Below, one piece after another: positions 1-64,000 of a stretch of DNA of 64,000 bases. Where the stretch lies: assembly GCF_001429395.1 (NCBI RefSeq), contig NZ_LMJT01000008.1, positions 1-64,000 of the forward strand. The letters run 5' to 3'. The stretch's first letter is position 1; each line of letters opens with the position of its first letter. Origin of the DNA: Allobosea sp. Root381. GTDB taxonomy: Bacteria > Pseudomonadota > Alphaproteobacteria > Rhizobiales > Beijerinckiaceae. A model generated the notes under the pieces. The model did not search any database. It was not told the origin of the DNA and saw nothing but the letters and a program-made list of their open reading frames with translations. The position numbers were made by a program, and so were the translations under genes.

Positions 1-52
1 CCTGCCGCAGCTTCGCGACGATCTCTTCAGGCTTGTGCTTCTTCTGCGGCAT
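1..52 (-). CDS. IS3-family transposase OrfA, N-terminal fragment (cut by window edge)
   Basis: Seventeen codons are visible, reading MPQKKHKPEEIVAKLRQ. This is the typical opening of the small helix-turn-helix OrfA protein of IS3/IS407-group elements, which binds the IS ends and is joined to the OrfB integrase by frameshifting. The ATG is at 52-50. Only the first residues are inside the window, so nothing can be said about whether the element is intact. Confidence 0.75.
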   Translation of the reverse strand, partial: MPQKKHKPEEIVAKLRQ

Positions 53-118
53 CGCGGGCATCCTCCAAAGGCTCAAAAAGCCTACTTCAGGGAGGGCCAC
101 TTTTCAGGGGGCAGGCCA
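1..118 (-). mobile_element. IS3-family insertion sequence, one end only
   Basis: The element runs off the left edge of the window. Read on the minus strand, its outer end begins at about 118 with TGGCCTGCCCCCTGAAAAGT, which matches my memory of the terminal repeats of the IS407 group of the IS3 family. The start of its orfA lies 66 bases inside. The insertion has removed the 5' part of the glycosyltransferase gene to its right. The target duplication cannot be seen because the other end is outside the window. Confidence 0.75.
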
Positions 119-2008
119 ACTGCAGCCGCCGTGCTTGTCATCGCGTTGATGCCGCGGAAAACTCATTCATCGAACGTCGCGTGCGTAGCGCTTTATGCAG
201 CCGCATTGCCGATGTTCTATCATTTTGAGTTTTCCGACGACGCGCCAAACTATTGGGGTCTGACAGACAGCTTCCTGGCCGGTATCTCTGCGCTGGCATG
301 CGCGACGGCAATCCTGGGTGCGACGAGGCCGTCATGGGGCTGGACAGTGCTGTCCGCGCTTTTGGCTGGACTCGCCTTCCTGACCAAGCCGGCCGGCCTG
401 CTCGTCATGGCGGCGGTGATCGGAACGTGGTTCATATTCGCGATTGCGACGGGTTGGGCGGCACGACCGAGATCGCGTGGTCCGCTCGCCGATTGGCGAA
501 CCTTATGCACCGGAGCGATCGCCTTCGCCCTGGTATGCGGGCCTATAGTCCTGGCTGGTTTCCGCTCAAGCTATTTCTCGATTGAGAACTTTGCATACGC
601 AGATCGCGCGCTCACGGTCTTGGCGGAAGATTGGGTAGCGGATCTCTCGATATCCACGGCCCGGATGGTCCAGACGAGCTTGGGTTTCGGCTCAATCCTC
701 GCGCTCGCTGCCTCCATTATAGCCGGGGTGCATTGGCTGCGGACAGCGACCGGAGAGTCGGCACGCACGGAGCGGGCATTGATTGTCGCCTGTCTACTCG
801 CGGTTGCCATGCATATGGCTGCCGGGTTGTGGTTCTTTGCCATCAAGATGGGCGGCTCGCAGATACGCTATTTCTACCCGTTCGCCCTGATGACGATGGT
901 CTGTATTATTCCGGTGGTTTTTGGTTATCTCAATGCTGCGTCGTTCAAGAAGCAGAACATCGCACGAGCCATTCTGCTCATACTTCCCCTAAATCTTACG
1001 ATCCTTTTGGCTCAGTCGAACCCACCACCGGAGTGGCAACGGTTATCCGGCGTCAATCTCGGGGTGCGCGGCACTGTTAGTCCAGAGCTGTTGCTAGGGC
1101 GTCGGATGCTCGCAACGGTAAGACAGCACGGATCGAGCGGGAAGCCCCACTCCGTTTATTTCGCCGGCTTCGGTGAACGGGCAGAGATAGACGGTCTCTG
1201 GGATTTCGAGCACCGCTCTCACCCGAAACTCCCCAATATCACAACGAGCGGCCCGATCGACTGGCAGCGATCAAGTACATTCAGGATATCAGAGATTACC
1301 GGTGCTGATTTTATCCTATTTCCGCCCGTTCGGGATCAGCGTGAACGTTCGCGGCGCCTTAGCGTATCCTCCGTCGAGGGCTACTCGGCTGAGCAGACCT
1401 TCTTCGAAGCCTGGTTCTCGCAGCTCGATGAAACGGCTGGCGTTCAAGTCTTCGGCGAGACCGACCATATTCGCGCGCTACGGGTAGTCGATCGGGATCG
1501 GCTGGGAGCCGCGCTTGACGCATTGAAGCGCAGTCGACATTGGGGCGCGACGTTTACGGCTGCAAACCCGCAGCTTTGGTGGAGCGAGGACGAGGTGTCC
1601 AAGCAATCTACTGTGCAGGGAACCGCTGCATCCGGCATCAGGTTTGGCGGATTATTTAGAATCGCTGCACTCTCGCTCAAGCGTGAGGGGAACAATGTCA
1701 ATATCGAATTGTGGTGGGACAAGAATAAGGTTGCTCCACTAGGCAACTGGTTCTTCTTTGCCCACCTAGTCGACCTCCAGGGAACGATCGTATTGAACAC
1801 GAGCATTCCGCTGACGGACAACAACAGCTACACAATTGAAGCGCCGTTACGGTTCGATGCTCTTTCGATGAAGGTCCCGACAGGGACAGCGGCAAAGGGG
1901 GTAGCATTCGGGATCTATCGCGCAGAGGCGGGCCGAGCGGATATGGTGCCTGCCGACAGCGGCAACCGGGACTGGAACGATCATCGGGTCGTGGTTCCGC
2001 TACCGTGA
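119..2008 (+). pseudogene. GT39/ArnT-like membrane glycosyltransferase, 5' end removed by IS
   Basis: About 630 codons remain open after the IS end. They encode roughly eight hydrophobic membrane segments in the first 310 residues, then a soluble C-terminal part of about 300 residues that ends in a beta-rich domain. A lysine-proline after a helix (FLTKPAG) and a TDS motif before one helix resemble the polyprenol-phosphate-sugar-dependent GT-C transferases. In that family the first membrane helix and the acidic catalytic loop lie in the N-terminal ~100 residues, which are missing here. The reading frame continues into the IS from a GTG at 35, but that start has no ribosome binding site and would code IS sequence. 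I infer an inactivated gene that probably once modified a surface glycan. Confidence 0.6.
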
Positions 2009-2018
2009 CTTCGGCGCG

Positions 2019-2439
2019 CTAAATCCAGCATTGCCAACTATTCCCCGATCCAGAAACGAAACAACCGGTGTTATTGGGATAGATTCCTGTATCGCGAAAA
2101 TCTGGCGCCTGCAGGTTGGCGGCGATCGGGTTAGGCTGGAATGAGATCGTCCGAGGGGTGATCACGGTCCTAGCAGTGTTGAAGCCAGTTATATTGAGAC
2201 GGCGACCGTTCAAGCGCGTAATCCGGTCGTGGCGGTAGTCGGCGAGTAGGCCGACATAGCAGACGCTTCCGATCGGCGTTGGTCGCAGATCTTCGATAAT
2301 CGAAGCGATCGGGTTTGCGATCGACCCGACGTTGTTGTCGTTTCCCGTCGCCTGGTTGACGGAGAAGGCCGTCAGCGCCCCAGGACTTCGAAGGCTCGCG
2401 GATCACCACGGTCGACGAGCAGCCGCCGCCCTCACCCGT
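2019..2439 (-). pseudogene. Phage structural gene remnant, unrecognised family
   Basis: After restoring one frameshift near 2360 the minus strand reads a continuous protein-like sequence (NQATGNDNNVGSIANPIASI, later FNTARTVITPRT and a stop at 2019). It follows directly on the DUF3277-like remnant and has the look of a phage or cell-surface structural protein, but I do not recognise the family. It has no usable start codon, so it is annotated as debris of the old prophage. Confidence 0.4.
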
Positions 2440-2748
2440 CTAGGTGTCGCGCAGCACGATCGAAATCGGGCCCTGGCTGCCCATCCGCATCCGTTTCACC
2501 TTCTGCTGAAGGTGCTGGTTCATTGCCGAGTTCGGCTAAAGCTTGATCGTGATGGCCGTGGTCTGGTCCGCAGTGATCGAGACGACCGAAGCTCTGTCGG
2601 CGCCGGTGAGTGCCGAACCGAGATCGGTCGAGCGCTCCACGAGGACGGCGTCATCGCCTTCCGACCATCCGATGACCTGGCGGCCATCGATCGTCAGGGC
2701 GACGTTCAGGAAGCCGTAGAGGGTCAGCGGGGCGCAACTCACGGTCAT
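2440..2748 (-). pseudogene. Phage DUF3277-like protein, broken by in-frame stops
   Basis: The gene begins at ATG 2748, 12 bases after the stop of the DUF3383-like fragment, which is the usual order of these two genes in contractile-tail phage clusters. Residues such as GFLNVALTIDG, SADRAS-type spacing and ITADQTTAITIKL match the DUF3277 pattern (a tail-tube-like protein). A TAG at 2536 interrupts the frame, yet the sequence beyond it (MGSQGPISIVLRDT) still fits the family until a second TAG at 2440. A nonsense mutation of a former prophage gene is the simplest reading. Confidence 0.5.
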
Positions 2749-2760
2749 AGCCGCGCCTCC

Positions 2761-3480
2761 TTAGAAGCGCATGATGATGGAGGCGGAGCCGTAGTGGAAC
2801 GCGCCTGCATATCGGAAATCGACCCGGATATCGGGAGCGATGCGGTTGCACCGCTGCGAGGCGGGGATGTTCTCCACGAGGTCGACCCTGATTTGATACT
2901 CGGAGACGAACTCCTCGCCGTCGGCCGGCAGGTCAGTCGCAACGACACCCGCCGCGACGCCGCGCTGCATGAAGGTATCGACAGCGTTCGTCAGGATGCC
3001 GGCGCCCGGGTTCGTGTAGGGAATGCGGGGATTGTTCGCGAGCGCGGAGAGCATGGACTCCTGCGTCTGCGCCACGATCCAGTCACCGACGTGGATCTCG
3101 TCGATGAATGCCCCCGAGCCGACCGAGGCCTCGACGACCATGTCGAGGTCGCCGACGTTCACGCAGCAGTTCTTGTAGTGGCCCTGCGCCGGGTTCAGGC
3201 CAAGGCCAGGAACGAAGCCAGTGATCGCCTGGACGACCGCCGAATTCTTGTTGAATGCGGTGATCCCGGCCAGCTTCTTGAACGTGAGGGTGTAGGCGTT
3301 GCCGCTGTTGATATCGCCGCGCTGCGCGGCCCGCAGGTTGCCGCGGTCCAGATCGCCGGTCGAGGCGTAGGCCAGCATCGCGAGAGCGCCATAGAGCATC
3401 GCGTCCGTGCGATAGAACACGAACGACCGATTGTAGCCCTTCGATTGGACATAGACAGCAATCGAGCCGCCGAACTGCGG
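2761..3480 (-). pseudogene. Phage DUF3383-like tail sheath-type protein, C-terminal part
   Basis: From about 3480 down to the stop at 2761 the frame encodes a coherent 240-residue C-terminal half (GGSIAVYVQSKGYNRSF, LTFKKLAGITAFN, GFVPGLGLNPAQ). This resembles the DUF3383 family found in contractile-tail phages, where it occupies the tail-sheath position. The residues upstream of 3480 in the same frame are meaningless, and the sequence there belongs to another phage gene in another frame. The gene is therefore a truncated fusion remnant. Confidence 0.5.
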
Positions 3481-3762
3481 CGAGTGGCGGTGTGGGTGCC
3501 GCTCTGCATGCCGGTCGTGGTCACGGCCGAGCCGCCGGGCGTCGTCGCGAGCTGGAAGGTGTTCGTCGCCTGGTTGATTAGGTAATAGGTCATCCCGGCG
3601 GTCAGGCCGGTCGGTAGCGCGCCCGAGGTGGTGAGCACCACCTGATCGCCATTCTGAAGGCTGTGAGCGTCCCATGTGACGACGCCGGGCGCCGCGCCCG
3701 ATGCACGACAAGCGATCGTCCAAGGGCGAGGTTGTCCGGCTTTGCAAGCGGGCCTGGCGCAT
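3481..3762 (-). pseudogene. Fragment of a phage tail protein joined to the DUF3383 remnant
   Basis: In the minus-strand frame covering 3641-3490, and continuing upstream without a start, the sequence reads GVVTWDAHSLQNGDQVVLT, then ALPTGLTAGMTYYLINQATN and GSAVTTTGMQSGTHTAT. This module is very common in tail and baseplate proteins of tailed phages. It ends abruptly at about 3485, where the DUF3383-like frame begins, so an internal deletion has fused two phage genes out of frame. Confidence 0.5.
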
Positions 3763-3784
3763 CGGCTAAGGGCCTGTCGGCCTG

Positions 3785-4346
3785 CATGGCGACCGCTTGG
3801 GACAGCCAGCTCTCGCCGATCGATCTGCGCTCCCTTACGATCGGTCAGAGCGCCGACGACGTCCAGGGCGCCATCTTCTCGCTCGCACGCCCCAAGACAG
3901 GCCGGGCGGCAGCGGCTTCGCTGGGCAAGCGCGGCATGGACGCTCGATTCCTACATCGCCAGCCTCGGCTTCGACCTCTTGCCGAACGCGCCGATCTTCC
4001 GGACACGCGGCTCTGGCACGACGAAGAAGGGCGGCAAGCCGCAGAAGCCGGCGCCCTACTCCGAGAACAAGCTCGCCGAAGACTTCCAGACGATCCGGGC
4101 CGCGGAGTTCGGATTGGTTGAGGACCCGGAAGCTTTCGGACATGCGCCGGTCGGGCACGGTCGAGGCTACTGCAGGCGGTGCCGATGTTCAGGCGGTGTC
4201 GACCAAGATGGCCAATACGCTCGCCGCATCGACCCGACTCCAGAAGACCTGCAACCCGGTCCCCAGTCACGGTGCGCGAGATGGATGCGATCCGACGAGA
4301 GGGCCGACCGAAGCTCAGGCAGAACAAGCCCGGTCAGAAATTGTAA
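3785..4346 (+). pseudogene. Tyrosine-recombinase-like phage integrase remnant, frameshifted
   Basis: Pieces of one integrase can be followed through three frames. They are WDSQLSPIDLRSLTIGQSAD (from 3789), then LGFDLLPNAPIFRTRGSG with PYSENKLAEDFQTIRAAEFG (3960-4110), then RKLSDMRRSGTVEATAGG (about 4128-4240), and finally VREMDAIRREGRPKLRQ ending at TAA 4344-4346. The spacing matches the C-terminal catalytic half of integrases common in alphaproteobacterial prophages. At least three frameshifts make it inactive. It points at, and ends 60 bases from, the 3' end of tRNA-Asp, as expected for a prophage that used that tRNA as its attachment site. Confidence 0.6.
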
Positions 4347-4406
4347 CGGGCCGGCCAACCATTTGTGGCGGGATACCGAGAATGACATCTATGTCATTGA
4401 TTTATA

Positions 4407-4483
4407 TGGCGCGGGCGACGGGGCTCGAACCCGCGACCTCCGGCGTGACAGGCCGGCACTCTAACCAACTGAGCTACGCCCGC
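4407..4483 (-). tRNA. tRNA-Asp (anticodon GTC)
   Basis: The minus strand folds into a complete cloverleaf. The acceptor stem pairs GCGGGCG with CGCCCGC. The D-arm is GCTCAGTTGGTTAGAGT, the anticodon loop is TGTCACG with GTC, and the T-arm carries GGGTTCGAGCCC. The discriminator G and CCA are encoded. The broken integrase lies just beyond its 3' end. Confidence 0.95.
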
Positions 4484-4624
4484 GCAGGGCGGCTGAGGCG
4501 CGGTGGCCGTCAGCGAGGTGTGGATTATGGCCCCCGGCCGGAAGTGTCAAGCGCGAGTATCGAACAAAGCGAGTCGGTGGGAAAATATCTCTCCGCGACC
4601 GCAGAGCCGAGCGGCCGCGCGACC

Positions 4625-5086
4625 TTATTCCGGTGATGCCAGACAGGGGTCCAACAGCACATGACGGCGGTCCTGGCGGTTATATCCGCCCCTGAGCACG
4701 ACCTTGTCGCCCTGCTTCAACTCATTCGCACTGTAGGTCACGCAGAGCACCCGGACGCCCGGATCAGAACAGATTCCGACATACCAGAGCGCGCCATCCG
4801 TCCGAATCAAGGTCACGCTGCCGGCGATGGCCATGTCGACACGCGAATCTTCGGGGACCGAATCCGGTAGCTGCGCCGCGATATCCTCGCAACTCGCCGG
4901 CCGGCCCGGCTGCTCGGGTTGCGAGAAGGCCGGGCGATCGACAAAGAAGGAATCGGGCAGCAGCGTCTGCGCCGTCACCGACATCGCTCCGGCAATCGCC
5001 GACAGCGCCACCGCGATCGCAGCGCGAATAGCGAAACGGGCAGGGTGAGATCGCTGAGCCATGCGACGCAGCCTGCGCGGGATCAT
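4625..5086 (-). CDS. Small exported protein of unknown function
   Basis: The product of 153 residues begins with a basic stretch and a hydrophobic segment (AIRAAIAVALSAIAGAMSVTAQ), a likely Sec signal peptide cut after the AQ. The mature part of about 110 residues has four cysteines (ASCEDI, GICSDPG, RVLCVTY, LDPCLA), which could form two disulfides in the periplasm. I do not recognise the family. An internal ATG at 5062 is an alternative start; neither start has a clear ribosome binding site. The gene stands alone between two tRNA genes. Confidence 0.7.
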   Translation of the reverse strand: MIPRRLRRMAQRSHPARFAIRAAIAVALSAIAGAMSVTAQTLLPDSFFVDRPAFSQPEQPGRPASCEDIAAQLPDSVPEDSRVDMAIAGSVTLIRTDGALWYVGICSDPGVRVLCVTYSANELKQGDKVVLRGGYNRQDRRHVLLDPCLASPE

Positions 5087-5230
5087 GGCGAAATTACCAG
5101 TCGACGCCCCGGTCGCGCATAAGCTGCTGACAGTGCGAACCGAATTCGCAGCCGAAGCGGCTTGGAAGCCGGCACATGGATCGGGTCTTGGAAGGCACTC
5201 TGCCCGGACAGCGCATCACCGGGCCAGTGG

Positions 5231-5306
5231 TGGTGGGCGGTGACGGGCTCGAACCGCCGACCCTCTCCGTGTAAAGGAGACGCTCTACCAACTGAGCTAA
5301 CCGCCC
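5231..5306 (-). tRNA. tRNA-Val (anticodon TAC)
   Basis: The minus strand gives a full cloverleaf with acceptor stem GGGCGGT/ACCGCCC, D-arm GCTCAGTTGGTAGAGC, anticodon loop TTTACAC (TAC) and T-arm CGGTTCGAGCCCG. Discriminator A and CCA are encoded. It lies downstream of lon in the same direction. In many relatives hupB sits between lon and this tRNA; no hupB is present here. Confidence 0.95.
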
Positions 5307-5390
5307 CTGCCGCGTGGGTTTAAGGCCTGCGGGCCGCCTCATCAAGCGGGCAAGCACGCCCCTCTCCCGATATCGCCTGCTTCCACAACA

Positions 5391-5419
5391 GAAAACCGCC
5401 GGCGAGAAGCGCCGGCGGT
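5391..5419 (-). terminator. Rho-independent terminator after lon
   Basis: On the minus strand ACCGCCGGCG, a short CTTC-containing loop and CGCCGGCGGT form a GC-rich hairpin followed by TTTT. It lies 36 bases beyond the lon stop codon. Confidence 0.8.
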
Positions 5420-5454
5420 CTGCCGTTCTTGCTATCCAGGCCTCTCGAGGCCGC

Positions 5455-7881
5455 TCAGTGGGCGACGAGGCCCGAGGCATCCTCTTCGGTTCCCTTGGCA
5501 GGGATCGCCTTGAGATCCTCCTCCCAGACGATCGGAACCGGCTGGCGCGTCAGGGCATGCTCGAGCACCTGCTCCATCCGCGAGACGGGAACGATCTCCA
5601 TCCCCTCCTTCACGGACTTCGGCAGATCGACCAGATCCTTGGCGTTCTCCTCCGGGATCAGCACCTTCTTGATGCCGCCCCGCAGCGCTGCCAGGAGCTT
5701 CTCCTTCAGCCCGCCGATCGGCAGCACCCTGCCCCGCAGCGTGACCTCGCCGGTCATGGCGACGTCCCGGTTGGTCGGGATGCCGGTCAGGACCGAGACG
5801 ATCGAGGTCGCCATCGCAATGCCGGCGGAGGGGCCGTCCTTCGGGGTCGCCCCCTCGGGAACGTGGACGTGGATGTCGCGCCGATCGAACAAGGGCGGCT
5901 CGATGCCGTAATCGACGGCCCGCGAGCGGACATAGGATGCCGCCGCCGAGATCGATTCCTTCATCACGTCCTTCAGATTGCCGGTGACGGTCATCCTGCC
6001 CTTGCCGGGCATCATCACGCCTTCGATCGTCAGCAGCTCGCCGCCGACCTCGGTCCAGGCCAGCCCGGTGACGACACCGACCTGATCCTCGGTCTCGGCC
6101 ATGCCGTAGCGATAGCGCGGCGGGCCGAGATACTCCTCGAGCAGATCGTCGGTGACGAGGACCTTCTTCTTCTTGGTCAACACGATGTCCTTCACCGCCT
6201 TGCGGACGGTGTTGGAGAGCTCGCGCTCGAGATTGCGGACGCCCGCCTCCCGCGTGTAGCGGCGGACCAGCGTCTGCAGCGTATCGTCGCCGATCGCCCA
6301 TTCCTTGGATTCGAGGCCGTGCTTCTTGATCGCATTCGGGATCAGGTGACGCCTTGCGATCTCGGTCTTCTCATCCTCGGTGTAGCCGGCGATGCGGATC
6401 ACCTCCATCCGGTCCAGCAGGGCCGGCGGAATGTTCAGCGTGTTCGCCGTCGTCACGAACATGACGTTCGAGAGATCGTAGTCGACCTCGAGGTAATGGT
6501 CGTTGAAGGTGCCGTTCTGCTCTGGATCCAGAACCTCGAGCAGGGCCGCCGAGGGATCACCGCGGAAGTCCTGGCCCATCTTGTCGATCTCGTCGAGCAG
6601 GATGAGCGGGTTGGCGGTCTTGGCCTTCTTCATCGACTGGATGATCTTGCCGGGCATCGAGCCGATATAGGTGCGGCGGTGACCGCGGATCTCGGCCTCG
6701 TCACGCACGCCGCCGAGCGACATGCGCACGAACTCACGGCCGGTCGCCTTGGCGATCGACTTGCCGAGCGAGGTCTTGCCGACGCCCGGAGGGCCGACGA
6801 GGCACAGGATCGGGCCGGCGAGCCGGTTGGTACGCTGCTGCACAGCCAGATACTCGACGATGCGATCCTTGACCTTGTCCAGGCCGAAGTGATCGTCGTC
6901 CAGCACCGCCTGCGCGGCAGCCAGATCCTTCTTGATCTTCGACTTCTTGCCCCACGGGATGCCGAGCATCCAGTCGAGGTAGTTGCGCACGACCGTCGCC
7001 TCCGCCGACATCGGCGACATCTGGCGCAGCTTCTTCATCTCCGCGACGGCCTTGTCACGGGCCTCCTTGGAGAGCTTGGTGCGGGCGATGCGCTCCTCCA
7101 GCTCGGCCAGCTCGTCGCGGCCTTCCTCGCCGTCGCCGAGCTCCTTCTGGATCGCCTTCATCTGCTCGTTGAGATAGTACTCGCGCTGGGTCTTCTCCAT
7201 CTGGCGCTTGACGCGCGAGCGGATGCGCTTCTCGACCTGGAGCACGGACATCTCGCTTTCCATCAGCGAGAGCACCTTCTCCAACCGGTGCGCGACATGC
7301 GTGATCTCGAGCACGGACTGGCGATCCGCGATCTTGACGGCGAGATGCGAGGCCACCGTGTCGGCGAGCTTGGAGGGCTCCTCGATCTGCGAGACCGCGG
7401 CGACGATCTCCGGCGAGATCTTCTTGTTGAGCTTCACATAGCTCTCGAACTCGCTGACGACCGAGCGTCCGAGCGCCTCGACCTCGACCTTCTTGCCGTC
7501 TTCCTCGGCAAGGCCCGAGGCCTCCGCCTGGTAGAAGGCGTCGTCGGCAATATAGGTCGTGGCCTTGGCGCGGCCGACTCCCTCGACCAGCACCTTCACC
7601 GTCGAATCGGGCAGCTTCAGCAGCTGAAGCACGCGGGCCAGCGTGCCAATCTCATAAATGTCCTTGGTCTGCGGATCATCGTCCCCGGCGTTCTTCTGCG
7701 TCGCGAGCAGGATCAGCCCATCGGTCTTGACGACCTCTTCGAGGGCGCGGATCGACTTCTCGCGGCCGACGAACAGCGGCACGATCATGTGGGGGAAAAC
7801 GACGATGTCGCGCAGAGGCAGGACCGGATAGGTACCGGTCTCACCGGAAACGAAAGGAGCGCGGGGCGCCGAGCCAGTCAT
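5455..7881 (-). CDS. lon: ATP-dependent protease Lon
   Basis: Lon is a cytoplasmic AAA+ serine protease that degrades misfolded and regulatory proteins. The 808-residue product has the N-terminal substrate-binding domain ([15 protein letters not shown] near the start), an AAA+ module with Walker A GPPGVGKT and Walker [10 protein letters not shown], and the C-terminal protease domain with the catalytic serine in PKDGPSAG and a conserved lysine about 40 residues later. I chose the ATG at 7881 because AAAGGAAAAG precedes it and the protein then begins like other Lons; the frame is open 26 codons further upstream without a good site. It follows clpX and tig-clpP in the conserved chaperone/protease order. 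Length is normal. Confidence 0.97.
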
Positions 7882-8306
7882 GACTTTTCCTTTGTGGTTG
7901 CGCCCGGCGTCACCCCAAGATGGGCGTAAGCGTCGGACGTAAGCGGGCAGAGCGACCATTCACCCCGTCCGCCCCCGCGCATCGCACCCTCGACAGGCAT
8001 GCGACTCTCGCGAGTAAAGCTAACGTGGCGATTTCCTCGCCGGCTTTCAAGCGATGCAGTGCCGCTGGCCACCGGAAGTTTGCAGCGCAGCAGAATTCAT
8101 TGGCGGAGATCAGCTCAGTTCTTCATCCGCCGGGCGAGCTTGGGAGCGCACCTTCGCCAAGACACCACGAAAAAGCGGCAAGCAAAGGGCAGGATCGGCA
8201 TACGAAAACGCGCGCCGAAGGGCGCGCGTTTCTGGATTCGACACCCATGTCTTGTGAGCATCGGCACCGCCCGGACTGAGGCGCTGCCGACATCTTCAAA
8301 ACCGCC
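7882..8306. other. lon-clpX intergenic region
   Basis: This 425-base gap holds the upstream region of lon on its left and the clpX terminator on its right (8204-8229). The short frames that cross it have no ribosome binding sites or recognisable domains. I see no convincing heat-shock promoter, although one would be expected for lon. Confidence 0.5.
8204..8229 (-). terminator. Rho-independent terminator after clpX
   Basis: The minus strand reads ACGCGCGCC, loop CTTC, GGCGCGCGT, then TTTTCG. This perfect 9-bp stem with a tetraloop and short T run lies about 80 bases beyond the clpX stop. Confidence 0.75.
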
Positions 8307-9575
8307 TCACGCCGAGGCGGATTTCGCCTCGTCCTCGCGCTCCGAATAGATGAAGAGCGGGCGGGCCTTGGACTCGACAGCCTCCGGACCGATCACCACC
8401 TGCTCGACGCCCTCGAGGCCGGGCAGCTCGTACATGGTCTCGAGCAGGATGCCCTCCATGATCGAGCGCAGGCCGCGCGCGCCAGTCTTGCGCTCGATGG
8501 CCTTGCGCGCGATCAGCGCAACCGCCTCGTCGGTAAAGGTGAGCTCGGTGTCCTCCATCTCGAACAGGCGCTGATACTGCTTGACCAGCGCGTTCTTCGG
8601 CTCGGTCAGGATGGTCTTCAGCGCCGCCTCGTCGAGATCCTCCAGCGTCGCCAGCACCGGCAGGCGGCCGACGAATTCCGGGATCAGGCCGAACTTCAGC
8701 AGATCCTCGGGCTCGACCTCGCGGAAGATCGCGCCGGTGCGGCGGTCATCGGGCGCCTTGACGGTCGCGCCGAAGCCGATCGACGTGCCCTTGCCGCGGC
8801 TCGATATGATCTTGTCCAGGCCGGCGAAGGCTCCGCCGCAGATGAAGAGGATGTTGGTGGTATCGACCTGCAGGAATTCCTGCTGCGGATGCTTGCGCCC
8901 GCCCTGCGGCGGCACGGAGGCGACGGTGCCTTCCATGATCTTCAGCAGAGCCTGCTGGACGCCCTCGCCCGAGACATCCCGCGTGATCGAGGGATTGTCG
9001 GACTTGCGGCTGATCTTGTCGATCTCGTCGATATAGACGATACCGCGCTGCGCCCGCTCGACATTGTAGTCGGAGGCCTGGAGCAGCTTGAGGATGATGT
9101 TCTCGACGTCCTCGCCGACATAGCCGGCTTCGGTCAGCGTCGTCGCATCCGCCATCGTGAAGGGCACGTCGAGGATGCGGGCGAGCGTCTGCGCGAGCAG
9201 CGTCTTGCCCGAGCCCGTCGGCCCGATCAGCAGGATGTTCGACTTCGCCAGTTCGACGTCGTTGTGCTTCGTCGCGTGCGAGAGCCGCTTGTAATGGTTG
9301 TGGACCGCGACGGAGAGGACCTTCTTCGCATGCTCCTGGCCGATGACGTAGTCGTCGAGGACCTTGCGGATCTCCTTCGGCGTCGGCACCCCGTCCTTCG
9401 ACTTCACCAGCGCGGACTTCGATTCCTCGCGGATGATGTCCATGCAGAGCTCGACGCACTCGTCGCAGATGAACACGGTCGGGCCCGCAATGAGCTTGCG
9501 AACCTCATGCTGGCTCTTGCCGCAGAAGGAGCAGTAGAGCGTGCTCTTCGAATCGCCGCCGCTGACCTTACTCAT
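8307..9575 (-). CDS. clpX: ClpX, ATPase subunit of the ClpXP protease
   Basis: ClpX unfolds tagged or regulatory substrates and feeds them into the ClpP chamber. The 422-residue protein has the N-terminal C4 zinc-binding domain (YCSFCGKSQ...ICDECVELC), Walker A GPTGSGKT, Walker [10 protein letters not shown], and the IGFGA loop used to dock with ClpP. The start at 9575 places the zinc domain at the usual distance from the N-terminus. It lies between clpP and lon on the same strand but with its own terminator, and with 284 bases separating it from clpP, so it probably has its own promoter. Confidence 0.98.
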
Positions 9576-9813
9576 CGTCCATCTCCATTCTAGGAGCCGG
9601 AGACCACACCAGCCGAGGCGGATGCAACCGTCGTCTCTTCATCATAATAGGTGCCCAGTTCACGATCATCAGGTTAACGCCCCGTTCCGGCACGTCCTGG
9701 ATCGAGCGTGATCCACAACCGGATCATGCCGGGGCACCTGGGATCGATCCCTGAGCCCACCCTCGCCCCCATGCAATCATGAGGCCGGGTCACATGCAAT
9801 ATGTACACGAACC

Positions 9814-9843
9814 GGCGCGCCGCCAACCCATAGGCGGCGCGCC
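9814..9843 (-). terminator. Hairpin downstream of clpP, possible terminator
   Basis: A perfect 11-bp inverted repeat, GGCGCGCCGCC with an 8-base loop and GGCGGCGCGCC, starts 17 bases after the clpP stop. There is no T run after it on the minus strand, so it may act as an mRNA 3'-end stabiliser or Rho-assisted terminator rather than an intrinsic terminator. Confidence 0.45.
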
Positions 9844-9859
9844 AGCACGTCGCAGGGGC

Positions 9860-10483
9860 TCAGGCCGCCTCGTCCGCACGCTTGTCGATGACCTTGTCGA
9901 TCAGGCCGAACTCGCGCGCCGCGTCGGCAGTCATGAAATTGTCGCGCTCCAGCGCAGCCTCGATCTCGGCGTAGGAACGACCGGTGTGGTTGACGTAGAT
10001 CTCGTTCAGCCGGCGCTTCAGGCTCTCTACCTCCTTGGCGTGGATCAGGATGTCGGTGACCTGGCCCTGATAGCCGCCGGAGGGCTGGTGCACCATGATG
10101 CGGGCGTTCGGCAGCGCGAAGCGCATGTCCTTGGCGCCGGCGGTCAGCAGCAGCGAACCCATCGACGCCGCCTGTCCGACGCACAAGGTCGTGACCGGGC
10201 AGCGGATGAACTGCATCGTGTCGTAGATCGAGAGGCCCGACGTCACCACGCCGCCGGGCGAGTTGATGTAGAAGGAGATTTCCTTCTTGGGATTCTCGGC
10301 TTCGAGGAACAGCAGCTGCGCCACGATCAGCGACGCGGAATAGTCCTCGACCGGCCCGGTCAGAAAGATGATGCGCTCGCGCAACAGGCGCGAATAGATG
10401 TCGAAGGCGCGTTCGCCGCGGCTCGACTGCTCGACCACCATCGGGACGAGATTGTTGTAGGTCTCGATCGGATCGCGCAGCAT
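9860..10483 (-). CDS. clpP: ClpP, proteolytic subunit of the Clp protease
   Basis: ClpP forms the 14-subunit barrel-shaped serine protease used by ClpX and ClpA. The 207-residue form shows the catalytic serine in [10 protein letters not shown], the histidine in MVHQPSGG and a late aspartate. The substrate-handling motif YINSPGGVV is also present. The frame extends upstream to 10561, but AAGGA with a seven-base spacer precedes the ATG at 10483, and [16 protein letters not shown] is the normal ClpP opening. It is downstream of tig, separated by a hairpin terminator. Confidence 0.96.
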
Positions 10484-10576
10484 GGACATATCCTTGAGTG
10501 GCAGAAGCCGGATTGGAGCCGGCGAATCGTGGCTGTCTTGAGGAGACACCCACATAAGCACGGCAAATGCGACTGA

Positions 10577-10612
10577 AAAGGGAAACGCCGCCCGGCACGG
10601 GGCCCGGCGGCG
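10577..10612 (-). terminator. Probable terminator after tig
   Basis: On the minus strand CGCCGCC and GGCGGCG (10612-10586) can pair around a GC-rich interior and are followed by TTTCCCTTTT. The hairpin lies in the tig-clpP gap; the stem is imperfect. Confidence 0.45.
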
Positions 10613-10643
10613 CGAATCTTAGGGATTAAGGTTTCCGCTCCGC

Positions 10644-12086
10644 TCAGGCGGAGGCGTCGTCAGCCGCAGCCTCTTCCGCCTTGTCAGCCTTCTTCGCCTT
10701 CTTGGCGGCAGCCTTCTTCGGCTTCGCCTCGGCGGTCTCTTCCGCATCCTCGTCAGCGTAGAGCGCCTCGCGGGACACGGTCTGATCCTCGACCTTCACC
10801 TGGCCGAGCAGATGATCGACGACCTTCTCCTCGAAGATCGGGGCGCGGATCTCGGCGAGAGCCTGAGGGTTCTTGCGGTAGAACTCCCAGACCTGCTTCT
10901 CCTGGCCCGGGAACTGGCGGGCGCGCTCGATCAGCGCCTGTGTGACCTCCTCATCCGAGATCTGGACCTTGGCCTGCTCGCCGATTTCGGCCAGCACGAG
11001 GCCGAGGCGCACGCGACGCTCGGCAATTTTGCGGTAGTCCGCCTTAGCTGCCTCCTCGGTCGTGTTCTCATCCTCGAAGGACTTCTTGGCTTCCTTCATG
11101 TCCGCCTCGACCTGGCTCCAGACACTGGCGAACTCCTGCTCGACCAGCGTCGGCGGCAGCTCGAAGGTGTACTTGCCGTCGAGCGCGTCGAGCAGGGCTT
11201 TCTTGAGCTTGCGGCGCGAGTGCTGGGCGAAGTCACGGCCGATCTGCTCGCGGACCGCGGTCTTCAGCGCGTCGAGCGACTCAAGGCCGAAGGACTTGGC
11301 GAGTTCGTCGTCGATCTTGACGGCTTCCGGGGCCTGAACCTCGGTGACCGTGACTTCGAACTCGGCCGGCTTGCCGGCGAGTTGCTCGGCGGCGTAGTTC
11401 TCCGGGAAAGTGACCTTGACGGTGCGGGTCTCGCCCGCCTTGGCGCCCTCGAGCTGCTCCTCGAAGCCCGGGATGAACTGGCCGGCGCCGAGATCAAGCG
11501 GGATGCCCTCGCCCGTGCCGCCGTCGAAGGGCTTGCCCTCTAGCGTGCCGACGAACGAGATCAGCAGGCGGTCGCCCTTGTCGGCCTTGGCCTTCTCGCC
11601 CTTGTTGGAGAAGCTGCGGTTGGAGCCGGCCATGCGATCGAGCGCGGCATCGACATCGGCGTCAGGAACCTCGGCGACCGGCTTCACAAGCGCCACGTCC
11701 GACAGGTCGGCGAGCTCGATCTTGGGCAGCACCTCGAGCGCGACGGTGAAGGCGAGATCGCCCTTGGCCTCCATCGCGGCCTCGATCTCGTCCTTGTTCT
11801 CGGGGAAGCGGATCTGCGGCTCGAAGGCGAGCTTCAGGCCGTTATCGGTGACGATCTTCTGGTTCGCCTCGTTGACCGCGTTCTGCACGACATCGGCCAT
11901 GACCGAGCGGCCGTAGAGCCGGCGCAGATGGCCGACCGGCACCTTGCCCGGGCGGAAGCCGTTGATCTTGGCCTTGCCCTGAAGGCCCTGGAGACCATCA
12001 TCAAGCCGGGTTTTGAGGTCGGCGGCGTTCAGCACCACCTGAAATTCGCGCTTGAGGCCCTGCGAGAGGGTTTCGGTCACGTTCAT
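10644..12086 (-). CDS. tig: Trigger factor, ribosome-associated chaperone
   Basis: Trigger factor binds at the ribosome exit tunnel and folds nascent chains. The protein of 480 residues has the ribosome-binding signature GFRPGKVP near residue 43, a central FKBP-type peptidyl-prolyl isomerase domain ([19 protein letters not shown], about residues 168-250) and the helical C-terminal chaperone domain. It ends in a lysine/alanine-rich tail of some 30 residues ([15 protein letters not shown]), longer than in Escherichia coli and common in Rhizobiales. The gene heads the tig-clpP-clpX-lon series. Confidence 0.97.
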
Positions 12087-12173
12087 CGTTTTCGATCCGC
12101 CAACAGCTCGTTACTTCAATGTCCAAAGCGCGACGCCGGATGACCGCCGCCGCGCTCGCGAAAAGCAATTCGA

Positions 12174-12258
12174 TGGTGCGGGCGGAGGGACTCGAACCCC
12201 CACGACTTTCGCCGCTGGTACCTAAAACCAGTGCGTCTACCAATTCCGCCACGCCCGC
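12174..12258 (-). tRNA. tRNA-Leu (anticodon TAG)
   Basis: The minus strand encodes an 85-base class II tRNA. Features are acceptor GCGGGCG/CGCCCGC, D-arm GGCGGAATTGGTAGACGC, anticodon loop TTTAGGT (TAG), an extended variable arm, T-arm GGGGTTCGAGTCCC and an encoded CCA. Confidence 0.95.
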
Positions 12259-12443
12259 CGGCCCGATAGCGCTGCGCGCGAGCAAACGCAGCGCGGCCAT
12301 CATTGGGCGCCGGTGCTATACGCATTTCGCGCGGGCCATGCAGCAAAAAAATGACGGTTCTGCAAAAGACGCGGCTCGAAGCGCTGCCGCATCCACCTCG
12401 CGCCCCCTCGCCATCGGCCGCCGCCGTCGCTATGCCGGTCGCC

Positions 12444-13880
12444 ATGAGCGATCGAGCAGAGCACCCTGCCCTCCCGACCCGCCGCGCCGCCCTGCTCGGC
12501 CTTGGCGCCGCGGCGCTGCCGGGCTTTACCGGGCGGGCCGCGGCCCAGACCGCCGCTGCAACGGGCGCCGGCACGGCCACGCCCGTCGAGCGGACGTTGA
12601 CTGCAGGGCTCGCCAAGGCGCGGCTGCGGCCCGCACCAGCCGTGGACACCGAAATCTGGGCTTTCGACGGCACCACGCCGGGCCCCGCCCTTCGAATCAG
12701 GCAGGGCGAGAGCCTGCACCTGACTGTCGCGAACAGGACGGCAAGCCCGCTCGCGCTGCACTGGCAGGGCTTGCGCGGCGAGGCGTCAATGGATGGCGTC
12801 GGTGGCTTCGCCCAGGCCCCGATCGCTCCGGGCGAAAACTTCGAATATCGGCTGCGCCCCGCCGATTCCGGCACGATCCTGTACCGCCCCCTCGTCATCG
12901 GCGGTTCCTCCGAGCCGGCCGGGCGCGGGCTGTCCGGCCTGCTGATCGTCGAGGAACCGGACCCGCCGCCGGTCGATCTCGACCTGCCGGTTCTGGTCTC
13001 AGACTGGCTGCTGGGCGACGACAATGCGCTCCAACCCTTCGCCGATTCGAGCCTGGACGGCGCAGGCGCCGGGCGTCTCGGCAGCTGGATCACGGTCAAT
13101 GGCGGCGCGCCGCCGCAGCGCGTGCCGGTCGCGCCGGGCGCGCGGGTCAGGCTCCGGCTGGCCAATGCCTGCAATGCGCGGATCATGCGGCTGCGCTTCG
13201 ACGGCATCAAGGCCGTGGTCATCGCCGTCGACGGGCAGCCGACCGAATCCTTCGAGCCGGTGCGCGCGCAGCTGCCCTTCGCGCCCGGCACGCGCTACGA
13301 CCTGCTGGTCGACATGCCTGCCGAGGCCGGCGCCACCGCTGTCGTCACAGCTCTGGTCGGCCCAGGCGTGCCTCTCGTCCGCCTCGTGGCGGAGGGGAAG
13401 CCGAAAGAACCGTCAACAGCCGCAATGGAGCTGAAGGCCAACCCGACGCTCCCCGCGGCGGTGCGCCTGCAGGATGCCCAGCGCCCTCAGATCGTGATCG
13501 AGGGCGGCGCGAAGGTCTCGGCCGACTACAAGCTCGACATGACCAACATCGATCCGGCCCGCCCCTGGCGCATCAACGGCAGCGTCGGCGATGCCGCCGG
13601 CAAACCGTTGTTCAGCGTCAAGCGCGGCACGCCGGTCGTGCTGGCGATCGAGAACAAGACCGCCTTCGTGCAGCCGCTCCATGTGCATGGCCATGCCTTT
13701 CGCCTGCTGCACCCGCTCGACGATGGCTGGGAGGCCTATTTCCTGGACACGGTGCAGGTTCCCGACGGCAAGCGGCTCCACATCGCCTTCATCGCCGAGA
13801 ATCCGGGGCGCTGGCTGGTCTCTTCGACCGTGCTGGAGCGGTTCGACCGGGGGCTGTGGACCTGGTTCGAGGTGACGTGA
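12444..13880 (+). CDS. Multicopper-oxidase-fold protein with degenerate copper sites, Tat-exported
   Basis: Three cupredoxin domains can be followed over about 478 residues after a twin-arginine signal (PTRRAALLGLGAAALPG). The family's four copper motifs are mostly lost. HWHG is HWQG, YHxH is YRPL, the HxHG motif survives as PLHVHGHAF, and the final HCHxxxH motif that supplies the type 1 cysteine is replaced by NPGRWLVSSTVLERF. By known chemistry this protein should not be a four-copper oxidase. It is closer in character to FtsP/SufI-like scaffold cupredoxins, or to a protein binding one or two coppers. Upstream ATGs at 12432 and 12351 are possible starts. The next gene overlaps its stop and encodes a DoxX-like membrane protein. 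Confidence 0.8.
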   Translation: MSDRAEHPALPTRRAALLGLGAAALPGFTGRAAAQTAAATGAGTATPVERTLTAGLAKARLRPAPAVDTEIWAFDGTTPGPALRIRQGESLHLTVANRTASPLALHWQGLRGEASMDGVGGFAQAPIAPGENFEYRLRPADSGTILYRPLVIGGSSEPAGRGLSGLLIVEEPDPPPVDLDLPVLVSDWLLGDDNALQPFADSSLDGAGAGRLGSWITVNGGAPPQRVPVAPGARVRLRLANACNARIMRLRFDGIKAVVIAVDGQPTESFEPVRAQLPFAPGTRYDLLVDMPAEAGATAVVTALVGPGVPLVRLVAEGKPKEPSTAAMELKANPTLPAAVRLQDAQRPQIVIEGGAKVSADYKLDMTNIDPARPWRINGSVGDAAGKPLFSVKRGTPVVLAIENKTAFVQPLHVHGHAFRLLHPLDDGWEAYFLDTVQVPDGKRLHIAFIAENPGRWLVSSTVLERFDRGLWTWFEVT

Positions 13881-14281
13881 ACGGCCGGGCCGCAATGCGC
13901 TGGCTGATGGCGGCATTCTATCTCGCCGCCGGCGCGCTGCATCTGCTCTCCCCCGACGCCTTCCTGCCGATCGTGCCGGGCTGGGTGCCGGAGCCACGCC
14001 TGACGATTCTGGCGACAGGCGTTGCAGAGATTCTCGGCGCAATCGGTCTTCTCGTCCCGCGGCTGCGCAAGGCGGCCGGGATCGGCCTCGCGCTCTATGC
14101 GCTTTGCGTCCTGCCGGCCAACATCAAGCATGCCGTCGATGGCATCGCGATCCCGCAGCTTCCCGCCTCTTGGTGGTACCACGGGCCACGCCTGGCCTTT
14201 CAGCCGGTGCTGATCTGGTGGGCGCTCTATGCCGGCACCGTGATCGACTGGCCCTGGTCAGGCAAGCCACGCCGCGACTGA
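13877..14281 (+). CDS. DoxX-like four-helix membrane protein
   Basis: The 134-residue product has four hydrophobic segments, with the pattern FYLAAGALHLLSPDAFLPIVP after the first helix and LPANIKHAVDG after the third, as in DoxX/DUF-type quinone-related small membrane proteins. The GTG at 13877 overlaps the stop of the cupredoxin gene, and an ATG at 13895 is the alternative. The overlap implies co-translation, so the two may work together at the inner membrane or periplasm. The exact role is unknown. Confidence 0.7.
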   Translation: MNGRAAMRWLMAAFYLAAGALHLLSPDAFLPIVPGWVPEPRLTILATGVAEILGAIGLLVPRLRKAAGIGLALYALCVLPANIKHAVDGIAIPQLPASWWYHGPRLAFQPVLIWWALYAGTVIDWPWSGKPRRD

Positions 14282-14286
14282 GGCCC

Positions 14287-14814
14287 TCAGGCGAGCCCGA
14301 GGCGCGTCAGCACCTCGGACTCGATCGCATCCTTCGACGCCTCGACTGACACCACGAGCGGCCGCTCGTCCGCGCCCGGCTCCTCAAGCGCGGCGAACTG
14401 GCTGTCGAGCAGCGCCGTCGGCATGAAATGATGCTGGCGCTGGGCCATGCGTTGGCCGATCAGCTCGCGCGAGCCCTTGAGATAGACCAGCGCCACGTCC
14501 GGCCTATCGCCGATGATGACGCGGCGATAGGCGCGCTTCAGCGCCGAGCAGGTGACGATGCCGTTGCCGCCCGAAGCCCGCAGGTCGTCGATCCAGGCGG
14601 CGATCGCCGCAAGCCAAGGCTTGCGGTCCTCGTCGTTCAGCGGCGCCCCGCCCGCCATCTTGGCCACGTTCTCTGGCGGGTGAAAGGAATCGGCATCGCG
14701 AAAGGGCCAGCCCAACTGCGCAGCCAGTCGCTCGCCGAGCGAGGTCTTGCCGGAGCTTGCGACGCCCATGACCACGATGACGGCCGGCTTAGCCGAGACA
14801 CTTGAAACCATCAT
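14287..14814 (-). CDS. gntK: Gluconokinase
   Basis: The enzyme phosphorylates D-gluconate to 6-phosphogluconate with ATP. The 175-residue P-loop kinase has Walker A GVASSGKTS, the substrate region DADSFHPPENVAKMAGG, and the lid motif VYLKGSRELIGQRMAQRQHHFMP typical of GntK. It begins at 14814 (or the second ATG at 14811), only six bases after the 6-phosphogluconate dehydrogenase stop, so the two consecutive steps of gluconate use form one operon. Confidence 0.93.
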   Translation of the reverse strand: MMVSSVSAKPAVIVVMGVASSGKTSLGERLAAQLGWPFRDADSFHPPENVAKMAGGAPLNDEDRKPWLAAIAAWIDDLRASGGNGIVTCSALKRAYRRVIIGDRPDVALVYLKGSRELIGQRMAQRQHHFMPTALLDSQFAALEEPGADERPLVVSVEASKDAIESEVLTRLGLA

Positions 14815-14820
14815 CCCGGT

Positions 14821-15807
<987 letters not shown>

Positions 15808-15964
15808 TGGCGCATCTCCCGCTTAGCCGACGGATGATCCCGCCAAGTCGTTGACGGGGGTTCTCGCATCCTCACCAGTGTAACGACAAGCCGCGAGAAT
15901 GCAGCCATTGCGCATTCGGTGCCCTCCGGAGCGATCGATCACCGTAGCAGCCCGAACGAGCCGG

Positions 15965-16011
15965 TTGACAGGAGATATATGCGCCAATATGCATATTCAT
16001 CATGATGAATA
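15965..16011 (+). promoter_or_regulatory. arsR-family promoter with overlapping palindromic operator
   Basis: TTGACA at 15965-15970 and TATGCA at 15988-15993 are 17 bases apart, an ideal sigma-70-type promoter. A perfect 18-bp palindrome, TATTCATCATGATGAATA, occupies 15994-16011 at the expected start point and covers the ATG codons at 16002 and 16005. Transcription would begin about 1-4 bases before the start codon, so the mRNA is probably leaderless, and the palindrome is a natural autorepression site. Confidence 0.65.
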
Positions 16012-16349
16012 TTGATGCATTCGAAGCGCTCGCTGACCCCACACGACGCCGAATCGTGGCGACGCTGCGGGGCGGCGAACAGCAGGTGAACGATATCGTG
16101 CGGCAGGCGGGCATCCACCAGTCGGGCGTCTCGCGGCATCTGCGGATTCTCCACGAGTCCGGCTTTGTCTCGGTGCGACCGGAGGGCCAGCGCCGCCTCT
16201 ACACCCTGCGGCCGGAGCCGTTTCGGGCGATCGACGGATGGCTCGAGGATTATCGCCGGCTGTGGGAAGAGCGGCTCGACCGCTTCGCCAACGCGATCGA
16301 GCCACAAGGCAAGGGCGGCAAGGCCGCCTCGAAGGAGGAAAGCGAATGA
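16002..16349 (+). CDS. ArsR-family transcriptional regulator
   Basis: This small winged-helix dimer of 115 residues has the family pattern FEALADPTRRRIVATLRGGEQ, a recognition helix in HQSGVSRHLRILHESGFV and wing VRPEGQRRLYTLRPEP. No metal-binding cysteines are seen, so it belongs to the group that pairs with AHSA1/START-type proteins. Its start codon lies inside the 18-bp palindrome. The downstream AHSA1 gene overlaps its stop by ATGA. Confidence 0.9.
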   Translation: MMNIDAFEALADPTRRRIVATLRGGEQQVNDIVRQAGIHQSGVSRHLRILHESGFVSVRPEGQRRLYTLRPEPFRAIDGWLEDYRRLWEERLDRFANAIEPQGKGGKAASKEESE

Positions 16350-16858
16350 ATGGCATCAGTGCGGCGACCGGAGCCTCGGAACAGGCCCCGGTCGTGATCG
16401 AGCGCAGCTACGACGCCAGGGTCGAGGACCTCTGGGCGCTGTGGACGACGAAGGACGGCTTCGAATCCTGGTGGGGACCAGTTGGGTTCCGGGTCGAGGT
16501 CAAAGCTCTCGAAGCGCGCCGCGGCGGGGCGCTCGACTACGAGATGATCGCCGACGCGCCGGAGGCAATCGCGGCGATGAAGCGCATGGGGCAGCCGCTC
16601 ACCCACCGCACGCGTGGAATGTATTCGGAGTTCGAGCCGCATGAGCGGCTGACCCTCGTCCATGTGATCGACTTCGTTCCCGGCTCGGGGGTCTATCAGA
16701 GCCTGATCGACGTCAGTTTCGGCACGGCGGAGGGCAAGGCGCGGATGACCGTCTCGCTCCACCCTCATCCTGATCCGCACTGGACCAGGATGACCGCGCA
16801 GGGCTTCGGCAGCCAGCTCACCAAGTTGGACGAGCGCTTCGGCTGGAGCGGCGGCTGA
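16346..16858 (+). CDS. SRPBCC/AHSA1-domain protein
   Basis: This 170-residue single-domain protein has the AHSA1 opening VIERSYDARVEDLWALWTT followed by FESWWGP and a long beta-strand/helix fold that makes a hydrophobic ligand pocket. The ATG at 16346 overlaps the arsR-family stop and is preceded by AAGGAGGAAAG. Such ArsR-AHSA1 pairs are widespread; the ligand is unknown. Confidence 0.88.
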   Translation: MNGISAATGASEQAPVVIERSYDARVEDLWALWTTKDGFESWWGPVGFRVEVKALEARRGGALDYEMIADAPEAIAAMKRMGQPLTHRTRGMYSEFEPHERLTLVHVIDFVPGSGVYQSLIDVSFGTAEGKARMTVSLHPHPDPHWTRMTAQGFGSQLTKLDERFGWSGG

Positions 16859-16871
16859 AGCAACTCCAGCC

Positions 16872-17582
16872 TCAAACCTGGATCAGCCGTTGCACCTGCC
16901 TGGCGTCGAGGTCCTGCATCGGCCCCGACAGCACCACCTCGCCGCGGTCCATCACGAACATCGTGTCGGCGAGTTCCTGGGCGAAATCGAAATACTGCTC
17001 GACGAGGACGATCGCCATGTCGCCCTTCTGGCGCAGATAGTCGATGGCGCGGCCGATATCCTTGATGATCGAGGGCTGGATGCCCTCTGTCGGCTCGTCG
17101 AGCACCAGCAATTTGGGTCGGGTGACCAGCGCCCGCGCGATCGCGAGCTGCTGCTGCTGGCCACCCGAGAGGTCTCCGCCGCGTCGGCCCAGCATGGACT
17201 TGAGCACGGGGAACAGGTCGAACAGTTCGGCCGGCACGTAGCGCTCCTTGCGGGGCAAGGGCGCGTAGCCGGTCTCGAGGTTTTCCTTCACCGTCAGCAG
17301 CGGGAAGACCTCGCGCCCCTGCGGCACGAAGCCGATCCCCGCACGGGCGCGATCCTCCGTGCGCAGCGTCGAGATGTCCTGCCCGCCGAACGAGATGCTG
17401 CCCCCGCTGATCGGCTGCTGGCCGACGATGGCGCGCATCAGCGAGGTCTTGCCGACGCCGTTGCGGCCCATCACGCAGGTGACCTTGCCGGGCTCGGCCG
17501 TGATCGAGACCCGGCGCAGCGCCTGGGCTGCGCCGTAATGGAGATCGATGGCGTCGACGCTCAGCATGAACTGGTCCTGCAC
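16872..17582 (-). CDS. urtE: Urea ABC transporter ATPase UrtE
   Basis: One of two ATPases that power urea uptake across the inner membrane. It has 236 residues with Walker A GRNGVGKT, the signature LSGGQQQQLAIARAL, Walker B LLVLDEPTEGIQPS and the switch histidine position replaced by Q in VLVEQYFDF, as in the LivF-like branch. It is the last gene of urtABCDE and is separated from urtD by a palindromic repeat. Start at 17582 (alternative ATG at 17567). Confidence 0.93.
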   Translation of the reverse strand: MQDQFMLSVDAIDLHYGAAQALRRVSITAEPGKVTCVMGRNGVGKTSLMRAIVGQQPISGGSISFGGQDISTLRTEDRARAGIGFVPQGREVFPLLTVKENLETGYAPLPRKERYVPAELFDLFPVLKSMLGRRGGDLSGGQQQQLAIARALVTRPKLLVLDEPTEGIQPSIIKDIGRAIDYLRQKGDMAIVLVEQYFDFAQELADTMFVMDRGEVVLSGPMQDLDARQVQRLIQV

Positions 17583-17585
17583 TGC

Positions 17586-17676
17586 CCGTCATTGCGAGGA
17601 GCGAAGCGACGAAGCAATCCAGACGCGGCCGCGCTCGACGTCCCCCTGGATTGCTTCGCTGTGCTCGCAATGACGG
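17586..17676. repeat. Palindromic intergenic repeat between urtD and urtE
   Basis: CCGTCATTGCGAGGAGCGAA begins the left arm, and the inverse (TTCGCTGTGCTCGCAATGACGG) closes the right arm, with GCAATCCAG/CTGGATTGC also paired inside. The unit of about 90 bases can fold into one long hairpin. I recognise this sequence as a dispersed repeat of Bradyrhizobium/Bosea-type genomes. Lying inside an operon, it could affect mRNA stability between the two ATPase genes. Confidence 0.85.
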
Positions 17677-17698
17677 CATGTTCCAAGAGTGTCATCGC

Positions 17699-18472
17699 TC
17701 ACCGCCCCAGATAGACTTCGACGACGCGCTCATTGGCGCTGACCTGGTCGAGCGGGCCTTCGGCCAGCACCGCCCCCTCATGCAGCACCGTGACCTTCAC
17801 TCCGAGTTCGCGGATGAAGCCCATGTCGTGCTCGACGACGATCACCGAATGATCCCTGGCGATGTCCTTGAGGAGGATCGCGGTCTGCGCGGTCTCGCCG
17901 TCGGTCATGCCGGCGGCGGGCTCGTCGACCAGCAGGAGCTTGGGGTCCTGCGCCAGCAGCATGCCGATCTCGAGCCACTGCTTCTGGCCGTGCGAGAGCG
18001 AGCCGGCGACCCGGTCTCGCGCATCGCCCAGCTTGATGATGCCGAGGATGTCGTCGATGCGCTTCGCTTGAGCGGCCGCCGTCTTCCAGAACAGGGTCTT
18101 GGCCACCGAACGCGGCGCCTTCAGCGCCAGCAGGATATTGTCCTCGATGGTGTGGAAGTCGAAGACCGTCGGCTTCTGGAACTTGCGGCCTATGCCGAGA
18201 TTGGCGATCGCGGCCTCGTCGAGCCTGGTCAGATCGATCGAGCCGCCGAACATCACCGTGCCGACATCGGGCTTGGTCTTGCCGGTGATGATGTCCATCA
18301 TCGTTGTCTTGCCGGCGCCGTTGGGGCCGATGATCGCGCGCATCTCGCCCGGCTCGATGGTCAAAGACAGGCCGCGGATGGCCTTGAAACCGTCGAAGGT
18401 GACGCTGACACCGTCGAGATAGAGTAGCGAGGAGGTGAGCTGGCCGGGCACGGAAGCGTTCATCGCCGTCAC
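17699..18472 (-). CDS. urtD: Urea ABC transporter ATPase UrtD
   Basis: The second ATPase of the urea importer, 257 residues. Walker A is GPNGAGKTT, the signature region SLSHGQKQWLEIGM is the UrtD/LivG form, Walker B is LLLVDEPAAGMTD and the switch is VIVVEHDMGF. The start overlaps the urtC stop by four bases (18469-18472), which indicates coupled translation. Confidence 0.94.
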   Translation of the reverse strand: MTAMNASVPGQLTSSLLYLDGVSVTFDGFKAIRGLSLTIEPGEMRAIIGPNGAGKTTMMDIITGKTKPDVGTVMFGGSIDLTRLDEAAIANLGIGRKFQKPTVFDFHTIEDNILLALKAPRSVAKTLFWKTAAAQAKRIDDILGIIKLGDARDRVAGSLSHGQKQWLEIGMLLAQDPKLLLVDEPAAGMTDGETAQTAILLKDIARDHSVIVVEHDMGFIRELGVKVTVLHEGAVLAEGPLDQVSANERVVEVYLGR

Positions 18473-19608
18473 TCCGCCGGGGCCGGTTCGGGGGCTGCGA
18501 CAGGCGCGGGCTTGCGGCGCTTCTCCCAGAGCTGCTGCGCCGTTCCCAGAATGCCCTTGGGCATGAAGAGCGTTACGAAGACGAAGAGCGCGCCGAGCGC
18601 GAAGAGCCAGTAAGGCGCCATGAAGCCCGAGGTGAACACCGTCTTGGCGTAGTTGACGACGACCGCGCCGAGCGCAGCTCCAACCAGTGTGCCGCGCCCG
18701 CCGACAGCCACCCAGATCACCGTCTCGATCGAGTTGGCGGGTGCGAATTCGCTGGGGTTGATGATGCCGACCTGCGGCACATAGAGCGCGCCCGCCACCC
18801 CCGCCATGCAGGCTGAAACGGTGAACACAAAGAGCTTGAACCGGTCGACCCGGTAGCCGAGGAAGCGCGTGCGGGACTCGGCATCGCGGATCGCGATCAC
18901 GACCTTGCCGAGCTTCGAGACGACGATGCTGCGGGCCACCAGAAAGCCGGCGATCAGCATGACGCAGGTCGCGAAAAACAGAGCAGCACGAGTCGCTTGC
19001 GCCTGGACGTTGAAGCCGAGGATGTCCTTGAAATCGGTCAGGCCGTTATTGCCGCCGAAACCCATGTCGTTGCGGAAGAAGGCGAGCAGCAGCGCGTAGG
19101 TCAGCGCCTGGGTGATGATCGAGAGATAGACGCCGGTGACTCTGCTGCGGAACGCGAACCAGCCGAAGACGAAGGCAAGAAGGCCGGGCGCCAGCAGCAC
19201 CATCAGCATGGCGAAGGGGAAGGACGAGAAGCCCCACCAGTACCAGGGCAGCTCCTGCCAATTCAGGAACACCATGAAATCAGGCAGAACCGGGTTGCCA
19301 TAAGTCCCGCGCGAGCCGATCTGGCGCATAAGATACATGCCCATCGCATAGCCGCCGAGCGCGAAGAAGGCGCCGTGGCCGAGCGAGAGGATGCCGCAAT
19401 AGCCCCAGACGAGGTCGAGCGAAATCGCGAGCAGGGCGTAGCAGAGATACTTGCCCCAGAGCGACATGGTCGAGGTCGGCACATGGAAGGGCGAGCCTGC
19501 CGGCAGCAGCAGGTTGAGCAGCGGCACGAGGATCGCGATCGCGGCCACGACGACGAGGAACACGCCGCCGCGCTTGTCCATGTCCTGGAGGAGGAAGCGC
19601 GTGATCAT
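18469..19608 (-). CDS. urtC: Urea ABC transporter permease UrtC
   Basis: An integral membrane permease of 379 residues in the LivM-like branch, with about nine to ten hydrophobic helices and the conserved region SLGHGAFFALGGYAMGMYL. A cytoplasmic motif GAALGAVVVNYAKTVFTSG lies near the end. The C-terminal tail is proline/alanine rich. It overlaps urtB and urtD by ATGA on both sides. Confidence 0.94.
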   Translation of the reverse strand: MITRFLLQDMDKRGGVFLVVVAAIAILVPLLNLLLPAGSPFHVPTSTMSLWGKYLCYALLAISLDLVWGYCGILSLGHGAFFALGGYAMGMYLMRQIGSRGTYGNPVLPDFMVFLNWQELPWYWWGFSSFPFAMLMVLLAPGLLAFVFGWFAFRSRVTGVYLSIITQALTYALLLAFFRNDMGFGGNNGLTDFKDILGFNVQAQATRAALFFATCVMLIAGFLVARSIVVSKLGKVVIAIRDAESRTRFLGYRVDRFKLFVFTVSACMAGVAGALYVPQVGIINPSEFAPANSIETVIWVAVGGRGTLVGAALGAVVVNYAKTVFTSGFMAPYWLFALGALFVFVTLFMPKGILGTAQQLWEKRRKPAPVAAPEPAPAE

Positions 19609-21206
19609 GCTTCCACCGCCCTGCCCTTGAGCGCGAACAAGCCGCGCGGGCGCTTCTGGATGAACAGGATGATGAAGACCAGCAGCGCGATCTTGCCGAG
19701 AACCGCGCCGGCATAGGGCTCGAGTAGTTTGTTGGCGACGCCGAGCGTCATCGCGGCGACCAGCGTGCCCCAGAGATTGCCGACGCCGCCGAAGACCACG
19801 ACCATGAACGAGTCGATGATGTAGCTCTGGCCGAGATTGGGGCTGACATTGTCGATCTGCGAGAGCGCGACACCGGCGAGCCCCGCGACACCGGAGCCCA
19901 GCCCGAAGGTCAGCGCATCGACGCGGCCGGTGCGGATGCCCATCGCCGCGGCCATGCGCCGATTCTGCGTCACTGCGCGCATCTGGAGGCCAATCGGCGT
20001 GAGCTTCAGGATCGCCAGCAGCGTCGCGAAGACCAAGGCCGCAAAGACGATGATCCAGAGTCGGTTATAGGTAATCGCTAAACCACCGAGTTCGAAGGCA
20101 CCCGACATGAAGTTCGGCGCGCCGACCTCGCGATTGGTCGGGCCGAAGGCGGTCCGGACCGCCTGCTGCAGGATCAGGCTGATGCCCCAGGTCGCGAGCA
20201 GCGTCTCGAGCGGGCGGCCATAGAGAAATCGGATCACGCCGCGCTCGATGGCGATGCCGACCAGCCCCGCGACCGCGAAGGCGAGCGGCACCGCGATCAT
20301 CAGGGAATAGTCGAACAGGCCGGGCGCGCTGGTGCGGATGACCTCCTGCACGATGAAGGTGGTGTAGGCGCCGATCATCACCATCTCGCCATGGGCCATG
20401 TTGATGACGCCCATGACGCCGAAGGTGATCGCGAGGCCGATCGCCGCCAGCAGCAGCACCGAGCCGAGCGAGAGGCCGTACCAGAGGTTCTGGCCGGCGC
20501 GCCACAATGCGAGCTTGCCTTCGATGGCGGAGATGGCGCGGGTTTGCGCCTCCTTCAGCTCCTGCGAGGAATCCGCCGGCAGCGATCGCAGCGTCGCCAG
20601 CGCATCCTGGTCGCCGCGCTCGCTCAGCACGTCGATGGCGGCGATCTTGTCTAGCGCCACGGCATCGGGTTTGGCGATGAGGATCGCGGCCTGCGCCTGG
20701 CGCAGCGCCGTCCTGGCGCGGGCGTCGGTTTCCTTGGCGATGGCGCTCTCGAGGACCGGCAGCAGCGAGGCGTCGCGTGACTTGAAGACTGCCTCGGCGG
20801 CAGCGATGCGCTTGCCGGCGTCGGGATTGAGCAGGCCGAGGCCGCCGAGGGCCGCCTGAATGTTGCGGCGAACGCCGTTGTTGAGCCGTACCGGACTGAG
20901 CCCGGTGGGCTCGGCCGGAAGAGCCGCGCCCGTCCGGGCGTCGAGCCATTTGCCGTCCGCGGTCTTCACGACCACGGCCTCGCCCCCGGCCAGCAGCCGG
21001 CCATCGGCCAAAGCCTCGATGATCGTCGCGGCCTGCGGATGGGCGTTCGCGATCAGAAGCTCGATGGCACGGTTGGTATCGGAAAAGCTGTCGGCACCGA
21101 GCCTGGTGAAGGCCTCGTCGGCGGTCTGCCCCGCCGATACGCTCGGCTGGAGCGCGAGCAACGTCGCGAGCGCGATCAGGCGCAGAAGGCTGGACAGAAT
21201 TCGCAT
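19605..21206 (-). CDS. urtB: Urea ABC transporter permease UrtB
   Basis: The LivH-like permease of the urea importer. UrtB proteins carry an N-terminal periplasmic alpha-helical extension before the membrane domain, and this is seen here: a signal-like hydrophobic start (LLRLIALATLLALQPSVSAGQ), about 240 residues of helical repeats, then seven to eight membrane helices with GVMGVINMAHGEMVMIGAY. The start at 21206 is chosen because AAGCGGATCC precedes it and a signal peptide follows at once; the frame is open to 21266. Confidence 0.93.
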   Translation of the reverse strand: MRILSSLLRLIALATLLALQPSVSAGQTADEAFTRLGADSFSDTNRAIELLIANAHPQAATIIEALADGRLLAGGEAVVVKTADGKWLDARTGAALPAEPTGLSPVRLNNGVRRNIQAALGGLGLLNPDAGKRIAAAEAVFKSRDASLLPVLESAIAKETDARARTALRQAQAAILIAKPDAVALDKIAAIDVLSERGDQDALATLRSLPADSSQELKEAQTRAISAIEGKLALWRAGQNLWYGLSLGSVLLLAAIGLAITFGVMGVINMAHGEMVMIGAYTTFIVQEVIRTSAPGLFDYSLMIAVPLAFAVAGLVGIAIERGVIRFLYGRPLETLLATWGISLILQQAVRTAFGPTNREVGAPNFMSGAFELGGLAITYNRLWIIVFAALVFATLLAILKLTPIGLQMRAVTQNRRMAAAMGIRTGRVDALTFGLGSGVAGLAGVALSQIDNVSPNLGQSYIIDSFMVVVFGGVGNLWGTLVAAMTLGVANKLLEPYAGAVLGKIALLVFIILFIQKRPRGLFALKGRAVEA

Positions 21207-21339
21207 GGATCCGCTTCGGTTTCGGGACTTCGCCCTGCCGCGGTGGTCGCCGCGCCCCCGGCGCATGGCCGAGGGCGCAGTCGCAATGTGAAGGACGGCC
21301 GCGCTCTATGGGCCCGTGCCGTCCCTCCCCCTCAACCCC

Positions 21340-22620
21340 TTAAGCGCCGCCGCACTTGCCGGTCTTGACGTTGAAGTTGCCGCACTTCTTTTCGACCCAG
21401 TCGCCGACCAGATCCTTCGAACCATCGAGTTCCTTCGACCAGGCGTCACCCGCGACGAGGCCGGTCTTGGAGACCACGTCGAACTGGCCGTCGGCCTTGA
21501 TCTCGCCGATCAGGACGGGCTTGGTGATGTGGTGGTTCGGGAGCATCTTGGAGATGCCGCCGGTCAGGTTCGGCGCCTCGATGCCGGGCAGCGCGTCGAT
21601 GACCTTGTCCGGCTCGAAGCTCTTGGCCTTCTCGACCGCCTTCACCCACATGGCGAAGCCGATGACATGGGCCTCCATCGGATCGTTGGTGACGGCCTTG
21701 TCGTTCTTCTTGAAGGCCTTCCACTGCTTGATGAAGGCGTCGTTCTCAGGCGTCTTGACCGACTGGAAGTAGTTCCATGCGGCGAGATGGCCGACCAGCG
21801 GCTTGGTGTCGATGCCGGCAAGCTCCTCCTCGCCGACCGAGAAGGCGACAACAGGAATGTCGGTCGCCTTGATGCCCTGGTTGCCAAGCTCCTTGTAGAA
21901 CGGCACGTTGGCGTCGCCGTTGATGGTCGAGACCACGGCTGTCTTCTTGCCCGCGGTGCCGAACTTCTTGATGTCGGAGACGATCGTCTGCCAGTCGGAA
22001 TGGCCGAACGGCGTGTAGTTGATCAGGATGTCTTCCTTGGCGACGCCCTTGGACAGCAGATAGGCCTCGAGGATCTTGTTGGTCGTGCGCGGATAGACAT
22101 AGTCGGTGCCGGCGAGCACCCAGCGCTGGACCTTCTCCTCCTTGGCGAGATAGTCGACCGCCGGAATGGCCTGCTGGTTCGGCGCGGCGCCGGTGTAGAA
22201 GACGTTGCGCTCGCTCTCCTCGCCCTCGTACTGGACGGGGTAGAACAGGATCGAATTCAATTCCTTGAAGACGGGCAGCACAGATTTGCGCGAGACCGAG
22301 GTCCAACAGCCGAAGACGGCCGCGACCTTGTCCTTGGTGATCAGCTCGCGCGCCTTCTCGGCGAAGAGCGGCCAGTTCGAGGCGGGGTCGACCACGACCG
22401 CCTCGAGCTTCTTGCCGAGGACGCCGCCCTTCTTGTTCTGCTCCTCGATGAGCATGAGCATGACGTCCTTCAGGGTCGTCTCGGAGATCGCCATGGTGCC
22501 CGAGAGCGAGTGAAGGATGCCGACCTTGATCGTCTCCTGCGCGGCGGCAGGCAGATACGATCCGAGCATGGTGGCGCCCGCGAGCGCGGCGCCCAGAATA
22601 ACGCGACATGTGGTGTTCAC
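21340..22620 (-). CDS. urtA: Urea ABC transporter substrate-binding protein UrtA
   Basis: A periplasmic binding protein of 426 residues that captures urea for UrtBCDE. A signal peptide (VILGAALAGATMLGSYLPAAAQ) precedes the typical UrtA core ETIKVGILHSLSGTMAISE, with VFGCWTSVSRKSVLPVFK and LFYPVQYEGEE. The GTG at 22620 has GGGAG six bases upstream and places the signal peptide correctly. It is the first gene of the operon and is preceded by a sigma-54 promoter. A 133-base gap separates it from urtB. Confidence 0.95.
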   Translation of the reverse strand: MNTTCRVILGAALAGATMLGSYLPAAAQETIKVGILHSLSGTMAISETTLKDVMLMLIEEQNKKGGVLGKKLEAVVVDPASNWPLFAEKARELITKDKVAAVFGCWTSVSRKSVLPVFKELNSILFYPVQYEGEESERNVFYTGAAPNQQAIPAVDYLAKEEKVQRWVLAGTDYVYPRTTNKILEAYLLSKGVAKEDILINYTPFGHSDWQTIVSDIKKFGTAGKKTAVVSTINGDANVPFYKELGNQGIKATDIPVVAFSVGEEELAGIDTKPLVGHLAAWNYFQSVKTPENDAFIKQWKAFKKNDKAVTNDPMEAHVIGFAMWVKAVEKAKSFEPDKVIDALPGIEAPNLTGGISKMLPNHHITKPVLIGEIKADGQFDVVSKTGLVAGDAWSKELDGSKDLVGDWVEKKCGNFNVKTGKCGGA

Positions 22621-22700
22621 GGACAACTCCCGAACCTTCCCCGGTTGGCCGCGCCCTGTCCGGGCGTCGGCGGGCCTCCCCGGCCCGGATGGGATGGTTC

Positions 22701-22715
22701 GCAAAGCATGTGCCA
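22701..22715 (-). promoter_or_regulatory. Sigma-54 promoter of the urt operon
   Basis: The minus strand reads TTGGCACATGCTTTGCG. This fits the RpoN -24/-12 consensus (TGGCAC-N5-TTGC) at every key base. It lies about 70 bases upstream of the urtA start and points towards it. Sigma-54 dependence implies activation by a bacterial enhancer-binding protein, by known biology most likely NtrC under nitrogen limitation. I did not find a clear NtrC site upstream. Confidence 0.85.
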
Positions 22716-23008
22716 ACCGCAGGAGCAGCGCATGGGAAGCCCGCAAATCTCTGCCGCACAGCGCGATGAAGCGACATTTCCTGCGGAAGAGGCGGCTCGG
22801 AACGCAAAATATTGCAATAGAAAGTGAAATTGCTCATTCCATAGGCAGAACTTCTGCCTACTGAATGCGCAGCCTGCCCGATGGGCACAGTTCCGCCTTG
22901 CCGGCTTAGATTCCGGTAGTGGAGGACAGCGCATTTTTTGACATTTACCCGATGCCAAGAATCACCCTAGCCTGACCCTGTCGGTAACAACTGAAAGGAG
23001 GTGATCCA

Positions 23009-23086
23009 GTGTCTCATTGTCATCAACCGCTGGTTCAGAGCGGGTGGAGCGGGTCTCTCTCGATCTTGAGGTCTTGTTCCGCGTGA
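23009..23086 (+). CDS. 25-residue ORF with a perfect extended Shine-Dalgarno sequence
   Basis: GAAAGGAGGTGATCCAG at 22993-23009 is the exact complement of the last 17 bases of a typical alphaproteobacterial 16S rRNA. It places GGAGG seven bases before a GTG. The frame then encodes 25 residues (VSHCHQPLVQSGWSGSLSIL and a short serine/cysteine end) and stops at 23086. Two hairpins follow, at 23104-23116 and 23135-23160, the latter a likely terminator. The unit could encode a small protein or act as an RNA that engages ribosomes. A TTGACA lies at 22938-22943. The function is unknown. Confidence 0.55.
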   Translation: MSHCHQPLVQSGWSGSLSILRSCSA

Positions 23087-23134
23087 GCTTTTGAACCTTC
23101 AGGCCCGGTTACCGGGGCTGCGGTTCGACAATGG

Positions 23135-23168
23135 AAGGGCTGCCCGAAAGGGTGGCCCTTCTTTCGTT
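23135..23168 (+). terminator. Terminator after the small ORF, upstream of rnr
   Basis: AAGGGC-TGCCC-GAAA-GGGTG-GCCCTT forms a stable stem with a GAAA tetraloop followed by CTTTCGTT. It would end a short transcript covering the 25-codon ORF about 100 bases before rnr. Confidence 0.65.
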
Positions 23169-23266
23169 GCGGGACATGCATTCGGCGGCGCTTCTGGTAT
23201 CTCGGCAGTGCGCATGCCACATCAGGGGCATGATCCAGAATTCCAGCCTCTCCGAGAGCAACCGCG

Positions 23267-25615
23267 TTGTCCGTGCCTGAACCCAGCCGCGAGGCGATAC
23301 TCAATTTCATCGAGTCCGAGCGCGAGGCCGGCCGCGAGGTCGGCCGGCGCGAGATCGCGAAGGCCTTCGGCCTTTCGGGCGGCGGCAAGATCTGGCTGAA
23401 GCGCCTTCTCAAGGATCTGGAGGAAGAAGGCGAGACCGGCGGTGACGGCGTCGCGCGGCCGGTGCATCCGCGCGGGGCGCTGCCGCCTGTCCTGCTGTCC
23501 GAGATCAAGGGCAAGGACCGCGATGGCGACCTGACCGCCGCGCCGCTGGAATGGGACGAGGCCGAGCAGGGGCCGGCGCCGCGCATCCTGATCGAGCGTC
23601 CGCGCGAGGGCCGCCGCACGCATAAGGCAGCGGCACCGGCGCCCGGCCCCGGTGATCAGGTCCTGCTGAAGCTGACACGGCTCAAGGGCGTCGAGGGCTT
23701 CGCCTATTCCGGCCGCGTCCTGAAGGTGATGGGCAAGGGCAAGGCGCAGGTGCTCGGCATCTTCCGCGCCCTGCCCGACGGTTCCGGGCGGCTTGTGCCT
23801 ATCGACAAGAAGGCGCAGGGTCGCGAGGCGCTGATCCCCAAGGGCCGCACCGGCGAGGCCGAGGACGGCGACCTGGTCTCGGTCAGCATGCGCCGTGAAA
23901 GCCGCTTCGGTCCGCCCGAGGCGCAGGTGCGCGAGCGGCTGGGCTCGATCAAGTCCGAGCGCGCGGTCAGCCTGATCGCGATCCACGCGCATGGCATTCC
24001 GCACGAATTCCCGCCGGCAGCGCTGAAGGAGGCGGATGACGCGCCACTGGCGAACCTCCAAGGACGCGAGGATTGGCGCGCCTTGCCGCTGGTCACCATC
24101 GACCCGGCCGACGCCAAGGACCATGACGACGCGGTCCATGCCGCGCCGGACGACGCCCCCGACAATCCCGGTGGCCATATCGTCACCGTCGCGATCGCCG
24201 ATGTCGCCGCTTATGTCCGCCCGGGCTCGGCGCTGGACCGCGAGGCGCTGGAGCGCGGCAATTCGGTCTATTTCCCCGATGGCGTCGTGCCGATGCTGCC
24301 CGAGCGCATCTCGAACGACCTGTGCTCGCTGCGCGAGGGCGAGGACCGGCCGGCGCTGGCGGTCCGGCTCGTGCTCAAGGCCGACGGCTCGAAGAAGAGC
24401 CATTCCTTCCACCGCATCCTCATGCGTTCGGCCGCAAAGCTCTCCTACAGCCAAGCGCAGGACGCGATCGACGGCAAGCCGGACGACAAGGCCGGCCCGG
24501 TCCGCGAATCGATCCTGATGCCGCTCTGGGCGGCCTATGGCGTCGCGGCGCGAGCCCGCGACGCGCGCCAACCGCTGGATCTCGACCTGCCGGAGCGCAA
24601 GCTCGTGCTGAAGCCGGACGGTTCGGTCGATCGTGTCATCGTCCCCGAGCGGCTGGCAGCGCACCGGCTGATCGAGGAGTTCATGATCCTCGCCAACGTC
24701 GCCGCCGCCGAGACGCTGGAGAAGGCCGGCAGCCAGCTGATCTATCGCTGCCATGACGAGCCCTCGCTTGAGAAGATGCGGGCTCTTGGCGAGGTTCTGG
24801 CCTCGATCGGTATCAAACTGCCGAAGGATGCCGCGCTGCGGCCGGTGCTGTTCAACCGCATCCTCAAGATGATCAAGGGCTCGGAGAACGAGACCCTGAT
24901 GAACGAAGTGGTTTTGCGGACCCAGGCGCAGGCCGAGTATGTCGCCGAGAATTACGGGCATTTCGGGCTGAACTTACGCCGCTACGCGCATTTCACCTCG
25001 CCGATCCGTCGCTATGCCGACCTGATCGTGCATCGGGCGCTGATCACAGCCCTGAAGCTGGGCGATGACGGGCTGGCGAAGGGCACGACACTGGAAGCGC
25101 TGCGCGAGGTCGCGACGCGCATCTCGGCGGCCGAGCGACGCGCCATGGCGGCCGAGCGCGAGACCACGGACCGGCTGATCGCGCATTTCCTCGCCGACCA
25201 GATCGGCGCTTCCTTCGACGGACGCATCGGCGGGGTCAATCGCGCCGGCCTCTTCGTCAAGCTCGACGGCACGGGCGCCGACGGCTTCGTCCCCGCCTCG
25301 ACCCTGGGTGCGGATTACTATCGATATGACGAGGCGGCGCATGCCCTGATCGGCGAGCGCACCGGCGAGAGCTTCCGGCTCGGTGACCGGGTCCATGTCA
25401 AGCTGGTCGAGGCGGCGCCCGTCGCGGGCGCGCTGCGCTTCGAGCTGCTCTCGGAAGGACGCCAGGGCATGCCGGGTCCCGGCGGGCGGCGGGGCCGCTT
25501 CCCATCTCCCGGGCGTGGCCGCTCCGGCTCCACCTTCGGCGCAAGCCGCAGTCCGGCGCCCGCCAAGCCAGGGCGCGGCAAATCGGGCAAGCCGAAATCC
25601 GGCAAGAGGCGGTGA
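23267..25615 (+). CDS. rnr: Ribonuclease R
   Basis: A 3'-5' processive exoribonuclease of the RNB (RNase II) family that degrades structured RNA. The 782-residue product has an N-terminal winged-helix region, cold-shock-like domains, and the RNB catalytic core with the metal-binding aspartates in VTIDPADAKDHDDAVHA and the motif GNSVYFPDGVVPMLPERISN. It continues with the HFTSPIRRYADLIVHR signature, an S1 RNA-binding domain, and a basic glycine/arginine/lysine tail. The first codon is TTG 23267 or GTG 23273; neither has a strong ribosome binding site. DUF983 follows with overlap. Confidence 0.95.
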   Translation: MSVPEPSREAILNFIESEREAGREVGRREIAKAFGLSGGGKIWLKRLLKDLEEEGETGGDGVARPVHPRGALPPVLLSEIKGKDRDGDLTAAPLEWDEAEQGPAPRILIERPREGRRTHKAAAPAPGPGDQVLLKLTRLKGVEGFAYSGRVLKVMGKGKAQVLGIFRALPDGSGRLVPIDKKAQGREALIPKGRTGEAEDGDLVSVSMRRESRFGPPEAQVRERLGSIKSERAVSLIAIHAHGIPHEFPPAALKEADDAPLANLQGREDWRALPLVTIDPADAKDHDDAVHAAPDDAPDNPGGHIVTVAIADVAAYVRPGSALDREALERGNSVYFPDGVVPMLPERISNDLCSLREGEDRPALAVRLVLKADGSKKSHSFHRILMRSAAKLSYSQAQDAIDGKPDDKAGPVRESILMPLWAAYGVAARARDARQPLDLDLPERKLVLKPDGSVDRVIVPERLAAHRLIEEFMILANVAAAETLEKAGSQLIYRCHDEPSLEKMRALGEVLASIGIKLPKDAALRPVLFNRILKMIKGSENETLMNEVVLRTQAQAEYVAENYGHFGLNLRRYAHFTSPIRRYADLIVHRALITALKLGDDGLAKGTTLEALREVATRISAAERRAMAAERETTDRLIAHFLADQIGASFDGRIGGVNRAGLFVKLDGTGADGFVPASTLGADYYRYDEAAHALIGERTGESFRLGDRVHVKLVEAAPVAGALRFELLSEGRQGMPGPGGRRGRFPSPGRGRSGSTFGASRSPAPAKPGRGKSGKPKSGKRR

Positions 25616-26061
25616 TGGCAGTTCAGATCCACAGTTCCGCCGGCGCTCCCGCGGCACGCGATTGGCGCAGGGCGATCGGCAACGGCCTGCGCTGCCGCTG
25701 CCCCGCCTGCGGCAAGGGCTGGCTGTTCCGCGGCTTCCTGAAACCGGTCGATGCCTGTGCCGCCTGCGGCGAGCCGCTCCACCACCAGCGCGCCGACGAC
25801 CTGCCGCCCTATGTCGTCATCACCATCGTCGGCCATATCGTGGTGGGCGGCGTGCTGCTGGCGGAAAAATACAGCGACTGGTCGATGGGGCTGCAGATGC
25901 TGCTCTGGCCCGCGCTGACCGTGATCCTCTCGCTCGTGCTGATGCAACCCGTGAAGGGCGGCGTCATCGGCCTGCAATGGGCCGTGCGGATGCACGGCTT
26001 CGGCGGAGAGCCGCCCTCGCCCGAGCGCCAACCCCTGCCAGCACCGGTCCAGCAATCATGA
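25615..26061 (+). CDS. DUF983 membrane protein with zinc ribbon
   Basis: This 148-residue protein begins with a cytoplasmic zinc-ribbon-like CRCPACGKGWLF...CAACGEPL, followed by two hydrophobic helices (VVITIVGHIVVGGVLLAE and MLLWPALTVILSLVLMQP). This is the DUF983 arrangement, which in Rhizobiales lies between rnr and a NUDIX gene. The ATG overlaps the rnr stop; a GTG three bases earlier is possible. The function is not established. Confidence 0.88.
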   Translation: MAVQIHSSAGAPAARDWRRAIGNGLRCRCPACGKGWLFRGFLKPVDACAACGEPLHHQRADDLPPYVVITIVGHIVVGGVLLAEKYSDWSMGLQMLLWPALTVILSLVLMQPVKGGVIGLQWAVRMHGFGGEPPSPERQPLPAPVQQS

Positions 26062-26792
26062 ACGACCATGCGGTTACCCTCACCCAGGCCGAGCGCATCC
26101 GCGTCGCGAGCAATATCCGCCCCAAGGATGCCGCGACGATGATGATTCTCGATCGCAGCGGCGCGAGCCCACGCATCCTGATGGGCAAGCGCCACCCCGG
26201 CCACAAGTTCATGCCCGGGAAATACGTGTTCCCCGGCGGCCGCGTCGATCCGGGCGACCGGCACATGGCGGCGACGGGCGCGCTTGCGCAAATCTGCGAG
26301 GGCAGGCTCTGCAAGCGCACGGTGCGGCCGACCTCCTCCAAGGCCCGGGCGCTGGCGCTGGCGGCGATCCGCGAGACCTTCGAGGAGACCGGCCTGCTCT
26401 TCGGCTCGGCCGAATTCGGCGCGCCCGAGCGCCCGCCGGCCGGCAGCTGGAGCGACTTCGCCGGCCAGGGCGTCTTCCCCGATTTAGGAGCCGTCTCCTT
26501 CGTCGCCCGCGCCATCACGCCGCCGCGGCGGCCGAAGCGCTTCGACACCCGTTTCTTCACGATCGACGCCTCGGCCGTGGCGAAGCGCATCGAGAACGTC
26601 GTCGGCCCCGATTCGGAGCTGATCGACCTCGTCTGGGTCGATTTCGAGGAAGCCAAGCTGCTCGACCTGCCAACCATCACACAGGTGATCATACAGGAGG
26701 TCGAGGCCCGTATCGAAGGTGGATTCGCGCCCTATCTGCCCGTTCCGTTCTTCTGGGAGAAGAACGGCAGCTTCGTGCGCGAGGAGCTGTAA
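26058..26792 (+). CDS. NUDIX hydrolase
   Basis: The 244-residue protein has a NUDIX fold with an insertion: GKYVFPGGRVDPGD, then a spacer of about 40 residues, then the catalytic helix AIRETFEETGLLFG with the REx2EExG glutamates that bind magnesium. The longer spacing is typical of the NUDT7/8-19-like branch, which acts on CoA or nucleoside diphosphate derivatives; the substrate here is unknown. The ATG overlaps the DUF983 stop by ATGA. Confidence 0.9.
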   Translation: MNDHAVTLTQAERIRVASNIRPKDAATMMILDRSGASPRILMGKRHPGHKFMPGKYVFPGGRVDPGDRHMAATGALAQICEGRLCKRTVRPTSSKARALALAAIRETFEETGLLFGSAEFGAPERPPAGSWSDFAGQGVFPDLGAVSFVARAITPPRRPKRFDTRFFTIDASAVAKRIENVVGPDSELIDLVWVDFEEAKLLDLPTITQVIIQEVEARIEGGFAPYLPVPFFWEKNGSFVREEL

Positions 26793-26946
26793 GGGCGGCC
26801 GCGGCGCGAAATCGCTCCCGCCGCGGCTTTCACCTTGACTTCGGCCGGCCTTTACGGCATTCCGACGCCCGACGGTTTGCCGGGTCTGCCCGGCCATTAT
26901 CATTTCCCGTGGGCCTCACCGCCCCGCATGGTTCGAGGATATCCCC

Positions 26947-27114
26947 ATGGCCAAGGCCGTGACCATCAAGATCAAGCTGCTTTCGACCGCCGACACCGGC
27001 TTCTTCTACGTGACGAAGAAGAACTCGCGCACGATGACGGAGAAGATGTCGAAGAAGAAGTACGACCCCGTCGCGCGCAAGCACGTCGAGTTCAAGGAAA
27101 CCAAGATCAAGTGA
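26947..27114 (+). CDS. rpmG: 50S ribosomal protein L33
   Basis: The 55-residue basic protein ([20 protein letters not shown]...) is full length L33 of the cysteine-free type common in Alphaproteobacteria. Its last codons and stop lie within the 18-bp core at 27100-27117 that is repeated at 44785, so the 17.7-kb element has integrated at the 3' end of this gene while restoring its coding sequence. Confidence 0.97.
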
Positions 27115-27117
27115 GGC
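27100..27117 (+). repeat. attL core, 18-bp direct repeat at the end of rpmG
   Basis: ACCAAGATCAAGTGAGGC here is identical to 44785-44802. The copy includes the final rpmG codons and the TGA. The two copies bound the integrase-encoding element, and the integrase lies just inside the other copy. Confidence 0.9.
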
Positions 27118-27153
27118 CGATTGGCCTAAACGCTTGATTTTGCATCGAAAAGA

Positions 27154-27178
27154 ACCGCCCCTCGCAGGGCGGTTTTTT
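27154..27178 (+). terminator. rpmG terminator supplied by the element
   Basis: ACCGCCC, a six-base loop, GGGCGGT and TTTTT form an intrinsic terminator 40 bases after rpmG. It lies inside the integrated element and is nearly the same as the original host terminator, now displaced to 44838-44864. Confidence 0.9.
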
Positions 27179-27228
27179 CGTTAGGGTCACAGTGGGAACA
27201 CGAGAAAACCGCTCTGCCGGAGCCAAAA

Positions 27229-27615
27229 TCATCCGGACATTGCGCAGTGCGAAACTCTGGACCAAGCCTGTTCTTCACTGGTCAAGGCTCGCGTTCCGAC
27301 GGCGACGGTCGACCGATTTTCGCCGCTCTTTCTTACGGTCACCTCAATTTGGCGAACTGTTAACACCCCCAGCGGCCCGTTGGTCGTCACCTCCATGAAT
27401 AGGCGTATTGTCTCCGTTCCTCGAAGATCAACCATCCGGATCTGGTTCGGCCAAACCCTATCGAGTGCGTCGAAGGCGCATGCTCCGAACTTCGCATAGT
27501 CGACATCGACTTGCCGGACGAGACCAGGCGTTCCCTCTGGAACAGTCGAGCATGCCGCTAAGCCCATCACCGGCAACGCGCCGACAATCGCCTGTCGGAT
27601 AAGATTCCATTTCAT
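27229..27615 (-). CDS. Small lipoprotein of the element
   Basis: The 128-residue protein starts MKWNLIRQAIVGALPVMGLAAC, a lipoprotein signal peptide with lipobox LAAC at residues 19-22. It continues with a beta-rich domain containing two further cysteines (GACAF, SHCAMSG). The start at 27615 has GAGGATCAAGAT in front and overlaps the stop of the repressor-like gene by ATGA, so both are expressed together. A lipoprotein made with a repressor in the integrated state could act at the envelope, for example in superinfection exclusion; that is an inference from position only. Confidence 0.65.
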   Translation of the reverse strand: MKWNLIRQAIVGALPVMGLAACSTVPEGTPGLVRQVDVDYAKFGACAFDALDRVWPNQIRMVDLRGTETIRLFMEVTTNGPLGVLTVRQIEVTVRKSGENRSTVAVGTRALTSEEQAWSRVSHCAMSG

Positions 27616-27851
27616 ATCTTGATCCTCACCCCTGCCCCACCCGCGCGGCATGCTTCACCTTCGGCGATAAAATCAACGCCCACCGCTTCCAACGCGGTGC
27701 GGAGCGCCCCCAAGGTGATCTCCCGTGGCTGGCGCGCGCCGCGTTCGAAATCCACGATCGTCCGCAAACTGACTTTCGAAGCCTCCGCCAGTCGCTCACG
27801 CGACCAATCGAGCATAGCCCGGGCGGCACGGCATTGTGCTGCAGTCAGCAT
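27612..27851 (-). CDS. XRE-type helix-turn-helix repressor
   Basis: The 79-residue protein consists of one HTH domain (CRAARAMLDWSRERLAEASK, VSLRTIVDFERGARQP, ITLGALRTALEAVGVDF), the single-domain form very common in alphaproteobacterial prophages. It lacks a dimerisation or self-cleavage domain. The ATG at 27851 is chosen because homologous proteins start just before the first helix; the open frame runs further upstream. It faces a divergent set of small genes across a 95-base region with two operator-like repeats and probably controls the element. Confidence 0.8.
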   Translation of the reverse strand: MLTAAQCRAARAMLDWSRERLAEASKVSLRTIVDFERGARQPREITLGALRTALEAVGVDFIAEGEACRAGGAGVRIKI

Positions 27852-27863
27852 GGTACGGTCCCT

Positions 27864-27913
27864 AGTTGCACTTTTTATGTTGACATACATCGAGCGAAGT
27901 CGCACGTTATATG
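27864..27913. promoter_or_regulatory. Divergent control region with two operator-like repeats
   Basis: AGTTGCACTTTTTATG (27864-27879) and AGTCGCACGTTATATG (27898-27913) match at 13 of 16 positions in direct orientation, 34 bases apart. A TTGACA lies between them at 27880-27885. The position between the repressor gene and the rightward early genes suggests repressor operators. Confidence 0.5.
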
Positions 27914-27946
27914 CGTACTTAACCTTAACGGATCGAGAGGCGCAAC

Positions 27947-28144
27947 ATGACGACGAGCACCGACTCGGCGGCCGCGACCGGCTTGCCCAGGACTCGGAAG
28001 GCAGCACAGGCTGAGCTCGAGCGCCTCATGGCCGAGCGCGGCTGCGTCACACATGAGCTGCTCGGTAAGGCAGGCTACCGGCTATCTCGGCATGGGGTCT
28101 ATTTGCCACCGGCAAAGCCGCGGCTTGTGCACATTGTCGGTTGA
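27947..28144 (+). CDS. Hypothetical 65-residue protein
   Basis: First rightward gene after the divergent control region. It is preceded by GAGAGGCGCAAC. The sequence (AAQAELERLMAERGCVTHEL...) is probably helical, with no recognised domain. Its place opposite the repressor suggests an early regulatory or small accessory product. Coding potential is moderate. Confidence 0.5.
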   Translation: MTTSTDSAAATGLPRTRKAAQAELERLMAERGCVTHELLGKAGYRLSRHGVYLPPAKPRLVHIVG

Positions 28145-28151
28145 GGGACCG

Positions 28152-28313
28152 ATGGCAACCTGGTGTGAGGCCTTCGCCGGGCTCTGGCGGCTACAGCGGC
28201 TGCTCTGGACGATCCGCGCGCTTCGGGTGAAGCTAGTGCTGCTGCGGGCGCAGCGGCGGCTATGGAGGCAGGAATGGGCGACGAGAGGCCGAAGGTCGAG
28301 AAGTGGGTCGTGA
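28152..28313 (+). CDS. Hypothetical 53-residue basic protein
   Basis: A short arginine/leucine/tryptophan-rich amphipathic frame (TWCEAFAGLWRLQRLLWTIR) starts seven bases after the preceding stop and overlaps the next gene. No family is recognised. It could be a membrane-active peptide or simply a non-coding frame between two better genes. Confidence 0.35.
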   Translation: MATWCEAFAGLWRLQRLLWTIRALRVKLVLLRAQRRLWRQEWATRGRRSRSGS

Positions 28314-28450
28314 ATGGCTATTGGATCTTCCGGATTGAAAATGGCCCCTTCAATGTTTCCAACCATGATCGCGACGTCGCGGGGCCTTTCGAGACGTTCG
28401 ACGAAGCGACGGAAGCGGCTGAAAATTTGCCTACAGGCACCTGCCGATAG
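28274..28450 (+). CDS. Hypothetical 58-residue protein
   Basis: The ATG at 28274 follows GGAGGCAGGA. The product (VEKWVVNGYWIFRIENGPFN, later FETFDEATEAAENLP) has the alternating strand/helix pattern of small domains that occur in phage and plasmid genes, but I cannot name it. Confidence 0.5.
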   Translation: MGDERPKVEKWVVNGYWIFRIENGPFNVSNHDRDVAGPFETFDEATEAAENLPTGTCR

Positions 28451-28507
28451 TCGCAGTGGGTCCTGAGGCCCGACGATAGCCCCGCAGCACCAGTACGAGA
28501 GTGGCGA

Positions 28508-28888
28508 ATGACCGGCAAGTTGCTGACGATGGGGCAACTCGCGGAGCATCTCTCCGTGTCGCAGCGCCATATCCGCAACCTGATGAAGGAGGGCGCGATC
28601 GTGGGGATCAATGTCGGCACCCATGGGAGACCATCCTGGCGCTTTGATCAGCAGGAGGTGCAAGCCTTCCTGCAGCGGCGCAGGATCATCGCGCCTCAAC
28701 CGAAGCCGCTGCGATCGTCGGTGAAAGCAGCGCCCCCGTTCGAATTCGAGGTGATCGACTTCCACCAGCGCCATTTGGACACCCTCTCAGCGAAGGCTGC
28801 AGCCCGAGAGAAGGCGAAGGCACAGAAGGAGGCCGATCGAGCGCGGCGCCGTCCCAAGCGGCGCGCTCCCGAGCCTGAGGGAGCATAA
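28508..28888 (+). CDS. Excisionase/MerR-like DNA-binding protein
   Basis: Residues 5-60 form a winged HTH of the excisionase type (LLTMGQLAEHLSVSQRHIRN, then GTHGRPSWRFDQQEVQAFLQ), and the rest is a strongly basic helical tail (AREKAKAQKEADRARRRPKR). Such proteins direct excision or regulate early genes. The upstream site is weak (GAGAGTGGCGA). It is one of three HTH proteins of this general type in the element. Confidence 0.7.
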   Translation: MTGKLLTMGQLAEHLSVSQRHIRNLMKEGAIVGINVGTHGRPSWRFDQQEVQAFLQRRRIIAPQPKPLRSSVKAAPPFEFEVIDFHQRHLDTLSAKAAAREKAKAQKEADRARRRPKRRAPEPEGA

Positions 28889-28921
28889 GCCCACGCTCTG
28901 ACCGCCGAAGGACGGCCCGCT

Positions 28922-29188
28922 TCAGTGGACCGTAGCGAGATCGTCGTCGTCTGGCTCGATGAGCTTCGCCAGGCCCAGCTCTTCCAGCCCTTCAGTGAAA
29001 TCGGCGAAGGCCGCTGCGTCTGTTGCGAACTGCTCTTGCCAGACGATTGAGCCTCCCTCCGCGTCAACGAGCTCAAGCGTCCAGCCTTCGGTTCCATCGA
29101 GTTGATAGATCTCGATCTGCACGGTGATGCCATCGGCCGTGAAGCTCTGGCTGAGGGGCGAACGCTTGATGTCTGGGTGATCGGTCAT
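28922..29188 (-). CDS. Hypothetical 88-residue acidic protein
   Basis: The protein is acidic throughout (EGLEELGLAKLIEPDDDDLA at the end) with two beta-strand-like segments (ITVQIEIYQLD, GWTLELVDAEGGSIVW). It has no membrane segment or known motif. It lies in opposite orientation to its neighbours. Small acidic proteins in mobile elements are often DNA mimics or inhibitors, but nothing here proves that. Confidence 0.5.
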   Translation of the reverse strand: MTDHPDIKRSPLSQSFTADGITVQIEIYQLDGTEGWTLELVDAEGGSIVWQEQFATDAAAFADFTEGLEELGLAKLIEPDDDDLATVH

Positions 29189-29246
29189 CCCGAACCGTAG
29201 CCGCCGGGAGCAGCTCGCTCAACCCGCTGAGGCGATAGAGCGCGTC

Positions 29247-29558
29247 CTAGGCCGGATCGACCCACTTGCCGAGCCCGGTCAAGATCTGCGCTGCGGCCTC
29301 GTCTGCGAGCCGGCTTTCCTCAGCTATTTCCTCGGCGTTCTGCGCTCGAAACTCGATCGACATTCGATAAAGCAGCCGCCCGTTCATGTCCGCGACTGTC
29401 CCGGCGAAGGCCACATGCGAACCGTCGGGCATTTTCTCGCGCAGCGCATCCGCGAGCCCGATCTGAATATCGTCGGTAGCAGCCTTCTGGCTGGGGAAGT
29501 CGTTTATTTCCTCCTGCACGTCCCCGTCGACGTCGGTGGTGATCTTGTAGCTAGGCAA
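29247..29558 (-). CDS. Hypothetical 103-residue protein, TTG start
   Basis: I place the start at TTG 29558 because GGAGGAGCCGCC is directly in front and the residues that follow (PSYKITTDVDGDVQEEIND) are protein-like, while the frame upstream is arginine-rich shadow sequence. The product is acidic and mixed alpha/beta, with no recognised family. Confidence 0.55.
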   Translation of the reverse strand: MPSYKITTDVDGDVQEEINDFPSQKAATDDIQIGLADALREKMPDGSHVAFAGTVADMNGRLLYRMSIEFRAQNAEEIAEESRLADEAAAQILTGLGKWVDPA

Positions 29559-29670
29559 GGCGGCTCCTCCATCGCCGCTGGTAACCACATGAGCCGGCAG
29601 GCGGTTCCTGAAGCTGCGCTGCTTGCCTGCCCTCCGCCCTCGTGCATCATGGCGCCGGGGATGGGGGCGT

Positions 29671-29889
29671 ATGATGAAAGAGAGCACGTATCTCGTTCGG
29701 ATCGGGCGAGTGTGCTGGTGGGGTGCGCTGGCCTTCACGGGAGGCATGGCGACCCTTGGCGTCGTGGTTGCTGCACAGGCAATGATGGGTAGGTATGGCT
29801 ACGTCGACGATCTCGTCGGCGGGTCCATTCTCTGCGCAGTCGTGCTGCTGTCCGGACGGGGCCTGCGCTATGTCCTGGCAAACGAGTAG
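29671..29889 (+). CDS. Small two-helix membrane protein, possible holin
   Basis: The 72-residue product contains two hydrophobic helices (CWWGALAFTGGMATLGVVVAA and GGSILCAVVLLSGRGLRYVL) joined by a short polar turn. Its size and topology are those of class II holins, but the family is not recognised and no endolysin gene is next to it. The lysis-like M15 peptidase is instead inside the tape measure protein. A second ATG lies at 29674. Confidence 0.45.
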   Translation: MMKESTYLVRIGRVCWWGALAFTGGMATLGVVVAAQAMMGRYGYVDDLVGGSILCAVVLLSGRGLRYVLANE

Positions 29890-29940
29890 CGAAAAGCCGC
29901 GCCAGGCGCCGCCTCGCTGACCGCAGGAGCGAGCAATCCA

Positions 29941-30222
29941 ATGACACGCAAGGGCGAACCGCTTCTTCATCCCGATGACGCTCAGCGCCGGCCTACGCCA
30001 CGCCGCGGTCTGTCGCTCGCGGAGTCGGCCGACTACATCGGTGTGTCCGTCACCAAGTTCCTCGAGATGACCGCGGACGGCCGTATGCCGAAGCCGAAGG
30101 AGATCGACCGCCGGCGGGTCTATGACATCCGCATGCTGGACCGAGCCTTCGACGCACTGCCTGGCGGCGAGTTCGACGAGGAGGAGATCGCGATGCGGCC
30201 GCGGCGCGAGGTGATCCTGTGA
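29941..30222 (+). CDS. AlpA-like excisionase/regulator
   Basis: The 93-residue protein has an HTH (GLSLAESADYIGVSVTKFLE, then MTADGRMPKPKEIDRRRVYD) that matches small AlpA-like regulators common in alphaproteobacterial phages, where the MPKPK...RRVWD pattern is typical. It is preceded by GCAGGAGC ten bases from the ATG. It precedes the AlbA_2/ATPase pair by 25 bases and may belong to the same transcript. Confidence 0.7.
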   Translation: MTRKGEPLLHPDDAQRRPTPRRGLSLAESADYIGVSVTKFLEMTADGRMPKPKEIDRRRVYDIRMLDRAFDALPGGEFDEEEIAMRPRREVIL

Positions 30223-30246
30223 CGGGTGTCGAGCGCGAGGGGAATT

Positions 30247-31170
30247 ATGCTGAAGCTTGAGACGACAGCCGACCTTCAGGCCGTGATCGACGGCGGAATA
30301 GGCGAGAGCCTGCATCTGGACTTCAAGCGCGGCGACGCCCTGGCCAAGTCGGATGGCAAGAAGCGCGAGATGGCGAAGGATGTCTCCGCTATGGCAAACT
30401 CCGATGGCGGCCAGATCATTTATGGGATCGATGAGGACGGCGCCGGCAACGCGACGAGCTGGGCCCCGCCAGCTGACCGTTCGATAAACGCGGACTGGAT
30501 CGGCCAAGTTCTCGATCAGAACGTCAGCCCTAGGATCGAAGGACTGCGTATCAGAGAAATCCCCGCGCCTGGCAGCGGCTTGGCTTTCGTCGTCGCCGCT
30601 CCTCGAGCGATCACCCGTGCTCCGCACCAGGCTTCGGATAAGCGCTACTATCGACGCCACGAGCGCGAATCCGTGCCCATGTACGATTACGAGGTCAGGG
30701 AGGCGATGCGGCGCCTTCAAGATCCTCAGCTGTATTGCCGCTTCAGCTTAGGCATCGCGCATCCGGGGCTAATGAACAATGGCCGCGAGGGGCTTCAGAT
30801 TGCCTGTCACATCGGCAACCGGTCGTCAGTTCCAGCGCTATATGTAAGCCTCTCAATTTTCGTCGATGCGCGGCTTGCAAAGGAGCAGTTCGTCGACTGG
30901 CAAGACTTCCTGGCTAAAAAGCAGACGCTTCCTTCAGGCCAAGAGGTACACCGCTTCAAGCGAGAGTTCTGCGCGCCGCGCGACTTTCCGGTATTTCGAG
31001 AATCACGGATCGAGATCAAATCTGCCGGATTTCTTTATCCTTCTTGGATGACCCCCGACGACGAAATCATTCTGGGTTATTCATTGGCTTGCCCTGGCTT
31101 TCAGATCGAAGACTATCAAGTCGCACACCGTCAGAATGGCCGTTTCGAATTCCAAGCGGCGGTGAGCTAA
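30247..31170 (+). CDS. AlbA_2 (Schlafen-like) domain protein
   Basis: Residues 1-150 match the AlbA_2 domain: GESLHLDFKRGDAL, MAKDVSAMANSDGGQIIYGIDEDG, and the closing YYRRHERESVPMYDYEV. This is the nucleic-acid-binding or RNase-like fold shared with Schlafen proteins. The remaining ~155 residues are beta-rich and unrecognised. The ATG at 30247 is chosen because GCGAGGGGAATT precedes it; a GTG at 30226 is in frame. It is followed after 60 bases by an ATPase gene with the same initiation sequence. In mobile elements such pairs are often defence or toxin cargo; this is inference. Confidence 0.75.
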   Translation: MLKLETTADLQAVIDGGIGESLHLDFKRGDALAKSDGKKREMAKDVSAMANSDGGQIIYGIDEDGAGNATSWAPPADRSINADWIGQVLDQNVSPRIEGLRIREIPAPGSGLAFVVAAPRAITRAPHQASDKRYYRRHERESVPMYDYEVREAMRRLQDPQLYCRFSLGIAHPGLMNNGREGLQIACHIGNRSSVPALYVSLSIFVDARLAKEQFVDWQDFLAKKQTLPSGQEVHRFKREFCAPRDFPVFRESRIEIKSAGFLYPSWMTPDDEIILGYSLACPGFQIEDYQVAHRQNGRFEFQAAVS

Positions 31171-31230
31171 TTCACGAGCGCGGGGAGGTCTTACTCGCGC
31201 GAAAAAATGCAGTTGGCAACGGGGGGAATT

Positions 31231-32499
31231 ATGAACGTCGAGAAGGTCTTCACGCCAAATGATACGCCGACGATTACATATGTTGACCGAGCAGAGCATC
31301 AACTTCAGCAGACGCTTTCTGATTATTATAAGATACCGAATGTTATTGTTTCCGTTTCGGGCCCCTCAAAATCAGGAAAGACGGTTCTAATCAAGAAGGT
31401 TGTCAATGAGGAGTCGCTTATAACTATCTCAGGCTCCGGTATTGAGAGCGGCGATAACATCTGGGATCGCGTCCTGAATTGGATGGGAGCGCCGAGCGAG
31501 ACAACGAGTAGCACCACCAAGGGCTTTGAAGTCGGAGGCGAGGTCGAAGGGTCAGGTGGAATCAAGCTACCGTTTATCGCTGACTTCGAAGCGAAGGCCC
31601 AGCTTTCCGGAACTCATTCCCGCGAGAAGGAAACAGGCAAGACTTTTGGACGCTCCGGTCTGGAGCAGGTCGCGCGTGAGATTGCCGGAAGTGACTACGT
31701 TGTCTTTATCGACGATTTTCACTATATTCGCCCAGAAATTCAGGAAGAAGTTGGAAAGCAGCTAAAGTCTGCTGCGGAGAGAGGCATTAAGATATTCACG
31801 GCCTCCGTTCCACATCGATCAGATGACGTTGTTAGAAGTAACCCAGAGCTTCGTGGGCGTGTTGCAGCGCTTGATATTGGATACTGGTCTCAAAATGAAC
31901 TTGCGCTGATTTCGCGTCGAGGCTTCCACGAACTAAACATCGACCTTTCGCCTGAGATCGAGCGTACGTTCGCGACAGAGGCCGCCGGCTCTCCTCAGTT
32001 AATGCAAAGCATCTGCCTTAATCTCTGCTATTCTCTAAACATTCGATCAAAATTGGACAAGCACGAACGATTTGATGTCTCCCCGGGCGTCCAATCAGAA
32101 ACATTACGGCGAACCTCTGCATTCACAAATTTTGCAAAGATGTTAAGTGCTCTACACCAAGGAGCAAAGACTCGGGGAACAGAGAGAAAAATCCACTCTT
32201 TAATCGATGGAACAAACGGAGATGTATATAGAGCGATACTGTTAGGCCTAAAGCAAAATCCCACGGGATTGGCTTTCACATACGACAACATCCTTGATCG
32301 TGTGCGTGCGGTTTGCACTGTCGATGCTCCAGTTGGATCTAGCATCAATTCGGCACTGGAGCAGATGGCTATCATCGCAAATGAGATTCAACCGGCAGCT
32401 AGCCCACTGTCATGGCAAGAGGACGTGCTCGACATCGCCGACCCGTACCTACTTTTCTATTTGCGGTGTTCGAACAAGCTCCAGGAGCTGGGAGCATGA
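31231..32499 (+). CDS. P-loop ATPase partner of the AlbA_2 protein
   Basis: The 422-residue protein has Walker A SVSGPSKSGKTVLI near residue 45, Walker B YVVFIDDFHYI near 165 and a later sensor-like arginine region (ASVPHRSDDVVRSNPELRGR), followed by a helical C-terminal half. It resembles the ORC/STAND-like ATPases used as sensors or switches, without a recognised effector domain of its own. GGGGGGAATT precedes the ATG at 31231, the same context as the AlbA_2 gene. Its GC content is clearly lower than its surroundings, a sign of recent transfer. Confidence 0.7.
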   Translation: MNVEKVFTPNDTPTITYVDRAEHQLQQTLSDYYKIPNVIVSVSGPSKSGKTVLIKKVVNEESLITISGSGIESGDNIWDRVLNWMGAPSETTSSTTKGFEVGGEVEGSGGIKLPFIADFEAKAQLSGTHSREKETGKTFGRSGLEQVAREIAGSDYVVFIDDFHYIRPEIQEEVGKQLKSAAERGIKIFTASVPHRSDDVVRSNPELRGRVAALDIGYWSQNELALISRRGFHELNIDLSPEIERTFATEAAGSPQLMQSICLNLCYSLNIRSKLDKHERFDVSPGVQSETLRRTSAFTNFAKMLSALHQGAKTRGTERKIHSLIDGTNGDVYRAILLGLKQNPTGLAFTYDNILDRVRAVCTVDAPVGSSINSALEQMAIIANEIQPAASPLSWQEDVLDIADPYLLFYLRCSNKLQELGA

Positions 32500-32588
32500 G
32501 TGTAAGCATGACGTTGTCATGTGCGACCTCCGGATCATGCTGAATCTAGGCGGAAGCCTCGGTTGTGAGGATGCCCGGCGCCTGTTGT

Positions 32589-32939
32589 TCAGTGCAGCCC
32601 CTTCGTCTTCACCCGGCGCGCTGCACGCTTCGTCTTCCGCTCCGGCGGTGACGGCTCCGCAGGGGCCGGAGCCACCGCGGCGAGCCGCATGTCGAGGGCG
32701 ATCTCCGCGACGGCCTCGGCGAAGCGCCGATTGACGTGCTCGCCATAGACGGCGAGCGCATCGGGGCCGGCGCCCTCCGACTGGAGCTGCCTCATTCTCT
32801 CCATGATGAGACGCAGCCGTTCCACTTCGAACAGCGCGACGACCACCGGCTCAGCGCCGATGCCGTTCTCCATCATCGCGCGGGCATGGCCGGCCCCCTC
32901 GAGCCGGCCGAGCGTGGCGAAATCGGCGACATCCATCAT
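32589..32939 (-). CDS. Phage distal gene product, unknown
   Basis: The 116-residue protein is alpha-helical (LIMERMRQLQSEGAGPDALA) with a basic, proline-rich C-terminus (PPERKTKRAARRVKTKG). Its start overlaps the previous stop by ATGA at 32936-32939. It is the last gene of the leftward morphogenesis operon. I do not recognise the family. Confidence 0.6.
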   Translation of the reverse strand: MMDVADFATLGRLEGAGHARAMMENGIGAEPVVVALFEVERLRLIMERMRQLQSEGAGPDALAVYGEHVNRRFAEAVAEIALDMRLAAVAPAPAEPSPPERKTKRAARRVKTKGLH

Positions 32940-33283
32940 GCGGGCCATCCCATCGCCGGCAGCTCGTCCACGATCTCCGCGACCGTGGGCTGTTCGCGCT
33001 CCCCTGCCTCGACGGCAGCAAGCTCGGTGTACGCATGTGCCCACACTGCATCGCGCCAGGCGACGAACGCGGTGGCCTCCGCAGCCCATGCCGTGTTCGT
33101 CGATCCTAGATAGGAAGCGCAGGTGACGCCGCTGTCGTAGTTGCGCTGTCGGGCGGTGGTATCGATGTGCGCCTGTATCGCGCGGCGGTAGTCGTCGACG
33201 GTCAGCGGCGGCGGCCCTGGAATCGGGCCAAGCTCTTCATCGGAAACCTCGACGATTTCATCATTCTGCCAAATCAAGGGCAT
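32936..33283 (-). CDS. Phage tail protein of the tail-fibre-assembly type
   Basis: The 115-residue protein has VDDYRRAIQAHIDTTARQRN, then YDSGVTCASYLGSTN and AFVAWRDAVWAHAYTEL. This motif series is common in small tail-region proteins (DUF4376-like) following tail fibres in many phages. The ATG overlaps the preceding stop (TGATG). It probably helps fibre assembly or attachment. Confidence 0.7.
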   Translation of the reverse strand: MPLIWQNDEIVEVSDEELGPIPGPPPLTVDDYRRAIQAHIDTTARQRNYDSGVTCASYLGSTNTAWAAEATAFVAWRDAVWAHAYTELAAVEAGEREQPTVAEIVDELPAMGWPA

Positions 33284-33969
33284 CAGCACCCCTCCACGAC
33301 AATGCGCGTACCAACGCCGTAGAGGCCGCCGACGACGCTTGGTAGCAACTGGATGTGGGTGACAGCGCCCGCGGCGGCCAGAAAAGTGCTCAGGGCCGCG
33401 GCGGTATGGTTCGCGCCATCGTAAGACGACGAGCGCATCTGCAGGAAGCCGTTCTTGACGGCGGACCCCTGTCGGAAAAAGGCCTCCACGGCGCCCCCGA
33501 CCGTTGGAAAGGCCGTGTCCATCGTCCAGCAGAAGTACCCGAACGTCGTCGTGGTCGCCGCGATCGGCGTGACGATCCCGCCCCCGTCGACGGAACCCAT
33601 GTAGAGGTAATCGCTGCCCGCCAGCCAGGTTGACCCGCCGTCCTTGCTGACGCGGAAAATAGAAGCGAAGTCGTTCCCGTTTGGCGTGATCTCCCCGTCG
33701 ATCCGGTAAAGACCGAAGCCTCCTGTAAGCGGAATGGTGATGGCGGAAACGGCAGACCCGGCTACGGTGCTATCGTAGACAGTCACCCACTTCTGCCCGG
33801 TGATGGTTCGGACGTCAGAGCCTGTGCCGTCCTCCGGATCGCCCTCCCCGGTCCCGGCCTTGCGAAGCTTGACCGTGCCCGCCGCCATATTGGTTAGCTT
33901 GTCGTTGGTGATGGCGTCGCCGGCGACCGTCCAGGTCGTGCTGCTCCAGTCGTACTCGATTCTAAACAT
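33283..33969 (-). CDS. Probable tail fibre or receptor-binding protein
   Basis: The 228-residue protein is rich in beta-strand, glycine and threonine (ITIPLTGGFGLYRIDGEITP, FRVSKDGGSTWLAGSDYLYM) and lacks cysteines except near the C-terminus. Its position after the tape measure gene and before the fibre-assembly-like gene supports a tail tip or fibre role. No specific family is recognised. Confidence 0.55.
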   Translation of the reverse strand: MFRIEYDWSSTTWTVAGDAITNDKLTNMAAGTVKLRKAGTGEGDPEDGTGSDVRTITGQKWVTVYDSTVAGSAVSAITIPLTGGFGLYRIDGEITPNGNDFASIFRVSKDGGSTWLAGSDYLYMGSVDGGGIVTPIAATTTTFGYFCWTMDTAFPTVGGAVEAFFRQGSAVKNGFLQMRSSSYDGANHTAAALSTFLAAAGAVTHIQLLPSVVGGLYGVGTRIVVEGC

Positions 33970-33984
33970 GTCGTTCGCGCTCCC

Positions 33985-34668
33985 TTATGCGAATATTTCG
34001 GGGGAAGGAGAAACAAATTGGCCAACCTGGTCTGGCCATCTTCTGAGTATTTTTGTCGTTATACCGTCCGATGTGACTGTCGTTGCCTGAATAAAACCTG
34101 CGATGCCTGTGACTTCCACTCCCGAGGGCGTAAACCCGCGCAGTTGTCGCTGGCATTCGGCAATAGCGATGCCGAGTTCTTCGATTGAATTGGTCGGGTG
34201 TGCGGCAAGGCGCTGCCTAAAGCGTCCGTCACGTGGCAAAACCATGTCGCCCACCTGCTGCAAGGCCCAGGCGGGTGCCTCCACCCCGTGAACGGCAAGC
34301 TGCAGGTTGCGGGATGATATGCCGTAACTTTCGGGCCGCGCCCGTGCGGACGACCAGCCGCAGATCCAGAGCTCGAATTCCCCGGCATCGGCCGCGGCGA
34401 TTGCTTCGGCGTGGCGTTCGTATTGACTGACGAATAGCGCACGCACCCCCGCGATCATTTCGTCGAAGGTTGAAAAGTGATGGCTGATTGCGGTGACGAT
34501 CTTTTGCATGAACCAGTAGGACCCACGGGAGGAAAACACGGCGCCCAGGTGCGGGACGGGGTGCGCTTTATGCAGAAGCGCCGTGACTGAGCCGTCTGCC
34601 GCAAACAGACCGGCGTCGGTGAACATGTGCACGGCATTCGACCCGTGGACGATATTGACGACTGACAT
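33985..34668 (-). CDS. Phage protein with possible Ntn-hydrolase-like fold
   Basis: The 227-residue protein opens with VVNIVHGSNAVHMFTDAGLF and VPHLGAVFSSRGSYWFMQKI. I associate this beginning with phage proteins of proteasome/Ntn-hydrolase-like fold, although no classical N-terminal nucleophile is visible. It directly follows the tape measure gene (two-base gap), where distal tail proteins are expected. Assignment is weak. Confidence 0.45.
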   Translation of the reverse strand: MSVVNIVHGSNAVHMFTDAGLFAADGSVTALLHKAHPVPHLGAVFSSRGSYWFMQKIVTAISHHFSTFDEMIAGVRALFVSQYERHAEAIAAADAGEFELWICGWSSARARPESYGISSRNLQLAVHGVEAPAWALQQVGDMVLPRDGRFRQRLAAHPTNSIEELGIAIAECQRQLRGFTPSGVEVTGIAGFIQATTVTSDGITTKILRRWPDQVGQFVSPSPEIFA

Positions 34669-34670
34669 GA

Positions 34671-37600
34671 TCAGCCCCGCAGCTGCCGGCCGGTGCTGAC
34701 GGCGCGCATCGCCGTGCTCATCGAGCCCTGGCCGCGAACCATTTTCTGGGCCATGCGACCTTCGATTGCGTCGATGATGACCTCCAGAGAGCCGTCCTCT
34801 TTCTGGTGCGTCTCGACCTGTGCCGGGGTGTTGTTGGTCACATTGACGACCATCTTCGGCGCGGCCGCGTTGGCGTTCGCCGCAGGCTGGTGCGCGTAAG
34901 GTGTCGGGCTGACGTAGCCGCCGCCAGCATAACCCGGCAGGCTGCCACGGTGCATCGAATCCAGATTGCCGAGACCGATCCGGTTCACCGACGCCGCGGA
35001 GAAGACATATTCGCCGCGATGCACGATGCCGGCGGGGGTGTTCCTGCCGCCCGCGCCGGTGAACCCGCCAGATGCGAACCCGGGCCCATAAAGGCCCCCC
35101 GCCCCGCGCGAGAAGTCTGTTGCGGAACCCCCGCCCCCGCCAAACGCGCCCATCAGCGACGAGAAGAACCCGCCGTTTCCGAAGAGCCCCATGGCATTAT
35201 TGCCGAAGGCCTTCCCGAAGAGGTCGTTCATCGCCATGTCCATCAGCTTGCTGGCGACCTTGTCGAGCGCGTTCGTCAGGAGCTCCGCGCCGGATGCGCC
35301 GGCACGCAAATCGGAATAGAGCCCGCGGCCGATATCGCGCCCTAGGTCGCCTATCGACCGAAGTGCCTCCTGGCTGGCGCGAAGTTCCTCCTGCTGGCGT
35401 ACGAGCGCGCCATAGCCGGCGGCGGTCCGGTCGATCTGAGCCTGCAAGCCCGGCCCGATCGCGACGCCCTCGCGCTGAAGCGCGTTGATCAATTCCTGCT
35501 GCTTTGCGGCCTTCGCGATCTCCTCGACACTCTCGCCCCATGCCTGTCGCTGCAGACCGAGCAGCTCGAACTGCCGCTGCAGCTCCCGGTTCGCCGAGCC
35601 GACGACGCCCTCGATCGCGTTGAGGTCGCGGGAGGCGTATTCGTTGCGGCGGATTTCGTCCGCAGCCGATCCGCCGCCGGCGCCCGACCGTCCGCGGCCG
35701 CCGACGGGCTCGGCGTGCCAGGGTTCGGGATTGCGGGCGCGGTTGGCGATCGGGAAGTTGATGCCGAACTTCGCGGCCTCGGCTCGGACCCACGCCGGCA
35801 GCTGCCCGGAGCCGTTGTAGGCCAGATCCGCAGCGAGGCCGCGCTCGTGCTGGGACCGCCCGGGAGGCGCCGCCAGGTGCGGCTTCTCGGCGTAAAGCCT
35901 GGCCTGCTGCTCGTAGGTCCGAAAGCCGGACGTGATGGTTAGACCGGGGACAGCTTCACGGAGCTTCCGCAGGCTCTCGGCAAAAGCCGCATCTAACCCG
36001 TTCGCCGCGGCGGTGGCAGCAGGCATGGCGGGATTGACGCCACCGAACCGCTCGACGTTGTCGCGATACCGCTGCTCAATCTCCAAGCGCGACCGCTCGG
36101 CCGGACTACGGCCCGCCAGCGCCAGTTGATCACGCGAGGTGCGCAGAGCGTCCTGCGCGTCGCGATTGGCCTGCGCCTGGATCTCGGCAACGCGACGCTG
36201 AATCGCGATCTCGCGCTCGGCTGCGCTGATCTTCTCTCCCGAAAGCCGGAGCGTCTCGCGCTGCACCTCGATCGCGGTGCGCTCAGCAAGGGTCCGGGCA
36301 TTGATGGCGCGGATGGTGAGCTCGTGTGTCTGGCGCTCCCGCTCGGCGTTCGGCAGCATCGTCGCCATAGCGCCGTTGACCCGATCGAGGGAGCGCGCCC
36401 AGGCATCATAGTCGCCGGCGCGGGGATTGAGCCGCATCGCCTCCTCAAGGCGGCTCCGATCCGCCGTGAGTTCGCGCAGCGCGGTGCCATACGTGTCCAT
36501 GCGATCCGAGATCGCGGAGCCGCGGCGGCTCGCGTTCGCCGCTCGAGCGACCCGGGCGTCGATCTCGGCGCGCTGGCGCTCAAGCTCGACCACGGCGCCA
36601 AGCTTCGCTATCTCCGCATCGAGGCCGGCCAGGTGCTGCTGTGCTCGACCGGTCCGCGTCGGGAGCGCGGCGAAGCGGTCCCGCTGGGCCTGCAAGGCCG
36701 CCAGCTGCTGCTCCGCCGTCGCGCTGCCAGCCAGGAAGCGGCCGAGAGCATCATCGGCATCCGAAACCGACCGCTTCACGCCGTCCCATGCACGGGCGAA
36801 CAAGCCGACACGGTCCGTCGAGCCCTCAACCTGCTGCCGGAAGCTCTCCAGCAGCGTGACCTGAGCGCCGAGCATGTTGCCAGCAGCCTGTTGCTCCCGA
36901 ATCCACCGCTGCGCCGCCGAGTTGAGCCCGCCCAGTTTCTCGGCGAGGAGCTCCGCGCCCTTCGCTGGATCAGCGAAGGCGTTCGCCAGCTCCGTAGCGG
37001 CCTCGCCGGTCCCAAGCCCGGAGAACGCGCCGTATTGTTTGGTGAAGTCGAGCAGGCCAGGGAGCCGGCCCGGATCAATTCGACCCGTCCCCGCATAGGC
37101 CGCCGCGATCTCCCGCGCCGATGCGACGCTGACGCGGGCTGCGCCGGCCTGAGCATCAGCAAGGCGATTGATCTGCGCCAGCGTGATGCCGGAGGCCGCG
37201 CCGACACCGCGCAGCGCCTGCTCGACGTCGCGCTGGCCGGATGCATAGCCCGCCGCCGCGGTGACGCCCCACGCGCCTAGCCCGGCGCCTGCCGTGGCAA
37301 CTCCCGCACCCGATAAAGCGAACCGTGCGGCACCGCTCGCCATCTGCGCGAAGAAGCCCCGCATAGTCCCGGACGTCGACATGAAGATGTCGGCGACCTG
37401 CGCGCCTTGGCTGGACAGGATGGCGAACGGGCTTTGACCCATCGCGGCCATCGTCGCGACGTCCTGCATCTGGCGGCCAAAGTTGATCATCTCATGCCGG
37501 GCCAGGCCGGTTGATCTGGTCAGGTTGTCGTTGGCGGTGACCGCCGTCTTGCCGACCGTCGTCGCATATGTGGTCGCCGCTGCGCTGTTGGCGCTGTAGC

Positions 37601-37925
37601 GCTGCGTCGCGGCATCCATGAGCTGCATGCGACGCGTCTCGGTGACGAGCCCTTGATCATAAGCGCGCTGCAGATCACGCTCGACCCGACCGATCTTCTC
37701 CTGCGCACGGTACTGATCGTCCAAGCTGCGCTGCACGCGATTGTAGGCGGCCTGAGCCGACAGCTGCCGACGCTCCAGCCGCTCGGTGGAGGTCGCGGCG
37801 GAATCACTGCCCCGAGCAACAGCCGAATAGGCGTCCTCGACGGTCTTCATTTTGGCTGTGAGCTGATCCAGCCCCTCGGCGACGCCCTTAACCCGGACGA
37901 CGCGGACGACTTCGTTTCCGGACAT
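34671..37925 (-). CDS. Tail tape measure protein with embedded M15 peptidase domain
   Basis: At 1084 residues this is by far the longest gene in the element. The N-terminal half shows coiled-coil segments and the tape-measure pattern (NFGRQMQDVATMAAMGQSPF, LSSQGAQVADIF). Around residues 645-742 lies a D-Ala-D-Ala carboxypeptidase-like M15 domain (GLTITSGFRTYEQQARLYA, SQHERGLAADL, EPWHAEP) with the zinc ligands His, Asp and His all present. The C-terminus has the typical GGFTGAGGRNTPAGIVHRGE region. The start at 37925 overlaps the previous stop (TAATG). The peptidase would cut cell-wall peptides during DNA entry. The implied tail length is roughly 150 nm, at about 1.5 Å per residue, if all residues span it. 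Confidence 0.9.
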   Translation of the reverse strand: MSGNEVVRVVRVKGVAEGLDQLTAKMKTVEDAYSAVARGSDSAATSTERLERRQLSAQAAYNRVQRSLDDQYRAQEKIGRVERDLQRAYDQGLVTETRRMQLMDAATQRYSANSAAATTYATTVGKTAVTANDNLTRSTGLARHEMINFGRQMQDVATMAAMGQSPFAILSSQGAQVADIFMSTSGTMRGFFAQMASGAARFALSGAGVATAGAGLGAWGVTAAAGYASGQRDVEQALRGVGAASGITLAQINRLADAQAGAARVSVASAREIAAAYAGTGRIDPGRLPGLLDFTKQYGAFSGLGTGEAATELANAFADPAKGAELLAEKLGGLNSAAQRWIREQQAAGNMLGAQVTLLESFRQQVEGSTDRVGLFARAWDGVKRSVSDADDALGRFLAGSATAEQQLAALQAQRDRFAALPTRTGRAQQHLAGLDAEIAKLGAVVELERQRAEIDARVARAANASRRGSAISDRMDTYGTALRELTADRSRLEEAMRLNPRAGDYDAWARSLDRVNGAMATMLPNAERERQTHELTIRAINARTLAERTAIEVQRETLRLSGEKISAAEREIAIQRRVAEIQAQANRDAQDALRTSRDQLALAGRSPAERSRLEIEQRYRDNVERFGGVNPAMPAATAAANGLDAAFAESLRKLREAVPGLTITSGFRTYEQQARLYAEKPHLAAPPGRSQHERGLAADLAYNGSGQLPAWVRAEAAKFGINFPIANRARNPEPWHAEPVGGRGRSGAGGGSAADEIRRNEYASRDLNAIEGVVGSANRELQRQFELLGLQRQAWGESVEEIAKAAKQQELINALQREGVAIGPGLQAQIDRTAAGYGALVRQQEELRASQEALRSIGDLGRDIGRGLYSDLRAGASGAELLTNALDKVASKLMDMAMNDLFGKAFGNNAMGLFGNGGFFSSLMGAFGGGGGSATDFSRGAGGLYGPGFASGGFTGAGGRNTPAGIVHRGEYVFSAASVNRIGLGNLDSMHRGSLPGYAGGGYVSPTPYAHQPAANANAAAPKMVVNVTNNTPAQVETHQKEDGSLEVIIDAIEGRMAQKMVRGQGSMSTAMRAVSTGRQLRG

Positions 37926-38266
37926 TATGCGGCTCCGATCAACATAAGGTCTTTGGCGAGGCGCCTGCACGTCCCCGCGGCACGATCGACGGCGGCGGCA
38001 AGCGCGATCCGGTCCTTCAGGAAGAAGACGCTATCGGCCTGCTCTTCCCGCTCGACGCGTTGGAGCTCTGCGAGCCGGGACCGGGCCGCGAGGTAGTCGA
38101 CAACGATGTCGCTCTCGATCGCTGCAACTGGCCTCCCAGCAGCCCGGCGAAGTTCGCAAACGCGCCTAAACGCGCTCTTTTCCGACCTCGACAGACCACG
38201 AGGCGGAGCTGGGTCGCGGTCCGCTGCCGATGAATCCTCCGATATCTGCGGCATTCTCGGCATCAC
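37925..38266 (-). CDS. Hypothetical phage protein before the tape measure gene
   Basis: This helical protein has 113 residues (GLSRSEKSAFRRVCELRRAA, YLAARSRLAELQRVEREEQ, VDRAAGTCRRLAKDLMLIG). The end resembles the tail of P27-type small terminases, but the match is weak and the position, next to the tape measure gene, would also suit a tail-assembly chaperone or connector protein. Confidence 0.5.
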   Translation of the reverse strand: MMPRMPQISEDSSAADRDPAPPRGLSRSEKSAFRRVCELRRAAGRPVAAIESDIVVDYLAARSRLAELQRVEREEQADSVFFLKDRIALAAAVDRAAGTCRRLAKDLMLIGAA

Positions 38267-38391
38267 TCATCCTTCAGCATCGGCTAAAAATCGCCGGGAA
38301 CGGCCTTCCGCTGTCCATAAAATCGGCGGTCTCCAGGGCTAAAAACGTTCTGGAATTTCCGGGGACCGACAATTTTTTCTGCGAACGAGAC

Positions 38392-38700
38392 CTAATGCGG
38401 TGGACTTTCCTTCGACCCGTTTCTGGACGTCGATGCCCCCCCGTCACCCGGCCGCCGCTCGCCTCGTCCCGGCTCTGCCTTGAACCAAGGAGCGGCCGGC
38501 TGCCCCATGAAGGCGCGTACGCTGAGGATGGCTTCGACACGCCAATGCTGGGCCATTGCGCTGACCCTGCGCCGGGCTTCGTTGACGACGTGACCCGGCA
38601 GGCCCGGCGACAGCATCTCGTCGAGCAGGTCAGCGGCGTAGCGGTCGACCGCGGCAACAACCATGGCTTCGGCCTCAGCGATGGGCGTGGTGATTTGCAT
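38392..38700 (-). CDS. Hypothetical 102-residue phage protein
   Basis: Helical N-terminal half (EAEAMVVAAVDRYAADLLDE, VVNEARRRVSAMAQHW) and a disordered glycine/arginine-rich end. It starts three bases after the preceding stop and lies in the capsid-to-tail segment of the operon. A gap of 125 bases separates it from the next gene, with nothing recognised in it. Confidence 0.55.
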   Translation of the reverse strand: MQITTPIAEAEAMVVAAVDRYAADLLDEMLSPGLPGHVVNEARRRVSAMAQHWRVEAILSVRAFMGQPAAPWFKAEPGRGERRPGDGGASTSRNGSKESPPH

Positions 38701-38703
38701 GGA

Positions 38704-38901
38704 TCAACCTCCTTCGACGGCGAGCCGCAGGACGCAGGCGGGGGCGGCGTCGCGCCAGCGCTTCAACTCCGCGCGGGTCTTAGCCATGGCGGCGGCGCGC
38801 TCCGTCTTGCTGGCGCCGGCTATGTCGAGCTGACGGGATTTGCGGCGCAGCGCTTCCTGGACCATCGCATCGAGCTTGGTCTCCATTGCCTCGATGGTCA
38901 T
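38704..38901 (-). CDS. Hypothetical 65-residue helical protein
   Basis: A small, mostly helical product (MTIEAMETKLDAMVQEALRR) whose ATG overlaps the stop of the upstream gene by ATGA (38898-38901). No family recognised; translational coupling supports it as real. Confidence 0.6.
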   Translation of the reverse strand: MTIEAMETKLDAMVQEALRRKSRQLDIAGASKTERAAAMAKTRAELKRWRDAAPACVLRLAVEGG

Positions 38902-39671
38902 GGTCGAGCGTCCTTCCCATCCTTGCCGCGCTTGATCGCGAGCTGCCACGCGGTGGGCGTGCCCGGCGCCTCGCCTTCCTTCGCCTCGCGAAGGGCGATC
39001 CAACCGGAGCCTTCGAAGGTGACGAGCGCGCCCTTCCGATAAGTGACGCCGGACCGCTGCCAGACGCCGCAGTATAAGATCCCACCGGCCTCGAGCTCGG
39101 CCACCCTGGCGCTGAGGGCGTCGAGCTTCCTGCCGCTCGGCGTGGTGTCGCGCTTCGCCAACGCCATCTCGAGATCAGCGCAGCGCTGTTCCAACGCATT
39201 GATGCGGTCGACGGCCCAAGCGGTGCGGACATGGTCGATCGCCGATAGCTCGACCAGCATCTCGGTGGCGGCCCCGGCTTTGCGGAGCATTCCCAGCCAC
39301 GCGCTGATCTTGGCCGTTGTCGAGCGGAAGAGCTTGCTGCGTTGCTCCTTCGGCAGAGCGGAGGGATAGTCGGGGACGTCCGGGAAGTCTCCCTCTGGCA
39401 AGGGCGCTTGCTTGACGGCTCGCGCGGCCGGCTCTGGCACGGCTTCCGCCGGTTTCGGCTTGCCGAAGTCCTCCGGAAGGCCGGCGGTCAGGTTGGCCTG
39501 ACGGGCCTCCAAGTCGTGAACCTGGCGCCAGAGCTCTTTCGCGGCCCGGTCGTGGGAGTTCGCCAAGGTGAGGTTGAGGCCCGCCGCATAGGCCGCCGCG
39601 TCGCTCTTCCGGGCGCGTGTCCGGAGGTCCGTAACTTGGTCGCGGATTTCGATGAGGCGGGCAGCTGTCAT
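38898..39671 (-). CDS. Coiled-coil protein with C-terminal CBM5/12-like module
   Basis: The first ~210 residues are helical with a proline-rich linker. The C-terminal 50 residues (YCGVWQRSGVTYRKGALVTF, GSGWIALREAKEGEAPG) match the carbohydrate-binding CBM5/12-like module often found at the ends of phage virion proteins. It starts at 39671 with an ATGA overlap to the capsid gene, so it may be a scaffold, decoration or adhesion protein of the particle. Confidence 0.65.
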   Translation of the reverse strand: MTAARLIEIRDQVTDLRTRARKSDAAAYAAGLNLTLANSHDRAAKELWRQVHDLEARQANLTAGLPEDFGKPKPAEAVPEPAARAVKQAPLPEGDFPDVPDYPSALPKEQRSKLFRSTTAKISAWLGMLRKAGAATEMLVELSAIDHVRTAWAVDRINALEQRCADLEMALAKRDTTPSGRKLDALSARVAELEAGGILYCGVWQRSGVTYRKGALVTFEGSGWIALREAKEGEAPGTPTAWQLAIKRGKDGKDARP

Positions 39672-40723
39672 GACGCAGCGCCTCCCCAGTTGACGCCCGA
39701 CAAGATCGCGACCGCGTTCGAGCGATAGCGCTCCAGCCCGAATGTCATGGTGGCAAGGATGCCGGTGCTGTTGGTCTGCCAAAGACTGACGAGCTCGGCA
39801 GCGACGTTCTCGGGATCGTCCCGCATCGCGACCGCGGCCTGCCCCGACGAACGGATGGTGATGTTCTCGATCTCTCCGACGAGCCCGCCGGCGTCGATCA
39901 ACATCACCGTGCCGGGCGCGACGGCGTCAGAAACGAGCGCGGGCAGTCCGAGGATTTCGCCGCCTCGAGGGGTCATCTCGGGGAACGCCAGGGCGCCGGC
40001 GAGACTCGTCATCGTGGCGGCGGCATTCGCGACACCGGGGGGCATCGCCCAGTAGAGCGCAGGGCTTGCGCCGGTGACGTTGACCACGTCGAGCAGAGTG
40101 CGCAGATCGACGAGCGCGGCCTCGGCGTCCGTGCCGGTCGCGGCGATCGGCGAGACCCCAGATCCAGCGATGCTGATGAACTGGCCGTCAGCCGCTGCGG
40201 CGGCGCCCTTGCGCAACTCGCCCTCGATCAGCATCAGCGCCGCTGGCGAGGTTCCGACGATAGCCTCCTGGCTGAGTACGACGAGCGCCATAGCCTTTTG
40301 CGGAGCTAGCGATCGTGATGCCAGCGTGATCCTGCTGACTGGGGTCGGCGCGCCCTCCGAAACGATGGTGCCGGTGATGTTGGCTGTGACTGCTCGGATC
40401 GGCCTGCGGAGCGGGGCTCGCGCCATGCCATTGTCGAGGAGATGCGCGAAGATGGATCGGGATCGCAGCGACGCGAGAAACGTCGCCGAGACCTGAGCAT
40501 AGGGGCCGAGGTCCTCGATCGTGGTCGCACCGACAGCGGCCTTAATCATCGAGACGAGAGCCGGCGAGGCGCCGAGGCCTTCAGCGATCGCGCTGGCAGA
40601 ACCACCGCCCGCCGCCGTCTTCGCGGTGACCATGGCGAACATCGCGAGGTCGGAGATTCCGCGGGTCTGCTGAGCCTCTCGGTCGCGGACCATGCGGCTC
40701 GTCAGGTCAGACAGTCGTTGCAA
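39668..40723 (-). CDS. HK97-like major capsid protein
   Basis: The 351-residue product has the HK97-fold pattern. It starts with a helical N-arm (SASAIAEGLGASPALVSMIK), followed by VSEGAPTPVSRITLASRSLA, then KAMALVVLSQEAI, and near the end GEILGLPALVSDAVAPGTVM and the final sheet LWQTNSTGILATMTFGLERY. I place the start at TTG 40723 because GGAGG stands nine bases before it; the frame is open to 40777. No prohead protease gene lies upstream, where HK97-type phages usually have one together with the portal. Confidence 0.75.
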   Translation of the reverse strand: MQRLSDLTSRMVRDREAQQTRGISDLAMFAMVTAKTAAGGGSASAIAEGLGASPALVSMIKAAVGATTIEDLGPYAQVSATFLASLRSRSIFAHLLDNGMARAPLRRPIRAVTANITGTIVSEGAPTPVSRITLASRSLAPQKAMALVVLSQEAIVGTSPAALMLIEGELRKGAAAAADGQFISIAGSGVSPIAATGTDAEAALVDLRTLLDVVNVTGASPALYWAMPPGVANAAATMTSLAGALAFPEMTPRGGEILGLPALVSDAVAPGTVMLIDAGGLVGEIENITIRSSGQAAVAMRDDPENVAAELVSLWQTNSTGILATMTFGLERYRSNAVAILSGVNWGGAAS

Positions 40724-40798
40724 GGGCGTCGTCCTCCGTGTTGGAAGACGATGGCGTCGGCGTGATGCGGCAAACAATGCGGTTGGCGGGTTTGGCGA

Positions 40799-41152
40799 TC
40801 AAACCAGCAGTTTTTCGACCTTCCAGACACGCCCGGTGCGCTCTTCCGACATGGATTCTACGCGGTATCCGGCGATCGGAGCGGCGGCCAGCTTGGCGAG
40901 TTTCTTTCCCAAACCTCGGGCGCTGACACGTCCGCAGGCGCCTTCGATCGCGCCCAAGAGGGCCGGCTCGGCTTGCTCTCCGTGTCGAATCAGCTCGCGG
41001 ACGGTGAACGGCAAGCCATTGGTGTGCTCGCCGATCGCGCTGACGAGGCGATGCGCCGGCGGCACGGCGAAACCTGCCTGATCAAGCCGATCCAGCCGAG
41101 CGTTCACGGCGCGCAGTTCGGCCAGGATGAGCAGCGCGACATCATCGCCCAT
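40799..41152 (-). CDS. Hypothetical 117-residue protein
   Basis: A helical start (DVALLILAELRAVNARLDRL) is followed by a winged-helix-like region (FTVRELIRHGEQAEPALLGA) and a basic strand end. It could be a DNA-binding protein. It overlaps the preceding gene by 11 bases and lies just upstream of the capsid gene, where a small terminase or regulator might be expected; no proof. Confidence 0.55.
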   Translation of the reverse strand: MGDDVALLILAELRAVNARLDRLDQAGFAVPPAHRLVSAIGEHTNGLPFTVRELIRHGEQAEPALLGAIEGACGRVSARGLGKKLAKLAAAPIAGYRVESMSEERTGRVWKVEKLLV

Positions 41153-41396
41153 CACGGCCTCCGACCTGCTCGAACACAGCCGGCGCACCAAGCGACGCGA
41201 TCAGCATGGCCGTGCGGAACTCGGTGAGCTCGGCGACAAAGGCGGCCGTGGTCACGCTGGCGCAGGCCTCTCGCGTGCGGCCGGCGATCACCCACGCGAA
41301 CGGTCCAGGCAGCGGATAGGGCTTGCACCAGAGCACAGCCGTGCTGCCTTCGGTGGTGCGGACGAGGTGCCAACCAGGTTCGAAGGCGGCGCTCAT
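41142..41396 (-). CDS. Hypothetical 84-residue protein
   Basis: The product (FEPGWHLVRTTEGSTAVLWC, then TREACASVTTAAFVAELTEF) shows strand-then-helix structure and two cysteines. The start overlaps the previous stop by ATGA. No family recognised; tight packing supports coding. Confidence 0.55.
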   Translation of the reverse strand: MSAAFEPGWHLVRTTEGSTAVLWCKPYPLPGPFAWVIAGRTREACASVTTAAFVAELTEFRTAMLIASLGAPAVFEQVGGRDGR

Positions 41397-41635
41397 CGGC
41401 GAGCTACCTCGAGCGGCCCGCCGGTGTAGCTGCCGGGGCTGGCCGGGTGGATCGCCGGGAAGCGCAGGATCGGCGCGGGCGGGATCCGCCTCTCCATTCG
41501 AGCAACGGCTATGTCGTAGTGGCGGAGCGGATGCAGTCGCTCATACCGTGGCAGCGTCTCGCGACGTGCTCGGAAATCGACAACCGTCTGAGGTCGATCC
41601 GCCCAGGCGAAAAGGTCGGTGGGAATGTCGTTCAT
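41393..41635 (-). CDS. Hypothetical 80-residue protein
   Basis: The product (MNDIPTDLFAWADRPQTVVD, RYERLHPLRHYDIAVARMER) is short and basic. It overlaps both neighbours by ATGA, at 41632-41635 and 41393-41396. No domain is recognised. Confidence 0.55.
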   Translation of the reverse strand: MNDIPTDLFAWADRPQTVVDFRARRETLPRYERLHPLRHYDIAVARMERRIPPAPILRFPAIHPASPGSYTGGPLEVARR

Positions 41636-42429
41636 GCCGACGCCCTCCGCTCGATCGCGGCGAGCGCCAACCTGCGAGCGTTGTCGATCTCGGCACCGAT
41701 CGACGACGCGCCGAATTTCGATGAACGATCCAGCAGCATCGTCAGCAGCGCCGCCGGCACATTGTCCGCCAGACAACGCCCCTCTTCAATGTCGCCAGCG
41801 CCAAGCCGAGACAGGAAGTTTCGAGGGATCACCACACCATCAGGATCGACGTCATCCCCCTGGAGATATCTGGATTCCTCGGCAGCCCTATATGAGGGTG
41901 TTTCTGTTGAGGGTGTAATGAAGGTGTACGGGGCCACCTGCATGGCCGACTGTCGGCTATCCACATGGCCGACTACTCCGTCACCCACATGGCCGACTAC
42001 ATCGTCCGGCAGTCGGCTATCTGTATGGCCGACTACAGCCTTCCGAGCGCGCCACGCCAAGGTGGTTCGGCGTCTCTTCTGGATGCGTTCGGCGCGAAGG
42101 TCCTCTAGCCCGTTCATCAGCGCCATACCCGCGCTGAGGTCGATGGTGTATTCCGTCGCTCGGTTGCCGGATCCGGGCTCAATCTTCCAGTACCCGAGCT
42201 GCTGAAGATGGCGCCTGTTCGCCTTGCAGGTCGAGCGGCCGCCGCAGCTCTTAACCTCCGCCATGATCGTCTCGTCACCGATGACGGCAACGCCAGTCCG
42301 TTCGTTCATCGCCCGCAGAACTCGGACGAACATCCTGAACTGGCCATCCGTGACACGACGATCGGCGCATATGCGGTGCTGGAGATCGAGCTTCCGGGAG
42401 GTGAACGACTTCGAGGGCGTGTCTTTCAC
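41632..42429 (-). CDS. Replication-initiator-like HTH protein
   Basis: The N-terminal 100 residues form a winged-helix domain like phage and plasmid replication proteins (RRVTDGQFRMFVRVLRAMNE, DETIMAEVKSCGGRST, HLQQLGYWKIEPGSGN). The middle contains a repeated VVGH(T/V) peptide encoded by iteron-like DNA repeats (41941-42033), and the C-terminal third is helical. A replication gene with an origin inside its own coding sequence is the arrangement of lambda O. Starts at 42429 and overlaps the gene above by ATGA. Confidence 0.65.
   Translation of the reverse strand: MKDTPSKSFTSRKLDLQHRICADRRVTDGQFRMFVRVLRAMNERTGVAVIGDETIMAEVKSCGGRSTCKANRRHLQQLGYWKIEPGSGNRATEYTIDLSAGMALMNGLEDLRAERIQKRRRTTLAWRARKAVVGHTDSRLPDDVVGHVGDGVVGHVDSRQSAMQVAPYTFITPSTETPSYRAAEESRYLQGDDVDPDGVVIPRNFLSRLGAGDIEEGRCLADNVPAALLTMLLDRSSKFGASSIGAEIDNARRLALAAIERRASA
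41941..42033. repeat. Iteron-like repeats inside the replication-like gene, possible origin
   Basis: ATGGCCGACT occurs four times in direct orientation, at 41941, 41964, 41988 and 42024. Two inverted near-copies, GTCGGCTAT, lie at 41951 and 42011. Next to the cluster (41885-41935) is a less GC-rich stretch with TGAGGGTGT twice. Such an arrangement is typical of initiator-binding iterons beside an unwinding element. Confidence 0.6.
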
Positions 42430-42650
42430 AGTGCGCCCTCCAGCGAGGACAGCCGGCGGCCGATCAGCGCGACAAGCAGCTCGACCTCGGCAGGCTCGCG
42501 CTCCTGCAAAGCAGCCTGCTCGCGGATGGTGTCCGGCCGCGGCTGCAGTCCCAGGGCGCGGATTGTGCCGATCGTCGCGTCGACGTTCGCCAGCGTGTCG
42601 TGGTCAGCGAGGAGCCCGTCGAGCTCTGCGGGGGAGAATGAGGAGGCCAT
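42426..42650 (-). CDS. Hypothetical 74-residue helical protein
   Basis: The product (FSPAELDGLLADHDTLANVD, IREQAALQEREPAEVELLVA) is short, acidic and helical. It ends with a four-base overlap into the replication-like gene, which suggests a helper or regulator of replication. No family recognised. Confidence 0.55.
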   Translation of the reverse strand: MASSFSPAELDGLLADHDTLANVDATIGTIRALGLQPRPDTIREQAALQEREPAEVELLVALIGRRLSSLEGAL

Positions 42651-42662
42651 GCGCGTGCCACC

Positions 42663-42851
42663 TCACGCTGCCGTAGCCTGGCGCGACGAGAGCCACGCCT
42701 CGACCTCTGACTGCTTCCAACCCGTGGCGTGGTCGGTGATCTTCACCGAGGCAGGGAACTTCCCAGCGCGGATGAGGCGCCAGACGGTGGTTCGGCTTAG
42801 GCCGGTCGCGCTGTGCACGTCCGGCCAGCGGAGGATCTTGTCATTGAGCAT
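42663..42851 (-). CDS. AlpA-family transcriptional regulator
   Basis: This 62-residue protein is a classic AlpA: ILRWPDVHSATGLSRTTVWR, LIRAGKFPASVKI and GWKQSEVEAWLSSRQ. AlpA proteins of P4-like satellites and prophages activate integrase or excision genes. AGGAG nine bases before ATG 42851 decides the start; the frame is open to 42881. It lies between the replication-like gene and the integrase. Confidence 0.88.
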   Translation of the reverse strand: MLNDKILRWPDVHSATGLSRTTVWRLIRAGKFPASVKITDHATGWKQSEVEAWLSSRQATAA

Positions 42852-42908
42852 TTCGGGCCGCTCCTGTGTTTCGAACGGCAACAGAAATGTGCAGAGATTT
42901 TCACCGTG

Positions 42909-43412
42909 TCATTCGACTTCTGAGGGGGCCCCAAAGGTCAACTTTTCGGCTTCCGCGGTAATAAATGCCTCATGGGCATCAAGAACCTGCTTCTTAGCGG
43001 CGCCGAAATTGCTTGCCTCGATAGCGAATTCCCAAGCGAAAAATGCGTAAGTTGGATCAGGCTTATGCCCACGCCCAATCCGACGGGCAGCGCTCTTACC
43101 AAGGGCAAGCCTCTGCTCACGATCGGACGGCCGAGTGCGAGACCACCGGCCATCCTCGCCGACAATGTCGCTGCTCGCTATAAACGCGAGGAAATCGAGA
43201 GGTACGTCACTACCCAGAATGCCGGAGAGAACTCTAAGTTCGGCAGCGAAAGCAGAGAACCGGACTGGATGGGCGAGCTGCTTTCGCTTTTGGTCGGCAC
43301 GCCGCCGATCGAGCATCCAGTGGTTTTTCGCCAGCTGTTCAGCTCGCCACTCGTTCCACATTGCTTCGTAATAGCGAGACGTCCCAGCCTTGGGAGGCTT
43401 ACGCGTTTCCAT
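42909..43412 (-). CDS. Hypothetical 167-residue protein next to the integrase
   Basis: A basic N-terminal half (NHWMLDRRRADQKRKQLAHP) and an alpha-helical second half (YAFFAWEFAIEASNFGAAKK). It starts two bases after the integrase stop, so it is co-expressed with it. I do not recognise the family. Confidence 0.6.
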   Translation of the reverse strand: METRKPPKAGTSRYYEAMWNEWRAEQLAKNHWMLDRRRADQKRKQLAHPVRFSAFAAELRVLSGILGSDVPLDFLAFIASSDIVGEDGRWSRTRPSDREQRLALGKSAARRIGRGHKPDPTYAFFAWEFAIEASNFGAAKKQVLDAHEAFITAEAEKLTFGAPSEVE

Positions 43413-43414
43413 CG

Positions 43415-44620
43415 TCAGCGCCCCCGCAGCGCGACGACATTATCAGGTACCGGCCGCTCGGTTAGCACCGCAGCTATGCACTGATCCAGCGCCTCCAGCG
43501 CCCGCTTCTTCTGCGGCAGGAAGTCGTGTCGATCATAGGTGCTGCCTGTGACCGTGGCCTTGATGGTCGAGCCGTGGTTGAGGACATAGGCGATCGTCAG
43601 CCGATCTATCTCCAATCGCGACATGATCGTCGCCGCGGTCCTGCGGAGGTCGTGCGGCGTCGCGGGCCCCTTCAGCACGCTCCGGGTGCGCTCAAATGCC
43701 TTTGCGAGATCCTGGCTGGTCGGTGCATTTCCCTTCGTGGTGGAGAATATGTGCCCTGACCGCTTGCCCTCGCAAAGACGCGAGACGATCGCCAAGGCCT
43801 CGCCGACGAGCGGCAGAACATGAGCCGCTTTCGTCTTCACCCGCTCCGCTGGAATACGCCACAGTGCTTTGTCGAGGTCGATTTCCTCCCGCGACATCCC
43901 TGCGACCTCTCCCGGCCGCGCGCCCAGCAAGAGCACTAAGCGAACGAGATCCGCATAGCGCGGCGCCGTCTCGTTAAGGCCGGCCCACAGCGCGCGAATC
44001 TCCTCGTCGTCGAGATGGCGCTCCTTGGCTTTCTCAGTGCCCCGCTTCTTCAGACCTCGGACCGGATTGTCCTTCGCGAGCCCTTCCGACACCGCCCAGG
44101 AGAAGACCGAGCTCATCACCGACATGACTCGGTTTGCAACAATCGGAGCACGTTTCGCGACGTCGTCGAGCAGCACCCCGACTTCTGGGCGCGTGATCTC
44201 GTCCACACGTCGGTCGCGGAGTGTCGGGAGCACGTCCTTATCTAGAAGCTGCTGATACTCGCGGGCGGATCGGATCTTCGTCCCGTGGTTGGACATATAT
44301 CGCTCCACGAGCTTCTCGAAGGTCAGGGCGTCGCGCCGCACCTTAGCCTCGAGCACAGGGTCGCCGCCGTCCTGCACTCGCCGGCGAAGCGCCAGTGCCT
44401 TATCGCGGGCGTCCGCCAACGCCCACGCCGGATAGTCGCCGATCGTGTATCGCTTCTGCCGCGTCTCACCTTTCGGCCGATAGATGAAGCTCCACGACTT
44501 TGTGGTGGGGCTCACCCGCAGGCATAACCCTCGGGCCTTCGCGTCATAGATCACGAGGCGCTGACCGGGCCCTGCCTTGAGCCCGCGAACCTCGACGTCG
44601 GTAAGTGAGCGTCCAGCCAA
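43415..44620 (-). CDS. int: P4-type tyrosine integrase
   Basis: The 401-residue integrase has the DUF4102-type arm-binding N-terminus (SLTDVEVRGLKAGPGQRLVI), a SAM-like core-binding domain, and the catalytic domain. The active-site residues are arginine in LGARPGEVAGMS, HDLRRT and the tyrosine in STYDRHD. It lies 165 bases inside attR and is transcribed into the element, the normal layout for self-mobilising islands and satellites. It should recombine the 18-bp rpmG core. Confidence 0.95.
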   Translation of the reverse strand: MAGRSLTDVEVRGLKAGPGQRLVIYDAKARGLCLRVSPTTKSWSFIYRPKGETRQKRYTIGDYPAWALADARDKALALRRRVQDGGDPVLEAKVRRDALTFEKLVERYMSNHGTKIRSAREYQQLLDKDVLPTLRDRRVDEITRPEVGVLLDDVAKRAPIVANRVMSVMSSVFSWAVSEGLAKDNPVRGLKKRGTEKAKERHLDDEEIRALWAGLNETAPRYADLVRLVLLLGARPGEVAGMSREEIDLDKALWRIPAERVKTKAAHVLPLVGEALAIVSRLCEGKRSGHIFSTTKGNAPTSQDLAKAFERTRSVLKGPATPHDLRRTAATIMSRLEIDRLTIAYVLNHGSTIKATVTGSTYDRHDFLPQKKRALEALDQCIAAVLTERPVPDNVVALRGR

Positions 44621-44784
44621 GTTTGAACTCCGATCACCCTCGCCGGATCACCTCCGGGTCACAGAGAATCGGTACTGCATGAAACGATATGGCGCAATAT
44701 GGAACACAAATTTCTCTGTGTTCGCAGCGCCTTGAGTTGTTCAATTCGTTTCTAGCGTTTTCAGGCTTTTGCGCCGGGAAAGTT

Positions 44785-44802
44785 ACCAAGATCAAGTGAG
44801 GC
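44785..44802 (+). repeat. attR core, 18-bp direct repeat
   Basis: ACCAAGATCAAGTGAGGC repeats the rpmG 3' end found at 27100-27117. Sequence beyond it leads into the original terminator of rpmG at 44838, showing that this side is the old chromosomal downstream region. Confidence 0.9.
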
Positions 44803-44837
44803 GATAACGCCCGATTTTTGGTTTTGAGTTGAGAAAG

Positions 44838-44864
44838 ACCGCCCGCTCGCCGGGCGGTTTTTTC
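44838..44864 (+). terminator. Displaced host terminator of rpmG
   Basis: ACCGCCCG, loop CTCGC, CGGGCGGT and TTTTT. It lies the same short distance after the att core as its near-copy at 27154, and is presumably the terminator that served rpmG before integration. Confidence 0.85.
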
Positions 44865-45033
44865 GTTTGGGGTGAAGCTGCAGCCCGTCAGGGCTCGTTC
44901 GTTTCGAAGCGAGAGCAGAACTGTCATGAAGCTCGTGGCGGCGAGCGACATGCTCCTCGCCCATCTCGATCCGCATTGAACCTAACCGGACGCGCCGCGT
45001 TCTTTCCAGCGCGCAACGGTTACCTACGACCTG

Positions 45034-45062
45034 GCCCTGCCGACTTCGGCAGGGCCTTTTTC
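45034..45062 (+). terminator. Intrinsic terminator
   Basis: GGCCCTGCC, loop GACTTC, GGCAGGGCC and TTTTT form a strong terminator on the plus strand. No recognised gene precedes it within 170 bases, so it may end a small RNA or a second readthrough transcript from rpmG. Confidence 0.8.
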
Positions 45063-45209
45063 GTGCAGTGCCAAGCATGAAGCCCTTGAGCAGGGCGGCG
45101 CCAGCGCAGAGGGCTTCTGTCGGCCAGCCACGTTTTTGGCGGTGATGCGGCGGAACCTGGGCGGTGCCTTCGCGGTTGAATGGAGCAAATCCAACCGCAG
45201 GAGGCGACA

Positions 45210-45287
45210 ATGGGAATTCTCGAAATCAGCATCGTCATGGCCTGCGCTTCGGCGATCGGCTTCTACATCGCGGACGATCAGGGGTGA
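45210..45287 (+). CDS. Possible 25-residue hydrophobic small protein
   Basis: GGAGGCGACA stands directly before ATG 45210, and the frame encodes MGILEISIVMACASAIGFYI followed by five polar residues and a stop. The sequence could form one membrane helix. Only the ribosome binding site and composition support it. Confidence 0.4.
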   Translation: MGILEISIVMACASAIGFYIADDQG

Positions 45288-45389
45288 CGGCACGGCCTGC
45301 AACAGCCGAATGAGCGTCTGGCCGACAGGCCCGACGTCTCAACGGAGCTGAAGCAAGCCGCCTCGACAGAGGCTGATGCAGCGCTGAGA

Positions 45390-46421
45390 TCAGGCGGCGC
45401 GCTGGGCGACGTCTTCCAGATAGAAGCGCTGGAAAGCGCCCATCACCGCCGCGACCATGTCGCGCGAGACATGGAGCTGGTCCTCCTCATAGGCCAGAGC
45501 GCGCGGCGAGTTCATCACCATCTCGTAGCTCGGGAAATAGTCGACATAGTCGAAGCGGCGATAGAGTTCCTCGGTCACGGCGCGCAGCACCGATTTCGAG
45601 CCGCTGTTGGCGACGATCACATCCGCATCCTTGAAGGTCGCGCCCAGCGGCACCGGCGAGACGGTGACGATGAAGCGCATGTCGGCGCGGCAATGCGTGC
45701 GGATCAGCTCGATGATCTCGAGCATGTCGGTCAGCGTCGCGTCATAGCCGTAATCGACGAAGCGGAAGCGCTCCGGCATGCGCGCCAGCCAGTTGACGCC
45801 CGGATGGACGTTCATCGCGAGGCCGGTCTGCGAATCCAGCCAGGTCTCGGTCAGCCCCAGCGTGAAGAAGCAGATCCGCGCATCCTTGATCCGCGCGCTG
45901 GCGGCGGCAAGCCGCTCGCGATTGGCGAAGGCGCGCTCGCGCGGCAGCAGCCGCAGGCCGCTGGCATGGGGATCGAACCACTGATCGGGGGCAAGCTCGA
46001 CCATGCCCTCGTCCGGGTAGCTCTCGTTCAGCAGCACGCGCTTGAGCTCGTGGTTCATCGAGCGGACCGAGTATTTGTTGAGCGCGCCGCGGCTGAGTTC
46101 GCCAGCCGCCGCGCCGCCGCCGCGCTGGGTGGCGTCGCTCCAGCTGTCGAAATCCTCCGCCGGTGCGCCATGCCCCTTCAGCACCAGCGGCAGGCCGCGC
46201 GACATCAGGACGTTCTCGACGCTGCGCGCGAAGCAGGAGCCCATCGTGAAGATCGGCCAGGACGGGTCGATGGCGAATTTCGGCTTGTGATCAAGGTTCA
46301 GGAAGCTGCCGGTCGTCAGCCGGTCCCTGGCCATCCGGTCGGGCTTCCCGGAAACCCAGCCTCGCACCGGATTACCGCGCATGATGGAGAGCGCTGTGCC
46401 TGCGTCGTATTCGATCCGCAT
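45390..46421 (-). CDS. GSCFA-domain protein
   Basis: The 343-residue protein carries the diagnostic GSCFARSV motif near residue 61, followed by LTLGLTETW-like FFTLGLTETWLDSQTG and the late DQLHVSRD. GSCFA proteins have a fold related to SGNH hydrolases/acyltransferases and are often found in capsule and exopolysaccharide loci, which suggests acylation or deacylation of the glycan. It is the last gene of the glycan operon, 101 bases after the preceding stop. Confidence 0.85.
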   Translation of the reverse strand: MRIEYDAGTALSIMRGNPVRGWVSGKPDRMARDRLTTGSFLNLDHKPKFAIDPSWPIFTMGSCFARSVENVLMSRGLPLVLKGHGAPAEDFDSWSDATQRGGGAAAGELSRGALNKYSVRSMNHELKRVLLNESYPDEGMVELAPDQWFDPHASGLRLLPRERAFANRERLAAASARIKDARICFFTLGLTETWLDSQTGLAMNVHPGVNWLARMPERFRFVDYGYDATLTDMLEIIELIRTHCRADMRFIVTVSPVPLGATFKDADVIVANSGSKSVLRAVTEELYRRFDYVDYFPSYEMVMNSPRALAYEEDQLHVSRDMVAAVMGAFQRFYLEDVAQRAA

Positions 46422-46522
46422 CGTCGACTCCTGCCTCCAGGGCCGCCGGCGTCACGACGCCGGGCCCGCCTCGATAAAAAAATTGTGCTGAAGGCCCCGA
46501 TAGCGGCGGCGCCTCCGCGATC

Positions 46523-47986
46523 TCACATCCGGTGGGGCGCGCCGTTGCGCTCGAGGAAGATTCGCATGCGGTCGTAGGACTGGGCGTAGGTCTTCGCGAG
46601 CGCGTTCAGGGCCCCCTCCTGATAGACCGCGCGCCAACCGCCTTCCGCCAGCGCAGCCTCCGGAACCACGGGCACGTTCAGCGTCTCGGCCAATTCCTGG
46701 CTGCGGGTGTCGTAGGCGACCAGAACGCCCGGGACGCCATGCGCGATCGCCGGCAGCACGCCGTGGACGCGATAGCCGACGGCGAGATCCAGCCCTTGCG
46801 AGAAGCGGTCGTAGCTCTCGACCTCGAAGAAGCTGAACAGCTGCTTCTCATAGATCCGGCGCATCACGGCATCGTCGGGGCCACTCCACCAGCCTGTCCT
46901 GACGAATTCGGCGACCGCCTTTTCCTTGGCCGCCGGGTCGCGCAGGAAGAAGGCCTTCTCCTCCTGCTCGCCATGCGCCGACATCACCATGTCGCTCTGC
47001 TCGTCGACCTTGAGCAGGGCTGCCTTCTGGTTACGCAAATAGGCCTGCGGATCGGCCGTGTAGGTGTGGTCCTGCTCGCGCCGCAGGCTGAAGGCGACCT
47101 TGCGGATGTCGCGCTGGTCCGGCACGCGGATCTTCAGATCGCGGTTGCGGGTCCGGAACATCGTCGGGCAGCCGACGACCTCGACATTGCGGATGCCGTT
47201 CTGGCGCAGCGTCTCGGCGCTGAAGGCGCCGCGCACGCCGATGGCGGCGCTGCGGTCGGCGACGATCGACCAGAAGCGTCTCGAGGTGTCGGAAAGCTTG
47301 ATCGAGCTCTTCCGGGTGCTCGCCTGCGCCCCGACGCCGATCGCATAGACCGGGATCTTGACCTTCTCCAGTACCTCGATGGCGCGGAACCACTCCATCG
47401 TCTCGTGGATGAAGTTCGAGCCGCGCACGATGGCGAAGTCGAAATCGCTCGCATAGCGCTCGATGTCGGCCTCGGTCGGGTTCATGATCTTCATCGGCTC
47501 AAGATGGACGTAGTCCAGGAGCTTCAGCGTCGAATCGTAGACGATCATGTCGCCGATGTTGAAATAGTCGGCGAGCAGCTTCTCCATCGGCGCGCGATAC
47601 CAGCGTACGCAATCATGCTGGTAGACCTCGCCGGCCGGATAAATCACGAGGCCGCGCAGCTTCGCGCCGGCCTTGAGGGGGCGCAGGTTGGAGCCCGGAG
47701 CCAGCGTGCCGGTCGCCGCATCGAGGACCGCCAGCGAGCGCGGGCGGCCGTTGGGCAGCTGCGGCAGCGGTATCGTCAGCTCCGCCTCGACGGCATCACC
47801 CGAGACGAGAGCGGCAGGCCGGATCGTGGCGTAGTCCTGGCCGTCGAGCCGCACCGTCAGGGCCGGCCATTCCGCGCCGGGGCGGCGCGTCACCGCCACC
47901 ACCAGCAGGTTCGTCGTGGCGCGGACGATCTTGATGGCGGGGACGGCCGCAGCCGCGATTTCGGCATTGAGCACGGGGGCGTTCAT
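46523..47986 (-). CDS. Polysaccharide pyruvyl transferase family protein with N-terminal extension
   Basis: An N-terminal beta-rich domain of about 110 residues precedes a full pyruvyl transferase domain (GLVIYPAGEVYQHDCVRWYR, FAIVRGSNFIHETMEWFRAI, GVRGAFSAETLRQNGIRNVE, VGCPTMFR, LAVGYRVHGVLPAIAHGVP). The family transfers pyruvate from phosphoenolpyruvate to sugars as a ketal, giving the glycan negative charge. The ATG at 47986 overlaps the preceding stop. It is clearly paralogous to the protein at 49173-50360, which lacks the extension. Confidence 0.85.
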   Translation of the reverse strand: MNAPVLNAEIAAAAVPAIKIVRATTNLLVVAVTRRPGAEWPALTVRLDGQDYATIRPAALVSGDAVEAELTIPLPQLPNGRPRSLAVLDAATGTLAPGSNLRPLKAGAKLRGLVIYPAGEVYQHDCVRWYRAPMEKLLADYFNIGDMIVYDSTLKLLDYVHLEPMKIMNPTEADIERYASDFDFAIVRGSNFIHETMEWFRAIEVLEKVKIPVYAIGVGAQASTRKSSIKLSDTSRRFWSIVADRSAAIGVRGAFSAETLRQNGIRNVEVVGCPTMFRTRNRDLKIRVPDQRDIRKVAFSLRREQDHTYTADPQAYLRNQKAALLKVDEQSDMVMSAHGEQEEKAFFLRDPAAKEKAVAEFVRTGWWSGPDDAVMRRIYEKQLFSFFEVESYDRFSQGLDLAVGYRVHGVLPAIAHGVPGVLVAYDTRSQELAETLNVPVVPEAALAEGGWRAVYQEGALNALAKTYAQSYDRMRIFLERNGAPHRM

Positions 47987-49176
47987 GGCGTCTCCTTCAC
48001 GATCCGCAGCTTGATGCGGACGAGGTCCCGGTCCGGCCCGATCCTGCAGCCGTTGACGCGTATCTTCGTCATGAACAGGAAGGCCTCGTCGCCGGTGGTT
48101 TCGAAATTTCGGGAGCTCGAGTCTGGATCGGCGACGGCTCCGTAGGCGTAGCGATAGGGGTCGGCGCAGTCCTTGCTCCACATCGTCGGGTGGGTCAGCA
48201 GCGTCTCCAGCGGCGACCAGTTCCGCAGGTCGTTCGACCAGCTATAGGCGACGCGCCCGCCCTCGACGTTCCGGCGCGGATCGGGCCCGAGATGGAACAC
48301 AGCGAGCCAGCGCCCGCTCGGCTCGTGCCGCGTCACCGAGCCGACCGTGGTCGGCAGGTTCTTCAGCGGCTGGCAGGGCTTGGCCGTCGAGACATCGCCA
48401 CGATAGGGATCGACCGCAGGAAGGGTGAAATCCGTGCCGTCGAAGCCTCGCCACGAGGTGTGATCCGCGAGATCGGTCGTCCGGTAGAGGCAGACGCCCC
48501 GCTTCTGCTCCTCGCCGCCGGTGGTCGCGATCAGTGCGTACCAGGCGCCGTCATGCTGGACGATGTTGGAAGGGTTGAAGAAGCCGCGATGGCGCCCCTG
48601 CCCCACCTCCTGCCGGAAGGCCGGCGCCGCGACGACCGACGGAGGCTGGTCGGCCGTGAAGCTCTGGCCGCCATCATGCGAGCTCGCCGCTGTGACGACG
48701 TTGTACCAGCACTTCATCGCCTCCTTGAAACGGCAGGCGCCGGGATGCTTGTCGGCATGATACTCGTCATGCATCAGCGCGAAGACATCGCGGCCATTCG
48801 GCGTCCAGGTCGCGGCGATCCAGCTGAAATCGCTGAAGGCGCTCGGATCGGGGTCGTTCTTGGCCTGGAACGAGACCGCGCAGCTGGTCTTGATCCGATC
48901 CAGCCCCGCTCCGAGCATGGCCCGGTTGCGGTGGTGGCTGGCGAAGGCGACGACCTCGCCCGCCTCGTTGCGGAAGGCGCGCAACGGCGCGTCGGGGATA
49001 TGCCATTGCTCGCAGCGCTCGCGCGACCAGGCGAAGACGGTTTCCTCCTGCGCGCCCGGGACCAGCTCCACGCGATAGCGCGCTGGCTCGGCCGCGGCCG
49101 GCCACGCCAGAGCGAGCAACGCCGCGATCGCAGCCGCAGGCTGCCAGCGCAGGGCGCGGATGCGGGCCACGCTCAC
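47983..49176 (-). CDS. Exported beta-propeller-like protein (sialidase/GH43-like)
   Basis: A signal peptide (RWQPAAAIAALLALAWPAAA) precedes 370 residues with repeated strand motifs (SWIAATWTPNGRDVFALMHD, ASSHDGGQSFTADQP, YSWSNDLRNWSPLETLLTHP). Asp-box-like SxDxGxxF and the five-bladed layout point to a sialidase/GH43-type propeller. There are several cysteines, as expected for a periplasmic or secreted protein. The position between two pyruvyl transferase genes suggests it trims or binds the glycan. Confidence 0.65.
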   Translation of the reverse strand: MSVARIRALRWQPAAAIAALLALAWPAAAEPARYRVELVPGAQEETVFAWSRERCEQWHIPDAPLRAFRNEAGEVVAFASHHRNRAMLGAGLDRIKTSCAVSFQAKNDPDPSAFSDFSWIAATWTPNGRDVFALMHDEYHADKHPGACRFKEAMKCWYNVVTAASSHDGGQSFTADQPPSVVAAPAFRQEVGQGRHRGFFNPSNIVQHDGAWYALIATTGGEEQKRGVCLYRTTDLADHTSWRGFDGTDFTLPAVDPYRGDVSTAKPCQPLKNLPTTVGSVTRHEPSGRWLAVFHLGPDPRRNVEGGRVAYSWSNDLRNWSPLETLLTHPTMWSKDCADPYRYAYGAVADPDSSSRNFETTGDEAFLFMTKIRVNGCRIGPDRDLVRIKLRIVKETP

Positions 49177-50360
49177 GCGACCCGTCGCTCCGGCGCGGCG
49201 GCGGGCGCCGGCCGGGCCTGCATCTTGTTGGCGACCTTGTTCTCGGCCAAGAAGTCGCGCATCGCGACGTAGGTCTGCGCATAGGCCGCGTTGAAGCGGT
49301 CGAAGCGGGATTGTTCCCAGTAGTCCTCCAGCCGGAAATCCTTGCCGGAGAAGACGTCGACGCTCGGGATCCTGAAGGTCTCGGCGAACTCGACCGTGCG
49401 GCTGTCATAGGTGAAGTAGATCGACGGGGTGCCGTTCGCCAGCGCCATCAGATTGCCGTGCAGCCGGTAGCCGAGCACCAGGTCGAGCCGGCGGACGAGC
49501 TTCTCGTATTCCGCGACGACGTCGGAATAGAACATCCGGCTCTGGTAGAGCGCCTCGACCTGCTCATCGAGGAACCACTCGCGCGCCCAGAAATTATCGC
49601 GCAGCGCCGCCATGGCCTGCGCCTTCTGCTCCGGCGTGCCCAGGGCCAGCTTCTTCTCTTCCGCCTCGCCCTGCGACATCAGCGTCGCGTCGAAGTGATC
49701 GGCCATCGCCTTGACGAGGTCGCGATGGAAATTCAGGTAGCGCTCGATGTCCTGGGCATAGGAATCCGAGACCTCGCGCCGCAGCGTGACGCCGACCGTC
49801 TTGATTTGGTCGAGCGGCGGCAAGGTGATCCGCAGATCGGGCTTGTTCGCGCGGAAAGCCGTCGGGCAGCCGATGATCCGGACGTTCTTGATGCCTAGGC
49901 CATGCATCACTTCGGCCGAATAGGACCCGCGAACGCCCATCGAAGTGGTCGAGTCCGCGATCAGCCGCATCACCGTCTTGGTGTCGTCGCTGAGCTGAAG
50001 GCCGCCGCTCACGGGCGCCTGCGCGCCGATGCCGAAGGCGAGCACCGGGATCTTGAGCCGGCGGAGGACTTCGGAGGTTCGCTCCCAATCCATCTCGGCA
50101 TGGACGTAGTTCGAGCCGCGCAGGAAGACGTAGTCGAACTCGGCATTGAAGCGATCGATCGCCGCCCGATCGACACGGTCGATCGGCAGCGCCTCGATAT
50201 GGTCGAAGTTGAGCAGCTTCAGCGACGAGTCGAAGACGAAGGCGTCGCCGATGTTGTGATAGTGGTCGATATGGCTCGCCAGGTTCAGGTAGTCGTACCA
50301 GCGCACATTGTCGTGGTCGTAGACCTCCCCTGACGGGCTGATGACGAGGATGCGGGTCAT
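49173..50360 (-). CDS. Polysaccharide pyruvyl transferase family protein
   Basis: A single-domain protein of 395 residues, ILVISPSGEVYDHDNVRWYD at the N-terminus, then FLRGSNYVHAEMDW, FGIGAQAPVSGG, SMGVRGSYSAEVMHGLGIKN, IIGCPTAFR and LVLGYRLHGNLMALANGTPS. These are the conserved points of the pyruvyl transferase family. It ends with an alanine/proline-rich tail and overlaps the next gene by ATGA. It begins 30 bases after the GT4 gene stop. Confidence 0.87.
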   Translation of the reverse strand: MTRILVISPSGEVYDHDNVRWYDYLNLASHIDHYHNIGDAFVFDSSLKLLNFDHIEALPIDRVDRAAIDRFNAEFDYVFLRGSNYVHAEMDWERTSEVLRRLKIPVLAFGIGAQAPVSGGLQLSDDTKTVMRLIADSTTSMGVRGSYSAEVMHGLGIKNVRIIGCPTAFRANKPDLRITLPPLDQIKTVGVTLRREVSDSYAQDIERYLNFHRDLVKAMADHFDATLMSQGEAEEKKLALGTPEQKAQAMAALRDNFWAREWFLDEQVEALYQSRMFYSDVVAEYEKLVRRLDLVLGYRLHGNLMALANGTPSIYFTYDSRTVEFAETFRIPSVDVFSGKDFRLEDYWEQSRFDRFNAAYAQTYVAMRDFLAENKVANKMQARPAPAAAPERRVA

Positions 50361-50390
50361 TGGGTTTCTCCCCTCTTTGGTCCGCTTGCG

Positions 50391-51716
50391 TCAGGCGATC
50401 ATCGGTGTCGCCGCGCGGCCTTCAGGCATCGGCATGCCGCGGCCAGCGATGAGCTGCTGGTAGAGCTCGACATGTCTGGCCGCGCAGTCGACATGATTGA
50501 GCGGCTGCTTGATCCCGGCGCGCAGCCGGTCCCAAAGTTTCGGTTCGGTCAGCGCCCGAACCATGCAATCGACGAGATCCTCCGGGCTGCCGGAGCGGAA
50601 ATGCAGGCCATCGACCTCGTCGGTGATCTTCTCGGCCATGCCCCCAAGATTGCTCGAGAGGATCGGGCGGCCGTGGAAGAATGCCTCCTGGATCACGATG
50701 GGCGAATTCTCCCACCAGACTGAGGGCATCACGACCCAGTCAACCGAGCGCATCAGGTTCGGCATCTCGTGGTTCTGGAAGGCGCCGCAGAAGCGCACGC
50801 GCCGGCCGGCGGCCTCGACGAGCTTGGCGAACTTGTCCTGATAGGCCTGGGGCTGGCGCTCCAGATTGCCGCCATAGACCAGCAGGATCGAGTCCTCGCC
50901 CCAGACCGAGTCGGGGATGCGCGTCACCGCGTCGATCAGCACGTCGGCGCCCTTGTAGGGCGTGAGCTGGCCGAAATAGGCGAAGCGCGAGCGACGCGGC
51001 GCAGGCTCCTCTGCGACCGGCTCCGGCAAGGTGCGCGGCGGCGCCACGGACGCGACGTCGAGGCCGTTCTCAATGACCGAGAAGCGCTGGGGCTCCAGCC
51101 CCCAGTCCTGATAGCGGTCGGCGAGGAACTGGCTCGGCGAGACGAAGTGGTCGGCTAAGCCCAGAATGCCCTTGATGAAGTTCTCCCGCGCCAGGAAGCG
51201 GGCCGGCGAGATGTCCGGAAAGCAGCCATTGCATTCGGCCGGCGAGGCCCGGTAGCAGAGCTTGAAGGCCCCCGTCTTCACCATCTGGCCGTGATGGTGG
51301 CAGATGCTGAGATATTCGTGGAAGGTCACGACGATCGTCGCGTCGGGCAGCGCGTCGCGCGCCGCGAACAGGCATTCCAGGCCGAGCCCGATGAAATGGT
51401 GGAAATGCACCACGTCGGGCTTCAGGTCGCGCAGCACCCGGACGAAATCGCGTTCGATCTCCTCCGTCGCGCGATTGGAGATCAGGAAGTGGTCGTAGTC
51501 TTCTGCGTAATAGAGGAACTCGCCGCCGAGCTGGCGCATGCTCATCAGCGCGGTCCCGCCATGGCGGGGCGTCGGCGCGCCGACCCGCGCGAGGTAGTGC
51601 GTATCGACGCCCTCGCAGGCGCGCAGGCCCTTGTGCAGGTTGTAGGAAGCGACCTCCGCCCCGCCGAGCGAGAGGGAGGGATGGGCATGGGATACGACAA
51701 GAACCCGCATGGTCAT
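50391..51716 (-). CDS. GT4-family glycosyltransferase
   Basis: The 441-residue protein has the two Rossmann-like halves of GT-B enzymes. The opening is VLVVSHAHPSLSLGGAEVAS, the middle has FHEYLSICHHHGQM with a cysteine cluster (CYRASPAECNGCFPD), and the C-terminal half has RFAYFGQLTPYKGADVLIDA and the donor-site motif NSPIVIQEAFFHGRPILSSN. It closely resembles the GT4 at 54674, including the cysteine cluster, so the two are paralogues. The start overlaps the previous stop (ATGA at 51713-51716). Confidence 0.9.
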   Translation of the reverse strand: MTMRVLVVSHAHPSLSLGGAEVASYNLHKGLRACEGVDTHYLARVGAPTPRHGGTALMSMRQLGGEFLYYAEDYDHFLISNRATEEIERDFVRVLRDLKPDVVHFHHFIGLGLECLFAARDALPDATIVVTFHEYLSICHHHGQMVKTGAFKLCYRASPAECNGCFPDISPARFLARENFIKGILGLADHFVSPSQFLADRYQDWGLEPQRFSVIENGLDVASVAPPRTLPEPVAEEPAPRRSRFAYFGQLTPYKGADVLIDAVTRIPDSVWGEDSILLVYGGNLERQPQAYQDKFAKLVEAAGRRVRFCGAFQNHEMPNLMRSVDWVVMPSVWWENSPIVIQEAFFHGRPILSSNLGGMAEKITDEVDGLHFRSGSPEDLVDCMVRALTEPKLWDRLRAGIKQPLNHVDCAARHVELYQQLIAGRGMPMPEGRAATPMIA

Positions 51717-53926
51717 CCTTTCATGTTCGAGATGGCGAGCGCCCAGCGGCGATCGAAGCTTTTGCGGTCGGCGAGTTGCGCCAGGGCGCCGATATGGGGC
51801 CGCGCCATCTCTCCGTCGTCGGAGACATAGAGCTCGACCTCCGGGACCCAGAGCGAAGGCGCGCCGGCCATGCGCAGCTTGAGGCAGAGATCGAGCCCCT
51901 TCTCGCCGGTGGTGAAGTAGTTGCGCGCGAAGCCGCCGGCCTCGATGAAGGCGGCGCGCGACAGCACGCAGCATTCGGTGGCGCCGGCCGCGACCTCCAT
52001 CGGCCCGAGGCTGCCGATCGCCTCCAGCGGATAGCCGACGAAGCGGTTGTGGACGTGCCTGTCAGCGCCCTCGCCTTCGAGCCAGGCGCCGGCCCAGCGG
52101 ATGGAATCGTCCTCGAAGAGCAGCGTCGGGCTGGCGATGCACTTGCCGCCGCGGGCCCGGAAGGCGCGCTCCAGCCTGCCGAGCCAGCCGGTCTGGCGGA
52201 TCTGCGCGGCTCCGGAGAGCATTGCCACAGTCTCGAAGCGGCAGGCCCTTATGCCCGCCTCCAGCGCGTCGCAGCTGTCCTCGATGCCCTCGACCAACGC
52301 CAGCCGGATCGAAAGGCCGTAGAAGCGCGCGAGCCGCCGCACCTCCGCGCCGATGCGGTCGAAGCCCTCGCCCGGTGCCGCGATCACGATCGGGACCGCC
52401 CGAATCTCGGGATCGATCGCCGCGAGTGCGAACAGGCAGGAGAGCTCGCGGGGCCGGTGGTCGAGGCCGATGACGAGACCAATCGGAGCCTCCGCATCGA
52501 AAGCGCCGACATCGAACGTCTCGATAATCCGCGGCGGGGCGATCTCGGCAGCCTGGAGCGCGGGGGCGACCTGGTTCTCCACTACGCTGGTCGCGGTCGA
52601 GGAGCGCGGGTCGAGCAGGCCGAAGATGCGCTCGAGCGAGCGACGGGCCTGGCCGCGCCCCGGGGATAGCGGCAGGAAGGCCGGGCCGGAGCCCTGCACC
52701 TCGAACTCGATGTAGAGCGGCTCGCCCGGCTCGGGGATCAGCTTCGGGGCGAAGACGATGAAGCCGTGGCTGGTGCGCCGCGAGGCCAAGGCGGGCCCGA
52801 ATTGCGGGTCCTCCATGAAGGCGCTGGTGACGTCGGGGCGGTTGACGCGCGTCCAGTTGCGGTCGATCTCGCAGGATTGCGAGCCGGAACGGAGCGTGGC
52901 GCCCGTGACCTTGCGATCGGGGTCGAAGAGCCAGCCAATGATCAGGACACCGGCGCTCTCGATCACCGTCGCATCGTCGATGCCGGCCCGCACGGGTACG
53001 TCGAGCAGGCAGACCGTGTCGCGGCCGTCGAAGCGCTGCGAGGCCTTCTGCAGCTTCTCCGCGGTCGCCTGCGGTGCCGCCCCGCGCTTCAAGCCTTCGC
53101 GCAAATGGCCCGGGACCGTGATCGGTTCGAGCAGGACATAGCGTTCATAGACCTCGAGCGCCCGCCAGCCGTCATTGGCCCGGAAGAACAGCCGCTCGAT
53201 CTCGCCGGGATGGCTGGCGCCGCAATCCTCCAGCATGCCAAAGAAGCCGCGGGCGCCCTCGCCGAGATCGTCACGCTCGAAGGTGCCGGCTTCGAGGACG
53301 GCCGGCGAAAGCCCGCCATGGGCGATCAGCATAGCCGTCTGGCCGGCTGCAAAGTTGGAACTCCAGCCTTGCAGGAAGATGCTCTCGTCCTGCTTGCCCA
53401 TCACCTCGACGAAGCCACCGGGCTTGGCGACGGACTGGAGCAGCATGCCGACCGCGCGCAGCCGCCGGGGGTTGGCCTTCCCGGCGAGCAGCACCTCGAT
53501 CAGGCCGTCGACCACATTGGGAAAGGCCTGCCCGGCCTCCTCGGCAAGGTTCGCGAGGAACGCCTGCAAGGGCAGCGGCTTCGGCGCCAGGAGCAGCCGC
53601 AGGGGCCGGCCCGGCCTGCCGAGCAGGATGGCTCCCGAGCCGGCGCGCTCGACCGGCGGAGCGGGCGCCAGGCATAGGAACCCGACGGCGGCGGCCTCCT
53701 CGGCATGAGCCCGCCGCCAGCTCAGCGGCATCGTCTCGATCTTGCTGCGCGGGTTTCCGTCGACCGCGATCGGCACCTTGCCGGGCATCGCGTCGCAGGC
53801 GCCCATGATCAGGATCGCGTTCTCGCCGAGCGGCGTCCATGGCACGGTCGGCGCGGCGACGCGCGTCAGCTCGGGAATGGCAACCTCTCTGATTCCGGCA
53901 TTGGCTAGGCTGATCTGGTTCATCAT
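51713..53926 (-). CDS. Large glycosyltransferase-like protein (GT2-like C-terminus)
   Basis: The 737-residue protein has an N-terminal helical region, a central beta-rich module with IIGWLFDPDRKV, and a C-terminal GT2-like domain (LVIGLDHRPRELSCLFALAA, then AFRARGGKCIASPTLLFEDD, ATECCVLSRAAFIEAGGFAR and GLDLCLKLRMAG). The canonical DxD is not obvious, so activity is uncertain. It is built like the protein at 56754-59033. Starts at 53926, one base after the upstream stop. Confidence 0.75.
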   Translation of the reverse strand: MMNQISLANAGIREVAIPELTRVAAPTVPWTPLGENAILIMGACDAMPGKVPIAVDGNPRSKIETMPLSWRRAHAEEAAAVGFLCLAPAPPVERAGSGAILLGRPGRPLRLLLAPKPLPLQAFLANLAEEAGQAFPNVVDGLIEVLLAGKANPRRLRAVGMLLQSVAKPGGFVEVMGKQDESIFLQGWSSNFAAGQTAMLIAHGGLSPAVLEAGTFERDDLGEGARGFFGMLEDCGASHPGEIERLFFRANDGWRALEVYERYVLLEPITVPGHLREGLKRGAAPQATAEKLQKASQRFDGRDTVCLLDVPVRAGIDDATVIESAGVLIIGWLFDPDRKVTGATLRSGSQSCEIDRNWTRVNRPDVTSAFMEDPQFGPALASRRTSHGFIVFAPKLIPEPGEPLYIEFEVQGSGPAFLPLSPGRGQARRSLERIFGLLDPRSSTATSVVENQVAPALQAAEIAPPRIIETFDVGAFDAEAPIGLVIGLDHRPRELSCLFALAAIDPEIRAVPIVIAAPGEGFDRIGAEVRRLARFYGLSIRLALVEGIEDSCDALEAGIRACRFETVAMLSGAAQIRQTGWLGRLERAFRARGGKCIASPTLLFEDDSIRWAGAWLEGEGADRHVHNRFVGYPLEAIGSLGPMEVAAGATECCVLSRAAFIEAGGFARNYFTTGEKGLDLCLKLRMAGAPSLWVPEVELYVSDDGEMARPHIGALAQLADRKSFDRRWALAISNMKG

Positions 53927-53927
53927 C

Positions 53928-54677
53928 TCACCTGTGCATCAGCATCACGGCGAGCGTGACGAAGGACAGCACGGCCGCCAGGCCAGAGAGGAAGCCGAGG
54001 ATCACCGTGACCTGGCGCAGGGGCGCACGCGCCTCCTTGCGGATCACGACGAGGCGCTCGTCGAAGCTGCGCAGCGTCGAGTCGAAACGCAGCTGGAAAA
54101 CGTCGATTTCGGAAAGCGCCTTGGCGATGCGATCTTCGCGGTCGTCCTCGGCGGGGTTGCCTGCGGGCGCGGCCGTGCCCTCGTCGAGCCGCCTCATCAC
54201 AGCGTCGAGCTTGTCGCCGAGCTCCTTCTGGGCGAGCTGCATGCGGCGGTTGAGCACCATCAGCGCCTCGACCCGGTCGAAGAAGCGCGCCAGCGGCACC
54301 GCGATCGCAGCCTCGGCGGCAAGCTCCGCCTGAGCCGGCAGCCGCAGCACATGCTCGACCCCCGTGCTCGGCGACACGCCGACGATGGTGAGCTGGTCGC
54401 GCACGGCGCTGACGGCATCGTCGAGTTCCAGCGCGAAGGCGTGGCGCCCGTCGCCGATGCCGTTGCGGCGCAGGTCGATGCGGCTCTGGTCGGCGATGCC
54501 TTCCATCAGCACGGTGCCGTCACGCACCAGCTTCACGACGAGTCGCTCCTCGGGGCGGGCCTCGTCCCAGATCCAGCCATGCAGGCGGTTGCCGTCGAGC
54601 GCGTCGACGCGCCCGTTCAGCCGCGCCGGCGTGACGTTCGGCAGACGGGCTTCTTCCTGGTTCTGTGCCATCGTCAT
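53928..54677 (-). CDS. Membrane-anchored coiled-coil protein with GW-DxxP module
   Basis: Residues 15-115 form a beta-rich module (GNRLHGWIWDEARPEERLVV, GIGDGRHAFALELDD) shared in outline with the large transferases of the operon. A helical coiled-coil region follows, and a single C-terminal membrane helix (VILGFLSGLAAVLSFVTLAV) ends the protein. A tail-anchored scaffold for the glycan synthesis complex is a reasonable inference. The start overlaps the GT4 stop by ATGA. Confidence 0.65.
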   Translation of the reverse strand: MTMAQNQEEARLPNVTPARLNGRVDALDGNRLHGWIWDEARPEERLVVKLVRDGTVLMEGIADQSRIDLRRNGIGDGRHAFALELDDAVSAVRDQLTIVGVSPSTGVEHVLRLPAQAELAAEAAIAVPLARFFDRVEALMVLNRRMQLAQKELGDKLDAVMRRLDEGTAAPAGNPAEDDREDRIAKALSEIDVFQLRFDSTLRSFDERLVVIRKEARAPLRQVTVILGFLSGLAAVLSFVTLAVMLMHR

Positions 54678-55927
54678 GCTGCCACCGGAAGTTTGAGTTG
54701 GTCGAACAGGGCGAGATGGGCCTGGGCGCAATCGGCAAGCGTCGGCTGCGGGGCGATGCCCTCGACCAGCCGTGGCCAGAGCTCCTCGTCCTCGCAGGCG
54801 CGCCGGAGCGTGGCGGCGAGATGCGAGACGTCGCCCGGGCGCACATGCAGCCCGTCGACGCCGTCCCGCACCATCTCGGCCATGCCGCCGATGCCGCTAA
54901 CGATCAGGGGCCGCCGGTTGTGGAAGGCCTCCTGGATGACGAGCGGCGCATTCTCCCACCAGATCGAGGGCATGACGGCCCAGTCGATCTCCGCCATCAG
55001 CTCGGGGACTTCCTCGCGCCGATACGGACCGCAATGGGTGACGGTGCCGCCGGCGGTCGCAAGCGCCAATTCGAGCGCGCCGGTGAAACTTTCGGCCTGG
55101 AACGGCGCGCCGCCATGGATGCGCAGCTCGAAATCGGTCTCGCCGCCGACCCGCAAAGCCGCGACGGCCTGCAGCAGCGGCAGGATGCCCTTCCACGGAT
55201 TGAGATTGCCGAAATAACCGAAGCGATTGCGGCGACCCTCCGTCGGCCGGTGCACGGCCGGCGCGGGCTGCGGCCGCGCATTTGCGATGACCTCGATCTT
55301 GTCGCCGGGCAGGCCCCATTCGACATAGCGCTGCCGCAGGAAGCGGCTCGGCGCGATGAAGCGGTCGACGGCGGCGAGATGCGTCTTCAGGAAGCGCTCG
55401 CGCAGCAGGAAGCGATCAGCCCCGATCTCGGGGAAGCAGCCGTGGCACTTCGCCGGCGAGCTGCCCGTGCAGCGCTGCTTGTCGGTCGGGCGGACCATCA
55501 GCCCGTCATGATGGCAGATCGGGTAATAGTCGTGCAGCGTCATGGCGATCGTCGCCTCGGGCAGCACCCGGCGGATCAGCATCAGGAACTCGGCGCCGAT
55601 CAGCATCAGGTGATGGATGTGGACCACATCCGGCCTGAACTCGCGCAGCAGCGTCCCAAGATCCTGCAAGGTGCCGTAATGGTCGATCTGGCTGAGATAG
55701 AAGCGGTCGAAATGGCCGCTCCAGAGCAGCAGGTCGCCGCCCTCCCCGGTCGCCTGGAAGGCCGTGCCGGGATGGGGCTGGCGGTGGATCGCGTTGGTCG
55801 CGCCCAGGAACAGCACCTCGCTGCCCTCCTCGCGATAGGCGGCGGCGAGGTCGTGCGCGAATATCTCCGTTCCGCCCGGATGGAGATCCGGGTGGTTGTG
55901 CGCGACGACGAGGATGCGCCGGCTCAT
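54674..55927 (-). CDS. GT4-family glycosyltransferase
   Basis: The 417-residue GT-B enzyme starts ILVVAHNHPDLHPGGTEIFA, has LHDYYPICHHDGLMV with the cysteine cluster CTGSSPAKCHGCFPE, and in the C-terminal half RFGYFGNLNPWKGILPLLQA and NAPLVIQEAFHNRRPLIVSG. It is paralogous to the GT4 at 50391-51716. The open frame extends upstream, but the ATG at 55927 overlaps the methyltransferase stop and matches the family start. Confidence 0.9.
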   Translation of the reverse strand: MSRRILVVAHNHPDLHPGGTEIFAHDLAAAYREEGSEVLFLGATNAIHRQPHPGTAFQATGEGGDLLLWSGHFDRFYLSQIDHYGTLQDLGTLLREFRPDVVHIHHLMLIGAEFLMLIRRVLPEATIAMTLHDYYPICHHDGLMVRPTDKQRCTGSSPAKCHGCFPEIGADRFLLRERFLKTHLAAVDRFIAPSRFLRQRYVEWGLPGDKIEVIANARPQPAPAVHRPTEGRRNRFGYFGNLNPWKGILPLLQAVAALRVGGETDFELRIHGGAPFQAESFTGALELALATAGGTVTHCGPYRREEVPELMAEIDWAVMPSIWWENAPLVIQEAFHNRRPLIVSGIGGMAEMVRDGVDGLHVRPGDVSHLAATLRRACEDEELWPRLVEGIAPQPTLADCAQAHLALFDQLKLPVAA

Positions 55928-56757
55928 CGGCCTCCCTCCCCCTTGGTCGCGAGCAGGAGGTCCTGATAGTGCTCGGCCTCGATGCCTCGCCAATGGCCGC
56001 GGCTCAACGTCTCGACCGCAAGCCCGGCATCCCTGGCCGCCTCGACCAGGAAGGCTTCGTCGACGCCGGCAGCCGCAAGGGGCGCCTCCTCGATGGCGTA
56101 CCAACCCGGCCCCTCGCGCCAGCGCTGGAAGCGCAGCCGCTCCTGCCCCGTGCTGCGGCCGTCGATGGCGAAGGCGGTCAGGAACAGCCGGCCGCCCGGC
56201 GCGAGCAGGCGCGAGACTTCCTTGAGGTAGACCACGATCTCGTCAGGCGGCAGATGCGTCGCCACCGAGACCATCGAGATGAAGTCGAAGCTGCCGTCGG
56301 CGAAGCCGAACTGCACCTGGTTCCCCGGCAGCGAGCCTTCCGGGTTGTAGAGCGGGTGGGCAATGTCGAGCCGCTGGAAGCGAAAGTTCGGATAGGCAGG
56401 CGTGATCGTCTGCGTGCACCAGACGATGCCTTCCAGCACCGGGTCGACGCCGTCGTAGCTGGCGTTTTCCGAATCCAGATACTGCGTCAGCGGAACGGCC
56501 ATGCGGCCGATGCCGCAACCGATGTCGAGCATGCGGTGATGCCGCTTCAGCCTGCCCAGCCGGACGAAATGGCCGAGGAACTCCGCGCCGATGGCGCGGT
56601 AGTCGCCGTCGCCGACGTAGATGCTGTCCGGCGGCGGATGCGGCATGAAGCGATTGTTCTGCACGGATTCCGCCAGCCGACCGAGCTCGACCGCCTCCGT
56701 CGGTGACATCCAGCCCGGCTCGGGCAGGATCTGTTTCAAGGCCAGTGTGGCAGTCAT
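55924..56757 (-). CDS. SAM-dependent class I methyltransferase
   Basis: The 277-residue enzyme has motif I MLDIGCGIGRMAVPL near residue 76, an acidic post-I position (YDGVDPV), FDFISMVSVATHL as motif IV and LLAPGGRLFLTAFAID as motif VI. In glycan operons such enzymes methylate sugars or cap chain ends to stop elongation. Overlaps both neighbours by ATGA. Confidence 0.88.
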   Translation of the reverse strand: MTATLALKQILPEPGWMSPTEAVELGRLAESVQNNRFMPHPPPDSIYVGDGDYRAIGAEFLGHFVRLGRLKRHHRMLDIGCGIGRMAVPLTQYLDSENASYDGVDPVLEGIVWCTQTITPAYPNFRFQRLDIAHPLYNPEGSLPGNQVQFGFADGSFDFISMVSVATHLPPDEIVVYLKEVSRLLAPGGRLFLTAFAIDGRSTGQERLRFQRWREGPGWYAIEEAPLAAAGVDEAFLVEAARDAGLAVETLSRGHWRGIEAEHYQDLLLATKGEGGR

Positions 56758-59033
56758 GCTGCGGTTGCCCTCCGGAGATTGGCGCGCGGTCGGATTTCGG
56801 GCTCGGGCTTCGCGATCTGCAGTCCGCCCCGGTCCATTTCAGCCATCAGGCGCTCGATCTCGCCGTCCCAGCGGCGGGTCTGGAGCCAGGCATTGTGCTG
56901 GGAGGCGACGCCGCGCGTGTAATCGGCGCTGCGGCTGATCGACTGGCGCTCGAGATGGTAGAGCGCGACATCGGGCACGTAGAGGATGTCGAGCCCGGCG
57001 CGGCGGATGCGAAGGCAGAGGTCGCTGTCCTCGTAGTCGCCGATGACGAAGCCGTCGTCGAAGCCGCCGAGATCCCGGAAGATCGCGCGCTTCATGACCA
57101 CGCAGGCGCCCGTGATGCCCGGGACGGCGCGCTCGACATTGGCCGGCGCGTAGCGGCCGGGCATGCCCTTGAAATAGTGATGGTTCAGCCAGACGCCCTT
57201 GGAATCGCGCTGGAAAAACAGGCCGGCATGCTGCAGCGAGCCATCGTCGTAGAGCAGCTTGGGGCCGACTGCGCCAATCCTGCCGCGGCGATCGAGGCGC
57301 CGGGCGAGCGCCGGCAGCCAGCCGTCGCCGGCCGGAATGACATCTGAATTGACGAGCGCCAGAACATCGCCGCGAGCCGCCTCGGCGCCGGCGTTGCACG
57401 CGGCGGAGAAGCCGCCATTGCGCCCCATCACGACCAGCTTGATCGGCAGGCCATAGGCGAGGTGCAGGCCGCCGATGAGATGCGCGACCTCGGCCTCGTG
57501 CTCGGGCGAGTCGAGAACATAGATCAACTCGGCATTGCCAGCGAACCAGCCATCGCCGGCAAAAGCCGCGACCTGAACGCGCAGGAACTCGTAGACCTTG
57601 TACAGTGGTATGACGACCGAAACGGCGGGGCTCGCAGGCGGGTCGCCGAAGAGCTTGATCGCTGGCTCCGGCAGGCTTGCGCGCAAAGTCTCCTGGCAGG
57701 CAGCAAGCACCGGCGCGAGCGTGCGCTCCAGCATCGACGCAGTCAGGTGCTGGGGCGGAATCGCCGCCAGTGCCCGGGCGCGGATGCTGGCTGGATCATG
57801 CGGCTGGAGCGCCGGCCGCAGGAACAGCGAGGTGCCGGATTTCAGCCTGATCTCGCAGCGCGGCTGCAGGACCGGCGCCCCCTTGGCGAAACCCGGAACG
57901 AGCGCGGCGAACCGCGTCGCGGCAAGCCGATCGACGCCGTTCGCACCGGGCAGGACGGCGGAGAAGCGTTCCATCCGGTCGAGGATGGGCGTAGGCGCGC
58001 CGTCGCCGCGGTGGAGCAGGACCTGCTCGACCATGCCGTCAGGGTCGCGATACCAGCCGCCGAGCAGGAGGCCTGACGCATTGCAAAGGGCAAGATCGAG
58101 TTCGGCCGAGGGCAGATCATCGTTGCGCCGCACATTCTGCGCTGCGAGCGGCAGGCGGCGCTGCATCTCGATCGCAAGCAGGCGGCCCTGCTCGGAGAGG
58201 CCGGAGAGCTGCTCGACCAGCCAGCTGCGCAGGCCGTCGCGCCCGCTCGCCTTGCCCGCCCACCAGCGGCCGAGCGAGGGCGCGGCCTGCCGGACGGGGA
58301 TGACGCGGACGAGGAAGCTTGTTTCCGTCTGCACGAGCAGCAGGACGGAACCGCTCGCCGGAGCTTCGTCGGCAACGAGATGAAGCTGCTGGCGCCCGGC
58401 GCGGTCGGCCGGAGCCAGCCGGGCGGCTTCGGACACACGGCTCAGGCCTGCACCATCGATGCGATAGATCGCCCTGATCGTGGCCCGCGGCCCGGGCAGA
58501 GCCGTCTCGAGCAGGACCTTGCCTTCCACCAGCCTGGCGACCGGGAGGGCCGGCTCCGGCTTGGGCGAGAGCGTGAGGAGGAACTGACGCAGAAAAGACA
58601 GGTAGACCGCGGTCCCTGTCATGCCGAACATCGTCGGCCAGGAGCCGGAGAGAGCGGCGGCGAGCGTGAGACGGGCCCGCGGGCCGAGATCGGCCAGGAG
58701 CTCGGCCGGATCGGCCATCTCGTGGATCAGGACCGGATCGAAGTTCGCCGTGACCGCGTTTGCGACGTGGTGATCCGAGAAGGTCGCCTCCACGCCGTCA
58801 TGGCCGGCATAGCGAAAGGCCGTAGCGACCCGCCGGCGCCCGTCCTTGAGCTCCAGCAGGATCGACGCCGATGGCAGGCGGCGCCCGCCGCTCGACAGCG
58901 AGATCGCCGGGCGGCCGAATGGCGAGGGCGCATCGAGCGTCCAGCACAGCAGATAGACCGACCCGCTGAGCCGATAGAGAGCGAGATTCATCGATGCGGT
59001 GTCCGCTGCAGGAACGGGCGCGGGCGTGAGCAT
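56754..59033 (-). CDS. Large GT2-family glycosyltransferase
   Basis: The 759-residue protein has an N-terminal ~450-residue region without clear enzyme motifs, including a module with LLLGGWYRDPDG, then a full GT2 (GT-A) domain. That domain shows AVSVVIPLYKVYEFLRVQV, NGGFSAACNAGAEAARGDVL, LVNSDVIPAGDGWL in place of DxD, and GDYEDSDLCLRIRRAGL. It is the first gene of the glycosyltransferase operon, 63 bases after the RTX gene with a strong hairpin between. No good ribosome binding site is seen; ATG 58991 is an alternative. Confidence 0.85.
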   Translation of the reverse strand: MLTPAPVPAADTASMNLALYRLSGSVYLLCWTLDAPSPFGRPAISLSSGGRRLPSASILLELKDGRRRVATAFRYAGHDGVEATFSDHHVANAVTANFDPVLIHEMADPAELLADLGPRARLTLAAALSGSWPTMFGMTGTAVYLSFLRQFLLTLSPKPEPALPVARLVEGKVLLETALPGPRATIRAIYRIDGAGLSRVSEAARLAPADRAGRQQLHLVADEAPASGSVLLLVQTETSFLVRVIPVRQAAPSLGRWWAGKASGRDGLRSWLVEQLSGLSEQGRLLAIEMQRRLPLAAQNVRRNDDLPSAELDLALCNASGLLLGGWYRDPDGMVEQVLLHRGDGAPTPILDRMERFSAVLPGANGVDRLAATRFAALVPGFAKGAPVLQPRCEIRLKSGTSLFLRPALQPHDPASIRARALAAIPPQHLTASMLERTLAPVLAACQETLRASLPEPAIKLFGDPPASPAVSVVIPLYKVYEFLRVQVAAFAGDGWFAGNAELIYVLDSPEHEAEVAHLIGGLHLAYGLPIKLVVMGRNGGFSAACNAGAEAARGDVLALVNSDVIPAGDGWLPALARRLDRRGRIGAVGPKLLYDDGSLQHAGLFFQRDSKGVWLNHHYFKGMPGRYAPANVERAVPGITGACVVMKRAIFRDLGGFDDGFVIGDYEDSDLCLRIRRAGLDILYVPDVALYHLERQSISRSADYTRGVASQHNAWLQTRRWDGEIERLMAEMDRGGLQIAKPEPEIRPRANLRRATAA

Positions 59034-59060
59034 GGGGGGGCAAATCCGAGTGGGAAGGGT

Positions 59061-59089
59061 GCGACGCCGGCCGGAACGGCCGGCGTCGC
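59061..59089 (-). terminator. Strong hairpin between the RTX gene and the glycosyltransferase operon
   Basis: GCGACGCCGGCC, loop GGAAC and GGCCGGCGTCGC form a perfect 12-bp stem. No T run follows on the minus strand, so it may attenuate rather than stop transcription, giving more RTX mRNA than glycosyltransferase mRNA. Confidence 0.55.
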
Positions 59090-59096
59090 TGTCTCG

Positions 59097-59918
59097 TCAC
59101 GCAACCGTGAAGTAGTTGCTCGGATCGCTCTGGACGTCTTCCGCCGTCACGCCGACCAGCGTCAGCGTGTCGCCGTTGCCGAGGTCGACCACGGCATTGC
59201 CGCCGACAGTCGTGGTACGCGCCGCGACATCCTCGGCCGAGGCCACGCCCGTGCCGTTGATGTCCGAGGTGATCTGCAGCATGTCGGAGCCCGCCTCGAA
59301 ATCGAGCACCAGATCGTTGCCGCCGCCGCCGGTGAAGGCGAACACATCGTTGCCGGCACCGCCGATCAGGACATCGTCGCCGGCACCGCCGAACAGCAGA
59401 TCGTCGCCTGCGCCACCCTGGAGGACGTCGTCGCCTGCGCCACCCTGGAGGATGTCGTCGCCAGCGCCACCCTGGAGGATGTCGTTGCCGTCACCGCCCT
59501 GAAGGATGTCGTCACCGGCGCCACCCTGCAGGATGTCGTTACCGGCACCACCCTGGAGGATATCGTCACCCGCGCCGCCCTGAAGCGTGTCGTTGCCCCC
59601 GCCGCCCTGAAGCAGGTCGGCTCCGGCACCGCCCTGCAGGACGTCGTTGCCCTCCCCGCCGAACAGCACGTCATCGCCTGCGCCGCCCTGGAGGAGGTCA
59701 TCCCCGGCGCCGCCGAAGAGGACGTCGTCGCCCTGTCCACCGAACAGGTTGTCGTCGCCGTCTTCGCCAAACAGCAGGTCGTCACCCTGCCCGCCGAACA
59801 CCGTGTCATCCCCATCGCCGGCGCGGACGACGTCGTCCCCGGCGCCGGCATTGATGACATCGCTGAATCGACTGCCAATCAAGAAATCGTCGAACGCACT
59901 GCCTTCGATCGTGGCCAT
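59097..59918 (-). CDS. Secreted RTX calcium-binding protein
   Basis: The 273-residue protein consists of a short N-terminus, about 19 tandem nonapeptides of the form GGAGDDxLx (residues 25-195), and a C-terminal ~75 residues (FTGGGGNDLVLDFEAGSDML, VVDLGNGDTLTLVGV) that form the RTX secretion signal region. RTX repeats fold as a calcium-bound beta-roll outside the cell. GAGGAGGTGACG precedes the ATG at 59918. With its adjacent type I exporter and glycan enzymes it resembles WgeA/ExpE1 of Sinorhizobium in role, although that protein is longer. The repeats are unusually regular (LQGG). Confidence 0.92.
   Translation of the reverse strand: MATIEGSAFDDFLIGSRFSDVINAGAGDDVVRAGDGDDTVFGGQGDDLLFGEDGDDNLFGGQGDDVLFGGAGDDLLQGGAGDDVLFGGEGNDVLQGGAGADLLQGGGGNDTLQGGAGDDILQGGAGNDILQGGAGDDILQGGDGNDILQGGAGDDILQGGAGDDVLQGGAGDDLLFGGAGDDVLIGGAGNDVFAFTGGGGNDLVLDFEAGSDMLQITSDINGTGVASAEDVAARTTTVGGNAVVDLGNGDTLTLVGVTAEDVQSDPSNYFTVA
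59334..59846 (-). repeat. 27-bp tandem repeats encoding the RTX nonapeptides
   Basis: About 19 tandem units of 27 bases with a consensus for GGAGDDILQ. Several neighbouring units are nearly identical at DNA level, so copy number can change by slippage or recombination. Confidence 0.9.
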
Positions 59919-60039
59919 CGTCACCTCCTCGGCGATTGGAAAGCGCCCCTGGCGCACGGAAACAAATCCGCGCAGGCCGGAATTGGCGCCAATTGGCAGC
60001 GAACACCATGTCCGCCACCATCAACGACTGGGAGCCTAG

Positions 60040-60200
60040 CCATTATATGCAGCGCAGCAAGAGTTTTATTTTGACATTTTCATGATGAAATGAGGCTTTA
60101 TACGATATTACCGCGGAAAGATTTCAGTAATACGCCTTATTTACTTCGGAATTCGAAATATAATTCGCCCCAACATTGTGCACATGCACACAAATATCCG
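60040..60200. promoter_or_regulatory. AT-rich regulatory region upstream of the RTX gene
   Basis: This 292-base gap between the RTX and HlyD genes contains a stretch far richer in A and T than the rest of the window. It holds GACATTTT (60073-60080), the near-palindrome ATTTTCATGATGAAAT just after it, and the inverted repeat TGTGCACATGCACA (60177-60190). It suggests a separate, regulated promoter for the RTX gene. Confidence 0.55.
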
Positions 60201-60210
60201 ATCAAGCGCC

Positions 60211-61566
60211 TCAATCCTCGCGGAATGCGCGATTGAAGCTGTCCTTGAACGGTGAGAGCAGATAGTCGATCGCCCGCCGCGAGCCATTCACGATCAACAC
60301 CTCCGCGGCCATGCCGGCCTGGAGGGTGAGCCTCTTTTCCGCGAGGCTCTCGGGGCTGATCTCGGCGCGCACGATGAAATAGGCCGCGCCGGTCTTCTCA
60401 TCGACAAGCTGATCGGGCGCGACATAGCTGACCTTGCCAACCAGCGGCGGCAGGAGCCTGCTGTTGAAGGCCGTCAGCCGAATCCGGGTTTCCGATCCTG
60501 TCCGCACGGCATCGATGTCGCGCGGATCGACCCTCGCTTCGACGATAAGGGGCTCGTTCTCCGGCACGATATCGAGAATCGCCTCCCCTGCCGCAATGGC
60601 GCTGCCAGCGGTGCGCATCCTGATATTGGCGATGATGCCTTCCTGGGGCGAGGTCACGACGAGTCGCCGCAGCACGTCCTGCGCCTGTACTATGCGCTCG
60701 GTCACCTCCGAGAGCTGGAGCTGTGCCTCCTGCAGTTCCTTGGCGATCTCGCTCTGGTGCTCCAGCCCGATCGACAGTATCTCCAGATTGGCGCCGGCTA
60801 CCGCCTGCTCGGCCTTGGCCTTGTGGGCAGCAGCTTCGCCACCACGGCCGATGAGTTCGCTCTGCTTGGTCTGAAGCTCGACGAGCTGGCTGCGCTTGGC
60901 GTAGCGCTTCTCGTAGAGATCGGCCATTATGCGGGTCTCTTCGTCGATCAGGCTACGCTGGAAGCGATTTGCATCGATCTGGGCCTTCAAGGCCTCGGAT
61001 TCGGCCTGATGCTGCTCGATGACGCGCTGCTGGATCTCGATCTTCCCCTTATGAACCTGCGCGCGGGCCCGGAAGAGCGCGCGTTCGGCCGTGACCACCT
61101 CGCGCGCGATCACGTTCCCCGCAGTGTCGATCGTGTCCGGGAACGTGATCGTGGTGGCAGCGGTCTGCTCGGCCCGCAGCCGCGCGAGCTTAGCTTCCAG
61201 GCCGATGCGCTTGGCTTCGAGGTGCTGCAGTTCGGCCCGCTGGCGTGCATCCTCCAGCAGCAGCAGCGGATCGCCCCGGGCGACGCGCTCGCCTTCCAGC
61301 TTGACGAGGCTCTTGAGAATGCCGCCTTCGAGATGGCTTACCGTCTTGCGCTGGCTGTCGACCACGACCGTGCCCGCAGCCACAGCTGCATTGTCGAGAT
61401 GGGCAGTCACGGCCCAGGCGCCGAACCCGCCGAAGCCGACCCCGATGACGCAGACGCCCGCCAGGATCAGGTTGCGCAAGGACGGAACGCGCTCGTCCGA
61501 GGGCTCGGCCTCCAGGTCGAGGACCGGATTGGATTTCGGTAGCTTGAGCATCGGCAGGCGCGTCAT
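60211..61566 (-). CDS. Type I secretion membrane fusion protein (HlyD family)
   Basis: The 451-residue periplasmic adaptor has one N-terminal membrane helix (LILAGVCVIGVGFGGFGAWA), a lipoyl-like domain (GGILKSLVKLEGERVARGDP), long coiled coils (about residues 120-310) and a C-terminal beta domain with GMAAEVLIVNGSRRAIDYLL. It bridges the ABC exporter to the outer membrane channel. The outer membrane TolC-type partner is not in the window. Overlaps the ABC gene by ATGA. Confidence 0.93.
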   Translation of the reverse strand: MTRLPMLKLPKSNPVLDLEAEPSDERVPSLRNLILAGVCVIGVGFGGFGAWAVTAHLDNAAVAAGTVVVDSQRKTVSHLEGGILKSLVKLEGERVARGDPLLLLEDARQRAELQHLEAKRIGLEAKLARLRAEQTAATTITFPDTIDTAGNVIAREVVTAERALFRARAQVHKGKIEIQQRVIEQHQAESEALKAQIDANRFQRSLIDEETRIMADLYEKRYAKRSQLVELQTKQSELIGRGGEAAAHKAKAEQAVAGANLEILSIGLEHQSEIAKELQEAQLQLSEVTERIVQAQDVLRRLVVTSPQEGIIANIRMRTAGSAIAAGEAILDIVPENEPLIVEARVDPRDIDAVRTGSETRIRLTAFNSRLLPPLVGKVSYVAPDQLVDEKTGAAYFIVRAEISPESLAEKRLTLQAGMAAEVLIVNGSRRAIDYLLSPFKDSFNRAFRED

Positions 61567-63332
61567 CGCGTCACCTCGCGAATGGGACCGGGACGAGGCG
61601 CTGGCGGAACGATAGTCGGCTCATTGGCAGGCTCGACCTCGACCAACCCGCCGGGCGTGATCATCCCCGCGATCGCCGAGCGCGGCCCGAATTGACTGAT
61701 CCGGCCCTCGCGCAGCACCAGGATCTTGTCGACGACCTGCATCACGGAGGGCCGATGCGCGATCAGCACGACGATCGCACCGGTCGCGCGCGCCGCGTTG
61801 ATGGCACGGATCAGGCTCTGCTCGCCCTCGGCATCGAGGTTCGCATTGGGCTCGTCGAGCACGATCAGCCGTGGCGAGCCATAGAGCGCCCGCGCCAGGC
61901 CGATGCGCTGCCGCTGACCGCCGGAGAGCTTGAAGTCGCTGTCGGCGACATTCGTGTCGTAGCCCAGCGGCAAGCGCCCGATCAGTTCGTGGACGCCTGC
62001 CAGCCGCGCCGCCTCGAGGATCGCGACAGGGTCCGGCTGGCGCATGCGGGCGATGTTCTCGGCGATCGTGCCATTCAGCAGCGAGACCGATTGCGGCAGA
62101 TAGCCAACCATCTCGCCGAAGGAGCTGCGCTCCCAGAGATACACGTTGTGCCCGTCGAGATAGATACCGCCGACATTGGGCTTGAGCACGCCGACGAGCA
62201 GCCGCGCCAGGGTGGACTTCCCCGCCCCCGACGGCCCGACGACGCCGAGAACCTCGCCCGGCGAAAGGTTGAACGAAATGCTCTTGATCACCGTCTGCTC
62301 GGCGCCCTGCGGCGCGAACACGGCGCGGTCGATCACCAACTCGCCCTGCGTGCGCGGGGTCGGCACGGTCTGGCGCTGCGATGCGCGCGACTGCAGCAGA
62401 TCGCGCACGCGCTTCCAGGCCTGAGCGGCCAATATCCATTGCCGCCAATCCGTGATCATCGAATCGAACGGCGCCAGAAGGCGCCCGAGCAGGATGCTGG
62501 CGGCGATCAGGGTGCCATGGGAGACCTCGTTCTGGATGATCAGGACGGCGCCGGTGGCATAGATCGCCAGCTGCATCGTCATGCGCGAGGACCGCGTCAG
62601 CGCCGCGATGAACTTTCCGCGCCGCGTCCCGAGATCGAGATGCTCGATCATCGCCAACTGCTGCGCCCGCCACCGCGTCGCCAGCGCCGGGAGCATGCCC
62701 ATCGCCTCGATCGTCTCGGCGTGACGCAGGCTGGCGCCGACCTCGTTGATGCTGGCCGCGCCCTCCTCGTTCGCTTCCTTCAGCACGCGCCGCGTCAGCA
62801 CGTCGGCAATCACGCCCAGCACGATCAGGATGACGAGGGAGACGATGCCGACCAGCCCGTAGACGGGATGGAAAGCGAAGAGCACCGCCAGAAAGATCGG
62901 CGACCAGGCTGCTTCGAGGGGGGTCGCGATCGCGGAACTGGCGATGAAATAGCGGATGTCGTTGAGATCGCGGATCGCCTGGGTGGCCTGGCCGGAGCCC
63001 TGCTCCAGCGAGTTCGTGACGGCCGCCTGCAGTGCCGGAAGATTGAGCCGCCGCGCGAAAATGCTGGCCATCGTCTGGAAGGTCAGCGACCGGATGAACT
63101 CGATGACCCCGTAGACCGCGAGCGCGCCGACGGCGATGACCAGCAGCATGGTGAGGGTATCATAGCTGCGGCTGACGATGACCCGATCCTGAACCTGCAG
63201 CATGAACAGCGGCACCGTCAGGAGCAGGATATTCACGCAGAAGCTCAGCAGAGCCGCGTAGGAGAGGCCTCCGATAAAGGAGCGCTGCAGACTACGGATC
63301 AGCGCATCGGAGGGCGGGCTCACAGCCTTCAT
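61563..63332 (-). CDS. Type I secretion ABC transporter (PrtD/ExpD1 type)
   Basis: The 589-residue protein has six membrane helices in the first ~320 residues (VNILLLTVPLFMLQVQDRV is characteristic of the PrtD branch) and an ATPase domain with GPSGAGKST, LSGGQRQRIGLARALYG and LIVLDEPNANLD. It lacks the N-terminal C39-like domain of HlyB, as expected for exporters of RTX proteins of protease or glycan-associated type. It is the first gene of the export operon and is divergent from a MarR-type regulator. Confidence 0.94.
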   Translation of the reverse strand: MKAVSPPSDALIRSLQRSFIGGLSYAALLSFCVNILLLTVPLFMLQVQDRVIVSRSYDTLTMLLVIAVGALAVYGVIEFIRSLTFQTMASIFARRLNLPALQAAVTNSLEQGSGQATQAIRDLNDIRYFIASSAIATPLEAAWSPIFLAVLFAFHPVYGLVGIVSLVILIVLGVIADVLTRRVLKEANEEGAASINEVGASLRHAETIEAMGMLPALATRWRAQQLAMIEHLDLGTRRGKFIAALTRSSRMTMQLAIYATGAVLIIQNEVSHGTLIAASILLGRLLAPFDSMITDWRQWILAAQAWKRVRDLLQSRASQRQTVPTPRTQGELVIDRAVFAPQGAEQTVIKSISFNLSPGEVLGVVGPSGAGKSTLARLLVGVLKPNVGGIYLDGHNVYLWERSSFGEMVGYLPQSVSLLNGTIAENIARMRQPDPVAILEAARLAGVHELIGRLPLGYDTNVADSDFKLSGGQRQRIGLARALYGSPRLIVLDEPNANLDAEGEQSLIRAINAARATGAIVVLIAHRPSVMQVVDKILVLREGRISQFGPRSAIAGMITPGGLVEVEPANEPTIVPPAPRPGPIREVTR

Positions 63333-63659
63333 TCACGGGTCTCCCGAGTGAAAATCACCGTGGCTATTGACGGTAGGGAGCGCCGACGCCTTCGACCTTA
63401 GATCGAATAGAAAAATCGCCGCGCAATTCAGGTGATTGTTCGGTCAGCATAGACCATCGTATTGCATGAGTAAAATCGTAAATTAAGGCGAAAATTTGCG
63501 ACATTTTGAATTTTGAAACATTTTATGTCTATATTCTCTTTGATAAATTCTTATTCTGTGTAAATAGAACGTGGCATGTGCTTTGCGTATAGGCTATTCG
63601 GTCAAGAGCATCAGCATTTGAGGGCGGATTGCCCATTTCGATAGCGAGCGGAGCAGGGA
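63333..63659. promoter_or_regulatory. AT-rich divergent control region of the export operon
   Basis: The gap between the ABC exporter and the MarR-type gene contains an AT-rich island (about 63410-63600) in otherwise GC-rich DNA. GACATTTT (63500-63507) and ACATTTT (63518-63524) lie within a 30-base segment framed by GACAT and ATGTC (63500-63529). The same GACATTTT occurs upstream of the RTX gene. Promoters for both directions are likely here. Confidence 0.55.
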
Positions 63660-64000
63660 ATGCATTCCAAACCGCAGATCAGCGATTATTATGTGGGCGG
63701 CATCGTGAGCGACCACCGCAAGGAGGTACAGACGCGAGACTTCATCGATCCAGGGTCGACGCGCAGCCTGGTGTCTCAGCTGGACCTGGCGAGGCTGGTC
63801 GAAAGGACGAGCCGCCGCTTTCTCGACTATCTCCGGCTGGAACTGACCAAGCTCGGCGTCGACGACATATCGCCATCGCAGGTGATGGTGCTGCTGGCTG
63901 TCGGACCGGGAGAGATCGCCGTGCGCGATCTGCTCGACCGTGGGCATTATGCCGGGTCCAACGCGTCCTACAACCTCAAGCAGCTGGTGGAGAGCGGCTA
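63660..64000 (+). CDS. MarR-family winged-helix regulator, cut by window end
   Basis: The first 113 residues are visible. The helical start (DLARLVERTSRRFLDYLRLE) and the winged-helix segment (ISPSQVMVLLAVGPGEIAVR, then DLLDRGHYAGSNASYNLKQL) match the MarR subgroup that includes LdtR-like proteins, and the general type of the EPS II regulator ExpG/WggR. GGAGCAGGGA precedes the ATG. Its divergent position suggests that it controls the adjacent export and glycan genes. Confidence 0.8.
   Translation, partial: MHSKPQISDYYVGGIVSDHRKEVQTRDFIDPGSTRSLVSQLDLARLVERTSRRFLDYLRLELTKLGVDDISPSQVMVLLAVGPGEIAVRDLLDRGHYAGSNASYNLKQLVESG

Follow-up and report, generated by a model that had tools for sequence, protein, structure and literature searches.

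A probable PICI-like phage satellite carrying capsid and tape measure genes at the rpmG locus of Bosea

An integrated element with a phage-like late zone

Our analysis of a 64,000-nucleotide stretch of DNA (hereafter, the window) from a member of the genus Bosea revealed a 17.7-kb element (27100-44802) at the 3′ end of rpmG, which is probably an integrated PICI-like phage satellite that would supply its own small terminase and capsid while borrowing the portal and large terminase of a helper phage. The perfect 18-bp repeats that a preliminary description of this DNA had placed at the borders were both located (Table 1), the left one overlapping the rpmG stop codon, and a terminator-like stretch lies 3′ of both attL and attR (84% over 38 bp). 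In the empty-site comparison, the rpmG side was matched in 65 of 67 Bosea genomes; this match is hardly informative because the inner left end of the element carries a similar terminator, and at the G202 locus, the only one compared in detail, the joined-junction query performed only marginally better than the left end alone.

Table 1. Features of the element and its borders, in window coordinates
Feature	Position	Strand	Basis or remark
attL	27100..27117	+	18-bp direct repeat, 3′ end of rpmG (rpmG 26947-27114)
HTH regulator-like ORF	27612..28007	-	relatives in G485, G301, p3META1
AlpA/HTH-like small protein, cargo operon	29941..30222	+	by eye
Schlafen AlbA_2-domain protein, cargo	30226..31170	+	PF04326 5.7e-12
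AAA ATPase	31207..32499	+	PADLOC candidate defence protein PDC-S59, E 8e-35
g18	32589..32939	-	weak PHROG_32761 0.021
g17	32936..33283	-	ORF between g16 and g18
g16, 228 aa	33283..33969	-	possible receptor-binding/fibre protein, by eye only
g15, 227 aa	33985..34668	-	adjoins tape measure; Ntn-hydrolase (proteasome) fold model, S2-D18-K34
Tail tape measure protein, 1084 aa, intact, VanY-like domain	34671..37925	-	TMP_2 2.7e-32
g13, probable small terminase, P27/HK97 type	37925..38254	-	fold model and weak profile match
g12, 102 aa	38392..38700	-	homologue in G320a element
g11, 65 aa	38704..38901	-	after capsid, conserved in G266 and G1085
g10, coiled coil and C-terminal module	38898..39671	-	module common to portal-adjacent protein of related prophages
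HK97-fold major capsid protein, 341 aa	39668..40693	-	possible upstream starts 40723, 40777
g8, 117 aa	40799..41152	-	directly upstream of capsid
g7, 84 aa	41142..41396	-	ORF, flanks g6 and g8
g6, 80 aa	41393..41635	-	no family match
Replication-initiator-like gene (rep), 265 aa	41632..42429	-	role inferred from iterons and position
Four iterons ATGGCCGACT, within rep	41942..42034	+	spacing 23, 24, 36
g4, 74 aa	42426..42650	-	no Pfam/PHROGs match
AlpA-type excisionase/regulator	42663..42851	-	PF05930 (Phage_AlpA) 8.2e-15
g2, 167 aa	42909..43412	-	no Pfam/PHROGs match
Tyrosine integrase, P4-type, 401 aa	43415..44620	-	Pfam PF13356/PF00589/PF22022
attR	44785..44802	+	18-bp repeat identical to attL

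The gene order runs from integration through replication-like genes to a late zone. The assignments of integrase, AlpA, capsid and tape measure made in the preliminary description are each backed by Pfam/PHROGs matches, and the gene overlaps that it noted were recovered (42429/42426, 41635/41632, 41396/41393, 39671/39668 and 38901/38898). The called genes longer than 300 aa encode the integrase, the tape measure, the capsid, the AAA ATPase and the AlbA_2 protein; other long ORFs (36126-37280 and 29647-30720) run antisense to called genes.

The integrase (PF00589, 4.5e-18; PHROG_1, 1.4e-61) has relatives in 11 of the 13 other elements scanned. The rep gene gave no match in the Pfam/PHROGs scan, RepA_N included, and has a homologue in the G320b element (jackhmmer, 1.8e-43). 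All four copies of the iteron present in the whole window fall inside rep, against 0.19 expected, and together they constitute a predicted replication origin. The neighboring g2, g4, g6 and g7 had no Pfam match at all, and a Bro zone was therefore not recognised. PADLOC returned no match for the small AlpA/HTH-like protein of the cargo operon.

The capsid matched Phage_capsid at 4.5e-14; judging from its sequence, the protein is related to the capsids of phages in which a protease is fused to the capsid, with the protease domain absent here. Homologues of g8 are equally placed in the G170, G1085 and G485 elements, and short relatives of g10 were found in five other elements.

Packaging genes and a probable small terminase

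A whole-genome search for PF04860 (portal) and PF03354 (large terminase) detected neither on the contig that carries the element, which by these two Pfam families does not possess the large terminase and portal of a complete temperate tailed phage. Across the host genome, the same two families yielded no PF03354 large terminase and a single PF04860 portal, on another contig; therefore, no resident helper was identified. Genes for protease, connector and tail tube were sought by family scans only, and the Pfam/PHROGs scans of the element gave no protease or connector match.

The earlier reading that the element lacks recognizable packaging genes consequently holds for the portal and the large terminase and needs amendment for g13, which is probably a small terminase. 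Portal or terminase folds had been suggested as something to look for among several unassigned ORFs: of these, g13 was folded and is small-terminase-like, and the others, judged by size, cannot accommodate a portal together with a large terminase. The presence of several ORFs without a family match would suit a complete, strongly diverged small phage with an unrecognised portal and large terminase. This is very improbable, considering that the genes of the element without an assignment do not exceed 265 aa, a length that could not hold a large terminase, and that related elements likewise lack both genes by profile search. To our knowledge, 265 aa is also too short for any known portal.

The AF2 model of g13 (pLDDT 86) retrieved a TerS as its best Foldseek match in BFVD (prob 1.00, TMq 0.77, E 0.021), and against the HK97 TerS structures 8pop/6z6e it reached a TMq of 0.66-0.69 at E >=0.74, with unrelated helical proteins ranking higher. 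The g13 profile also matched a prophage ORF located upstream of TerL (8.9e-4). Searches of g13 in Pfam, PHROGs and NCBIfam returned no match, and the structural E-values were all above 0.001. Homologues of g13 are rare, being found in 3 of 13 other elements and in 2 of 385 genomes of the class, the window's genome counted in. Two further candidates were set aside: weak g13-like matches in G397 and G454 fall over unrelated chromosomal genes, and a 99-aa ORF that precedes TerL in G351 was linked by tblastn to the g13 of Methylobacterium bullatum but is missed by the g13 profile. Scans of viral contigs with g13, the capsid and g15 as queries yielded no confirmed relative.

Tape measure and adjoining genes

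The tape measure aligned with that of a Bosea prophage at 46% identity over 1052 columns, and the prophage bearing the closest tape measure carries another capsid type. A tape measure was also present in the G485 and G301 elements and, seen in part, at the contig end of G514; the pairing of capsid and tape measure hence recurs in three other elements, one of them partly seen. The satellite tape measures span 1084, 771 and 611 aa, and those of prophages 633 (G607, by eye), 666 (G351), 1023-1103 (G170, G052, G485, G1069) and 1194 aa (G619). A dwarf-tail rule, according to which satellites would have shorter tape measures, was dropped given the overlap of these lengths. The best-matching families of the satellite tape measures differ; a separate origin for each is not claimed, those of the window and G485 being related over part of their length.

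The tail-tip genes of the preliminary description found no family support, as none of g15-g18 (32589-34668) matched a PHROGs or Pfam family at better than 0.01, and NCBIfam was likewise negative for g15 and g16. The g15 gene is not a recognised tail-tip gene; its product models as a proteasome-fold protein and has homologues in M. bullatum, G485 and p3META1.

Related elements and capsid phylogeny

Twelve further elements with related short-frame capsids were found, making 13 integrated elements with that of the window, and a portal or large terminase was detected in none of the 13, the 4.7-kb contig of G514 being uninformative. At all four tested loci where this capsid is fused to a protease, both portal and large terminase lay within about 3 kb. 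This contrast is not absolute because in the annotation of phage SOVA965, which has the same capsid, protease and capsid are two distinct ORFs; even so, the fused (phage) versus short-frame (satellite) state may help as a sequence marker in the search for further satellites.

On the capsid tree, satellite and phage labels change 3 times, compared with 9.3 for shuffled labels, and none of the 500 shuffles gave so few changes. The clade uniting the window with G266, G320b, G514 and G502 received a support of 100/99 and spans four host families. The satellite capsids thus cluster but do not form one clade, with at least three changes and G1085 placed among phages. The preliminary description had considered that close relatives might prove to be full-length prophages; the nearest relative of the capsid that our searches recovered belongs to G266, an element that likewise has no packaging genes. 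Additionally, in G170 a comparable element is integrated within the capsid gene of a prophage encoding terminases, a portal and tail proteins.

Two strains of M. bullatum carry a sister element with homologues of g13 and g15. Between the two, dN/dS was 0.07 for g13, 0.04 for g15, 0.13 and 0.04 for the replication genes and 0.10 for the tip gene, and the capsid module flanked by g13 and g15 differs. The g13 and g15 homologues are under purifying selection in this pair.

The failure to detect a portal or TerL in the 13 elements (with the G514 contig uninformative), against their presence at the fused-capsid loci, the clustering of the capsids and the purifying selection on homologues of g13 and g15 support the idea, already raised in the preliminary description, of a satellite that encodes some of its particle components and relies on a helper for packaging. 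The same observations count against a compact defective prophage from which portal, terminase, connectors and tail tube were deleted while intact leftovers were kept: portal and TerL went undetected in all 13 elements, the satellite capsids group together on the tree rather than being dispersed through the phage branches, and the M. bullatum homologues of g13 and g15 are under purifying selection. Moreover, the prophage type nearest in capsid is not the one nearest in tape measure, and the int-AlpA-rep organisation is satellite-like. We regard such a prophage as quite unlikely, even with the phage-derived nature of the tape measure, capsid and g10 module and the lack of a helper in the host genome in its favor.

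Another reading, which we also hold to be unlikely, takes the locus for a defence or interference island whose capsid and tape measure act as decoys that poison the assembly of incoming phages, the island itself forming no particle. The cargo does hold the candidate defence gene PDC-S59, and tail-assembly inhibition is known for satellites and prophages (PMC11364771). A decoy, however, would not need rep with its iterons, a small-terminase-like gene and an integrase, and the exchange of the M. bullatum capsid with retention of g13 fits particle formation better.

Proposed function of the satellite

As a PICI-like satellite, the element would excise and replicate once a helper phage arrives or is induced. 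Its small terminase g13 would then steer the helper large terminase onto satellite DNA, and its capsid may build, or co-assemble with the helper capsid into, a shell fit for the ~17.7-kb genome, using the portal and protease of the helper much like Ccm in SaPIbov5. The tape measure might join a helper-derived tail and set either its length or the DNA-injection partner, and the AlbA_2/ATPase pair may be cargo with a defence function. Within this model, what the tape measure and g15 do is the least certain part. It is conceivable, though doubtful, that an alphaproteobacterial satellite lineage re-tailors both ends of the helper virion, the head by capsid and small terminase and the tail by tape measure with the proteasome-fold g15; if so, the satellite and not the helper would set tail length or DNA-injection specificity, and hence the host range of transfer.

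Comparison with known systems

Capsid-bearing satellites are known in enterobacteria and staphylococci, and this solution now appears in elements across several Hyphomicrobiales families. Within a partial coverage of the literature we found no alphaproteobacterial example; PMC11389934 mentions other proposed satellite families from sea and soil.

The organisation of integrase and AlpA, replication gene and a late zone with phage genes resembles that of the GN-PICIs (PMC10111431). Integrase and AlpA lie at one end, and the 17.7 kb fall within the 10-20 kb of that group. According to the same source, 21 of 29 reference GN-PICIs have a capsid gene, which is reported to be dispensable, and 11capE is a helper-embedded PICI that sits in the helper capsid gene and carries its own capsid, an arrangement which the G170 element shares. 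Unlike the GN-PICIs portrayed there, the window element belongs to Hyphomicrobiales, shows no Bro zone, and has a probable small terminase and a full tape measure.

Ccm of SaPIbov5 (PMC8569155) is likewise a satellite homologue of an HK97-type helper capsid that works with the helper's other parts; it has a cleaved delta domain and occupies pentamers by cryo-EM, whereas the phages related to the window capsid have a protease-capsid fusion. The cf-PICIs also have their own capsid protein in a PICI-like element, and they encode portal, protease, both terminase subunits and connectors (PMC10690885 and PMC11389934). Of that packaging set, only the probable small terminase was found in the window element.

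The same unusual combination of capsid and tape measure, without terminase genes, protease or head-tail adapters, occurs in putative E. coli satellites targeted by Odn-like nucleases, as characterized in PMC10448857. Those satellites, in that account, lack AlpA, use RepA_N initiators and live in a different host class. The window element would work like them and is not a member of their group, having AlpA, a probable small terminase and no RepA_N match for rep. Since several elements pair their capsid with a tape measure, much as the unrelated E. coli satellites do, one may ask whether satellites control tail assembly or DNA injection besides head size.

Packaging genes in the element and its relatives

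The host belongs to Bosea, a genus of the order Hyphomicrobiales that NCBI now names Allobosea, and the perfect 18-bp repeats that the preliminary description had proposed as borders of the 17.7-kb element were recovered, with the left copy located at the 3' end of rpmG. Its observation that no large terminase or portal is recognisable also held, as searches with PF04860 (portal) and PF03354 (large terminase) detected neither in the element, whose longest unassigned gene does not exceed 265 aa. The host genome has a single PF04860 portal gene, possibly part of a gene transfer agent and located on another contig, and produced no PF03354 match. The same check covered 16 genomes (12 satellite genomes and four controls). 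Portal or large terminase was found in 0 of the 13 elements with a short capsid frame, G514 being uninformative on its 4.7-kb contig, and both genes lay within about 3 kb of all four protease-fused capsid loci (G351, G607, G619, and G225). At G170 both packaging genes were close by, but they belong to the prophage into which the element is inserted and not to the element itself.

Features of the window element and of the related loci
Feature	Position	Remark
Left 18-bp repeat	27100-27117	
AlbA_2 protein and AAA ATPase	30226-32499	among the rightward cargo
g15	33985-34668	beside the tape measure gene
g13	37925-38254	
rep	41632-42429	replication-like gene
Right 18-bp repeat	44785-44802	
Leftward genes, in order		integrase, g2, AlpA, g4, rep, g6, g7, g8, capsid, g10, g11, g12, g13, tape measure, g15-g18
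Host portal gene	G000:C1:178380-179369	only PF04860 match
G170 element	G170:C5, about 169921-179830	inside a prophage gene
M. bullatum element		primase-polymerase, D5-type helicase, g13, capsid module, g15
M. bullatum capsid module, one locus	20473-22663	unmatched, between conserved g13 and g15
M. bullatum capsid module, other locus	8438-11271	unmatched, between conserved g13 and g15

Capsid types and their phylogeny

Capsid searches were positive in 9 of 298 family genomes, 5 of 67 Bosea genomes, and 15 of 377 order genomes. The order-level search yielded 17 places. Nine had a short frame, 352-437 aa in length (window, G485, two in G320, G514, G502, G301, G623, and G017, the last with one TGA within the match), and six a long one, 607-714 aa in length (G351, G607, G537, where it lies at a contig edge, G436, where it contains one TGA, G619, and G394); the other two were fragments (G617 and G537:C77) and were excluded. 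The addition of G266, G1085, G170, and G935 brought the short-frame elements to 13. Peptidase_S78 (PF04586) preceded the capsid in all nine long-frame ORFs scanned (G225, G237, G295, G070, G077, G133, G233, G619, and G351) and was not found in the window capsid, the other satellite capsids being classed by length alone. Among four phage records, those of PAJU2 and SP-016 carry an annotation as a fusion or as the protease, RHph_X2_26 has one 656-aa capsid ORF, and large terminase and portal adjoin in all three; SOVA965 bears a protease apart from two capsid ORFs.

A tree of 13 satellite and 14 phage capsids required three label changes versus 9.3 in shuffles, a value as low being reached in 0 of 500. 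The window, G266, G320b, G514, and G502 formed a clade (100/99) spanning four host families. The satellite capsids were not one group, since G1085 fell among phages and G301/G017/G623 formed another group; G935 and G017 had long branches. It follows that capsid capture happened repeatedly, and that one capsid lineage is common to satellites of several host families.

Selection and apparent capsid exchange in a sister element

A sister of the window element occurs in two Methylobacterium bullatum strains, and its plasmid record places it between 47-bp repeats 17.7 kb apart, with the right copy within tRNA-Gly. Between these relatives of the window element, dN/dS, calculated for five non-capsid genes, was 0.13 and 0.04 for the replication genes, 0.07 for g13, 0.04 for g15, and 0.10 for the tip gene. 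The g13-g15 intervals (2.8 and 2.2 kb) produced no blastn match to each other; one encodes an S78 protease and a capsid and the other a different capsid, both capsids belonging to PF05065. Because this interval is unmatched between the two strains, the capsid looks like an exchangeable module.

Predicted functions of g13 and g15

Gene g13 probably encodes a small terminase. Its AF2 model (alignment of four sequences, mean pLDDT 85.9) had a terminase small subunit as best BFVD match (prob 1.00, TMq 0.77, E 0.021). Among the best 50 of 423 PDB matches, HK97 small terminase chains (8pop and 6z6e) had the top query TM-scores, 0.66-0.69, but no PDB match reached a significant E-value, and unrelated helical proteins ranked around them. 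When 2276 ORFs from 11 prophage loci were screened with a profile built on four g13 proteins, a single match fell below 0.01 (8.9e-4), the ORF immediately upstream of the G301 prophage large terminase; Pfam, PHROGs, and NCBIfam gave no match to g13. The gene is rare. Matches came from 3 of 397 genomes of the order, where two proved spurious, and from 2 of 385 class genomes, both counts including the window's own genome; the collection of genome contigs gave two loci. Among the elements compared, its carriers are the window, M. bullatum, G935, and G266, a same-genus genome whose copy matches at 60%.

The g15 model, of low confidence (pLDDT 68), resembles subunits of the 20S proteasome (E 9e-8, TM about 0.55). 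In the alignment of five sequences, S/T2 and D18 were present in all and K34 in four, G485 having K at 36; after Met removal this is the Thr1-Asp17-Lys33 spacing of the proteasome. PMC8665760 describes proteasome homologues borne by phages (PPH and AAH). Plasmid p3META1 of Methylorubrum extorquens AM1 encodes a g15 homologue, an AlbA_2-like protein, ParA, and a tape measure gene interrupted by a transposon; tblastn found no capsid on it, and it appears to be a plasmid-borne relative of the satellites.

Gene content, tape measures, and replication

Upstream of the capsid, g8 was found in four elements, and a g10-type coil downstream in six, the window included in both; g11 lay near the capsid in the window, G266, G1085 (twice), and, weakly, G170. 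Thirteen other elements, M. bullatum among them, encoded integrase in 11 cases and AlpA in eight. Tape measures differed in best-matching family: PHROG_24 (1.7e-50) and PF06791 in the window, PHROG_10574 (9.6e-145) for the 771-aa protein of G485, whose element also has a connector-like PHROG_5 gene, PF20155 for the 611-aa protein of G301, and PHROG_8462 for G514, whose N-terminus lies at a contig end. These differences suggest more than one capture, although the window and G485 proteins are partly homologous (35% over 280 aa; jackhmmer 2.5e-121). The closest relative of the window tape measure was in the Bosea prophage G1069 (46% over 1052 columns), which has terminases, portal, tail genes, and a capsid of another type.

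The satellites of G266 and G1085, two Bosea species, share chromosomal neighbours judged by eye to be PIMT-like and TolC-like, with integrase genes at opposite ends. The cargo ATPase of the window matched PDC-S59 in PADLOC (8e-35), and together with the AlbA_2 protein it is a candidate two-gene defence cassette. Four copies of ATGGCCGACT, all inside rep and with no others in 64 kb (expected 0.19), look like an iteron origin; four of five replication-like genes from other elements had no such cluster, and the fifth had a two-copy repeat.

Comparison with known systems

Redirection of terminase by satellites is already known. The 9.9-kb G170 element, a member of this element family, lies inside a prophage protease-capsid gene, is flanked by the 11-bp repeat GGCCGGAGGAA, and encodes its own capsid, g8, and integrase; the surrounding prophage has terminases, portal, and tail genes. 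Its arrangement indicates an alphaproteobacterial helper-embedded satellite, in the same configuration as HE-PICI 11capE (PMC10111431). A capsid homologue, Ccm, is likewise a known satellite part (PMC8569155), and E. coli satellites combine tape measure and capsid as the window element does (PMC10448857). Each part of the proposed mechanism is thus known singly; what appears new is their combination in these alphaproteobacterial elements, whose mobilisation is putative.
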